Source of the DNA: Muricea muricata
Lineage: Eukaryota > Cnidaria > Anthozoa > Malacalcyonacea > Plexauridae
Assembly (NCBI GenBank): GCA_963855995.1
Contig: OY979725.1
Span: 868,001 to 932,000 of the forward strand
Length of the DNA: 64,000 nucleotides
Direction: 5' to 3'
A program made the position numbers and the translations under genes. Positions 1 through 64,000 of this stretch are shown here, in pieces. Numbering within the stretch: the stretch's first letter is position 1; every line of letters starts with the position of its first letter. The notes beneath the pieces were generated by a model. It made no database searches. It was not told where the DNA came from and saw only the letters and a list, made by a program, of their open reading frames with translations.

Positions 1-2449
1 AAGCCTCCTTCTGGAGAGTTCTCGAGAAGTACTTCAGATTTGCTTCGAGTGGTCGCCTCGTGGAAACACCTGTTTGAAACAATCACAAATGATTATGATT
101 CAAGTGGAAAAATCAGACCAATAACTTTTCTTTTTACACTAGGCTAAAAGTTTCCGGGTTCGTAAATATACCCGCATTCCTTGTCTTTCAGGTCTATGGC
201 GTTTAGGCTGCACAGCCGCACACAGAGATTGTCAATACATGAAAGACCAACCGTGATTCTACCAATCTTATTTTGTGATTTTTTGACCGATTTTGACAGT
301 TGAAATTAACGGCAATACATTTGAAAACCATACGAGGGAGAGCAAGTTAACTCAAATTCTTTACGGAAGGAGTTTCCAAAAGAAGTTTCTTCGGATTCAA
401 ACTTTCTCGGATACAAATATCCTAAAAACTTTTCCGGATTCGAAAGCTCCGGATTTATAATCTATCTGAGATAGTTTTGTATCGGATTCATGTTCCTTAG
501 CGTAAACAGTAAAACGAATCCGATATCAAAACTTCTCGGATTAGCGACGAATCCGGAATCTTTTGCCCTACACGCGTAAAAATTACGAGTTGTTGAAGGT
601 TGTTGAAAACAGGATTGAACAATGTTGTGCTGCCCACATTGTTCAATGTTGTCAACGATACTGAACAAGTTGTTGAGCCTGAATCCAGCCTGCAATTGTG
701 TGTAACAATGCTGAACAATATTGTTGACAACATTGAACAATATGGGCGGCACAACATTGTTCAATCCTCTTTTCAACAACACGTAATTTTTTGCCGCGAA
801 GACTGAGGCCTAGTGTAAACGGGTCAACAACAGAAAAAATAACATTTTGTTTTGTTTTGTTCTATACGCGATGTAAAACGATTTTTTCCTGATATTTCGA
901 ATAGTTTTCGAACTAGGGAAGTTTTACCTGTACATTTGAATTTTGCAGGCAAACATATTGACATAACATCACAATTATAACGAGCACTAAATTTATTCGT
1001 ACTGTTACCAACTTATTTAGACAGTATCATTTGGAAATTTTATACACAATTGAAACAATTCGGCAAACGATGTATCGAATTGGGATTCCAAAGAAAATAA
1101 AGGGAGAGTTTTTCAGCACAAGTTTAGTTTTAAAGAAATATTTTCATGAACTTGGAGTTTCGGTCGTGGGTCACTGAAGAAAAGGAATTATTCAGCTTGG
1201 CAGCATCATAAAATATCTTGTCTCAACTAATAAGTTACCCGTGTTTTTAGCGGATGCAATCAAAAGCACATAAAAACATATCACGATTCGTGAATGGCAA
1301 TTATTATTGGATTGGGGGCTATTGGATATTTGTTATTATTGGATTAAGGGACTTGGGCATAGCTTTAATATTCGTGAGCTACAGCACGCCATGTCAACTT
1401 TCGAAATCTTTATCTCTTAATTAATCCTTAAGTTAAGCCTTACTTAATTACAACACTTGCTCACACTTAAGTTAACAGATTTTCGCGAAATTTCACTGCA
1501 ACTTTCCATGTAGTCTGTTTGATCCCATGGTTCTGGGAGATACTGGAGGCAAAAACGCATGTTGTAATGAAGTTAAATTCAAAATATTATCGAACAAAAG
1601 CATTAGTAAATATATTAGAAATATTTAATATTTATACAAAGTGGGTGATTTTGTTTACGAACGCTTAAATGTATTTATTAGCACTTATTACCTATAACCT
1701 ATACTGAATCTTTCTCCTTGACCCTCTTCAACTAACTGTATCAAAGGATATGATATAATTGATACTCGGAACTTTGTTTACGTGCAGTCATTGTTCTGAG
1801 ACTGAGACTGAGACAGTTGACATGATGGTCATTGCTTCATATGTTCGAATTATTCCTGTTCTGAATGCTAATAGAGGCCTAAACTGGTCCCCAAATGCAT
1901 TTCGAAGACGAGCTTAATTTACTCACGACAGATTCTTCCGTTATTCTGGGGTTTTACTTCTTGCAACTATGAGACTGGAAATATTCCAACGTACAAAACT
2001 TTTAGCACTGTTTTTTCATGCTGGTGCTAAATTTACCGTACACATTCTCTTTACACATAGTTTGAACAGTATACAAGTCCTTTCACAAAGAATGAGGACG
2101 TCCAAAAAATAGGCGGTCTCGATTGGAATTTTTTAGAGTAGGCTTATTTCAAATAGTTACGAGTTTGCTGGCGTATAGATCACGGTATATGATACAAGAG
2201 CAAACGTTTTAAACAAGCACCTAAAAGACAGGTGGAAAACTTGAGGGAAGAGGAAAAAATCTGTCAAAATTCTAACCGGAAGACATAACATTAAAACAAT
2301 ACTCACGGAAGCTCTTCCATTCGACAGTTCGTATATTCAACATCATCTGAGATAGATGCGTCGTCTGGCGATTCGAGACTTGTTATTGACGGCTTCCGAA
2401 TAGTTCCAATTTCAAAGACATCGTCGTCGCTGGAACTGGAGAAACTCAT
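1..2449 (-). CDS. 5' part of a gene running off the left edge; possible SH2-domain protein
   Basis: Two exons can be supported. Exon 1 (2307-2449) opens with ATG at 2449 and encodes an acidic, serine-rich stretch starting MSFSSSSDDD; it ends at a good donor (gtgagt) in phase 2. Exon 2 (1-69, cut by the window edge) follows a clear acceptor at 70-71 and continues the frame with PCFHEATTRSKSEVLLE and then NSPEGGF. The aromatic-His start, the R-S-K-S-E-x-L-L helix and the following Gly-Phe resemble the beginning of an SH2 domain, which binds phosphotyrosine, as in small adaptor proteins. That reading is inference from about 23 residues. The rest of the gene lies outside the window. The 2.2 kb intron contains the repeat at 132-820. 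Confidence 0.45.
132..820. mobile_element. Non-autonomous DNA transposon-like element with internal hairpin
   Basis: The sequence tttacactaggc near 132-145 is repeated inverted near 808-820. Inside lies a long imperfect hairpin, 577-792, built from repeats of ttgttgaa and ttgttcaa. Small ORFs on both strands here are mirror images of this hairpin and are not genes. It lies in the first intron of the left-edge gene. A diverged relative of the hairpin motif appears near 43250-43340. Confidence 0.6.
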
Positions 2450-4700
2450 CGCTGTTTGGACTATGAACGCGACGGAACCGTAATCTATGTTGAGACAACA
2501 AGATGAATGGCTTGTTTGAGTTTCGAAACAATTTTATTCAAATTTTATACGTATCGTGTACATAATTAAAACTTCGGATGATACTGACGTAATTGTTTTG
2601 CATGGTTGAATAAGAGGGAAAGTACAGAAAAGCTAAATCTTAATTAGTTATGAATGTATAGCTAAATCTTAAATACTTACAATAAAGCTTATAAATTCGA
2701 CAACTTTAATGTTTCTTGCGATTGGGCCACAACTCTGCTCTTAAATCTTTCGATTACCTTTAAAACTTTCAATGTGCATAAAACATGAGCAATTGCTTTC
2801 GAAACCATCGTATAAAGGTAATCGATTCAAAGTACAAACAAATTAGCCTACAGATTTAATTAATCGTCTGTGTCAAACGTTTTGATTTCATAAAGAAATT
2901 TTCCACGGGTAAAATTTTGAGTTTTGAAAAACTGTAAATCTTCGTTCGAGGAAACTCGATCAGTAAGTACTGACCACTGTCAGATTTGATCTTTCAAAAA
3001 ACGGTTGAAAATATATGTAAAATTCATACTGTGGAACGTGCTATGACGCCAAAAATATGGAGAATATTTGAATAATTGTAGCTGTTTTGAAATGCATCAA
3101 TCTGCATCAGTCAAGTGTCTCGAATTAGCGTTGTCACTGTCGGTAGTGAAGTAGACAGCTGATATACGTAGGACCCTTCTCTACATGCAGGGATGAAACA
3201 CAGAATCCCAGATCTCCTCACCGCATATGTTCCTCACCGCACATTTTGTGTTTTATCGTTTCAAGTATTTAAAGAACGTATTCATTCGTGCGATTAGCAA
3301 AAATGTATCAATTGTTTGAAGTAAATCAATAATCATTATGAATACATTCCTGTTACGATATACGTGTTTTGATTAAAAAAACACCGTGCTTCCAATGCTC
3401 GCAGTATGGACGAACCAATCGATATCTCACGTGCAGAAACCACATTGAAAATGATAAAAAAGAATTTTGCATGAGAATGAAGCGAAATCGGCTTCCTGTG
3501 GCGTATCGCGGTTTCGATCTGTCGGCAACTATAAGAATTATCCGCAACCCGCAACAACGAAAGAGGTGTTTCCGTTTTTCAACATACGCATTGAAATAAT
3601 AAACAACTTGAGATGACTCCAGCGCTGAAGTACTCAATTTAATACTTGGGAAAACACTTCCTGGTCGACAATGCTGTTCCTTCTCGATTCACAATTATAT
3701 GGATTTCCCTCATTAAAAGTTTTTTTAAACACGCTTCAATTATTTACTGATCATTAAGAAGTGAGTCTGGGTGGAGAATAACCTCAACTATTGACGCTTA
3801 TGTTGAACTGTTACTGGAGTAAGCAAACGATACGAAATTGCTCGCTTTTACTATCAAACACGTACTGTAGACGGCAGAAATGAGGACATTTCCCTCTGAT
3901 ATGCGTCTCGATCTATGAAATCTATGACGTCATATGAAACAAAAAAAATAAACACATACTTCGCTCAAAGTCAGTTGCTTCCTGAAGAGTATTTACTCTT
4001 CTGTTAATCTCGATTATTAAAATGTCAAAATTCAAGCCGGAAACAGTTGCTGGAACATACTACGAGCATACTAGTACGTTTTAAAATGCTTTAAATATGA
4101 ATATAATTTCAACCTGCACGTGTCCAATCACGCGCGTTCAAGAACCGTTTAAGAACACTGTCAATGACATAATTTACATCTGATAATCGCTTTCGGGCCA
4201 CCACGTATAGCAGTAACCGCAATATACGTGCTGCATGAATTCACCTCGTTCATAAGAGTTAACGTGGATCACGCATCCGCAGTGAAACAGATTGAAGCCA
4301 TCGGAAATAACAAACCTGGAGTGTCAAGGTGACTCTTGCACTCGCAAAGAACACTGGCTCTGGAGTACCCAGTGCCTTTTAAAGTCCCGCACGCCAAACC
4401 TAGAAAGGCACTGGGTACGAGGTTGGCAGCGATGAGCTTCAAAATTTAAATATTTTGCTGAGATTACGGACTAGAAATGCATGATCCTGGTAATTCGACA
4501 TCATTCACCACTGTCTTGTCGTCTTGATATCAGATAAACATATTGAGCGAAGACCTTACGAGATCCTTAGCTCGCCCCAGGACCCTCGTGTTAGCTACAT
4601 ACAGTCCAGTTATTAAGAACTCAACATGTCGTACAAGACCACAATATCCCTGCTATTGCATTGTACTTATCGTTCAGTTGATCGCAGATCCTCAAGTGCG
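2450..4700. other. Intergenic: 5' flank of the left-edge gene and 3' flank of AAMP
   Basis: No coding exon with family similarity or convincing splice sites was found. It must contain the promoter of the left-edge gene (just above 2449) and the 3' UTR of AAMP (just below 4701). Fragments near 3115-3260 resemble a dispersed AT-rich sequence also seen near 20285-20430 and 36905-37040. The short overlapping ORFs at 3336-3637 on both strands look like chance. Confidence 0.5.
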
Positions 4701-7700
4701 TCATCTTCCGGGTTGAACAAGACTGTATCTCTTTACTGTTGCGTCATCTGATGACGTCACGACAACGCTTCTGTCCCTGAAGTATGAAAACATATTGTAA
4801 ACTAAGCAAGAAAGGTCACTATTAGAACCATACGAAGAAAAGTTTGAAACAGCTACAATAACAGGGGAATTGTCTCCGAACATGACTCAATTGGAAACTG
4901 CATGAATGTTTTTCCACAGGAATATGTTTTCCACCGTATAAAGAAACAAAAACTACCTCCTAACAAGAACGATATGCTGCAATTAAATAAGAACCTGTTT
5001 AAGCTAACTTCAAAAATTTAGATTCTTATATGCAGGGTTTCCTGCAGTACATAGGGACAGTCACTTCTCAGTCATTTGAATGTAACTGTGTGTCAGTAAG
5101 CAACGAATAATATTATATAAAATACTGCGTACAATTCAAGATGGGAAAAATGTTTTCGCAACTTGCAATGCAATTCTACTTTTGGGAGATGTAAAACTGG
5201 CAAATACAAATTTCCATCACAGTTTGCTAATATATACAAAACATTTGTCGCAAATTTACATCTCTTAAGAGTAGAATTGCGTTGCAAGTTGCAAGAAAAA
5301 TTGCACCGTGTGACAGGGCCTTATTGTTTACCTGCTGACTGCCATGTCTAATATGGCTGCCCTATGACCATGCCATTCTCGTTCACAGTTTCCTGACCGC
5401 GCGTCCCATAATCGTAACATCCCATCCAGACATGCTGTGTACAGAAGACAATCTTCCCAATGAAGTCGAGTAACCCCTGCCTGAACAAAACACAAGAAAC
5501 ACGTGCTCTCGTTAGCAAAGATATTCGGAAGCGAAATCGGATCGTTATATTCATGGCTGTACTCTGATTTTATACCCACAACCTGAAAAATATGCCTGAC
5601 CAACGGCAGGTATCGAACCTACGACCTTTGGAATGCTACACCCCAATGCTCTGCCAAATGAGCTATGGTAATTATGCGCAAAAAAGGAACTCATTTGATG
5701 AGAATAATTACAAAGCAAATTCTGCAATGTTTGTTTTCAGTTCCCTCAACTTAAGATGAAACAGATACAGTTAAAACAAGAGTTGTCAACCTATTCTTCT
5801 TTCTAATATATATGCCTCTAGTTTCGGCTTAAAAAGCCATTTAATTTTCAACACTTGAAACTGTTCCATATACCGGGTGTTCGCCTTGATGACGTAGCCT
5901 CTGTGACGTCACGTCCCAGATTCCGAGATTTCCAGACAACGAACCCGTTGCAATTATTGATTGTCTGAAAAGAACATAGCAGGCCACGTGATCAGCGCAT
6001 GTGATCGGAGACAATAGACGCTAATATAACCAATGAGTAAATTAATCGTTTCACAAGTCACACCGCTGAGCACTAAAATGCACGATTCATTTTTGCACAG
6101 CCGACAGTTCTGGTGTTCAACTTACTTTAGCAACTTACTTTGAACAAAATCCAACTGTCTCGATAGAGACATCATCATCTCCCTTAGCCAGTGCAGCGTC
6201 CATACTTGCAAGCACCTATACATCAAACAAAACGACCTGAATTACATATTAAAGAAATCCAGGATCATAACTGACCACACAAAATGAACGCACCTTTCCA
6301 TTCCCAATATTCGTTAGTTTGAGAACGCCATCTCCGGAACCACTAGCAAGGATTGTGTTATCGTCGTTCACGTGCAAACACGTCACCAACTGATCGTGTG
6401 CGAATCCTCCTGCAGACAAACAAAATCCGGTTAGTTCCCCTAGATGGCATTGAACTGTTATTTCCAGAGCTCAGGCAAGGGTAAATTCTTTTGAGTTTCG
6501 ACCATATGCAAGTGATGGACTATAAAGACTGTGGACTCCTTTCTGTATCATGATATACCTGTAACGTGGAACTCGTGCTTGCCGGCTTTCAGATCCCATA
6601 GTTTCAAACTTCCGTCTCCGTAACCGACACACATGCGTTTACCTTGAAAAGAAAGTGCTCCTTGGTAATTCAGAACTTGTAGCGAGTCTGTCAAGTTGTC
6701 AGCAAGTTTGCAATTCTAACTTGTTGGCAACTTGCAACACGCTTGAATGGAATATCAGACATGTTACATGGTTGTCCTGACAACTCTGACACAGACCTGT
6801 TGAAAACAAGATTGTCACACAAGGCTGTAACAATATCATTATAACATGACTATATACTACTACACATACTTGTACATATTGTAATACTTTTGTTGCTCTG
6901 AAGATGTCGCAAGTATTGCAACGAAACCTTAGTGGAACAAGGCTGGAGGTTCTATCAAGCTTGTACATGTTGTTGATCAAGGTTTGGAACCTCAAGGAAA
7001 GTGTCAATATCTTTGTTGGTTCCACATAAAGGTAATGCACGTCAAAGGGGCAGAAGAAAGAGGAGGCTGTTCCAAAACAGAGAGACTTACCGTCTGTTAA
7101 AAGATGCGAGCATGTTGTTTTTGGTCCATGACTTTGGTATGTTTTGCAAACACCATCTGGGATCTTCCACATCCAAAATTCTCCATCCGTAGTACCAGCA
7201 AACAACACATGTGTGCTGTGATGCCATCTCAACCACTATCAACCATTGTAGAAATAAACAGTGAAAAATGATCTCTTAGTATCCCTTCCTGCCTCAAAAA
7301 AGATCATTATCATTTACAAAAAATAGCTTTTATACATAATGAGTCTATACATACTTCTAAGTCTGAAACTTCAAATAACCACACTTCATCACCAGTCTCT
7401 ACCGACCATACTTTGACCAGCCCACTCATATCCCCAGTTGCCACATATTTTGAATCATAACTGAACTCAGCACGTGTAATTGAATCTTTGTGGCCTGCAA
7501 ATGATTTAATATCAATTCAATTCACTTTCTTTAATAAGTCTACAATCAGGACTGTCGAGAGTGGGGAGGGACTTGCCCCAGGCCCCCAACCTACTAGGGC
7601 CCTTAGCCTTAATTTGAGCAAGTCCACTCAAAATCAGGGCAAGTGTAATGCATCAAGGGCATCATTTAGAAGGATTCTGAACACTTTGGAGTAGTTGTCT

Positions 7701-9235
7701 ATCTGTTTTCAGTCCTGTAGTTTGAAAATATTAATAGGAGACCCAGATATACTTTTCTTTATTCTATGCTATGTAGTGTTTACAACAGAATAACATGTTA
7801 ATTAAAATACTGACAACATTTTTGAATTTGTTTCCTATACTCTGAATGAACTCAAACAACAATGTGTAATGTAAATGCAGTGCTCATTCAAAGAATAATG
7901 TAATTGTAGTGCTTATTCATGTCAGCATTGCAACAAGCTCTGATGGCAATTCCTATCATGAAGCTATTGCGATCATCATATCTTTCAGCAAATATACTTG
8001 TCTGACCATTTCAAAATGTACATATTAACCAGGTTATAGGATACAATTCCTAAAAATGGTACAAGCATTTCTATAGTGTCCAATATATTCAAGGTTTAGT
8101 GTCATATTTCTCAGTAAACATGTTAATATACCACTGCATGTAAACTTGGTTTTCCCATCTGACAATTTCCAAACATATGCCTTGTCATCTTCTCCACCAG
8201 ACACGACATGGCTGCAACTTGTGGGATCGATTGAGACACAAAATACTGATGCTAAAATTTAATGATTTTACATCACTTCAAGTGGTTTATAACAGTAACT
8301 AAATGGAATTGGCTTCATTTTAATCTGGGATACAGGTTTTAAAGCAAAGACCTTTTGAGAAGAGATGAATCTAATCAGAGTTTATCCCCATATAATATGC
8401 CTGACTATGCCATGGGCACGGGTGGGGGAAAGGCTTCCTGGAGGGAGCTATATGAGCATTGACCCCCCCCCCCATCCTACATCCATACCTTCTCTACCCC
8501 AGAATGAAAAGATATTATTGATTATATGTTACCAGTATGTTGGGAAAATGTCAGATCAGAGTCATCTGGTTCTTCAACAAATTCACCATCTGCATTTTGT
8601 TGACTTTTCTCACTGATTGGTTGGAGGTAACTTTCATCATTATCCATAGTCATCTCTTCAATGTTGTAAGCAAGTTCTACAAAAAACATAAAACAATAGA
8701 ATTAATTAACACTTCCAGGTCATCTTCACCCAATTTTCACCACTTGTTCAGACTCATATTGTCAGTAGATGGGCCAATAAAATATTTAGCAGCCTATGAA
8801 ATGACCAGTGTGTAATACCTCAAGCCAGGGTGATAATAATATACTGTAGAAATTTGTAACTGGACATATGTTGTACTCTTGAACATGTTTTCTTTGCTTC
8901 TGTTATTTTTGTAAAGTTTTCAAGTAATTTTATAGCATCACATAGAGTTGCAAACTCTATGTAGAGTCTGACATATATTTAAATGACTATTTGAATATAC
9001 AATTGGGGGTTGGTAATATCGAGGGTTGGTAATATCGGGGGTTGGGGAGGGGGTGATAGAGTCAATTGATACCACAAATTGACCCACATACCACCGATAT
9101 TGGAAAGTTTCTGCATATTTGTAACACGTGGACATATCATGCAATTTAGATACCTGAATTTGGCCCCTCATCAACCAGCACAATTTCCTCAATTACTTCA
9201 AAATTCTCTTCACCATCTTCATAAATTTCCTCCAT
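4701..9235 (-). CDS. AAMP: AAMP, angio-associated migratory cell protein homologue (WD40 repeats)
   Basis: Eleven exons join in frame to a 407-residue protein (human AAMP is about 434): 9154-9235, 8533-8676, 8132-8251, 7355-7494, 7091-7235, 6559-6642, 6294-6409, 6139-6215, 5874-5964, 5332-5480, 4701-4776. All junctions are GT-AG and the total, 1224 nt, is divisible by three. Residues 1-75 are acidic, as in AAMP. From about residue 76 a chain of WD40 repeats follows, with [61 protein letters not shown] and [14 protein letters not shown], each lining up with human AAMP, ending [14 protein letters not shown] propellers are protein-binding scaffolds; AAMP is known for roles in cell migration and ribosome biogenesis. 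The gene is head to head with TPGS1. Introns carry a tRNA-like element (5604-5685) and a hairpin transposon that almost touches the exon 10 donor. Confidence 0.94.
5141..5322. mobile_element. Hairpin MITE in AAMP intron 10
   Basis: Inverted arms carry gcaacttgcaatgcaattc (left) and its reverse near 5270-5300. The right end, tgtgacagggcc, stops about four bases before the intron's donor (read on the minus strand). The same family recurs at 14598-14717 with complete ends. Confidence 0.65.
5604..5685 (-). repeat. tRNA-like / tRNA-derived element in AAMP intron 9
   Basis: On the minus strand it has an A-box-like TAGCTCATTTGG, an AGAGCA arm and a B-box GGTTCGATACC at normal tRNA spacing. The anticodon arm is 19 nt instead of 17 with a weak stem and an oversized loop, and the acceptor stem pairs only partly (ACCA with TGGT). 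This fits a decayed tRNA gene or a tRNA-derived SINE head better than a working tRNA. Confidence 0.5.
8999..9056. repeat. Short G-rich tandem repeat in AAMP intron 1
   Basis: Three imperfect copies of a unit close to gggttggtaatatcg lie in a row, followed by a G-run. It probably arose by slippage. Confidence 0.6.
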
Positions 9236-9401
9236 TTCAAAAATGCGTTTACAAAATACAAATTTAACACGAATATTTGTCAACGTTTGCTTTTAAAAAC
9301 CAAAAATTTGCCATTGAAAATTTGCAACATAAGCTTTGTTCCCCAGTCCTCCGCGTCGCGAAATCTTGCGCGGCCACAACAATGAACAAAACAAAAACAA
9401 C
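9236..9401. promoter_or_regulatory. Divergent promoter region shared by AAMP and TPGS1
   Basis: The AAMP start codon (minus, 9235) and the TPGS1 start codon (plus, 9402) are 166 bp apart with no exon between them, so both promoters must lie here or overlap the first exons. The stretch 9340-9380 is locally GC-rich with several CpGs, unlike its AT-rich surroundings, as is common in divergent housekeeping promoters. An upstream out-of-frame ATG at 9382 could lower TPGS1 translation if transcripts start before it. Confidence 0.65.
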
Positions 9402-11455
9402 ATGGCGGACAAAAAACCAGCGAAACAGGACGAATATTTATCGGGTTCAAGGACGGAAAAAACAGAAAGTCCGGCCGATTTTTTGGGTAGCTATTTTGGA
9501 TAGTAGACCCACTATTATACTTTACCAGCACCCCCTATTTTACCCAAATATAGCTCTGAGCACAGCTTAGTAAATTATCAAGGAGTGTAACTGAGTAAAT
9601 ATAATTGATAATTGTTTTAAATTTAATTTTCCAGCACGAGTTGGCGTTACTCGACAGATGCAAGATGTTATTTCTATAATCTTGGAGAATAGACCCGAAG
9701 ATCCCATAACATATATAGCCGAGTAGTGAGTAACGTTAAGGAATACGGACTTTTCAGTCAGTAAACAATATAATAATAGTTTAACAGTAAACAAATAAAC
9801 AATTATATTTGATATAATGCTTGTTGGATAAAAATTAAACCTAAACTTCTTCGCATTATTACATTTGATATAATATATAGTCACACTGAACTGCCACTAC
9901 TGAATAACCGAACTCTTAATTGGAACGTACATGGCGCCTAGCAACGTCTCGTCATCCTGCTTAGAAACATGACGTCACCAGATTCAGAGAAAAATACCGC
10001 AATTTGTACTGGCATGCTCAGTAGCGAAGCCAGCCCGACATTTGGTCATGCAAATGCAAATTTTTCTGTGTTTTTGACCGTATAAGGAATGAATTGCTAA
10101 AGAAATGAATGATTTAAATTTGCATAGCATGACCAAATTGTCGGGCTGGCTTCGCTACTGGGAATTCTAGGAAACAAAACACACTTTCTAGTAATTTAAA
10201 GCACTTCAAACTCATACAGTTTTGCTATTTCTTCATATAGTTTCGCCAATGCAGCTGAGCAGGTATCAGGTATTAGCCAAGCTTACCAACATTTGTGTCT
10301 GAGTCATCACAGCAAACCATCATACGAGAACAATGTCTTCAAAGCTTTCACGGTGCTGAATAAACAAAAATGCGGTCAGGGCATGAAAGGACTGACTGGG
10401 AAAGCACACAACGAACTTTTGTCTATGCTATGCAGGTTTGTCAGACATGAATTACGCAACAAATGAGGAATTATTTACCAGGAGAATTCGCTTTGAATTT
10501 TCGTTCGCTCGAAAGACGTTCCAACAACGTATTGGCACTTCATTCTTCGATGTAACAGAAGCACAGCAAGGCTGTACTAATTCAAGATAATTCCATTCTA
10601 GAGATATTGCATCAAACGAAGCAGAGACGCTGCTAAAAATGCTCCAAAAACGCGAACAAGATACGGTCGGCTTCAATGACTTCAATTCCGGTGTAACTTG
10701 CTGTTTCTTGTTCAAAGGTAAAACTGTGCTGAAAACCTTTGCAAACCACGCAAATTACCTCAGATAAAAGTACGTCTTATGGTTTTTTTACAGATTTTAT
10801 TTCGCAAGCCAAGTCGTTGTTTCAAGAATTAGATTTATCAAGCAGAGGTAGGGAATCTAACTGTTTATCACAGAAATATTTAGCCATCATTTCTATACCT
10901 TCAATACAACTTCTCTTTTTTGGCAGGTCACGCAGAGTATACACTTTGCGTTGCAATGTTATCCCAACTAACGACAACGGTATCACAGACAAACGAAAAT
11001 TCCTTTCTCAGGTAAAATAACAATTCTCAAAAACGAGACGACAAATGCAACAAAATTAAGAACAAAACCAAGCTGGTAGCCAATACTGCTGTTCAAAAGT
11101 AGTAACTGACCCGGAATGCTGGATTTACTGGAAGAACGGAAATAGGAAGTAGATAAGGTATAGTCATATACACCCGATAACTAAAAGGATATTTTCGTTC
11201 CCTAGTATTGTAGAAGCTGGGGTTTCGTTGAGCACACAAAGCATCGATACGGCGATGAAAAAGGTAAGATCTGGGGTATACCAAATATGTCTCCAAGTTA
11301 CCGTATTAACAAAAAGTTTTAAATCTTCGCATGGAATGTAATGTAGCCTATAATTTCAGGCTCTTGCCGACAGTTTCTCGCACAACACTGGAAAGACAAT
11401 CTCCTTGGACGAGTTCGTGCATCAAGCTTGCAAGATATTCTTGACAAAGGTATAG
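9402..11455 (+). CDS. TPGS1: TPGS1, tubulin polyglutamylase complex subunit 1
   Basis: Eight exons join in frame to 260 residues (human about 290): 9402-9486, 9635-9725, 10241-10435, 10602-10690, 10764-10847, 10927-11011, 11206-11263, 11360-11455. The start MADKKPAKQDEY sits in a good Kozak context (CAACATGGCGG). Family landmarks in order: ADFLARVGVTRQM, ILENRPEDPITYIAEYF, AYQHLCLSHHSKPSYENNV, LLSMLCRDIASNEAETLL, FISQAKSLFQELD and a C-terminal ISLDEFVHQACKIFLTKV. These align with human PGs1 (DFLRQVGVTEML, LEARPEEPIAFLAHYF, HLRLAHHSQ, EEFLERAAALFIAKV). TPGS1 is a non-catalytic subunit that helps target the TTLL1 glutamylase to tubulin in centrioles and cilia. The stop at 11453-11455 reads through what could otherwise be a donor, matching the human C-terminus. 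An alternative last exon at 11981-12088 is less likely. Confidence 0.91.
10019..10160. mobile_element. Hairpin MITE in TPGS1 intron 2
   Basis: The left arm begins cagtagcgaagccagcccga and the right arm ends with its near-perfect reverse (tcgggctggcttcgctactg). The arms are about 45 bp with a loop of about 50 bp. Diverged relatives of the right arm occur near 53410-53452 and 53760-53800. Confidence 0.8.
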
Positions 11456-12457
11456 GTGGTTTGCAATCGACGCCATCTTGGTTGACTTTTGAAACACATG
11501 GCAACCACAAAGTATCTATTCATTATTTCTGATCCTGTCGAGCCATACATCTTTAAAGTATCATTCATAATACGCTAAAACTAACGATCAAATAGTAAAT
11601 TGACACAAGTACTTCGCTGCAAACAGCTGAAGTAATTTGCAGAGTCAACCAAGATGGCGCCCAATGACACGAAATGACGTCATGTGCAAACCAAGAATAC
11701 ATTACTGTTTCCAGTACTTGGCAATTAATACCCCCTGTGCTATTGAACGAATTACTGGAGATTATACGTTTTAGGTACCAACATCAGGGACGTAATGCAA
11801 TGGAATTTAAATGAAATTGGACCATCGTTATCAAATGCAAAAATAATGTAAAAGTACTAAGTCTAAATAATATATTAATACCTAATGCATTCGCTATGTA
11901 TTTAAGCCGTTCCATACTTCTTGTAAAATAAAATTGCATATCTGTAAATTGTACAATTCATTGTAAATAAACAATTGTAGGCGGACAGTGTGAATGCTCT
12001 AATTGAAACTATGGAATTTGCTGTATACGATCGTCATTTTTGGCGTATGGAAACGATTACAGATGCCAGATTTTTGCTCATTCGCTGATAGAGAAATTTT
12101 GAAATCTGAGGTTGGTTGTACGAAGGATGAATAGCGCTATCCAACGGATAATGATTGACACCAGGGATATTGAACTCACAAGAGATGAAAAGTGGCTTTC
12201 ACTTGAACTTTAATAACAAAGTTTTACCAGTTACTGAACAGTTTAGAAAGTTTGGGGAAACCACTTTTTGGTGGAGGATATTGAGCTAGCCACTTTTCCT
12301 ACAACCGAACCTTGAAATTTATGCGTGTTTATTCTATCACATACGCTTATGTAAGAATCGTATAAAACAAATCACATCGTTTAGATCGACTTTTGTTCTA
12401 AGATTTTGTCCAGATTTAAGATTCTCACTATTCCAGCCTAGATAAGAGCAAATAGCC
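11456..12457. other. Convergent 3' flanks of TPGS1 and CNPPD1
   Basis: The two genes point toward each other across this 1 kb AT-rich interval. It should hold both 3' UTRs. An open stretch at 11981-12088 after a possible acceptor is the only exon-like signal, and I do not accept it as part of TPGS1. Confidence 0.5.
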
Positions 12458-15400
12458 TCAAGCTGCCGCAGATGTACAGGATGTGCTAAACCCGATAAGA
12501 ATATCTGAATAGCTGTTCTCCCAGACTGGAAACCTTACTGAACCATAGAACCAACTGCGATTATGAAATGGCAACTTCATAAACGACATTACGCGACTTA
12601 AACTGTTCACCAACACTTGAGCATCTACTGTATCATTCCCAGATAGCCCACATGTTATCCCCGAAACACATTCTGGCATTGGAGAACTAAACTGGGCCGT
12701 CATCAACGATCCTTTTCTGTCCAAAGTTATCCTATTTGTTCCACAGTTACCACAAATACTCCCATCACCAATGCCTGTATGATTGGTTAGTTCGGTTGTT
12801 TCATTCAGGTTCACACTAGGTAAATCGTTTGTTTTTAAGGCCAATAAACTACCTTGTAATCTTGTTTCCCGCTTTCTAACAGATTGTGATATTTTCAAAG
12901 AATACTCAGAATGACCTATTTGTCCGACGAATGACATCGCCGGGATGGATTTTGTGTCCGTTGTTGGCGTGCTTTTCTGAGAAAGACTGTCCTGGTTCAC
13001 AAAGCAAGCCGGAGTTGAAAGAAGTAACGCAACAGACAAGGAATAAGCCAAGGTACAACCAAGAATTGTCTGGAAAATAGAGAAGTATTTTATTCGCCTA
13101 AAATGCACAGGACCAAAGAAATTAGAGGGCATACTAGATTGTGCTAGCAGCATTCGTGAAGCCATAGGTTCGAATCCCACCGTGCGAACAATATTGAACA
13201 GTTTTTGTTTGCAATTTTAAAAGAAAGCGATGTTTTGAAATACATGTAAGCTAAAATAGTGGGTGAAATTTTAACCCAGGGTTAACGTTAAACCATCTTT
13301 GAACTACAACTGCCCCCTGGGAACCATTTCCTATTGTTACCTTTCCAGTGCTTTTGAAATATTTGGTAAGGAAGTCCTGGAACATTGAATTTTCAAAAAA
13401 TGTGCTCATGTCCAAATAAGAATACCAGCCACGTTCTTCGCCTTGATCTAACGCCACCCTAAAGATTTGATATTGAATATCTCAATGATATTGCAATCAC
13501 TAATAATCAAAATTGGACGATGGAATGAACTGAACAGTGATCATTTACTCTACCTTGTTTCAACCTTATTAACAAACTCAAAAAATTCATCGCAGCTTAC
13601 AAATATTCTCCATTCCTAGTGAAATTAAGATGAAGCAGAATGCATGTTACAATACAGTTTTTACTTCTGTTTTCTTTTCATGTTTATGAAAGAAAGAAAC
13701 AGAAAAATCGCTGTGAACAAGCTTTAAGATTCGAAAACACACTTACAATTGAATGCAAAAATTCTCGTTCCAATCGGTTCAGATCACGAATGTGATAATT
13801 GCCTGGTTGATTTTCCAATAAATAAAAATATAAGTACACTACAAGCTACAATAGAAATATTCCATAAAAATGACATGTTTTCAGACCTGCTTTAGACCAG
13901 TCATAGTTATATGCGTCATCATCTTCACCATCATCGTAAAGATATTTAGAGGCGACAAGCTAATTAAAGAACATTGGTTTGTAAGTGAGTTTAAATGACC
14001 GTAATGAAAAAGATGGCGGATGTCCATTTTACCAGAATGCATTGCAGTCATGAAACATTTCAAAAACCAAATCGACATCTATTGAAGGACAAACATAACA
14101 GAAGAGGTTATTTTCTTTGTTTTGTTGGAGTTATATGTCTTTAGGTGTTTTCAGCTGGTTTAGTTTGATTCCGGCAATGCATTCTGGTAAATGGTCAACG
14201 TTATGGTCAATTGTTAATTGTGATTTTAGTTGATTTCACTGCAAAGAAAGGCAGTCATAGCCATAGACGCAAGCCTAGTAACCTGAGACATACCATCGAG
14301 ACTATGAAGAGGTCCGAGGGCGATACTTTCTTAAGGTAGTTTGGATTACTTTGGGCAAGTCTTTCAGCATACAAGATTCCCATCATCAAAGCACAAGGCG
14401 AGATTCTGGCGCGTCTACACAATTCAACAAGGAAAACAGCTTGAAAACCAAACTTCAGAAACACCATGTTTATCATGCAAAGTACATGCCATGCATGCTC
14501 TTTTGTATTCTGTTTCCTTTGTATTCTTTATCACATTTTTCCAAATCTTGGGCACCACATTTTTAAAAGTCAGATGCAAAGATCCATTACAGTCATAAGG
14601 GCCTGTCACATGGGGCAATTTTTCTTACAACTTGAACACAATTCTACTCTTATACTCCCAAGAGCAGAATTGCATTGCAAGTTGCAAGAAAAATTGCACT
14701 GTGTGACAGGCCCTTTAGCATGCATTGTATTTTAAACTCCCACACTTGTGTTGGCAAAACAACCACATTTGAAAATAGTCCATACAGTTTATACCGTCAT
14801 TACCTTGTTATCCTAGCAGCCTGGTGTTTATCGAGTGTTTTCTTGCCACTCGTTTTGGAATTAATCAATCTGACTGCACAATCTGAGTAATTAAACAATG
14901 TGTAAATCATCCCTGACAAAAAAGATTGATACCCCGCCCACATAGGAAATTTCTTTCATCCAGGGAGGAGGATAGGAGGGGAAATGGCTTAAGAAAGTCT
15001 TAAAGCTCTGTGGGGTGTGGGAGGGGCATAGATCTATTCTGGAGTGACCCAATAAAATACCTTGTAATTTTCAACATCTTCACAACAGTTTTGAAAAATA
15101 TCCAGTTGTTTCCCTGCAAGGTGATTTCCCTACCAGTCATTTTGCTACATATGAACTATATTTGCAACACATGCAAAGTTTCTAGGGTTAGAGTAGACGA
15201 CTTGTGTGTGTAGCGAAACAACTTGTAGCAAAATGGCTGTAGCGTAACGATCACAATTCTCGGAAAATGCCTTTACCTGTTGCAATAGGTGACGGCAACG
15301 ATCCGTCAGAATATTTCCCATAATACAGTGTTTTCCTGAGTCGTTCTTGAAATTTCTTGTGATTGTTCATGTAGATCTAGTCATACACATAGAAGCTTTG

Positions 15401-15727
15401 CTTGTAAATGTCTGTCTATGAATTTGTGGTGCAAGAGATACTGTATATGGTTCAAAATATGCTTGAATATTTCCATAAATAATGATACGCGACGAGTAAG
15501 CTCTGGCAAAACTACTAACATTGTAAAGATATTTAATATAGAAACAGTTAATAGATGCAATTAGAAACATTAATATTCAGAACACTATTTTCACAGTCCA
15601 ATATTCCACCATGCTCAGCGCTTTAAAAGGAATTTCTTGTATAAGTACTTACTTTCTCGTCGCTAAAAGAGTTATGGACGTCTTGAAAACCCCTATCAGA
15701 AAACATTTTGAACATTTTCAAGTACAT
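12458..15727 (-). CDS. CNPPD1: CNPPD1, cyclin Pas1/PHO80 domain-containing protein 1
   Basis: Nine exons join in frame to 431 residues (human 410): 15653-15727, 15277-15376, 14804-14882, 14294-14414, 13887-13959, 13747-13802, 13554-13615, 13341-13458, 12458-13069; total 1296 nt. Landmarks: FQERLRKTLYYGKYSD (human ARIRRRLYYG), RRARISPCALMMGILYAERL, NPNYLKKVSPSDLFIVSMLV, ASKYLYDDGEDDDAYNYDW, DLNRLEREFLHSIEWRIF and RGWYSYLDMS. This is the cyclin box of CNPPD1, roughly residues 40-225. A hydrophobic, probably membrane-spanning segment (TILGCTLAYSLSVALLLST) follows at about 229-247, then a long unrecognised serine/threonine-rich tail with several Asn-X-Ser/Thr sites. Its function is poorly known. 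The start is ATG 15727; internal Mets at 15715 and 15706 are alternatives. The region 13070-13180 is open in the same frame but is intron. Confidence 0.93.
13100..13195 (+). repeat. tRNA-derived SINE fragment in the last CNPPD1 intron
   Basis: A B-box GGTTCGAATCCCACC lies at about 13167-13181 on the plus strand. No intact tRNA can be folded around it. On the minus strand it creates the spurious reading MGFEPMAS, which is often seen when tRNA-like repeats are translated. Confidence 0.5.
14598..14717. mobile_element. Hairpin MITE in CNPPD1 intron 3
   Basis: Terminal inverted repeats begin aagggcctgtcacat and end gtgtgacaggcccttta; inner arms carry caatttttctt and its reverse. It is the same family as the element in AAMP intron 10 and lies between exons 4 and 3. 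Confidence 0.8.
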
Positions 15728-18700
15728 TTCATGAGAAATCGCAATATTTCAATTCAAAAAGAGGGCTGGCAGTACTTCGCTAGACGATAACAACCAGATA
15801 ACAACACCCGCTCGGGCTTGTGGGAAATATTTCCGAGCGCGTCACTGGAGGACTGGATACTATTCATAAATTGCGCAAAATATTCTAATTTATCCCACAG
15901 AAAAGCTCTGAGCACAAGGTTGATTTAATTGCAGCAGCAGAAAAATACTTCCTACTGTATAAACTGCTCTCTTTCATACACAATCTAATACATACATTAC
16001 AATTTTTCTGGTTTTTTGAGACGGAGGAGCACCTAGAGAAAAACCCTCAAAGTCAGTAAGCACTGAAGGGACAGCTAGGTCCTGAATTGGATTTATTTAA
16101 TTCTTTCACCGATGAAAGGCCCAACGCATGTGTGTAAAAAAGGAATTCATAAAAACTCTAGCTCCTATTGCCTATTTGCATATCATTTGTCCTTTAATCG
16201 CTCCAACTTCTAAGTGGAAAAGCTTTCGCTAGATGAAGCAAGCGCAATTAGATGAAATTTTTGCGCCTTGTTCCCATTTTCTTTTTGGCAGGCGTCTTGT
16301 TGCTTCAAAAACACCGAGTTTGCTTGATGTAAATTTAGCTATGACATGTATTAATCACATGATGATCTAACGAGGTGGCAATAAAGTGAATCAAACATGA
16401 ATCTGGGCGGAGTCGCTCGAAAATTGCGAGTTTTAGGCACTGCGGAGATTTAAACTGATTTTAATTCAATTTTAAATCGATATCTTCTTAAGACTTTCTA
16501 TAAATGCGTACATATGCACTCATCGCTTGTCTGCTGTTAAATTGATTGTTGAAAAGTCTGCGTAATAGATAATCATCCTAGACTCACTGGGGTTTCTTCC
16601 TCTATTTTTCACAAGGTCGGGTAAGAAATTGATGATACATGTCATGCAAACATATTTTCTCTGTTGACATACCACACTCGCACATTCTCGCACAAATGTT
16701 TACCATAACTTATAACTTATACTTTATGCATCTTCACTTGTACTTTTACCACTTAAAAAATAGAAACACTTAACTTTGATCTTTCCGAGAGAAGGCACTT
16801 TGTCGTAGTTGGTACGATATATAACTATAGTCATAGAAGCAGCCAGAATTATTTTTGTCTGAAATACAAATAGTCTTATTCTTCCAATCTTCCAAGTACT
16901 TTCTGATACTTCTCTGCATGGTCACTGTAGGTATAGATACCAGGCCTACCCGGGTAGATACTGGTGCTCTAGGAAGAGCAGCGTGTATATAATTGAAATA
17001 CGCGGCAGCCAATATTGGCAAACGTCGTTCTATTTATGGAATACCATGGCATGTTGTAGACTGTGACAATTCACTTAATCGCGTACCCGCGACACGTTTG
17101 CTGAAAAAACAATCTTTCAGTTTTTATGTGCCAAAGAAAAATTGCCAATTGAAATTGTGCTTGTTATACAAAATTGTCATACGAAAACTGTTTGTGTACA
17201 AACGAGCTTATTATGCACACCACAGGTACAGGAAGACCAAAGTTTGTGCCAGTAGAAAACCATCCAGTTCTGTTTGCTCTATGGAATTTTGCTTTATGCC
17301 ATTCAAAAACATGCAGTAACAAGACAAGTGAATGTTGTAGGAAGAAAATCCACAATAGGGAGTCTAGAATTGACTATGGCTACGAGATTTCCAATTTTTC
17401 AAATTCTCTCCTACAAGCCCGTATTCGTCGTCGCTTTGGATCACCCGCTGTGTTCAACACATATTGTGTAAAAAAGGTTTTTATCAGTTTGCAATGGCTG
17501 ACTTTCAACCGCAAAAATATTGTAGTCGTTTTCGTTCTCGTAGCCGAATCTAAAGTTCCTTAATGCTAAAATGATACATGTGGTATATGACAGCAACACC
17601 CCCGTGAGGATATTGGTACATATGACACTCTTAAATTAGGCAACGAAGGGAGGGATGATGTTTATATATTTTAGAGTTAATACGTTTCCTAATACATGTT
17701 GGATACCCAGATAGGCGCCAAAGACCGAGGCAGATTCCTATTCAAGTATTTTTGAAGCAATCGCGGCGCATAAAAGTTCCTCTTCGGAACAGACAACAAT
17801 TGAAATGATGGCGGAATGAACCATTCATCTCTTCCAAACGTTTTAAGTATAGATTATCACCTACGCGCAATAATTAGGCAAACTACCGTAGCAAAGGACC
17901 GCAATGAGTAATCATCTCAATAACGAGCATAACTCAATCATATAAAAGATCTCCATCTAGTTTTATCCGCGACTTTTTCAAAATCTTCAGTGTGCACAGT
18001 TATAGTACTATAGCGGACTGCGAAGACGCATAGATGAAATGAAATGAAACAGACAAACGCAAGTTGTGACCAGCATTTATTAAAGCAATGATGGTGAGCA
18101 CTTTCCAAATAGCTTTGATCCATATAGACCGCAGGTAAAGGTAACAAAGGTTATTTTGTCTTTGAAAGAGTAAGTGAACAAGCTATAGTGTACAGCCATA
18201 CGTAGATAACGGAGTCAATCTGCATGCTCGACAACGCGTCTAAAAAAAGGATAGTGTTTTATGGGGGACAACTGTAATTTGTGGTCCAAGAAGCACTCTT
18301 AACTGAGTAGTCATGCTCGAGACAATGTCAAACTGTGTATGATAACGTCCCTAACGCAACAAGAAAGCATGTTGCGACGGGAGTTCATCTACTCACAGAC
18401 ACCGCCGGCATTGTTTCAGCAAACAAAATTGTTTAAAAGTTACTAAAACAATCTTCTACTAAAACAAATTAAAAAACGCCTTTGCTTCTTCTTATTGATG
18501 TTGCATGGTAAAATGCGCCTATTGGTTCATCAGTTAACATATTACACCAATCATCGACATGTTTCTAATTTCTAGTCCTGACAGCAGTTACCATACCGAA
18601 TATTCTTCTAATTACCTTTTTTTGCCTTTTAGTGAACCGTCTCCTGTCTTTACGGAGTTTTCGTGATGGTTTGTTTTGTGTACAAACAACTGGCTTGTGA

Positions 18701-21700
18701 TCCTAGCTAATTATAAAGTATTTAGAATATTTAGATACCCGTAATAGCTTTAAGTCATGTTAAAATACAAATAACTTTCTGACAGTAAAAATATATAACA
18801 GCGATTCTTGAGCAAATATTTGAAAACACAACACACGTTTGTTTTGTATTTATGAAACCATGTTTATTTGTTTCTTCAAGGAGTTGCAGCCAGCATATCA
18901 GTCCAAGCTACGACGGTCATATTTAAAAACACTTAATTTTGCATGTTTTAGGTATAACTATGCACTTTATGGAATACGTATTTTGTTTTACATATAATTC
19001 TCCTGCTCAGCCTCAAGTTTTTGGTTTGTTCATGGAATGTACAAAACAAATTTGACATTGCTTTATATTTTCGACTCAAGCTAAACGCAACTGGTGCAAC
19101 TGCCCAAAAAGAATTACAGGCAATCAAGCTCTTTTTGCAAAAGTTATTGTTTCTGACTGCGTATAGCGTTGAAAACATTTGGTTCACTCCAGACCGCAGA
19201 ATTGTAGATGAGCTGAGTGAATGATGTATGGAGAGGTTTCGGGAAAGCACCATCTGTCATCAAAGCTTACATGACTTTGTTCAATGAACACATTTAGAGT
19301 TGAGAAAGAAACTGGACATCAAAGCCAAATATTCGAACTAAGATAACGCATATAATGTGATGACGCAGATGATTAACCTGCGTGCGTCATTTGAAGAAAA
19401 GAGCTAATCCCAGCTGACTGTACGAGAAACCATTTATCAGACTGCTTGCAACTTATGGGGAAAAATGTGTACATGTTAACTACTTGTACATGTAACCAAC
19501 ATTGCTAGGTGCGGATCTGGCCACATTTTTCGCCTGTTTAAAATAACAGAATGGCATAAACAAGAAGTGCTTTGCGTCAAACAAATGCAAACATTACCCA
19601 AATATGCGCGGAATGAGATTTCCTTTGATGGCAAACAGTTCTGCCGTGCAGGAAACCAAAACTTATCGCAATTATTATACACGTTTCTCCTTCCTTTTTT
19701 GCGGTCAGGAGTTTAATTTAACCGTGAATGACATTGCCGATGGCAGCTTCTGGGTGGCTAAGACATGTGTTTAGAAGTTTTATAATTCGTCGTTAATTAA
19801 TGAACTGTATGTTTGTAAATATGCGCAGAGCGAGCAGACATTGCTCGCGCACCCTGCCTGGTACAATCAATTCAGGTGTTCAGGACATTTCTTATCTCTT
19901 CGCAAAAGCTTATCGCGTCAATAACTTGTTTTCTTAAAACAACATATCCTTCGGTATTAAGTTTTCCGGTCAGCTTTTATTTAAGATTGCTCGACAGATA
20001 GCAGAAGTTGCTTTTTCCGGAAGAAAACCATTTGGTACCAATTCAGCAACGTGTTTCCAAAGTGTTTCCACGTCATGCCATGATAGAGGCATCATTAGAT
20101 CTCTCATGTATTTGTCAGCGAACGTGTCTAATCCTTTATGAATTTCTTTATTCCTAAGATATATTAATTTTGCACGCCTATTCCTTTAGAAATTCATTTT
20201 ATAAACGAAAAAGTACGAAGCATTTTCTGAAGTAGAATTTGATATCAATCTACAATGAAGACAGATTCCTGCCTGCGCCTTTAACTAACGTTGTCACTGA
20301 GGTAGTGCAGTCAAAACACACAAAAATTCTGGCTGTTTCACTACCTCTAACGATAATACATAATTCGACGTTTCGAGCGAAAGTCTCTTCTTCGAAACGC
20401 CCAATTGTGTTTTATCGTTACAGGTTGTGAAAAAATCCATATTTTCGTCCCAGTATGCATGGATTTTTAAAAGGTCTCTTGTTTTTTAATTTGATCATTA
20501 AATAATTCAGGCTAGCCAGGTCGGCGAACTTGGAAATATTGTCCAGATGTTTCAAATGGTCCACAATGTGTTGTGTGATGAATGCATATAACTTCCAGTT
20601 TTACTGAAGCGCAAATATATCTATGTCAACACGTGCTTTGCGAAGCACGTTGTTGACTGTTCATGACAAATTTTGGGTATCTGAAGACAAGCAACTATAG
20701 CTGTTGATATAATCCAAGGTGTATATGAGGTTGTATCTGCATATGGCACGCGAGTTTAGGAAATTTTTTAACTAATCCACACGTCGAGTCGTGCTCGATA
20801 TATTGCACATTTCTACCCATCAGATTACATGGAAACAAAAATTGTCTTACCTTAGCTTTCCAAGAATAACTAACCGCACACCATCCTCTATATCCTTCAA
20901 GACTAAATGTGTCTTAATCTCAAGAGAAAATTGTACACATATTGAAATTCAACCCGAGAGATCAACTGGAGGTTCTCCAGCAGGAATCAAACTTGCGACG
21001 TCGCGGTAACACTCTGAGCACTATACGAAGTAAGGAGATAGTTCACAAGAGCAAGCGTGTTTAATAACTCATGCATTGCGAAATATGCGTGTTCTTAACT
21101 GCACCACCACGCTGAAGTTAGTTCGAGATCTGAATGGCACGTTTTACTTTATATAAGTTTGTATGTACAAAGCGCTAAATTTGTAAGCAAATGATCAAAA
21201 AATTATCCAAACGGATTGGTCTATTTTTAATATACAAGACAGGGAAAATAATCCTTTTCACAAGTACAAAATTGCCTTTATCTTGGAGTATTTATAGAAA
21301 GAATAAGGCAGCGTTCCTAAACACCAACTCACCTGAAACACAATCCTTCACAATGCATTCCAGTTAAGTGGACGCCAGCAAGACGACAAGCCGCTGTGTT
21401 GAAACCAATTGTCTTCTTTCTCACGGCATTTAGCAAGGATTTAATTCGAATGCCACCTACGAGAAGTTTGAGAATAGTTACATTATTGATGGGCTTCAGT
21501 ATTGATGGTAAACTTGATAAACACAACATATGGGATGAAGTATTTGACTACATCTCGCAGTTCTATTTCCCCCAAATAAATTACAGCAGTGTAAACCAAA
21601 ATATACACTGGTTAAATGTTTCACAATATAAAAATCGAGACTACACGGGAAATAAATGACTTCGCCGCTTCCAAAATCCAACTGTATCTTCAGTTTCATT

Positions 21701-22739
21701 TAAATGATGCGTTTGTTGGTGGCTTTTAGTACGACAAGCGTTACACATTTTATGGCTCGAGTTAATTAAGTCATTCATGAATGCTGGCTAATTATTGCAA
21801 GCGAAGAGAAAGCGAAACACTTAGCGCCGACTTTGAGCAAAGGCGGCCTTTCTATGCCACACCAGGCGGGACCTAATTACGGATCGTCGGGCATTATTGA
21901 TTCAGTTGTGAGGCAAGTGTAAACCGACTCGATTGTGTAAAAAAGCCGAAGCTCGAGACATCTACAGCCAATGTCATCCATTGTACGTGCAAAGTTTGCT
22001 CACACATCTTCGTTATGTACTTGTTGTTAATTCGCACTATCATAACTTTTCAACACGTTTTCCAATACCTTTAGACAAATGCGTTCCGAACAGGTGGTCT
22101 AAGGGAAGTTAGGAGGAAATTGTGTCATGGTTTTTAACCATATAGACCAAATAACTAGTCAGCAAAATGGTAGTTGCTTAATTAGAACGGCTTATCCGTT
22201 TCTCGTATCACTTATATATAGAACCACGAAACTTGCTGAGTTATGAAAGAATATTTATTTTGAAAATCTCAAGCTGTTTATAACTATTTTTACGTGTAAA
22301 CACCTTGTGTGCGTCTGAAATCGTTACATTTGCTAGACAGCATCATCATTGGATCTGCAAGGGCCCGTGAATGACCCGTAGTAGAACTTTGACCAGACTT
22401 TTGAAGCAAGTTCATGCTTTGATTAGAGTTTTTGAATGTTTAAAGTTCACAATGTTTCAATAACGTTCAATAAAACAGATAGATTTTCTGGTGTCATGAA
22501 TTTATCTGCATGGTTAACGACTTAATCTTATTCGGGTGACTTTGGGGAGGTTTTTTTCCCATGGTCAGTCCAGATCCACATGGCATCAATGACAAGTTTG
22601 AAGTGATGAGATTAGACAACTTCTAATTCCAATTAGAACTAATCGATCACTAGAGCGCTGCGTTTACACACGGCAAAGTGGACAGTGGAGTTGTAAAATG
22701 AGGAAACAATTAATTAGTCACGCACTGTGTAATTACTTT
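15728..22739. other. Seven-kb intergenic region between CNPPD1 and the first Wnt6-like gene
   Basis: I found no exon with family similarity here. ORFs such as 16993-17319, 17174-17563 and 18948-19253 lack splice context and homology that I recognise. It includes a block (16330-16780) repeated inverted downstream of the second Wnt6-like gene, and a weak tRNA-like remnant on the minus strand at about 20975-21030. Distal Wnt enhancers are possible but cannot be seen by eye. Confidence 0.5.
16330..16780 (+). repeat. Duplicated block X (copy upstream of the first Wnt6-like gene)
   Basis: About 430 bp match the reverse complement of 30895-31316. The best-conserved parts are around ctgggcggagtcgct, actcactggggtttcttcc and the hexamer AATAAA at about 16380. 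The partner copy lies just downstream of the second Wnt6-like gene in its transcript orientation. Confidence 0.75.
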
Positions 22740-23222
22740 ATTTTTGTCTTGTCATTCCATGCCGATCGCGAGAAACAATTGCTTTCGGGGTTCGGTATCT
22801 CTCAAGCGAACACTGCAACATACTACGAAGCCCATAATTTGCAACGTTTTCCAATCATTTCCCCGAAATAACGCCTTGGCGCTCGTCTCGGTAAACAAAC
22901 GGTTTATCTTCGGGCGTGTATCACTCAGGGCAAACCATGTTTCCAACCGTGCGAGTGAAGTCTTAAAACAATTACATGCAATTAACTAATCATAGGTTTT
23001 ATTTATAATTATTTGACGTTTTGAGAACGCCCCGCGAGGGCACAATTAAAGAAAGAGAATCGGCGAGAGCGCAAACAGAACTCACTAAATATCAGCACAA
23101 CTCGCGACAGTGCCGAAAAGTAAACGCATTTCTAGTGGTGATAATAAGCGCGCTTCTTTGATAAGCTCATCAGATAGCGGGCAATCTTTTTGGAGGATCT
23201 GAGATAAGAGAACGTGTAAACG
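22740..23222 (+). promoter_or_regulatory. Promoter/5' UTR region of the first Wnt6-like gene, shared with its paralogue
   Basis: About 480 bp are homologous to the reverse complement of 34897-35330. The last roughly 170 bp before the ATG differ at only a few positions between the copies. Both keep CTTTGAT at 23156-23162, a match to the Tcf/Lef consensus, immediately overlapping GATAAG. The transcription start was not identified. Confidence 0.6.
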
Positions 23223-26200
23223 ATGACGGTTATTTTAAAAGCTTTGACACTTTTCCTTTTTACACAAACGCCGATCCTAATTGAGGCAACTGGAGGATGG
23301 TGGTGAGTACATGACGTGAAATATTTGTCTTTTAAACAGTTATGTTCCAGAATTGAAAAATTAACGATGTTGCATCTGGTTTCCACCGTTTCTAGCTTTG
23401 TAGAGAAGAGTAAATTTTTGTGATTTTCTTAGTGAAGAATTCGTTTCTATAAATATCATATCAATCCTGATCTAACTGTCTGCCTTTGTGCGCTGTGTAA
23501 ATTAGACGAATAGCTTTGATACACGTTGATCCGCAGTCAGCAAAAAATAGTCTTAAATCTCATCATCTCAGTTGTCTGTTTTGAGATGTCTGCTGCCATA
23601 AGTCTTCACAATATTTGAAATTAATCCTTGTTTAAGGTTGTGCAACGTCTAATGGTAACCTGCGGTATCCTTAGCAGTCTAAACCAAACAGTTATCCAAT
23701 TATTAACCAAACTTCTCAATTTTGCCAATAGGGTTGCAGTGGCATCCGTGGTAAGCACGGCACAGGACAGACCACAAGGACCGGTGAATATTATCAGTTC
23801 TGTTCTCTCGGAAGGCCAAAGAAGCATCGTGAAGAGACAACGGTCGCCGGGCCTCGTGGATACCATCGCTAGCGCCGCACAAATGGCTATCAACGAATGC
23901 CAACGACAATTCAAGAATCGAAGATGGAATTGCTCTTCTACAAATCCGTACAATGTCTTCGGGCAAATCTTACAGAGAGGTAAGTTGCAGAGCGTGTGTG
24001 TTATCTTTAATCTTTAATCTTTAAAAACTTCCCAAAATTATGATGGTGTTTAGTGCGTGTTTAGAGGCGGCAGAAATATACTTTCTATCCGCACTATCAT
24101 TTTGAATAACCGCAGACTGATTCCATAGACAGCATAGTTCTTAGTGCAAAAATCCCTGTCTTAGTTCATGTAATCACTTAGTTGATTCTCTAAACTAAAG
24201 AGGCTTAGTATGCCTACAGATTGATCTCTATGTTTGTACATATTAGTCAAGTAGGTACTTATCTTGAAATGTTATTATAATCTGAGTAAATCTATAATTG
24301 ATTGCTTGACTAGGCTCAAAGCCAAATATCGCGTTTGGTTTCCTCACATTGATGTCAACCAACTACATACATGAATTGTCAACAAAGAGTTCTAGAAAGC
24401 AATAACATTGAAACCATAAACATATATTGGCTGTTGCAGCATCATTTCTTGCCTGACCTAGACAAACCTAGGGTTCAAATCGCTTGACTTTTACGGGACA
24501 CGAGCAAGGAATTACGATATAATACTATATGAATTGCCTGCCCTCAATGTACAAAGATTTGCCACTTCAAGATGAAATAGCAAGGGATTCAAGCGACCGA
24601 GACATCCAACAGATTGCAATGTTTGATATTTACAAAATAAGTAACTTTTGCGTCAAAATGTTTTTGTAAATTGGTTACATTCAAAAACACCGCATGCAAA
24701 CACACTATGATAACATGCATGTTGTTTGGTTATTGTTAGTCAGTTGCGACGGATTCTGTTTAGCAACAAATCACTTGAACAAATATTCGAGATGGTTTAG
24801 TTCATTAACAGAAGTTTCGGGATTCGAAGAGATTCGTCTCAATTGGTTTTAACTACAACACACCCAGTGTTTGAGTTATAAATTACAAACGGCGGTGTTG
24901 GCAAAGTTTATGACGAAGCAATTTTGTTTAAAATTGTTTGAAATTATACTGTACACGTTGTGAATCAGCAAACGTCGTGATTATCAAAGAAAATTAGACT
25001 GTTTGATAATTTCGAGTGGATCAACTCGATAGAAGACACAAGCAAGCCCACGCAGAATCGGCGAAATTTGTGTAAGAAAGCTTCCTCCGCTATATTTATG
25101 ATGTTTGGAAGCCAGTTTGTTGTTTTTAAACTATTTGCCCAAATTACTAAATAAATGCGGACTCTCATACGATCTTCAATCAACCCAATTCGCCAAGGCA
25201 CTTGTCGAGTGGAAATTACAGTTTAAAAGTTTAAACGGCTTTTTGAAAAGCTAATGAGCTTGAATCGTTTAATGGCGCTCAATTAAAGAACACTTTGTAG
25301 CCCGCGATGTATAATTTGTTCATTTGCGGCCGGGTGGTCAAGCTTTGCTCGCCGCTAGCTCGGCGGCTTCCTTCCTCGTGAACTAAAAGGGAATTAGAGA
25401 GCATTACTATTAAAAACATTTCGGTTACGTTTTGCATGTCTCAGTATAGCTGTGTCCTTTTGTATCCGAATTGAATTACTGTTTCCTAAAACCTAACGCA
25501 ATGTTTGCGGCATTTAAAGCCGCTCGCTTATATAGATTGATTGTTTAGTCTGTTGACTGTAAAACCGCACGAGAAATCGTGTCTCGTCTAGCTTTCTGTA
25601 TTCTCGTCTTTTCTTACACGCATATACATCCATATGGATACCCTTTCTCTCTCAACAGTGTTTAAAAAAAACAAATTTTGGGATTGAGCATATAATTGAC
25701 CTTCGGAGTATAGAAGCTGAACTAACTCAAGAGCGTTATAAATGATAGAGATATATCATTATTACATTAATTCAGCTCACCGATCTGTAGGGACTTCGAT
25801 CTTAAAGTTTACAATGCTATTGCTCAAATCGATGGAGAATAAAAACAGATTTCTGAAGGGGGCAAGAAAGTTAGAGTCGAAAAAGGAAATTTGCTGGGAA
25901 CAGAATTTTCTTATGCCTCATGTCCGAAACTCGGGCGAAAGTCATGTTTTATCTTCATTGTCGCATCTTCATAGTGTCCGGTTTAGTTTTGTGCTCTGAA
26001 ATTCTTGCCATTCCACGTCTGGTCGGTACATAAAGTTTTTATTTCAAACACTGTTGGTGCTTGTGCTCGGTGTATAAACTACACAAGCCAAAGACAAGAG
26101 AAGTTTAACGATGCTTTGTTTAAACTTGGCATTGATACGACATATCTTGATCGCACATTATACCCGCTTTCAAAGGACAGCTCGTGCCGATTTTACAAAC

Positions 26201-29200
26201 AGGAACTTTGCGGAACTCTGTGATATAATGATTAATGAACGACTCTTATTTTTATGTAAACTAGAGGATATCGAGGGAATTAAATTGGAAATAACACCAG
26301 CTAAGATTTGGCGATACTCAACTCACTAATTTCCTCTGGTTACAACAACCACCTTAATAGTTTATTCCTTGAAGACTATTCTCAAGAAAGTCAGGCTCTC
26401 TTGGTAACATATGCTCGGCGATTGTTTTATAACGATTTTTTTTCCTGTATAGCTTGTCGTGAAACAGCATTTGTCTACGCCATTACCGCGGCGGCGGTCA
26501 GCTACTCTGTATCACGAGCATGCGCAGACGGTAATCTGAGGTCCTGCACATGTGATAATCCCCGTAAAGAAGGCGTGGTTACTGACGAAGGATGGCAGTG
26601 GGGTGGATGCGGGGATAATATTCGTTTTGCGGATAACTTTGCGAGGAAATTTCTCAACGCGGCTGAGATGCATAAAGATTTTCGTGCTCGCGTCAATATA
26701 CACAACAATGAAGCTGGACGAACGGTAAGAGAGACTAAAGTGCCCTAGAGTTTTTTGCTTTGCTATGTGCCAGCTTGGCATGGTATCGTATGGTAGGGTA
26801 GCTGGGTATGGTATGGTATGGTATGGTATGGTATGGTATGGTATGGTATGGTATGGTATGGTATGGTATGGTATGGTATGGTATGGTATGGTATGGTATG
26901 GTATGGTATGGTATGGTATGGTATGGTATGGTATGGTATGGTATGGTATGGTATGGTATGGTATGGTATGGTATGGTATGGTATGGTATGGTATGGTATG
27001 GTATGGTATGGTATGGTATGGTATGGTATGGTATGGTATGGTATGGTATGGTATGGTATGGTATGGTATTGTATTGTATTGTATTGTATGGTAAGATATG
27101 GTATGGAATTTTGTAGTATTGTACAGTATGGTATAGAATATGACTTATATTTTCGACTCAACACCACAGCCCCATTCTGCGAAATGTTTATTTATAATCT
27201 TTCTATAACTACAGTAGTTAAATTGACTATTTTGTGCGAACTGGCAATTTACGATGGCAAGCTTAGCGGTAAACTGTGAGGAATTGCTTGAAAATTTAAT
27301 AAACGTATCTTTAATGCTTCCTTTTTTGCATCCGAACCGGAAGACCATTAAACTATCTTATCTCATGTCCGAATTGTTTCGCGTGAATAAAACCATTCGG
27401 CCGAGTTTGTTTTTATGATAATTCTGGCCACAACATTAAAGATGATTGTGTGAGGTACCGACAGAGCATTGAAAAATAACAGAAAAATCATTTTAAAAAA
27501 GTTATCGTTGTTTTAAATTAAAATATAATTTTGTGGAGACACCACGTAAATTTATTATCGCAAAGCTTTATCGATCCGTAAGCTCGGATCTTTATCAGTG
27601 CTAATAACAGTGTAGCACTAATGAAGATTCGAGCTTACGGATCGAAAGCTTTGCGATCAGTAATAAACTTACGTGGTGTTTCCACAAAATTATATTTTAA
27701 TTTGATACCACGTTTGGAGCAAAGACCCACTAACTTTCTTACACAGGCTTTAATATTTTCCGTTAGCTTCCTAAAAGCACTGATAGATACAAAAGAAATA
27801 AGTGATATATATAGCTGCAGTTGTGATGCAATTTTGTGCTCCAACAACACCCACGAAGCCATATGAAATTAAGTACAAATTATCATTTTAAGATATCTTT
27901 TCAAGACATCTTTTGCTAATTGACATATAGTATAATTGGGAAATGATAAGAACTCATAAAACGCGACTGCTTGATAAACGTAAGCCGATACAAGCTCCGT
28001 TCATACATGCAGGATTAATTTTCGAATTTTCGAATCTATTTTCACCTCAAGCAATTTTCAAGCGAATATCGTTGCTTATCACAATTCTCATTCATTTATT
28101 AAAGATATGTGTCAATTCGAGTACTATCTTATCAGTAACTGATTTTATCATATGGACTTGAATTGCGGCAACGAAATGTGGATAATTAGTAACAGAAAAC
28201 ACCTGCCTTTTTGATTCGGTGTTGGTTAGAGTCGATTTCATTTGAAATGCCTATTTTGTTGTTTCGACTAACAAGGATTATATTTAGGGACAACAGCTTT
28301 GTTTATGACTGAGATGTTTTAAATATGAAATGGATCAATTTAATGTTTCTTCAGCAGAAAAAAACGCGCCTAAACTTAAATACATTTGAAAGGACAGCAG
28401 TTGGAGTACATAAATAATAAAATTACAAAGCAGGCTCGAATGATCCACGTAATTATCGGAAAACTGACACACCGAGAAAATTCTTCTAAACCTTGATGTC
28501 GGGCAACTCAATAGAAATTTTCCCAGTAGAGGTAATTCACACGTTCAACATGCCACGGATATTTCCAGTTATGCAACATAATGGAACGAGACAATTTTGC
28601 GATTGCCGAACGCTTTTGTGATCATTAGCACGAACTTGTTCTAGAAGTCTCTATCTTTTAAGTTTACCACTCGCTAACTGGTCATATAATTATATAAATA
28701 CATAACGATACACATCCCTTTACATAGGCTAGCTACTAACTAGTAAGATATGTCACTTGGGATAATGAAGTCAATAAACATTATTTACTTTTGGTCATAG
28801 CATATACCCCATACCAAATGAGCGATACAAGACGATACGATACCATACCATATCGTATGCAGAGGGTTCGGTTCGTATACACGTAAATAAGAGTAAAATT
28901 CAAGGACGTTTTAAGGATGTTCAAGGCCATATATCAAGAAATTCAGGACTAAAATGATTTGTTAGGTCATGCTTTGAAGGTAAATTTCAAAAAGTTTTAA
29001 AAGTCATGAACTACTGAAATCGATTTTCAATGATAATTTCAAAGTCAAAAAATTCATGGACTTTCAAGGCCTTGATTTTTTGTTTTGAAATTGAAATTGA
29101 AGTTGGAAAAAAATTGAATTCAAGTTTTGTATGAACCATGCATAAACCATAACTAATGCAGATATCGAAGTAAATTAAGTTTTGGTATTAAAGCAACCAC

Positions 29201-29712
29201 ATAATGCCGCCCTAAACATGAGCTTTTCAAATTTCTAGGCTGTCAAAGGCAATATGCTTCGTCAATGCAAATGTCACGGTCTTTCTCAAGCGTGCACAGT
29301 ACGAACGTGCTGGAACAAAATCCCGGAATTCAAAAAAGTAGGGGACATGTTAAAAGGCAGGTTTGACGGAGCTTCTCGTGTCGAACTGGAACAGAACAGT
29401 CCAGGGCGGAAAATTACCTTTACTCCTGTGAACAAAGAGCACAAAAAACCGACAAAAGCCGACCTAATCTATTACGAGGACTCCCCAGATTTTTGTACGA
29501 AGAACTCCAAAGTTGGCTCGCTCGGAACAGTTGGACGCGAATGCAATCGCACATCAATGGGCATTGATGGGTGTGATCTGTTGTGCTGTAACCGAGGCTA
29601 TCGCAGTGATTATAAAACAGTAGAAACGCCATGTAAGTGCAAATTCCAATGGTGCTGTAAAGTGAAATGCCAGTCGTGCAAAGCAACGAAGAATGTTCAT
29701 TTGTGCTTATAA
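23223..29712 (+). CDS. Wnt6: Wnt6-like secreted signalling protein (copy 1)
   Basis: Four exons, 23223-23302, 23732-23979, 26453-26724 and 29239-29712, join in phases 2, 1 and 0 to a 357-residue Wnt. Residues 1-22 are a signal peptide (MTVILKALTLFLF...). The Wnt signature ECQRQFKNRRWNC ends at Cys94. Exon 3 gives ACRETAFVYAITAAAVSYSV, WQWGGCGDN and HNNEAGR. Exon 4 gives the thumb hairpin CKCHGLSQAC, DSPDFC, GCDLLCCNRGYR and the end NVHLCL. The DLLCC and HLCL endings and the ADLIY-EDSPDFC context fit Wnt6 best among the families I can recall. Wnts are lipidated by Porcupine and bind Frizzled at the cell surface. The serine equivalent to the acylated one is Ser216, but the usual Gly after it is Gln. 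Introns 2 and 3 are each about 2.5 kb. Confidence 0.93.
26805..27092 (+). repeat. (GGTAT)n satellite in intron 3 of the first Wnt6-like gene
   Basis: About 53 near-perfect units of the pentamer GGTAT run from 26805 to 27070, then degrade to a few TTGTA units. The tract begins 80 bp after exon 3. It is open in several frames and gives false ORFs of repeating Met-Val-Trp-Tyr-Gly. Confidence 0.97.
27513..27704. mobile_element. Hairpin MITE in intron 3 of the first Wnt6-like gene
   Basis: Long inverted arms begin taaaatataattttgtgg and include ccgtaagctcgga. A second copy of the same family lies at 56758-56934 in the divergent Wnt gene. No copy is seen at the matching place in the paralogue, so the insertion postdates the Wnt6 duplication or was lost there. 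Confidence 0.85.
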
Positions 29713-30894
29713 AGCAAACTAGATATATGCCAGAGAATATACTCCGGTCATTGTGACCCGGCAAAAGATGTACACAGAACTCCAACTATTGACAATATTG
29801 GTGCGTTTTAGTAAGCCTTACACGAAGTAGATGGTGAACATTAAGGACTTAATGAAATCCACTTATGCGACAAAAAAGAATTTATTTATGTATAATAAGT
29901 TATTCAACGTATGCTAAAAATATGAGGCTAGCATAGCTAAAGTTAGCTTTTATTAAGATAAAGTATAGAGATAATGTTAACCACTGACCTGTATGACTGC
30001 CAGTAGAGTTTCTGCGCAAACATGCGCAGTAGGTTGTCGTAGTTTTACCACTTGGTTTTTTGTTTGTAGCCAACGAAATACCAAGGATCTAGTGTAGTGA
30101 AAGAATGGTATTAATTTATGATAATAATTTATAAAACTGGAAGCTAAGCCTAGAAAAAGTATTACTTATAAGACTTTATATAAGACATATTGACTTTATG
30201 TAAGACATATATGACTTTATGTGGTTTTCAGAAGTGAGAGGCAAACCCCCAGTTTGACCGCCGTGTTCGATGCCGCTTTCTTTCGAAACTCCTGCCAGAA
30301 AACACAGAGATAGTAAATGGATCTCATGTTTTAAAAGAAAAAATGTTACTCATAGATTTTGAAATAACACGCAAGGCTTTGTAAATAGATACTTTTTAAA
30401 TATTAAATGTATACCAACATGACTCCTCTTCACTCTTTTCATTTCCTCGTAAATGTTTGTTAATATTTTACACGCCCATTGTGAAAACAAGCCTGACAAT
30501 GTTAGGGTGGTTAAACTGTTACCATACATCCTTCTCTACGAAAACAGGAACATCACGTGTTCCTAACGTTTACTAGAGAGAATGAGCATTACGAAGATGT
30601 ATTTCATGTAGTTGTATCTTTCACATGTCTGCTCATAGTTTGTTTTTCCGCTCCTTGTTGTAGTAAAACATCTCCGTTGACAACGAAGATTTTGAGAGAA
30701 AGTTCGTCCTGGTAAAACGAAGTTTGTACCCTGATTTTAAATGTATTGCGTCCAGCCTAAATCTATGAAAGCTTATTAAAATTACTTTATTCCGCGAGAT
30801 TGATGTTTACCCGTAAGGCTTAGTATTGCAACTGGCAATGAACCCTGCTCAATTTAAATTTTTCGCCATGGGAAGACAAACGACGAAAATGGCC
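29713..30894. other. Spacer between the tail-to-tail Wnt6-like genes
   Basis: This is the 3' flank of the first Wnt6-like gene and the centre of the inverted duplication. Homology between arms continues about 100 bp past the stop codons (shared tacacgaagtagatg), then stops on this side. No coding signal was seen. Confidence 0.6.
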
Positions 30895-31316
30895 AGATAT
30901 AGCAACATTCCAACGTTGAGTGTTTCTATTTTTCCCGAGTGGTAAAAAGTATAAGTAAAGTTGAAGAGTTTAAGTACTCTGAGGGTGGAATTTGAACAGA
31001 GAAAATAAGTTTTCATGATATGAGTCATCAACGTCTGAAACAGCCCGACCTTGTGAAAAATAGAGGAAGAAACCCCAGTGAGTCTAGGATGGTTATCTAT
31101 TATACAGACTTTTCAACAATCAATTTAACAGCAGACGAGCGCATATGTATGCATTTATAGAAAGTCTTAAAGGAGATATCGATTTAAAATTGAATTAAAA
31201 TCAGTTTAAATCTCCGCAGTGCATAAAACTCGCAATTTTCAAGCGACTCCGCCCAGATTCATGTTCGATTCACTTTATTGTCACCTCGTTAGATCATCAT
31301 CTGATGTAATAGCTAA
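30895..31316 (-). repeat. Duplicated block X (copy downstream of the second Wnt6-like gene)
   Basis: This is the inverted partner of 16330-16780. On the minus strand it begins about 160 bp after the stop codon of the second Wnt6-like gene and contains AATAAA (plus-strand tttatt near 31275), so it may include that gene's 3' UTR and poly(A) site. Confidence 0.7.
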
Positions 31317-31476
31317 ATTAAGACAGTACGATACATACATTAAATAAATTATTACATTTGTTACACATAGTGAAAATCAATAAGCACGCATCTACTTCGT
31401 GTAAGATTTACTGAAACGCACAAATACAGCTGACAGTTTATATCTTTTCTACATACTCTAGTATGTTTAATTTGCT

Positions 31477-34400
31477 TTACAAGCACAAATGAATATTCTT
31501 GGTCTCTTTGCAAGGCTGACATACATAAGAACAGCACCATTGGAATTTGCACTTACACAGCGTTTCTACTGTTTTATAATCACTGCGATAGCCTCGGCTA
31601 CAGCATAACAAATCACATCCATCAACGTCCAACGAGGTGCTATTACATTCGCGTCCAACTGTTCCGAGCGAGCCAACTTTGGAGTTCTTCGTACAAAAAT
31701 CTGGGGAGTCCTCGTAATAGATTAGGTCGGCTTTTGTCGGTTTTTTGTGCTCTTTGTTTACGGGAGTAAAGGTTATTTTTCGCCCTGGACTGTTCTGTTC
31801 CAGTTCGACACGAGAAGCTCCGTCAAATTTGCCTTTTAACATGTCCCCTACTTTTTCGAATTTCGGTGCTGCATTCCAGCACGTTTTCTGTGTACATACT
31901 TGGGAGGGACCATGACACGTGCACACGCGGGACATGTTGTCTTTTACGGCCTAGAAATTCAAAAAGTTTAAACTTAGGACAGTATTCTGCAGTCTCTCCA
32001 GCAATAAAATCTATTTTATTTGATAACTGTGTTAGTTATAAAAGGTTATCAAAAAACATTACCAGCAGAAAATTTGATAAATTCCAAGAAAAAATATACT
32101 CCAAAGAATAACATCTTGTAAACTCAAGATTCAAGCTTTTAAAACAAGACAACAATATTTCGGTGATATTTCGATTCTATTTCAAAGTCATTGTCAAACC
32201 ATGACTTAATTTTACAATGACTTAGAAATGGAGTTGAAATAACGCCGCAACATTGTTTTCTTGCTTTAAAAGCTAGAACCTTGAGTTTACAAGATGTTAT
32301 TCTTTTGAGAACGTTTTTTCTTATAATAGGTTAATGTACTTAAAAATTCAAAAATCTTAAAAAACAATTTATCATACTTATATAAAGGGTTATTGTATAC
32401 ATGGTATGCTATATTACGTTATGGCATGACATGGTATGGTATGCTATGCTATGCTATGCTCTTTCATCAAAATAAAACAGTTAATCAATTCCCCTACGGA
32501 AAAACACAATGGAATATCCTTTGACCAGTTAGCGAGTCGTGAACTTAAAAGATAGAAACTTCTCGAACAAGTTCGTGCTAATGATCACAAAAGTACTCGT
32601 TCTGCTAGGTTGCACAATTGGTAACATACGTGACTCATGTTGAACGCGTGAATTACCTCCGCTGGGGAAATTTCTATAGAGTAGCGATATCAAGGTTTAA
32701 AAGAATTTTCTCGATGTGTTGTTTTCCCTATAGTTACGTCAGAGGAGTGACATCTGCCTTGTAATTTTATTCAGTATTTATGAACTCCAGCTGATATTCT
32801 TGCAAATGTATTTACGTTTCATTGTTTCTGCTGAAACCATAAATTGACCTATTTCTTATTCAAGACAGCTTAGTTATAAACAAAGCTGTTCTCCAAGTGA
32901 AATCGACTCTAACCAACACTGAATCAAAAAGGCAGGTGTTTTCTGTTACTAATCGGCCACATTTCGTTGCCGCAATTCAAGTCCATATGATAAAATCAGT
33001 TACTGATAAGATAGTACTCGAATTGACACATATCTTTAATAAATGAATGAGAATTGTGATAAGCAACGATATTCGCTTGAAAGTTGTTTGAGGTGAGGTG
33101 AAAATAGATGAATCCTGCATGTATGAATGGAGCTTGTATCGGCTTACGTTTATCAAGCAGTCGCGTTTTATGAGTTCCTATCAGTTCCCAATTATACCGT
33201 ACGCCAATTAGCAAAAGATGTCTTAAAATGATAATCTAGCTATTTCGTCATGGCTTCGTGGGCGTTTTTCGAGAACAGGATTGCAGTACTGATTGTATAT
33301 GTATCTTATTTGTCTTTTATTTATATCAGTGCTTTTGGGAAGCTAATGGGACAATGTTACAACCGACACATTGAAATGTTGTCTCCATATTATAACATAT
33401 TACACCACATTATAACATATTACACCACACCACACCACACCACACCACACCACACCACACCACACCACACCACACCACACCACACCACACCACACCACAC
33501 CACACCACACCACACCACACCACACCACACCACACCACACCACACCACACCACACCACACCACACCACACCACACCACACCACACCACACCACACCACAC
33601 ACCACACACCACACACCACACACCACACACCACACACCACACACCACACACCACACACCACACACCACACACCACACACCACACACCACACACCACACAC
33701 CACACACCACACACCACACACCACACACCACACCAATCTGATCCCAAAGCTTGTATTAAGCAAAACGGATATAAAAAAGCTTAGAGCTTTCATACCCTTC
33801 GTCCAGCTTCATTGTTGCGCATATTAACACGAGCACGGAAGTCGCTATATATCTCGGCTGCGTTAACAAACTTCCTTGCAAAGTTATCTCCAAATCGAAC
33901 ATTGTCTCCACATCCACCCCACTGCCATCCCACATTGATTTGTTTGCTCGGGTTGTCACATCTACAGGACTTCAGACTTCCTTTTGCGCATGACCGGGAT
34001 ATGGAATGGCTGACCGCTGCCGCAGTGATCGCGTACGCAAATGCCGTTTCACGACAAGCTAAGAAAGAAATAAAAATATGAAATATTTATAACGAATGCA
34101 TGTGCTACCAGGGAAAAAAATGCCCGAAAGAGTCATTGATCTTCAGAGAGAACATAGATGGAGTTGTCACGCAGGTAAAACTAATTCATTCAAACTTTCT
34201 TCTAAAGCTTAACACAACAAGTGTTGATTACATGTAATTGCTGTTCACCTCGCTCTAAAACTGGACCGAAGACATTGTACGGACTTGTGACAGAGCAATT
34301 CCATTTTCGATCCTTGAATTGTCGTTGGCATTCTTTGATGGCCACGCTCGCTGCAAATGTGATCGTTTCCATGAGAACGGGTGTTCGGTTTTTCACGATG

Positions 34401-34896
34401 CTGCGTTGTTTCTCCGATAAATAAGAACTGAGTATACTTATCGGTCCTTGTGCGCCGTCCTGTGTCTTCTGGACCATCACTGCAACCCTGTTGGTAAAAA
34501 TGAGAGTTTAAGATAGGACAGCGATCTCGACTGACACAGAATTTTCAGGAATAGTTGCAGAACAATGATTAATTTGAAGCAGCTGAGAGAAAGAGATTAT
34601 TTTTAGTCAACTACGGATGTCATAATATTTCGCAAAGTCATTTCACCTACATTTCATCTACACAGCGCACAACAATCCAGTTTAGGATTGCAATGATATT
34701 TAGAAATGAATTCTTCACTCAGGAAATCAACTACATTTTACCCTACATTTTTAGAAACGTTATCTAATATCGTTAGAAACCATATCTAATATTATATCGT
34801 TACTTTTTCAACTCACCACCAGTATTTAGTAGCCTCAATTAAGATCGGCGATAGTGTAAAAAGGAAAAGTGTCAAAGCTTTTAAAATAACCGTCAT
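31477..34896 (-). CDS. Wnt6: Wnt6-like secreted signalling protein (copy 2)
   Basis: Four exons, 34817-34896, 34249-34487, 33796-34058 and 31477-31950, join in phases 2, 1 and 0 to 351 residues. The signal peptide is almost identical to copy 1 (MTVILKALTLFLFTLSP). Exon 2 has ECQRQFKDRKWNC; exon 3 has ACRETAFAYAITAAAVS, WQWGGCGDN and NNEAGR; exon 4 has CTCHGPSQVC, EDSPDFC, GCDLLCCSRGYR and NIHLCL. The hairpin differs from copy 1 and from the Wnt norm: CKC has become CTC and proline precedes the conserved Ser210. Copies 1 and 2 are nearly identical over 31644-31851 but clearly diverged in exons 2, 3 and the start of exon 4. All splice sites and frames are intact, so nothing suggests a pseudogene. 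Intron 2 is only 190 bp, against 2.5 kb in copy 1. Confidence 0.93.
32086..32323. mobile_element. Inverted-repeat MITE in intron 3 of the second Wnt6-like gene
   Basis: Arms begin aagaaaaaatatactcc and share aacatcttgtaaactcaag with its reverse near 32283-32305; the inner part is AT-rich. Relatives: 51479-51592 (short complete palindrome), 40880-41060 (degraded) and a fragment at 63938-63970. Confidence 0.8.
33421..33735 (-). repeat. (GGTGT)n and (GGTGTGT)n satellite in intron 3 of the second Wnt6-like gene
   Basis: Read on the transcript strand, about 19 heptamer units are followed by about 36 pentamer units of GGTGT (plus strand: ACCACAC then ACCAC). It lies about 60 bp after exon 3, the same place as the GGTAT tract in copy 1. 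It yields false cysteine- and threonine-rich ORFs on both strands. Confidence 0.97.
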
Positions 34897-35330
34897 CGTT
34901 TACACGTTCTCTTATCTCAGATCCTCCAAAAAGATTGCCCGCTATCTGATGAGCTTATCAAAGAAGCGCGCTTATTATCACTACCAGAAAGGCGTTTACT
35001 TTTCGGCACTGTCGCGAGTTGTGCTGATATTTAGTGAGTTCTGTTTGCGCTCTCGTCGATTCTCTTTCTTTAATTGGGCTCTCGCGGGGCGTTCTCAAAA
35101 CATCGAATATAAATAAAACGCATAATTGGTTAATTGTATCAAGACTTCACTCGCACGGTTGGAAACATGGTGTGCCCTGAGTGATACACGCCCGAAAATA
35201 AATCGTTTGTTTACCGAGCTAGCACTAAGAACGTTATTTCGGGCAAATTATGGGTATCGTAGTACGCTTTGGTGTTGTTTGACCATTTCAGACCTGTACA
35301 AGGTGTTTATAAAGCCCGCGCTTCGTAAAA
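34897..35330 (-). promoter_or_regulatory. Promoter/5' UTR region of the second Wnt6-like gene
   Basis: This is the inverted homologue of 22740-23222, near-identical over about 170 bp next to the ATG and more gapped further out. The CTTTGAT Tcf/Lef-like site is kept (plus-strand atcaaag at 34957-34963). ORFs on either strand here are not supported as genes. Confidence 0.6.
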
Positions 35331-37838
35331 GAACAAAATAGTTAATTTCAAATTTCAGTCGCCTGGAAAATCGTTTGCATAAATAATTTCTGGCGCGGCT
35401 TATTCTTCTGAAGTTAATCTCGGAAAAAGTTAATTAATTAGCGTCATTTGTATTCTAGTACAGTAATGTGGCGTTTATTCCAGCGGATATCAGATTATCA
35501 ACCACAAATTAATTGGACCCATAACGTCATTTAGAACACGATGCGCGTCATATATTCAGAGCATGATGTAAGCATAGATGTAAGCGAAGTGAATAGAACT
35601 CCAGCAAATCATATGCACCTGACAACTAGTGTATTTGAATTGTAATCGTTCACAGCTGCCTTAGAACAATCAGAAACACTTTGTTGGCGAAAAGACTTGT
35701 GGTACTGGCCAGTGTTAAAACTATGTACCAAAAGCTTATAAAAAGCCTTCTATCATTACTACTGATAAACGCGCTTGCATTTAAACTTTCAGATCATGTG
35801 ATCTGAAATGCGTTAGTTTACATGTCTACAGAATGTCCTGTCAACTAATAAGTGTTGTTGGAACGAAAGAACTTCTTCGCAATCGTAAAATTTTAAGGAG
35901 CGGCGTCACCGAGTGCGCATCTCTTCAAAACTACAGCCTTTCAGTAGTTTTTCAGGTTCGTTTATACAAGATGGCGGCGACCGTGGCGCATGCGCGTTGG
36001 TAAACGCCACAATCTGACCCAAAAACGAAAACGAGTCAACTAGATCACAGAAAACATGAAGCAGTCGAGATAAACCACTTTACAATCTATCAAAATACAA
36101 GAGGCAGAAAATCGTGAAAAATCATACAAATAAAATGCTCTACATAGATAATTTCCCCTGCTATGTTGATGACAACTTCACTAGACTGCACACAGGCCAC
36201 GTTTCGCCAGCTGACAATTTTGGTTGGGTTGGAGGTTATCAAATATGACCATATCCTACATATACACCAATTAATACATAAAATACACCCTCGTTCTGTT
36301 TTTGTACAAATTATATAGTGTGCAACGCTCTTAAAGTATGGCGGAGACAAGAGAGCGAGCAAAGTTCCAAAAATTAGGAGCTTTTTGTTATGCGCAGAAG
36401 AGATGCACAGACGGTGGTATTTCCCATTTGAGCTAGAATGGTATAGTTCTACCCAAGTGGATGTGGAACTGTCAAGTTTTGTAACTTAAGACTTTGCATG
36501 GTGAATATATATTAGTTAAAGAACGACGTGTGAAAACACCATCTTAATTAAATTGATGTTTTTTACAAACGTGTGTTTCTATAAATTGTTCATAAACTAA
36601 TTTTGTCTTAGTACCGTTGCTGACCCAATGCTCTGAAAAATGAGCTAATTAAATGCAATAAAGATTTGTATTGTGTTTAGCTACTGCTAAAATAACATAG
36701 GGAAGAGATACACTCACAAAATGGAATATATTTAATATAGTAAGTCATTATAAATCATTATACAGTGATATTTAATATCTTTTATGTCATATATATTATT
36801 TACAATTTTGAGATATATAACTATAGCACATGAAAGTGAACATAACACAAAGAAGATATAGGCAGCTGTAAATTGAGAAAAAAAAACCAACACAGTGCTT
36901 GACAAGGAACCAACACGCTGTCAGTAGCGGTAGTTCAGTCAAAAGCACACAAAAACATAGGATGTTTGGCAAGTAGTAAACTACTTTTGTGAATGAAAGT
37001 ACCTATGTTTGGAATTCACAAAAACTGGTTTATTGTGTCAAAGTCTCTGTGTTTACAGTAGGAATTTCGCGTGCCAGTACATTCAATAAAGTTTTCAAGA
37101 ATTACTAAGAAACGTTCAAGGATAATGAATCAATTTCTCGTAATTACCCATCCAAACGTCTGCTGTGATCGTAAAAAAATTTTGACCGCTGTCCTAATCT
37201 TGTCCTAATCTGTGTTTCACCCCCCCCCCCCCAGCGATTATATCCAGTGAACTCTGTATTAGACTAAAACGATAACTTGGATGCCGTCTTTGAACCTAAA
37301 TTCACGTTCCCTTTCTATTGTTTTTGTCGACGCTGTTGACCGTCACCATTTTTCCAGGAATGTGCCGAAATTTAATGTTTTCACTTTGACTTTAAGGTTA
37401 TGAACTTCCGATCATGATTTACACTGTCATGCAATTTCACCCTCCCCCCTCCCCCCCTTCCGTCTCCCAAGTTCTGTATAAAAAGGCGAAGCAACAAAAT
37501 ATATAATATAAATATAAAAATATGCATTTTTAAAATAAGTTAGCTGTATTAGGTAGACGTTAAAGATACACACAGTGATATGAGGTTACACTTTAAAGAA
37601 AAACCTTTAGGATTTTACAGGCCTACATAGCCTTAAAATACTTCAAGCTGGCATCGTTTAAAACTAGAAAGTTTCACACAGAATGGCTTTGAGCTTGCGC
37701 TGACAATATTTACACAACAACAAAAGCGCCTTTCTTTCGACGAGCTCCACTTCGCGTGTGTATAGTTATTGCTACAAACACTCGACTCGACCTGGATCAG
37801 CGTCGGCACACGCACGCACGCACACAAACGACGCCAAA
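35331..37838. other. Intergenic between the second Wnt6-like gene and the Wnt10-like gene
   Basis: No coding exon was recognised. It holds a poly-C run near 37220-37232 and a C-rich tract near 37440-37460, and should include the Wnt10 3' UTR just below 37839. A sequence near 36905-37040 resembles the dispersed repeat noted at 3115-3260. Confidence 0.5.
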
Positions 37839-40800
37839 TTAGCGACACGTATTAACTGTCCTCTGGATATGACATGTTTTACACTTCACCGAGCAACACC
37901 AGTGAAAAACACAGTCGCAGTACTTCTCGGACCGCTCTATGCTCGTTTTGTAATCTCTTCCACAGCACATGAGGCCACAGCCGTCCGTATCCTTCGACGT
38001 CGCGTTGCAATATCGTCCTTTTGTGCCTAACGAGCCCACTGCCGGGTTAGGTTCACAAAATGATGGCGCGTCCGTCGTGTACACCAGATCCTCGGCCGTC
38101 GGACGCTTCATCGCCTCGTCGTGATGGAAAGTCTTGCCTTTGTTCCCAAAAGAAACCTTGGACGCGGAGTTGAAACGTTCTCTCAAGACTGAACCCAGCC
38201 GGCTGAATGTAGGCAGAACAAGCCAGCAAGCCTCTTGTGCACACGTTCCACTGTATCCAAAACATTTGCAATTCTTCTTCATGAGCTTGCGCAAAGCCTG
38301 AAAACATGACGGAATATATATATATTGCAATATAATTCTAGACGTGATGTTAATGTTCATGGTAACGCTAGTTAATAGTCTAGTTTGCATGCTTGGTATA
38401 CGAATTACTTTGCAATATAAATTCATACAAGCTTCAATCACGAAGCAGACGTAACATCATCACTCGAACCAGATCGCGATAAAACCTCTCGCCGAGTACT
38501 GAGTTCTCGGTGGTGCAGTGATAGCACGCTTGTTTAGAAACTAAGAGATGCCGGCTTGGTGACTCAGAATACTTTCTGACTAATAAAGCTTGAGAGCACA
38601 TTATTCATATATATTATTCACTAAAGGGATAGTAATTTACAAGTAACAAAGCTGCCACAATTAATAATATTCGTTTCATTTAGGTTTTCTCCTCTACTGT
38701 ATAGCAAGACTAAATTATGCAGGGGGGGGGTGTTCTGGCATCTGTTCTCTCCCTGTGCTTAATGCATTTTTCTCTAGGTACTCTAGTTGGATGGTTAAAC
38801 GGTCATCAGCATTCTCACTTTCAAATGTCCCCACATAAAAACCACTATATTTAGTAAAGTCAACACTAAAGGGAGCCTGTAGGAAGATGTTCCAATTTAG
38901 ACATCCGCCACAAACGAAGGTTACTTGGGGAAGATTTGGGAGTGACAGCTAGCCAAGGTTAATAACGTACGCAAGCGATTTTCCAGACGCGTGCTATGCT
39001 AATCGAAACAGCATATGCGGCACCCAAAATAGTGATATGATGATGAGAAATAAAAACACTTCCTATTATTTGCACAATGCGACGTTGAATGTTATCAGAG
39101 ACGATTCCGGCACTTCGGGTGAAACCTTGAAGGCTCAGTTGCCTTGGTTGCTGATCTCTCCTACCATTATGCCCCTGCACCGTTCTTCCTTGGAGGCAAT
39201 TATCTAGGGTTACCCCTCTATCTCCAAGCAGTAAAAAACTCGTGAAACTGGTTTCCATAAAAGAAAACTGATGCTTGATAGATACGGTATGGATACTGGG
39301 AGAAGACACTCGATATCTAACAGGTAAAATCGGAGAGCTTTTCTGTATTCAATTTTTACCTTCATAGCTCACACTAATGTTCCAGTTAATGCAGGGACGA
39401 AAAAACTCAAACAAAAGCAGACACTTATGGTATCTACACAAACGAATAACAGGGGCTACGAGATTCCAAATATCGTAAAATGCGTACTAAATTATATTCA
39501 GACAACTATATTTGTGTATGCGAAGTGTTGGTTTGCTGCCTATCACTATTAAGGCAACGTCCCACTTATATGAACAAGGTGCTTAAATTTTAATAAGCTT
39601 GAAAGAAGCATATTGAAAGTGGATTAGGTCCAGAGCAGGAAATTGTAAAGAGCTCTATGTGTTTATTTAAAGGACATTTTAAGTGTGGTACCGGAAAGAT
39701 GTCTAGTCGAATTGTTTTGAATTGAAATAATGCGAGAATATGATAAAAACAGATGCAGGGTAAAAACGTCACGGATTCACGCATGACAACCGGACTTTGT
39801 AGTTCAAAGCGTTGTACTTAGAATCACAGGGTCACAGGTTCATTTCTGACGGTGATCTAGTCTTCTTGTCTTTCTCATATAGTTCTATAAGCATTGTAGC
39901 GCAATGTTTCCTCGAAGTTTTAATTCAGGAAACCCGAAACCTCTTAAGTGAAGAACCATTTAGCAAGTCAGATGGGTTGTGGAGGAGTACAGAAATGGAA
40001 TCACTTTCAGTAGCCGTGCCTTAAGAAGATAAAGTCCTTTAACCTTTTCCGTAGAAAAGATCAAGAACAAGGCAACTTGAACGCATATTCTGCCTATAAA
40101 TCTAATCGAAACTATAAACACTCTGAGGTTTCCGAAGCTTAGTGAATTCTCCGCCAATCCCAAGCAACCTGTCAACATTCCTCGTGGACGACGAAATTAG
40201 CCATTATTACTATATATAGCAAAAGGTGTGGGCAGATATGAAAGAGCTATATGTTCCATCTTTAGTCTAACAAACGAAAGTTAAATCAGAAAAGATTTTC
40301 AAGCCGTTTCGTGAGTGGAAAGAATAAATCTTAAAGCACATTAGTTTCGGTATCAACGCATCTCCTCCTAGTTGTAAAATTACAAGCGACACTTAAAAAA
40401 CCATTGAGAGTATGCTATCTGTGCATATCAATTTGTCATGGCTTTTAATCCTGGCCGTTGGAGTCCACGAAGCATTACGATATCTAGTCCCATGCGCGGG
40501 GCAGATAAGTAAATAATTTCTGGAATTCATAGCGGGTGGAGAGTAATTTCAAAGTTTAAGTGTCATTACTTGATTAATTCTATCCTCAAGTTCAGCACGC
40601 CCATCAATGTTTGTGAAATTACTCAGCAAAAAATTCAATGATTACCTCAAGAGGGTGAGAAAAGATCCGCGATAGATGAGCAATGTTTTTTCAAAGATTA
40701 TTTACAATGTAATTGGATAGCAGGATGAGAATAGTATCGTGCAATTATGGAATCACCAGTGTCAGCATTTTTCAACAATGTCAATTTACTAAGACGCTCT

Positions 40801-43800
40801 TTTCCGGAAATGTGACAGCGCTGATACCATAAGAAGTAGCTTTTAGAATGCCCTTTTCAACAAGTTCCCAAAAGAACTAAGAAAAACAAAATTTATAGTG
40901 GTAATATTTCCACTCTCTTTCAGGGTTATTGTGAAACCAAACTGGTGACCCTGAAATGGAGTCGAAAATCACCCCTATAATTTCTTGCATTTAAATAGCT
41001 CATATCTCGAGTTTACACGATGGCACTATTATTCGGGGTTTTTTTCCTCACATTTTTTACGTACTATTTAACATACGAGCAGGAGTGCTTTATCAAAGCA
41101 CGAATTGCGAGTATTTTAAATAGCTTCAAAAACGATCCATTTTATACCCATCTTGTCAGTTTGTTTGCGAAAGAATTTTCGCAATCAATGTAAATGTTGT
41201 ATAAGCCGAGAAATTTGAGGCAAAAGTTTTGTGAAAATACACGTGTGCTTTTATCACATATAAAGACACTACCACGGTTGTGATTTTCTTTGTGTTTTGC
41301 TCATGAATTATAAATGAGTTTTTGAAACTTTATTTACACTCCAAGCACAGGATAACTAGTATGTTTCTAGCTATGTTTTAGACAGTAATATCCAAACTAC
41401 TTTTCTCAACTGTCTCTGATTTTCGACGATACATGTGCAAGCCCCCTCTCCAGATTAAAACACATACATAACGATTCATTAGTTTCGGTTGCCATAGAGT
41501 ATTCTAATAAAACACAAAACAATAGGCACTCCGAAAATGGTAAACATTTTTATTCTTTACGTTTCAACTTTACATTTAAGTCATCTTCTTCTTCTGAAGA
41601 TGACTTAAATGTTAAGTCGAAACGTAAAGAATAAAAATGTTTACCATTTTCGGAGTGTCTATTGTTTTGTGTTTTACTGACGATTCATTAACCCTTCATG
41701 ACGGTTTATTTTCGAACAAGTTATGCTCATCTAATTCCTTCGTTGGAGAAATGATTGACAAGATAACCAAGTTCTAAGTTAAGATAAGATCTTGAAATTT
41801 TCACAATATGAATTTGTTTTCGAAACTTTAGCTTCGCCATTTCCACATCCCTTCCGTAAACAGGTGAAAATGTGTCCAAGTGGTGACGAATCAAGGAACT
41901 TAATGTTGTTTAGTGAAACGGTTGTTTTCTTAACCAAAACATGTTTTCGCTCCAACATGAAACAACGATAATCTGATACTAACATATTTTTTTAACCACT
42001 TGCTTCTTCCTTTCTAAGAACTTAGTCTGAGAATTATCTTGAAAAACATGCGTCATACACCCTTATTGACAGACGTTTCGGAGAAAGAAAACAGAACTGA
42101 TATAGTATTTTAACATCTGTTGGGCGAGGTCAGTCGTTCAAATCCTGGATGTCATGCTACAGATGCAAAAAATGATCCTACTGCCCTCCACCTGGTACTC
42201 GACAAAGAGAAAGTGGAGTAGGAAGGAAGAGAGGGCGTGCAATGGATGAGTATCCCATTAAGGGGTGGGGAGTAGCTATACTATTGCATGTTTCACACTA
42301 CATGGCCTTTTATCCACGTCCCTGCACGGCAATGAGATAGCAACGGGCAAAATGTTCAAATTTCTGACACCTTGAACAGTCACCGTCAACTGTTCTTGAA
42401 CAAGCAGACATATAAACCAGGGGCCGGTTGTTCGAAGCCAGTTTAGCTTAAACGGGGGTTAAGCTCAAAATAGAAACCAAGTTTATAGATTCATTCAACA
42501 ACCAAACTAAAAGTTTTGAACCTTAATAGAATGATTATGCTTACAACAACATATTTACGGCAAAATATTTAAGTTAACTGTTTAACGAGTGATGTAAGAG
42601 TGTTACTTAATTTTGACTTATCCACCGTTTACGCTAAACGGGCTTCGAGCAACCGGCCCCTGAAGTAAAGAAACAAATCTTTTCACTCCATGTTTCAACG
42701 ACTGACCCAGTATAGAGATGGAAGCATTGGAAGTTTTGAACTATTCATTAAGGCGAGCAACGCTAGTTTACGGCGAACTCCGATCTTACCTTTCGGCCAG
42801 CTTCGTAATTCCATCGTGTCAGTTCGGTTCTGGCATCAGCGACGGCATTCTTATCCGTGAAGACGGTTCGCGAGATTTCCTCGCCATAATCAATATTTCT
42901 GTCGCATGCGCCCCTCTCGTGAAACCGTTCAGAAATCTGCCTGTTGTGAATCTCTCTGGAAGCTGGGGTCATCCCCTCGCGATATTTGAACTTGTCACAC
43001 TGGCACATGGACAGATCACCCAATGAACATGCGCGACTCACGACAAACGTCACCCCAGCAGCCCTGATTGCCGATAAGAATGCTGATTCCCGAAAATCTG
43101 GAAAGCAAAAATAAACATTTTTGAATACGAATATCTATTCAATAAGTAGAAGATAGAATTACACGGACAAGATAATTGCCTAAAAACATCAGGAACCGGC
43201 TGGTTACAGCAGTAGCAGAAGGGAGCATGATAGAGCTACACGACCGAAATTTTAAGTTGTTTAAGGTTGTTGAAAAGTGAAAACAGGACGTAATAATGTT
43301 GTTGGGGCAACAATGTTCCTGGTTGGCAACAATATAGGCAGAGTGCCAATAAATTCTTAAACTTAGGTCTGTTATTTACCAGGAATGTTTTAAACACATG
43401 ACTCTGCGCAATTGTTATGTTAGTCAAAGAGTGAGCGCAAACAAGTCTAAATACACAAGAAGTGAATGTATTTTTAAAGGATAATCAATCACGGCGACAC
43501 GAGAACAAACACAAATGTTTTTGGTTGTGTTTCTTCTGTATCAAGATTAGACTTGGTGTTTGCACTTTGTCAAAAAGGGCGCGAGCAAACGTTGACATAA
43601 GATATGACTTAGACGATTTCTCCGTCCGCTCATGTGCTGCTGACAACGACACTATTTGTCTTGGGCGATAGACACCTACGCGAAAATTCAGTTTATTTAT
43701 CAGTGCTGAGCACATGCAGTTATTTGAAACCAGTTTGGCTTAAACGATGAATAAAACAAATTTAAATCACACTCTCATGAATTTATCTTGTAAACGACTG

Positions 43801-46800
43801 AAGTTTTAACCATTACATATGCAGTCACATAGATTGATGTTCTTTCCAGTTCGAAATATTTTTATTTAGTTGTTCATTGAGTGCATATTGAAATACATGG
43901 ATGATATGCAACTATTCGCCTCAGAAGGATTATATGCACCTACAAGTTTAACAATTTCACAGTCAAAAACGAAAACAGTGTTTGTTGTGAGAGAATGAGA
44001 ATTCAAATTACTTCAAGTAAAATTTCATTTACGACCTCACGGAATTTTATGTGTTTTCTAGCGCTAATAAATTCTATGTCATTTGGTTGAATTTTTTCCA
44101 AGCTAATTAACACTTAGGAATGTAAACCTGTTAGACTCCACGCCCATTTTAGACGACACAAACTTTCATATTTATACGTGACAAGACGAGCCAATAAAAA
44201 CGCAATTTGAGTCCATTGATAATGTTGCCAAATTGTAACCCACGAGCCGAGAGTACCGCGGAGTCTTGGAGAGCTTAACGCGATACCACGCTGGTATTTA
44301 ATGATTAGCAATTTGCAAATAAATGCCAGAAGATTACACAAATTGTTTTAGTGTACGGGATATCTCCATGATCAATGATTCGCTTTTGTTGAAGATGATT
44401 CGTTCGCGATCATGTAATACACGACCGCCTATAGTTTGTATTGTTTCAACGTGTCACAAGATTGCTGGAAGCTTCCGAACTTCTTAAACAAAGCTTTACG
44501 TTATTATTAAAATCACAAGAATACAACGGTTGTATATTTTGCCACCACAGATAGCCATTCAAAATAATTGTAAATTGAATAGGACGTCCTTTGCATTATC
44601 TCAAACTCAGTACGTACAGTTGCCATGCAGTACACGAAAGATATAGGCTCTTTCACTATACGTGAAACGATAAAGCAGAATGATTCGACAAACTAACGTC
44701 CCCATCGAATTCAGGTAGTGAAAGACGACAGTGTTTTTCAATCATCCCATTAACTTCGAATTGCTATATTAATCTGAGTAAGCTTTTGCCCGAATTTAAT
44801 TAATTGACAAAATCTGAGGAGATTATATCACACCTCAAAATCCATTCCAAATACATGCCGCGTCGTCTTTCATTATTTACAAGGCACTGATTGTAATTAT
44901 TCTACCTTGTAACATTCGCGTGTGTGTTCAAAGCTCTAATGAACTTAACAGCTAATATCGAAATCTAATTACCATTTTTTTCATACACAGGTCGTGCTTA
45001 ATTAGCCTTAATTTAGTTCGTACTCCATATCCTTCATATTTTACAGTCGATGGGCAACAGATGACAATTACATCTTAGGACGATGCCGTTACATTAAATA
45101 AACAGAATTTGCATACTCTCGTACGTTTACAATTGCCACTGGCTAGCGTTCATGAATCGCATATGGCCACCTTTCGAAACACTTTGATTTGAAGTGATTG
45201 CGCACATTGTACATCTTCCACAAGCTTTCCGGCTTTAGGGTATAAAAGCGACAAAATCTAATGGGATTAAAACAAGATGATAAGAAACTTTGTGTACATG
45301 TTGTCGATAATGGTGTAAAAATATGCTTTCGGTAAACTTTCCGATAAAGCGGCGACAAAACGCATGAAATATTTCGCTGGACAGCATTGCGCGAAAACCT
45401 GGACTCGTGAGAACGCAATATTCAGGATCGAATAGCTGAATTTCAGAGTTCATGCAATAATAGTCAAATCGAGTAATCCAAATATCTTTCAACGTTGAAA
45501 GCGGATTTGAAAACTAATTCTTCCGACTTGTTAAGATTGTGGGAAATATCTTTAAGAATTATCTCTCATCGTTTAGTTACTGGATTAAAAATTTTATCCA
45601 AGTCTTCCGTGGTGAAATTTCTTTCTTAAATTAACGCATGGAACCATTTCAATGGCAGAAAATAAGGCCACTCCTTCGTAGTACAGAGTTCATTTAAAAA
45701 CGTTTCCAAATTTTGAGCGCCCTACTTTGCACTGTGGTACAGACGGACGCATTGTTTAGTTGAACAACAGTTGAGGAAGATTTCTGAGTCCAAGTCTTAA
45801 CTCCGTTTTCAAACAGTGTTCAAATTTTTCCGTGCGCGCAATATTGTACAAAGCAAGCAAGATGGGCTGGGCGGCTAGATAAATAATTACCGTGTAAAGC
45901 TGATTCATATCTGGGTAAAATAAATACACAAGAACAAGTCAAGCTTTTTGTCGAAGCCACAAATGTATTTCTCTTATGTCATGCATGTTTAACACATCCG
46001 TTTGTCACGATTCACAAAGGAAATTCAGGTCAACAATGTTTGAATTAAAATAATTCCTACTTCAAATTGAAGACGTTTTCCGCTTGTTCGAGAATAAACC
46101 GTAGGATTTGAGATTTAAATAGGTAAATATTGCAATAAGCTCTTTGAGCCGTCTGAAGGGGTTTCGAAGCGATTATTTTAGGACGGATTTGAAACGAGCA
46201 CGTTTAGGAGCCTTCTAGTGTGAGCACCTTGCCAAAACTGGCTTGTCGGCGGAATTTCGCGAGAATTCGCCCTGGCAAATCGACACTTTAGAGAGGAAAT
46301 CGGTGCTTTGCTGTGCTAAAAAATACTGACAAAGCCGACGGAAGTGTAGTCAAAAACGTCCGTTGAAAGAAGTGCTCGAAAATTTCAGTAAGAATTTACC
46401 TTTTACCACAAAAGCCTAAGTAAGACGATTAGATGTGATATTTCGTACAGTGCTCGTTAATTGACACATACATGTAACACTTAACTGACAAAAGAAATAC
46501 TTCAGGGGTGCAGATGCTGCCGAGAAGTTTTGTCTGAAAAGACTATTTCCAGTTTAAGTAACTAAAGCGCTCGTCGAAATGTTAAAACAACTGCGAGAAA
46601 ATCTTTACGCATGGTATTATTTACGTCGCGAGCACTTGACTTTAAAATTTTACAAGGTTACGTTTTGAATTGAATAATAACAACATTCACGGCAGTTGTA
46701 CAGACGTCCGATCGTTTAGATAGTACAGACTATATATAGTCCTGACTGATGTTGAAAATGTGGCTATAACAACATATATTTGTTAAATCATGGAGATAAA

Positions 46801-47856
46801 CGAAAACTATTGAGCTACCGGCTATACGCTTGTCATTTTAGAACTGGCACGCAAAATGAAAGCTCCCTCATTTTTAGTGCCTGTACAGGTATCGTCAAAA
46901 TAAATAAACTTTCGTGAAAATCCAGACCTACTTGAAAGCCGACAAACTCGCAGTTACGTACACGACTACAGCACACGTCAAATTGATATTCTACAGTCTG
47001 GCTATAAACCATCATGGATTAACCGTGATAAACTTTAGGCTCAAGTGCTTCGCAGATTCTATGTTGTGCGAATTTATTCGACGATCTCAGTGAAAGCTGA
47101 CTGCCAGCTTAGAGTAGCCAAGAGCGCAAAGTTTAAAAGAAGAAAGTGTTCGCGTTGATATGTAAGCTATCAAGATATTCATTACCAATAAATATAAAAT
47201 GCCGCCTCAAAATCGCACACTTTGATGTTTACGCATGAGAATTAATGTTCAATAAAGACTTCATTAGCGGAAAAATTAAAGGGAAAATTAGAACAAATAA
47301 ATCCGGTAGGAATTGCGGGAAATTATCGTTAGAATACCGTAAACCTAACATGGCGAACACAACATACCGTAGCGCATGATCTTCTCAATTGAATCATTTT
47401 TCTCCGTGCAATTCCATCTCCTGTCTTTGAACTGGTTCTGGCACTCTCGCAGAGCGACGACTAAACCTCTCATGACGTGTCGCATCACTTGCGGTTGTGT
47501 TCGACAAATATCATTTCTCCGACAAATACTGTTGCGGCTAAATCGCAGAAATCTACGAAGAAAATGCACAGAAACTAAGCAGAATCCCACGGCCAGACAA
47601 GACACAGCGTGCTGACTATTGCTTTCAGTCATGATGAAACATTTCATTCATATACAAGTATCACGTTATATGATTTATAACGCGATACACATTGCACACT
47701 GTGGGAGCAACGTGTATACAATTGTACAAGCAATAACACTGGGTCGTACTGCATGTACCTTCGAAACGAATAGCCGTACCTGCTAAAAGAATAGCCATGA
47801 TTGTCCGTAAACAGCAGCGAGCAAATAAACGCAACAAGGAGGTGTCTAGCCTTCAT
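37839..47856 (-). CDS. Wnt10: Wnt10-like secreted signalling protein
   Basis: Four exons, 47780-47856, 47368-47552, 42790-43097 and 37839-38297, join in phases 2, 1 and 0 to 342 residues. The signal peptide is MKARHLLVAFICSLLF. Wnt landmarks are ALRECQNQFKDRRWNC, DFRESAFLSAIRAAGV, ACSLGDLSMCQC, NYEAGRK, the hairpin CKCFGYSGTC, RERFNSASKV, GSLGTKGRYCNATSK, DGCGLMCCGR and the end VNTCR. FRESAF, ACSLG-L--C-C, DGCG-LCCGR and a VN-C end are typical of Wnt10, so I assign it there; Wnt4 is the main alternative. Exon 3 keeps the cysteine but not the tryptophans of the W-WGGC motif (it reads ERGACDRN), and the hairpin has Phe instead of His in CHG. The serine is Ser206. Introns 2 and 3 exceed 4 kb each. 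An upstream in-frame Met at 47901 exists, but the chosen start gives the better signal peptide. Confidence 0.9.
38500..38575 (+). repeat. tRNA-derived SINE-like fragment in Wnt10 intron 3
   Basis: ggtggtgcagtgatagcac at about 38508-38528 resembles a Ser/Leu-type tRNA D-arm (A box). A clear B box does not follow, so this is a fragment. Confidence 0.35.
40880..41060. mobile_element. Degraded relative of the 32086-32323 MITE
   Basis: It shares, in order, an attgtgaaacca-like segment, aaatggagt and a tail ctcgagtttacacgatg with the element at 32086-32323, but the terminal arms are decayed. Confidence 0.4.
41482..41679. mobile_element. Hairpin MITE with flanking 11-bp direct repeat in Wnt10 intron 3
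   Basis: Arms of about 75 bp are near-perfect inverted repeats (aaaacacaaaacaatag and ctattgttttgtgtttt), with a centre at cttcttcttctgaag. The sequence acgattcatta occurs at 41471-41481 and again at 41680-41690, which looks like a target-site duplication enclosing the hairpin plus about 27 bp of left flank. Confidence 0.8.
42418..42662. mobile_element. MITE with GGGCCGGTTG termini in Wnt10 intron 3
   Basis: The left end caggggccggttgttcgaag matches the right end cttcgagcaaccggcccctg inverted, with one mismatch. The interior is AT-rich with no ORF. The right end lies about 130 bp from exon 3. A half-copy may exist near 43720-43745, and the tandem repeat at 62397 starts with the related gggccggt. 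Confidence 0.85.
43098..47367. other. Wnt10 intron 2
   Basis: This 4.3 kb AT-rich intron shows no exon and no clear transposon apart from a decayed ttgttgaa-type sequence at 43250-43340 related to the hairpin at 577-792. Small ORFs here lack context. Confidence 0.6.
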
Positions 47857-50800
47857 CCTTCGGGTACAATTCAAATATTTGTAGAATGTCTTGATGATCA
47901 CGAACCCTCTGATTTGTAATGCTTTTCCGTGTTATACAAGAAGACTCCAGGACTGTCACGATCGAGTGCGTACACACAAACACAGCAATCAAGCAACACG
48001 TAGGGTGCCTTGCGATGTCATTTAGTGCAATTTAAAGACTGTCAACAATTATTGAAATATTTAAGAGCATAAAGAGAGCGCAAGGACTCTATTTATAGAC
48101 AATTTACTCAACACCTACGAGATGATCGAATCACCTTCGCCGAGATAAGTTAGGAATGTCGCAAGTTTATTACCATACCTTACCATACCACCCCAGAATT
48201 ATGATACCCAAGGGACGGCACCATAAAATGCCAGCTGAAAACCACCCAACCCAAGCGCCTACGAAAGACCAGTACGAAAAAAAAACACCTCAAAAATATT
48301 TGTCATTATAGTAAACGGATGTGACAGATCGCTTAGTCATAAAATTTGATTTTTCTACGTAAGAAAAACAGAACAGCTCTCTTTGCAAACACAGTTTACA
48401 GTACTTTTGCATAAGTCATTAGCATGGCCATTTACGGTGGTCCGTTTTGCGAGGGGCAAATATAAATCGCTGTAAGAAACCCATTCGAAAGAAGCAAAGA
48501 GAGTAAAATTGGGCCATATATTTGTTCTATATTTAAAATTTCCTTATACGTTTGCTCTACTGTCAAACGAACAAGGCTTCTTTAAAGTGATATGACTATA
48601 ATTTTAGCCCCTTTGTCGCACAGATGCCATTTATGGAGCGTGTAAGATGGCAAGACGTGTAACGTCCAACGTAACAACCAACAATGAGCCGGATAGTGAT
48701 AAAACGATGTTTCGTTATTTCGATTATATTGACTGAGAATACTTGGTTTTTTACCGGAATGGGCTCGCTGGTATGTCTTCATTGTCTTTACTTTGTCTAT
48801 GTGTTTTAAGTAAGTGTTTTATAGCATGCTAATAATCCTATATTTAATGAAATGTGTCAACTTGCGCATTGCACTTTGCACCTCAGAGAAGCCCACAAAC
48901 AAACTTCCAAAAATATTTACTGTTGCGAACATTGCTTTCTGATTGGCTAGGGCAAAGGCCAGTAGAAAATCAGGTACCAGGACCCGCGTGGTTTAAGATA
49001 GTTTTAGTGACATCAACAATCAGATTATTCGGTCAATAATAATATCGACATGGCATATTCACGCCCAAAATCTCGTATAACCTAAATGCTAGTTATATAC
49101 ATTTAATTAACCTTGCATCAATATTACTTTGGTAAATAACTCCAACCATGCAAATACTTCCCAATCTGGGCACAGAGATCTCAAACACAGACATAACAAG
49201 CAATTCTCGGAACAAAGAGCTTTTTAGAAAAAAATTCTTTGAAATAATGAGACACTTGAGGACGTTTAAAGCATCATTCCACCATACCATATATAGAGAA
49301 TACTTTTTAAACAATGATTTTTTTTTATTATAATTCATTTCCTTGGACAAGACTCGAAATGTATTTTAGGTATTTTTGGCTAGATAGATAATGGTTGGTA
49401 AGACAATATTAAGTCGAAGAATTTCTCAAGGCTTGTCGAGGAAAACACTAGTTAACACTTGCCAATAAAGCTATAGTTTCCTGTCCAAATTTTCAAACAT
49501 TAACCTATTAGATTCAACCAACATGGAGTGAGGAGTTACAACATGCTATTACGTTTCTCCTTATCCTGTTCACAGGCACCATATAACATCCTATATATTA
49601 ACACCCACTTGGCTCTTAGCGTTGAGCTTCCGCGGTCAGAGGACTGCGTGCACCGGCATATGGCACAGACGTACGTTCGATTTCTGCAGGAAGATCTGTA
49701 GCCTGTAGGATGAAATCCAATGGCCGGTTACGAAGATGTGTGATTTACTAAACCTTGATATCTAATTACTGACATCTAAGTATCTGATCACAGAAAACTA
49801 GATTCATATTAATCTGACACTGTAGGGAAAAACGAGAAATTCGTTGTCTCCAACGGGATTTGTACCTTGGATTCAGTAGTTTAGTACAGCAACAATGCTA
49901 GGCTTATCTTGTAGCTAACCGACCACACTCTGTCGGTATTCGTTGCTAAAACCTTGGCCTCTCGACTATTGACTGATTCTTTACAAAAGCGAGTGGTCAA
50001 AGGGCACTAAATCCACAAACTCAAAGGAAGAGGAAGGCACATGCTCTATATAATGGCTAACAGGTTAACACTATTTGCATCCAACATTTACCAACAAAAA
50101 CATCGCGCAAACCTTTGACATCTGTCAAAAGCGTTTGACAAGGTATAATCGGCCGAGATCAGTTTTATATATATAACACTTGGTTTTCTTATGAGATATC
50201 CTCTAATAGCGCCAAGGGTACTTGGCGTAAATCTCAGAGGGTCGTGAGAAGATTTAAGAATGTTGTAGGTCTTCCAAGTGCCCTATTGAAAAAAAATGGT
50301 TTTAACATTTATCTCAAGTGGATAAAACTAGGAACTTATAGCCTTGGATCACCTTTTATCACATGTTCTCCCCTTGCCTTCAATTCAATGTTAACACATA
50401 CCCCTCTTCTTTGTGTAGGGGATTTTCACTGAACTCTGAAGTTATGCGATAATCTATAAAGACACGTTCTGAAACTGAGCGCAAAAATAGCCAAGTTAAA
50501 AAAGACATATTCGGACTTGTAGGCATGACAACTGCTCATTGTACGGTAACAAGTCTCAACTAAAATAGCGCGAAGAAAATAGACTTTGATAGCATGACCA
50601 CTTGGCTTGGTTAGCTTTGGCACTTGGCTCAAGTGTGCATATTTTAGACCACTACCTGACCTAGGGCAATGAAGTCGATTTATCTTAAAGATAATCGAAA
50701 TGAATTATATTCCATTGTGAAGACAACAACTATTTCGCCACAAAGGGGGAAAACTTGAACAGCGTCCAACAAAAACCATATTCAAATAGGGCAGCGTAGT

Positions 50801-53800
50801 ATATGGTTATAGCCTCTGGCATCTCCAGATCTTTATGCAATTTCTTTATGTAGCCAAATTTAGAATCTCTTATGCTATTTTTGTTTCGTGAAATCGTGCA
50901 AGTTTGCACAGAAGTATGAATCTATAATATACGGATAGATTTAAATGAAGTCTTTAATTCAACTAAATTCATAATTCATAATTCATCAATAGAAAGCCTC
51001 TGACTGAATTAGAGTTAGCTGAACACAGAAATCAATTTGTTGTAGCAACGTGTTTCAGAGATTCGTCGTCTCGTGTGCTCTGACCCTAATGGACCACATG
51101 AAATAACCAAACATTTCCTAGACAGACATTAATATTGAGCCTCCTAGAGAAGTGGCCAGTATACTGAATAATTACACGTAGGATGGACAGAACATAATTA
51201 CCAAACATTATTTGTGGTCAGATCTGACAGCGATAGCGAACGCATGTGGGTGGTTAGATCACGCCCATATCTCCACCCACAATGACACAAAGACGCCCAA
51301 TCCGTTCGATAGGAGTTCTCTCACGCCCTCAGGAGGTGCCTGTTCGCAGGTTAGATGTATGATGAGTTGAAGAAAAGGCGATGTTGTACAATGTAATTTT
51401 TGTTGCATCTTATAGCAATACAATATTTGAAGATATAGAGCAAATATGAGGAACAATATTCGCTAACTACATAGTGACTTATAAGAAAAAAGCATACCCC
51501 GAAGAACAACATCTTGTAAAGTCAAGATATTAGCTGTTAACAACAACTTGAGTTACAAGATGTTGTTCTTCGGAGTATGTTTTTTCTTATACATATTGAC
51601 TTAACTATACGTAGTTAAGAATATAACCACTAGAGTACAAAGGAATTGGCCTTGTGCTGGGCAATTTACGAAACCAACAAATTCTTTGCTGAATTCAGTA
51701 ACTTACCAAGTTCACATGCAAGACTGCATGTACAAGGAGATATATCTGCTCTCAACCATAAATAATAAAAAATAGTTCATTTGATATGACGTAAGAGAGC
51801 CAATTGACATATTCTTCATTGACAGCCTGGCTGTTCAAATCAAGTGGTTATTCATGATAGTAATTTTGTGGCACATTTACACGAATCACATCTGGCATCT
51901 TTTTTCACCGTGGGCTGAGGCAAGTTTAAACATTTCAATGGCATCTTTTTATGTGTAAAAATACCAGAGACAATGCAATGCCCGTCTTCTGAAATGGAAC
52001 CGATTTTATGGACGCACACACTAGTGCACACGCAGTCAAATCGTTTTTAATTTATTCTGGTATCTCCTTGAGGCTTGACCTTGATGTTTTCATCTTACGT
52101 GTTTGATCAAATAGTTTTGAACTGAAATGAAAGATTTTGAAATGGATACTTGACCTTGCAATGCGATTCTAAATTGGCTCTTGTACAAATTAGGTCGGTC
52201 AGTGGGTCGAAAAATTGGTATCATCTTAGGAAAAAAAAATCACAAAATTGGATAAAATGCTATGACGAATATGCAGTTCTACACAAAGGGTCGTGGGAAT
52301 ACCTTGCATAACTGCAAAAATAGAACTAACTCCGCTTCATATTTTGAAACAAAATCCTTGTGCCTGTTGTCAGGTTTGAGTTGAATGGCGTCAGAATTTG
52401 TGAAGTCGTGTATGTTTATTTTATTTATGTCGTGGACAACTGTCATTGATGGGCTAATTTTACTCCCATATTGACAACATGCACCGGTATTAAATACATA
52501 GTTTAGCTTAAGAATTCAATATTTCCCACAAAATATGACATTAATCTACTTTTTTACATTCTGCCCTCGAGCCGAAGAGGGTAACTCGATCGGAGCTGCA
52601 TGCAATTAACATACTTTCTAACAAACTATTTTAACCTTCAAGTGCTCGTGTATGTGAAACAAACATGCAGTTACAGTCATTTTATTTGAAATATTTCATT
52701 ATTTACCAATCTATCTCCAGGCTAGGCTACTAAATGACCACCACGACTGTTCATGCTGAGTCACTCATATAAAGAAAATTTTGGAAGATTAAAGATCATG
52801 TGAAGCTAGAGTTACCAAAATTTGTTTTTCTTCGTCTCGTATTAAGTCAGATTGTCATATGAATTTTATGTTCCCATATTTCACGAACAAACACGTTTTC
52901 CCTGAGTTTGAACTCTATCCATCCTCGGCCTTATTATGCAGAAACCATGGGAAAATAATCGCATGAAAAGGAGGCTAATGGCAAAAAAAATGCAATAATT
53001 GGTAACGAAATACTGTGAGAAAATTGGCTGGTGCCTCCTGGCAATCTTGAAGGGAGGTGTCGTAATTTGCGGATAAAAAAAAGCAAGATTAATTTTGCAA
53101 GTGGCATCAAACATGATTGTCTTTGATAAGATTTATTTTTGATAAGAATTGACGTAAAGCGGTTATTTACCGCAGCAAGTAAAAAAAAACAACAATCAAA
53201 ATTTGTTAAATCTTTCTCGCGTGAATCCCAATTTTTTAAAAAATGCTAAGTCACATCATGCCTGGGACAGTACAATGGTCGTAGAATAAAGTTTTTTTAA
53301 AATTCCCGCGGTAGCATGTCTTCGCCCCCCTCCCCTCACCTCCCCTAGAAATCGTTATTATTTACTTCTTCAGAAATTGATCGGTTTTAAGGCTACACAG
53401 TAGCAAATATCTGCATAGCACAACCAAATTGTCAGGCTGATTTCGCTATTGAAGGATCTTCCCTCCCCTAACGGGCTCGCACGTCGACCTTTCCCCTTCT
53501 CGAATTACCCTCAGCGATCCCTATTCACAAGAAACACCATAATCCCCTACCGTTCATGAAGCCACCTCTGCAGTGTTCCATAAAAACTGTCCAGGTTCCA
53601 ATATTGCTCATCTGGTTTTCTTCAGCGCAGTGTAGCAAATAGGAATTGAAACATAAATTCTTAGTTCATACGTTCCATCATTTTTTTGCAGTCAGTGGCG
53701 TAGAAAGTCGTTATATTTATTCATTTCTTTGAAAATTTTTGTTTTTACAGCCAATGAGCACGAAAATATTTGCAGGACTAAATCTGACGGCTGGCTTGGC

Positions 53801-55278
53801 TACTCTCTGCAAACGGTCTGAGTCTACAGATCGGAAGATAAAAATTTTTGGGTAAGAATTTTTTTAAACGTCGGTGAAAACGACGATACGCCCAAACGTG
53901 CCCCTCCTCCATCCCCAATTGTCGAGCGTTGTACCCCATTGCTACATACTGCATGAATCTAACAGGGGGGTAACGTCCGTTTAACGACGGTTAAAAAATC
54001 GTTGAACTAACTCGACGCTAACTAGGTGCAAATGTGATTTCAGAGCGGCTTGTTTGCAAAATTTGGAAATATTTTTACATATATAGTTCTTGTCTAGATC
54101 AATAGTAGTTTCGTTTTCTGAAGTTTTGAAATAAATGGACGTGAAGAAATACGGAAAGTAAAACAGTGAGTTAAACTCAGGACTGGTGCCAATTTAGCTT
54201 CTGGCACAATTCTATCAATGATCAATGATATCCACTCAAGAAAAAATTGAAGAAGCGCGGCCAGGATTATACATAATGAATACAAACAAAAGTTATTGAT
54301 AAGGGTAACTATCGGACAAGAAAGCATTAGAGTCGTGGCACACAGCGATTACAGCTGAATCGGACAACAATTCATAACCACTACCAGAACAGAATCGCAT
54401 ATTATTTAATAAGACTTAATCTGTGCATATCTATCATATTACTTTGCGTTCCATATTTGCTTGTATATAGTTTTATATTTCATTTTTTGTTTCCCGTTGA
54501 AGGCTGGCAGCTGAAAGCTCGAATTATAAATTATTTGGTCACAGAACGTTTGTATTTATTCATTATGATATCTACTCAATTGATATCTAATAGAACGAAA
54601 ACACAAAAAGTCAAAGCCTTTTTCCATAATGTCTATGATATAATAAAATAACTATATTACAAATGTACAACATAGGTACAATGAATGGAATTATTACATA
54701 ATATATGTCATGATATACATTCTCGTATGTTATAAAAATAATTTAAATAAATTAACAGTTCTGCTACAATAAATTTAATGTCTGTATATATACACTGTAA
54801 ATGTCTGTATATATACACTGTAATATACACTGTAAATAAATTATCAATATATAATATTCAGTATCATCATTATCGTGTCAAACGAGCGCTGATGTCAGAA
54901 TTTTACTCGTTCGCTAATCATGCAGCGAATTTTGATCCTAGTAATATAAACACAACCTTCGTCACAGCTGAAAAGAGCACCTTAAAATTTGTAGATGTTG
55001 TAAATAGCGGGAAAATAAGGCCTGGGTACGAGGATGTTTTCATGAATAAAGACAACATTTTAATCCCAGCAATATGAACAAAATCGTTCGTCACAGCTTA
55101 AAAGAGCACCTTAAAATTGCAAGATTCGGTGGCGAAATGCTGTAAAATACGGAAACTATAGCCCTGCTAAGTTTGCTAATTTTGTATGTATCTTGGGCGG
55201 AAAGCCGACAACATTCGTCTCAAATTGCCAGGATAGAAATTTAGTCCATCATGGAAAATTTCTGTTATGAGGAACTCA
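47857..55278. other. Intergenic between the Wnt10-like gene and the divergent Wnt
   Basis: Over 7.4 kb I recognise no gene. The stretch just above 47856 should be the Wnt10 promoter. It contains the palindromic MITE at 51479-51592, a weak tRNA-like fragment near 49640-49690, decayed copies of the 10019-10160 arm near 53410 and 53770, and a pair of diverged direct repeats near 54950-55130 (shared cgtcacagct-aaaagagcacctta). Confidence 0.5.
51479..51592. mobile_element. Short palindromic MITE
   Basis: The left arm aagaaaaaagcataccccga continues to atcttgtaa; the right arm ttacaagatgttgttcttcg continues to tatgttttttctta. The arms are nearly perfect inverted repeats of about 40 bp. It is the same family as 32086-32323 without the longer centre. 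Confidence 0.85.
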
Positions 55279-58200
55279 TCATCGGCACACAGTTATTAAT
55301 TTTCGCTCACTACATGTTTTACACTTCACAGAACAACAATACTTAAATTTACATTCGCACTTCGTTTTCTCTCGTATCCAAAATTCGTTGTATCCCATTC
55401 CGCAACACAACATCCTGCAGCTATTGGCATCTGCGGGATCCTTGCTGCATATCCTACCAGAGACCCCAAGAATCCCCAGTGTGTCATCCCGCTGGCAGAA
55501 CGAAGGAGAATTCTCGGTGTATAAAAGTTCGGTCCTCTTCGGAGACTCTCGGTCTACCGTCCTAGATTGCCGAGCATCTACGAGAACTAGTTTCAGTCCT
55601 TCTCTCTTCTGGTTTGCAGGCTCGACTTTTTTTGCATTATTGAACATGGATTTGAGTGCATTGCCGATCAAACGTAATCCAGGCGTCTTTTGAACACAAG
55701 TCTTAACCGTGCATGAACCAGTCGTGCCGTGGCATTTGCACATAGTTTTTAACTTGTCCGTGAAAACCTGAAAAAATAAATCATGGGCTCAAGGAATGAT
55801 CTAGAATATATCAAATAACGAACTAACTATACGTGAGTGCATTTGACCGAATTGTTACCCAATGATGGGTTAATGAATGACTTCGATAGTCAAAATCAGG
55901 CGGTTTATTAAAGATGGGACGTCGGTATTAATTTAAGATACAGTCGGTTTTCCTTTGTTATAAATTGAATACAAATAAATACGAAAACCATTTTTTGGCA
56001 CCTTGTCTATAATTTGGCAACAGCCACAGAAAATTACAACAGACTGCAGAAAATATGACGAAAGACTGCAGAAAATATGACGAAAGACTACAGAAAAATG
56101 ACAAGATATTACAGAAGCAGAAGTCAAAATGTTATTAGAGAGGTTCAGATTTGACTGGCTCTACCACTACCGCTCCCGATATTTAAACAATTTGATTGGT
56201 TAATCGGGTAGGTCCGGCACATCTGATTGGCTGAAAGATAGATTAAGGTAGCGGTAGAGGTAATGGAAGCCAAGTCTGGACCTCTGTAATGTAAGAGTGT
56301 AAGACCCTGTGCCATTTCAACCCAAGTAGTATAATCCTGATTTCAACAAAAAGTTAAAGAATAGATGTCCATACCAAACGTCCAACTCTCAAGTTGTGCC
56401 TGTTCACCGATCCTTGAACGTCGTAGATACTTTTCCCAGAATTTAAAAATTTCTCAGAAAAATATATGCCGTGTGTTATTGCGTCGTTGTAAGTGACGTA
56501 TCTTTTCTTGGAACGTCGTCGTTTGGAGCCCGCCTTACCACACGACGAAATCACGCCCCTGGCACAGTCGAGTGAGACCGTCTTTGCGACAGCTGCAGCC
56601 ACCATGGCGTGAACGAATGCAACCTCTTTATAACCTGAAAAATAACCTGGGTCAATCTTGACACGCACAACCAGCGAAAAACAAACTGCTCAGGAAATTT
56701 GTTTTAAAATTTACGTCAACGTGGGATTAAGATAACAGGATTTTTAACAACTCACAGATTAAAATACAATTTTGTGGAAACACCACGAAAGTTTATCATC
56801 GCAGAGCTTTCGATCCGTAAGCTCGGATCTTCATCAGTGCTAATGATAATGAAGATGAAGATCCGAGCTTACGGATCGAAAGCTCTGCGATGATAAACTT
56901 AGTGATGTTTTCACAAAATTATATTTTAATTTGACATTCATCATGCTATCACACAAGGAACTTATTAACTCAGAGACCCCTGGAGTCATGGCTTTGGCAT
57001 TATTATCTTTCATTCAAGAAAGCCAGAGTTCAAAATGGAACGAGCCATTAAGAACAACCATGCACTTTTCGGGATGATGTAAAGAAAGCATCACCACTCG
57101 ATCCATTCAAAGACTTTCCAAGGTCACAAATCTGATGTTGTTTCGTGCCACAGCCCGAAGTGGGACAGGCAATTAGGGGCTAATCTCAACCGACGCTGCC
57201 CGCGGGTGGGCGAAACCGGAGTGCCCGGCTAACACCCACTACTTTCGGTATGGATTAAACAAGATAATGATACAGATCGCGTTACATGGTGTCAGAACAA
57301 TGAGTTCTGATCCCTCCTTAGTGTCAAAATTCTAGACAAAGAACATAGTTTTTTTGAAGGCTTTATACTTAATCACAAGTAAAATAGTCTACTAGTAAAA
57401 TATATGTAAAATAATTGATTTAAATTTCTTACTTCGTGCCATTAATTTATTCACTAATGGCTGAACTGTTGTGTCACGCATGCTCATTAGTGAACTACAG
57501 TTCCATCTTTCGTCGCGAAATTGATGCTGACATTCCTCAACCGCTTCGCGATAACCCCGAAACACCGCAGCCACTTGTAGAGGGAATTTTAAACACATTT
57601 TCTTTTGCTCCAGGTTCAAATCACGATTCATGCAAAGCGTTAGAGCTTTAGTTTTCCTTTCCTCTTCATCAGATTCCAAAATTGGCAAAGGCCATCCGAT
57701 TGTAGGCTTTGGCACTTCATAAAAACGATTCCTTGTCATTCTCACCTCGGTTCTAAAGTTCGAACAGTTATTGTGTTATAATAGGCAGAGTAGTAATTAC
57801 GTGCATAGAACAATCTGGATTATATGGGCAAGCTTACTTATAGCTATTTCATATTACCCAAAATATTAGTTCGCTATGTTTCATTATAATTCATCGCTTA
57901 TTTATTTTTATAAGAACACTTGGCCTCGAACACCAATTCGTTTATACAACAACGCAAACCAAGTTGGGTAACACATGTTTGTCGTCTGTTGCCAATCAAG
58001 TCGCATTTTTGCACCGATATGACAATCAATAGATTATTAATAAATTTTCATTTGAACTATTATTGATTCGAGTATTTCTTTATATCTCTTTTTGAAACAA
58101 TTATCCAGATTCTCACTCACAACTGACTATTAAAACATGTCCAAATACAGTTACGAAAACATATCGCGATGGGTGCAACTGAACAAAGGTAACCAATATT

Positions 58201-59453
58201 TACATGATAATTAGATGGCAACGACATAACATGAATCAGCCCACTGCTCAACATATCTATTTATATTTATATATCCTAGTACACAGTATCACACCGGGGC
58301 ACTAACGACATCAACAGCTTGCAAACATTGCATCCTACTCTTCCTTTCTACGCACGTTGAAACCACGAAACTCGACCCATCATAAAGGACATCTGACGAA
58401 CTCGTCACTAACCACTTGACCTCATAATTACGCTCTTCCAGTCAATATGCCAATTTATCACACCTAATACAGTGCGCTAGCAATGATATGCACGTGTTGT
58501 TATACTTGCGCAATCATAACATGAATTCAAGACATATTTTGTGAAGAACATTCTTCAACAACTATTATTTCATATCTTTACAAGCTCTGGGTTTTTTTGG
58601 GGGGGTTCCTTTGCTCTTGTGCACAAACGATTCTTAGTTTTTTTAAGCGAATTTTCCTATTGCTCTAAATTCTGGAAGATTCGATTATATAACTATGCGT
58701 AAAGACTGGAGTTTCTAGTTAAATTGAGGAGAAAAAATAGCACATAATGAGATTTTTAGAGTCTCATTTCCTCATTGAATAAACATCTTTCTTTGACGTT
58801 TGTGAAACTAGCTAGTTGCAAAGTGATTCAGGTTAAAACAAAGGAAATCCATAAGTTTCGAGCTATCTTTTTCCGAATTAAAAGTCTTCCTCAAACCATC
58901 GATATTTTTTCTTCATAATTTTAAAGTAGTTTTGAGACAAATTCACGCGTGTTTAATTTTCTCATAATCCTATATTTCAATGTTATATAAACATTTTTTT
59001 ACAATGTACGTCAAAAGACTTTATGATAAAGATATCCATCTTCAAAATAAATCATGTAATCCTATCCATAATTAATCAAGTCCTTCATTATTGCTTCAAC
59101 GTAGGTAAAAATAATCGCATGCGAGGAAGAAATATTGTTAGTTTGGATTTGTGAACTGCGCTAAGATTTAAATGACAGCACGTCCAAAGTTACAAACATA
59201 TCATAAAAGGAATAAGATAAACTATTTGAAGAGAACGCAATTTCAGAACATGACATCACATGAGTTGATATGCTAATATACGTTTACTAAACTAGCTGCG
59301 TACCTCCCCCTAAACTGGGTACATTACAACGTTGCAGAACATACATGAAAGTAGAATTCTCTAAAACACTTACCCAAGTGATATACCATCGTCCAAAACC
59401 GCCAGAAAGACAATACACCATAACATCGAACGACAGTTCAACAGCGAAGTCAT
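55279..59453 (-). CDS. Highly divergent Wnt, subfamily unresolved
   Basis: Four exons, 59374-59453, 57433-57752, 56375-56634 and 55279-55767, join in phases 2, 1 and 0 (same as the other three Wnts) to 382 residues. A signal peptide (MLWCIVFLAVL) is followed by an unusual acidic stretch. Wnt landmarks: LNLEQKKMC, EECQHQFRDERWNC, YKEVAFVHAMVAAAVA, the hairpin CKCHGTTGSC, ENSPSFC, SCRMLCCGMGY, CECKFKYCC and the end VCR. Oddities: the acyl-serine position holds Thr236; KTCW has become KTCV; exon 3 has no W-WGGC motif, and one cysteine of the preceding C-C pair is also gone, replaced by a basic run (KRRRSKK). By neighbourhood it could derive from Wnt1 or Wnt9; the N-terminal half also recalls Wnt16. 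Frames and splice sites are intact, so I call it a gene under relaxed or altered constraint. Confidence 0.88.
56758..56934. mobile_element. Hairpin MITE in intron 2 of the divergent Wnt
   Basis: It is the same family as 27513-27704: arms with attttgtggaaacaccacg, gatccgtaagctcggatc and their reverse. The arms are close to perfect, suggesting recent activity. Confidence 0.85.
57170..57245. repeat. Fragment of an interspersed repeat core in intron 2 of the divergent Wnt
   Basis: gcgaaaccggagtgcccggct is similar to the core of the SINE at 60655-60840 and unusually GC-rich for this window. Boundaries are unclear. Confidence 0.4.
57753..59373. other. Intron 1 of the divergent Wnt
   Basis: 1.6 kb, AT-rich; no exon or repeat recognised. 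Confidence 0.6.
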
Positions 59454-60654
59454 CTTTCCGCATCAGAAGAGAGCCTAATGTGATTATTGCCTTGCTCGAT
59501 CGTTGCTCCGGGCTTTTATAGGAAATTATGCATGCGGAATGCAAAGGCAAGTGGGAAATTTGAGTAATTCGAACAGGAAGCAGATGACGCGTTTGTATAG
59601 TGAAAAACAGGATGAATAAAGTGACTCTTTCAAATCAAAACTACACGTGTATTTATTTTCAAGTCGTTTGAAATTTCCTTGATATTAAATTTGCTTCGAT
59701 TTGTGGTAAAAATCCTTCATCACCATCTCGCCTCCGTCCCCTCGTACTTGGTAACCAGATTGGTAACTGTAGAAATGTTGTACCCGCGGTAAATGTCGTC
59801 AACATAAACAATAAAAAGCTACTGAAATTCAACAAAGTTTCTAAATTACTACATGCAAACCATGACACGAGTTTCTCATTAATAAGTTACAGTCTTGATA
59901 AAATATCAATTAGAAGTTCAAAGTACCAAACAACTAATTTGACAAAATTTGTACTGTGTACAGGTTATGGCATCAGCTTGTCCTTAAAGAACTGACAGGC
60001 TTGATAGAATAAAGAATTTCGTGTGATTATTTTCGCGTTATGGTTTCTCTGTGATAGAGCTAAGGATCGAAAAAGCAAATATAAGAAATGGTGTATTCAC
60101 CCAAAAACTGCTGTATTTAAAATTATTCTGGGAACCTCTCAACTGTATCGTTTTAGTTATCGCTAAAGCTACAGGGACACCACGCTTTTTCCATTTAAAA
60201 CAATTATGACACGCAATTAAACTATTTACAGCAACAGCTTTATTTAGACCATAACCTAATTTGGTAAACTTATAACACAATTTGCGAGGTAACATTATAA
60301 CCAGTTACCCTATCTTCAACAAAGATCTTTCTTAAATTGATGTAGGTTTTATCTGCGTTCAGACAGATTCACTTTCGCCTTGTTGAAAATTTTATTCAGG
60401 GAAACACTTAGTCGGTCAGTTTGGAAGCACGTTTATAGGTCTTCGCTACATTTATACAATTCTTGTCCAGTTTTAATCTGTGATCGTGGGTTTTAATCGT
60501 TTCGAAAGCAAGGAGGCGTACCCACTCTAAAGATCACAGCGAGATGCCCAATATGTGTCAAGCGGTGCATTGCAGCGTCAAATCTTTTTTCAGCTTCGTC
60601 ACAAGGAAAGGGTCACCACAACAGAGCATGTGACAATTATTGTGGGGCCGTATC

Positions 60655-60840
60655 GTGACCTGACCCGCCCTACCAACTTTCCCTGTGGGAGGAAACCGGA
60701 ATTACCCGAAGGAAGCCCATGCACAACTTTAAACTCATTTCAAATGATGATTAGGTTCGTGTCACCTCGAGCGGACCCAACTGATAATAGAACACGCGAC
60801 CACAGAGGTGAAAGGGAAGTTGTTTAACCACTTCACCACC
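60655..60840 (-). mobile_element. tRNA-derived SINE with conserved core
   Basis: Read on the minus strand it begins with a tRNA-like head (ggtggtgaagtggttaaaca, an A-box) at about 60836-60817. A degenerate B box follows, then a core containing ccggtttcctcccacagg (about 60699-60682). Similar core sequence is widespread in interspersed repeats of many animals. No 3' tail was resolved. Confidence 0.55.
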
Positions 60841-62396
60841 AAAGTCTCGATAAAAATGGCATCGCTTTTGAACTTCAGATCCTGAAAGATGCGATTTTAA
60901 AAACTCTTGGCTGTTCCAAGCGACTCCAAAGGTTTAGCAAACTGTATGTTGGATAATTTTTAAGAGTAAATGTGTCTTGGTGTCATGTGGAAATCATATA
61001 TACACATGCCGAAAGGGCAAGACGGGAACGGTTGAGAAAAATTGTTCAGTAAAGCCTTGAGGAATAAGGCAGTCTAGTATTACAAGTGCGTAGATGGCTT
61101 TGATAACTGGCCAAACTGTCAGTTTCATTGATGAGAGACGATGGCTAGCACGAGAAAATGAGTAAAACACGTACAGACCTTCGGCCCGGGGGCTATGAAA
61201 ATACACCGTGTTTACGATTTCAGCAGTTTAATTATCTTCCGTAAGTACATCGAAAACAAAATCTTTCGAGTAGTTGACTGACGGAAACACTTGAATCATG
61301 CATCTACAGTTACATACATACAAGATTAATATGCTTGGATAGGAGAGCACTTTCATCGTAGTGTCGTACAGCATATTTATCAAATCATTAAATCATGTCT
61401 CTCCTTTTCCCTCTGGATTTCTAGCTCGTGTACATGAAATTGCAAAACTGTACGAGTTTGCAGAAATGAGTTAATATAAAGGCTGTATTGAGTTGATAGA
61501 AAGTGTGTTTAGTTTTCCTAGAATCCAGTGCAGATTGCGGCAGAAATCTGTGAGAACAGCTCTGATTGGTTAACATAACCAGAACTAAAAAATCCGGCTC
61601 GGCGCATTACGGTACATTGTAGCCCGATTTTCTACACATAGAGTTCCAGCAAGACAGAAAGGAAAAATATGGTAAAATTACTTCAAGAAGCACTTCCGAT
61701 GAAGTTAGATTATTCCCAATTAGGTAATTAACACACAGACGGTCACGTTAATTAAATAAGTGCGACGAAATTAAAACGTGTGAAAATCTGCACCTTTGCT
61801 GGTGCGAAATATTGCGAGTTTTTGAAGTAGGTTTATGCCTGAGCCGTTTGTAGTTTCTGGTAATCAAGATCCTGTCGTGAAGGTTTTCTCTGTAGAATAG
61901 GAAATAAACAAAAAGGACACTCTAACCAAACATTCGAATGTTCATTATGCAGGATGTGGTCAGGTTTCTGGTTAATAAAATTGCGCGTAGCTTGGTTGAC
62001 AGAACAATGGGACTATGGATCCTAAAAGGCTAAGTATTAACACAAGATGAGCAAGCCTTGTGACTGGCCTTTTGAAACAAACGTCATCATTGTTTCTGTT
62101 TGTTAGTATACACGGCTAATTAAAAAGTATGAGTTAATTGTAACAGGTATGAGTATGTAGTGCGGTAGGTACCCACTTTCGAGGTGCAAGCCAGTGTAGT
62201 GATACTTGGTGTAGCAATATCCCAAGCAAGTTATGCTAAGATTGAAGATTACCCCTGAAAGATGGCCATTACTTCAATGTTCTTTGATTAAACGGTTTGG
62301 TTATTTCAAGAAACCCTTTTATAGTAGAAGAAATTAGTACTTGGGTGGCTTTTTTGATATCAGAAGCTCATCTCTTTCCGTCACCGGACGACTCAT

Positions 62397-62660
62397 GGGC
62401 CGGTATTCAAAGCTGGATTAGCAACTAACGCTGATTAAGTTAAAGTTTAACTCACTATTGCAGTTTCTGTACTTCTACACCTCCATTTATTTGAAAACTT
62501 CAGAAACGCAGATAAAATTTCTGATTAAATTTCCCGGTATAAGCTGGATTAGAACTAACCCTGATTGGGTTAAGGTTTACCTCACTGTTGTAGTTTCTGT
62601 ATTTCCATACCTTGTTTTATTTGAAAACTTCAAAATTCCACATAAGATTTCTAATGAAAT
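62397..62660. repeat. Two tandem copies of a ~130-bp repeat
   Basis: Copy 1 (62397-62533) and copy 2 (62534-62660) share agctggatta, ctgattaagttaaagttta-like sequence, agtttctgta and tttatttgaaaacttca, at roughly 80% identity by eye. Confidence 0.75.
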
Positions 62661-63012
62661 ATCTCCAAGCTTAATTGGGAAGCCTTAGTGGTGCTCGGCT
62701 AACATGTTTCAGGATCTGGTGAAAGATGCACACAAATATACATACATACGTCCCTACCTTTAGTCAACGACGGTCGTGCCAAGTGCTATACCATTTCGTT
62801 GGGTTTCACTAAAAAGGATTACAAATAAAACGTGTTGAGTAAATATCACTTGCTACACAATAGTTACAAATTATCTTATTTAGCTACACAATAATTTCAT
62901 GCATGAAAGCGGGGAAGATGCAGGAAGATTTAGGTCGTTAGTGAAGACCAGGTTTTCATCATAAGCTGCACTAGAACAAAACGAAACTCAAAAGAAAACT
63001 CTTTCTACTTTA

Positions 63013-63412
63013 ATGGACCTTTTACCTTTTAGACGAAATTTTGAAAAAAAACCTAAGTAGGAAAAACCATTACCACAGCTTGAAAGAGCATCCAAAAATG
63101 AGTAAAATTGCAAAGTTTGGTTGTTAAATGTTGCAAACTATAGAAAATATAGCCTTGCGAAGTCGGCAAATTTTCAGTAGTTTTGTATTATCCGTGAGAA
63201 ATGAATACCCAAGGGTATCAACTGGGTATTATTTTCCACCCGTAAAACAAATGTATACAAAATTTGCCAAATTTGCAAGGCTATATTTTTTATATTTTAG
63301 AACACTTCACGACCAAACTTTGCAATTTTACTAAGTTTAGGATGCTCTTTCAAGATGTTTTTGCCTGTTTCGATTTTTTTCAAAATTTCGTCTAAACATT
63401 TAAAGGTCCATT
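63013..63412. mobile_element. Long inverted-repeat element
   Basis: The outer arms (aatggaccttttac and gaaattttgaaaaaaa) recur inverted as tttttttcaaaatttc and aaaggtccatt. Inner arms share gaaagagcatcc and attgcaaagtttggt with their reverse. About 400 bp, no ORF of note. Confidence 0.7.
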
Positions 63413-64000
63413 GTCATCGTAAACCTCTGAGGAAGAGTTTTCCTTTGTTATGTTGCTTATGCTTATGTCGCTAGTGAGAACCAGGATTTGTGAGTAAAGC
63501 TGACTATGATTAGACAAAAATCTAAATAAACAAGGGTGGATTTAAATAGATATCATTCTGGAAAACACGAGAATGTTTTCATATGCATGCGTGGGTCAGA
63601 ACTCCGACAAAAATCACACCCCACCTTTCAGGCTTAACCCTGTTTGTCGGTCACATATTGATCAGGTAATTGATTTGATCACAGCCATGTTTATTTACTT
63701 TAGAGGGCTGGAGAAATTTATTGCTTTATTTAACTGGGAATCTCGAAATCTTTAATCTTTTGGTCCAAAACAAGGCGTATATCCGGATCTTATACATTGC
63801 CATCCGGAATTACACAGACGCCGATGCTTTTCGAAAAACAATATTTTAATGACTTAAGTTATGGAGATTTTTTTAAAATTCTTCACCAGCGGAGAACGCG
63901 AAGAATATTATTAATAAAAAATACTTTGAACAATACTAGCTACCATCTTGTAAACTCAAGATATGAGCTATGCGTGTAAATAATCAGTTTGGTTTGAATA

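Follow-up and report, generated by a model that had tools for sequence, protein, structure and literature searches.

Does a stretch of octocoral DNA in which Wnt genes lie beside AAMP and CNPPD1 preserve a neighbourhood inherited in common with mammals, and if so, is anything holding it together? The window analysed here, a 64-kb stretch (C10:868001-932000), belongs to a contig of 13,900,795 bases (13.9 Mb; C10) in an assembly of 453,007,491 bases (453 Mb) and 74 contigs.

Host and gene content of the window

A sequence-only reading of the window had proposed an ancestral linkage group on the proviso that the host is a cnidarian. The mitochondrial contig (C74; 19,292 bases) encodes cox1 (Pfam E 6e-157) and a 987-aa open reading frame with MutS and HNH domains, carries nad1 on one strand and cox2 and atp6 on the opposite strand (gene order from open reading frames by eye), and yielded tRNA-Met as its sole tRNA in a standard search. 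We take a mitochondrial MutS gene, a single tRNA-Met and a gene order of this type to be octocoral marks; judged by its mitochondrial contig, the host is thus an octocoral, and the proviso holds. Permissive mitochondrial mode gave two extra tRNA calls on this contig, Tyr and Leu.

The three non-Wnt genes named in the sequence-only reading, AAMP, TPGS1 and CNPPD1, were borne out by tblastn, by a sub-threshold TPGS1_C match and by a colinear match between AAMP and Sqt1 (Table 1). The tblastn queries were approximate human protein sequences; their best E-values were 3.6e-30 (AAMP), 8e-5 (TPGS1) and 2e-11 (CNPPD1). The AAMP matches follow its successive exons along the minus strand, the best pieces showing 71%, 63%, 49% and 46% identity, compared with 37% and 41% for the TPGS1 pieces and 49% and 56% for the two best CNPPD1 pieces. 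An AAMP composite aligned colinearly with residues 57-385 of the 411 of yeast Sqt1 (E 5.5e-24), which is presumably the yeast AAMP; designed propellers and WDR5 outscored Sqt1 against the composite, as is usual for WD40 proteins. The Pfam TPGS1_C match at 11.35-11.45 kb reached E 3.8e-5 and 23.8 bits, below the cut-off of 27. Because Pfam gave Cyclin_N alone in the CNPPD1 region, under its cut-off (E 0.092; no match in a second Pfam scan), the identity of CNPPD1 depends on the approximate human query. When the CNPPD1 pieces were searched against their own genome, all four matches fell on C10 at the window locus, and a search of viral contigs found no CNPPD1 relatives.

Four wnt domains lie inside 35 kb, with Pfam E-values of 8.5e-116 (twin A), 1.4e-107 (twin B), 1.2e-91 (third gene, X) and 1.9e-85 (fourth gene, Y). 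Each covers the profile from position 4 or 9 to 304 or 305, and all four genes splice in frame with intron positions common to all. They encode 22-25 cysteines, and the predicted Porcupine acylation site is a serine in the twins and X and a threonine in Y; this serine is usual, not universal, Drosophila WntD being without it (PMC3202554). Genome-wide, 51 exon matches were grouped into about 17 Wnt genes, and no Wnt relatives were found in the prokaryote genomes searched. The two related Wnt genes and the third one reported in the sequence-only reading are therefore supported by splice models and Pfam, unlike their Wnt6-like and Wnt10-like names. Likewise, the genes inside its proposed cluster (4701..47856) are real, but Y was missed.

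Pfam scans in six frames covered 1-4.6, 16-21 and 58.5-63.5 kb, and scans in the three minus-strand frames covered 48-55 kb; nothing in these intervals scored above a curated cut-off. The best sub-threshold flank match was Med14_C (E 0.022). A bacterial model found no tRNAs in the 64-kb window.

Table 1 Features of the window (window positions) and best genomic matches of other genes from the mammalian region (contig and position)
Feature	Position	Strand	Remarks
AAMP (WD40; human AAMP / yeast Sqt1 type)	4701..9235	-	about 10 short exons, by eye; tblastn
TPGS1	9625..11452	+	at least 4 exon matches; head to head with AAMP
CNPPD1 (cyclin-like)	13254..15382	-	tblastn exon matches
CNPPD1 exon matches	15382-15317, 14443-14291, 13959-13885, 13457-13377	-	first match weak (E 0.18)
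Inverted duplication, left arm	22851..29833		with Wnt twin A
Wnt twin A (Wnt1-like)	23223..29712	+	357 aa; signal-peptide-like start
Twin A exons	23223-23302, 23732-23979, 26453-26724, 29239-29712	+
Inverted duplication, right arm	31389..35254		with Wnt twin B
Wnt twin B (Wnt1-like)	31477..34896	-	351 aa
Twin B exons	34896-34817, 34487-34249, 34058-33796, 31950-31477	-
Third Wnt (X)	37839..47856	-	349 aa; Wnt6 slightly preferred
X exons	47856-47759, 47552-47368, 43097-42790, 38297-37839	-	first exon proposed
Fourth Wnt (Y)	55279..57739	-	best Wnt10 candidate; outside the span of the sequence-only reading
Y exons	57739-57433, 56634-56375, 55767-55279	-	signal-peptide exon not found
CNOT9	C4		best match
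BCS1L	C15		best match
Hedgehog	C2: 66.2 Mb; C8		best match
ATG9A (ATG9)	C2: 4.06 Mb		best match
CDK5R	C2: 57.1 Mb		best match
ARPC2	C2: 53.6 Mb		best match
DNPEP	C2: 59.8 Mb		best match

An inverted Wnt pair and the subfamily names

Twins A and B are convergent, one in each arm of an inverted duplication. Over 351 codons their dN/dS is 0.25, with a dS of about 1.03 in exon 3 and 0.16 in exon 1; codons 256-285 show a dS of 0.24 and zero amino-acid differences, and the codon scan runs up to the next block of codons, where synonymous divergence is zero. Noncoding stretches of the arms are up to 97% alike, other parts near 71%. With synonymous divergence as high as about 1 in exon 3 and an overall dN/dS of 0.25, we rejected the idea that the second arm is an assembly copy. 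We read the pair as an old inverted duplication, apparently patched by gene conversion, with both copies predicted to be under purifying selection.

In order to name the four genes, we compared them with 15 reference Wnts (14 human and fly wg, approximate sequences). In the maximum-likelihood tree the twins are neighbours of WNT1/wg (70/78) and Y joins WNT10 (91/89); X also falls near WNT10, though weakly (86/63). When 10 other distinct Wnts of the genome were added, the twins paired with WNT6 (21/34) inside a WNT1/6 group (93.7/82), X and Y fell near WNT9/10 with low support, and Y grouped with WNT10 at 53/65. In this larger tree the four window genes grouped with WNT1/6/9/10, apart from the 10 other Wnts (95/53), none of which grouped with WNT1.

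Approximately unbiased (AU) tests on 20 sequences, with values given as log units below the best tree, put twins with WNT1 equal to the best tree and twins with WNT6 at -3.8 (p-AU 0.50). For Y, WNT10 equalled the best tree, followed by WNT9 (-1.6) and WNT6 (-13.9, p 0.053). X was placed with WNT6 at -2.6, with Y at -3.5, with WNT9 at -4.1, with WNT10 at -5.0 and with WNT1 at -8.1, and none of these five placements was rejected. The tests did reject twins with WNT10 (p 0.018), X with the twins (p 0.012) and Y with WNT4 (p 0.020). Wnt1, Wnt6 and Wnt10 in this order scored -2.6 (p 0.46).

Sequence characters favour Wnt1 for the twins, which are without both N-terminal cysteines, as are three of the 15 references (WNT1, wg and WNT8A). 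The reading of this missing pair as a Wnt1 mark relies on these approximate references and is not exclusive, since WNT8A, far from the twins in the trees, shares the absence. X and Y carry both cysteines. The twins have a C-terminal -CL, a feature found also in WNT1, wg and WNT6. Taken together, the twins probably fit Wnt1 better than Wnt6, X is slightly preferred as Wnt6 over Wnt10, and Y is best read as Wnt10, making a better Wnt10 than X. The likely gene order is therefore Wnt1-Wnt1-Wnt6-Wnt10, with X as its uncertain member.

The sequence-only reading had instead named the twins Wnt6 and the third gene Wnt10, a scheme in which Wnt1 would have been lost or moved and which concerns names only, linkage aside. 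It did not hold as first choice: in full it scores -8.9 against the best tree, a deficit at which the AU test does not reject it (p-AU 0.16), and both the small deficit of twins with WNT6 and the WNT6 pairing in the larger tree speak for it. WNT6, however, has the N-terminal cysteine pair that the twins are without, Y makes the better Wnt10, and no other Wnt of the genome (n=10) grouped with WNT1. We consider this scheme unlikely.

AAMP and CNPPD1 near Wnt genes in an octocoral and in mammals

Human AAMP, WNT6, WNT10A and CNPPD1 lie on 2q35, with TPGS1 elsewhere. The mammalian genes are set apart by about 0.3-0.6 Mb containing many others, which counts against an inherited linkage. The sequence-only reading had pointed to the proximity in human, and pig shows it too: one report lists GPBAR1, AAMP ... 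WNT6, WNT10A ... CNPPD1 within SSC15 120,747,942-121,885,708 (PMC12071171), and a second lists the same genes in overlapping SSC15 intervals (PMC9593086). From that first gene list we counted 46 protein-coding names in the 1.14-Mb interval, or 44 without the two Wnts. Assuming 20,000 genes, the chance that at least two of three neighbours fall in the listed pig interval is 1.4e-5, a post hoc value; a liberal post hoc count, which admits any two from an assumed set of 15 neighbours across an assumed four Wnt loci, gives about 2e-3. In the octocoral, both AAMP and CNPPD1 lie within about 20 kb of the Wnt cluster on the 13.9-Mb C10.

Since the pig list places AAMP, WNT6, WNT10A and CNPPD1 within 1.14 Mb, the linkage of AAMP and CNPPD1 to Wnt genes looks ancestral. 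From the comparison of one octocoral sequence with this gene list, the evidence tilts towards an inherited linkage. We also think it probable that the locus represents a eumetazoan Wnt1-Wnt6-Wnt10 cluster in which Wnt1 was duplicated and which, like its mammalian counterpart, has kept AAMP and CNPPD1 in its neighbourhood. The cluster would then already have been joined to both genes, making the neighbourhood older than the split between corals and bilaterians, and Wnt1 would have been duplicated into an inverted, partly gene-converted pair.

How far this likeness extends was examined with seven other genes of the pig region, sought in the octocoral genome by Pfam family (six from the list of PMC12071171, ARPC2 from that of PMC9593086). 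None of the seven was found on C10, and a literal 2q35 block was dropped on this count. Five of the seven had their best match on C2, which spans at least 66 Mb going by match positions; by chance this would be expected with a probability of 0.001 at that minimum length, or 0.02 if C2 is as long as C1. Thus, the ancestral linkage of Wnt and non-Wnt genes suggested in the sequence-only reading stands in part: the pairing of AAMP and CNPPD1 as in the pig list is unlikely by chance, but the whole 2q35-like block is not borne out. As the locus is not a miniature 2q35, it may be a separate unit that merged with another group in vertebrates, or the match may be partly luck.

The first of these possibilities leads to the strongest alternative, in which AAMP, CNPPD1 and the Wnts merely shared an ancestral chromosome, represented by C10, that was mixed in vertebrates with a second one (C2), nothing keeping the genes close. 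The placement of five of seven region genes on C2 is what a merger in the vertebrate line would give, and sea anemones show macrosynteny without much microsynteny (PMC10719294). Two genes within about 20 kb of the cluster on a contig of 13.9 Mb are nevertheless not expected from a shared chromosome alone, and we regard this alternative as a possibility of somewhat less than even standing. It has inherited linkage in common with the best explanation.

A coincidence, in which AAMP and CNPPD1 reached the Wnt cluster by separate events in the octocoral and vertebrate lines, is improbable. In its favour, the absence of all seven other region genes from C10 is also the outcome expected by chance (0.80, C10 being a 3.1% contig), TPGS1 is not known to have such linkage in human, and the likeness was picked out post hoc. 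Against it, two of three non-Wnt neighbours fall in a single 1.14-Mb interval of the pig list, which is unlikely by chance even on the liberal count.

Known Wnt clusters and a possible regulatory block

The Wnt1-Wnt6-Wnt10 cluster itself is already known: it was reported from Acropora (PMC6441219), and Daphnia carries a Wnt9-Wnt1-Wnt6-Wnt10 cluster, with a very similar arrangement in Lottia (PMC3003278). The octocoral locus likely shares the three subfamilies and their order with these clusters. It differs in that its Wnt1 is an inverted twin and X is too divergent for sure naming. In contrast to Daphnia, which has Wnt9, no window gene grouped with WNT9 alone (AU tests do not reject X or Y with WNT9). 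This is in line with the reported absence of Wnt9 from cnidarians; the medusozoans examined were reported to be without Wnt6 (PMC6441219).

A parallel for the non-Wnt neighbours is the Wnt5-Wnt7 block with fbxl14 and atxn10, kept across phyla and interpreted as a regulatory block (PMC8851819). Both cases join a Wnt pair to non-Wnt neighbours. The Wnts and the neighbours are different ones, however, and the octocoral case comprises one genome and a mammalian gene list. The pig WNT6-WNT10A locus likewise has AAMP and CNPPD1 nearby, but takes up about 1.1 Mb and includes dozens of further genes, as against 53 kb in the octocoral (PMC12071171). None of its seven other genes sought is on C10. Human TPGS1 lies elsewhere. 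Among the papers listed by a literature search that mostly did not cover subscription literature, the AAMP/CNPPD1-Wnt neighbourhood came up in two pig association studies only, and the link may be in print elsewhere.

If the neighbourhood was inherited, putative Wnt cis-regulatory DNA between or inside the neighbours could have selected against breaks, with the Wnt genes as regulatory targets and AAMP, TPGS1 and CNPPD1 as bystanders. Such a regulatory cause of persistence, as against slow passive decay, is plausible but put forward tentatively, and we rate it well below even odds. The comparable interpretation of the Wnt5-Wnt7 block speaks for it (PMC8851819). More doubtful still is the full proposal, that AAMP, CNPPD1 and Wnt1/6/10 form a putative regulatory block predating the cnidarian-bilaterian split, a small unit held by the Wnt genes, with most of the tested genes of the mammalian region on another octocoral chromosome. 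Sea anemones keep macrosynteny, have poor microsynteny and yielded no detected TADs (PMC10719294), and the poor microsynteny together with the missing TADs weakens the regulatory-block reading.

For the cnidarian-bilaterian ancestor, one survey infers 162 new conserved blocks (PMC8851819). Should the linkage fail elsewhere, the locus would counsel caution on single-genome synteny claims. Few neighbourhoods survive from that ancestor, and the Wnt1/6/10 block would, if true, be another. A block this small would then offer a directly testable case of regulatory constraint without TADs.

Repeats and flank of the Wnt cluster

In the same intron of the Wnt1-like twins A and B, pentanucleotide arrays were found at window positions 26776-27106 (A) and 33422-33735 (B), which are alike but differ in their repeat units, TGGTA in twin A versus GGTGT in twin B in gene orientation. 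One copy of a 136-nt inverted pair, likely a dispersed repeat, sits in the spacer between the twins, and a further inverted repeat is perhaps a small transposon. To the right of the cluster, C10:932-992 kb (L023-L028) carries GPCR-like ORFs in tandem and one homeobox-like ORF, all named by eye.

Repeats in the window and Wnt genes with a non-serine residue at the Ser209-equivalent position
Feature	Location	Details
Inverted repeat	window 63075-63358	arms 128 nt, 80% complementary; loop 28 nt
Inverted pair	window 16354-16489 and 31170-31305	136 nt, 96% alike
Gene Y	window 55279-57739	Thr
Wnt gene	C3:1.805 Mb	Thr
Wnt gene	C3:47.66 Mb	Thr
Wnt4-like gene	C5	Cys
Wnt gene	C1:19.23 Mb	Leu

Other loci on C1 and C3

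Four related Wnt genes lie on C1 at 17.34, 18.03, 18.73, and 19.23 Mb (L012-L016), at intervals of ~0.5-0.7 Mb. Three of the four are near-identical and share a last-exon stop at the same residue, encoded by TAA in two and TGA in one. A solitary, highly divergent last Wnt exon (C3:47654614-47655111; L007) was located close to the 47.66-Mb gene on C3. The nuclear assembly also contains a second cox1 copy (C1:38414782-38416095; L030), which has one TAA and is probably a nuclear mitochondrial insert.

The Porcupine acylation site

At the position matching the Porcupine-acylated Ser209 of WNT3A, a residue other than serine is present in 5 of the 14 distinct Wnts of this genome (gene Y of the window, together with loci L001, L005, L007, and L012).
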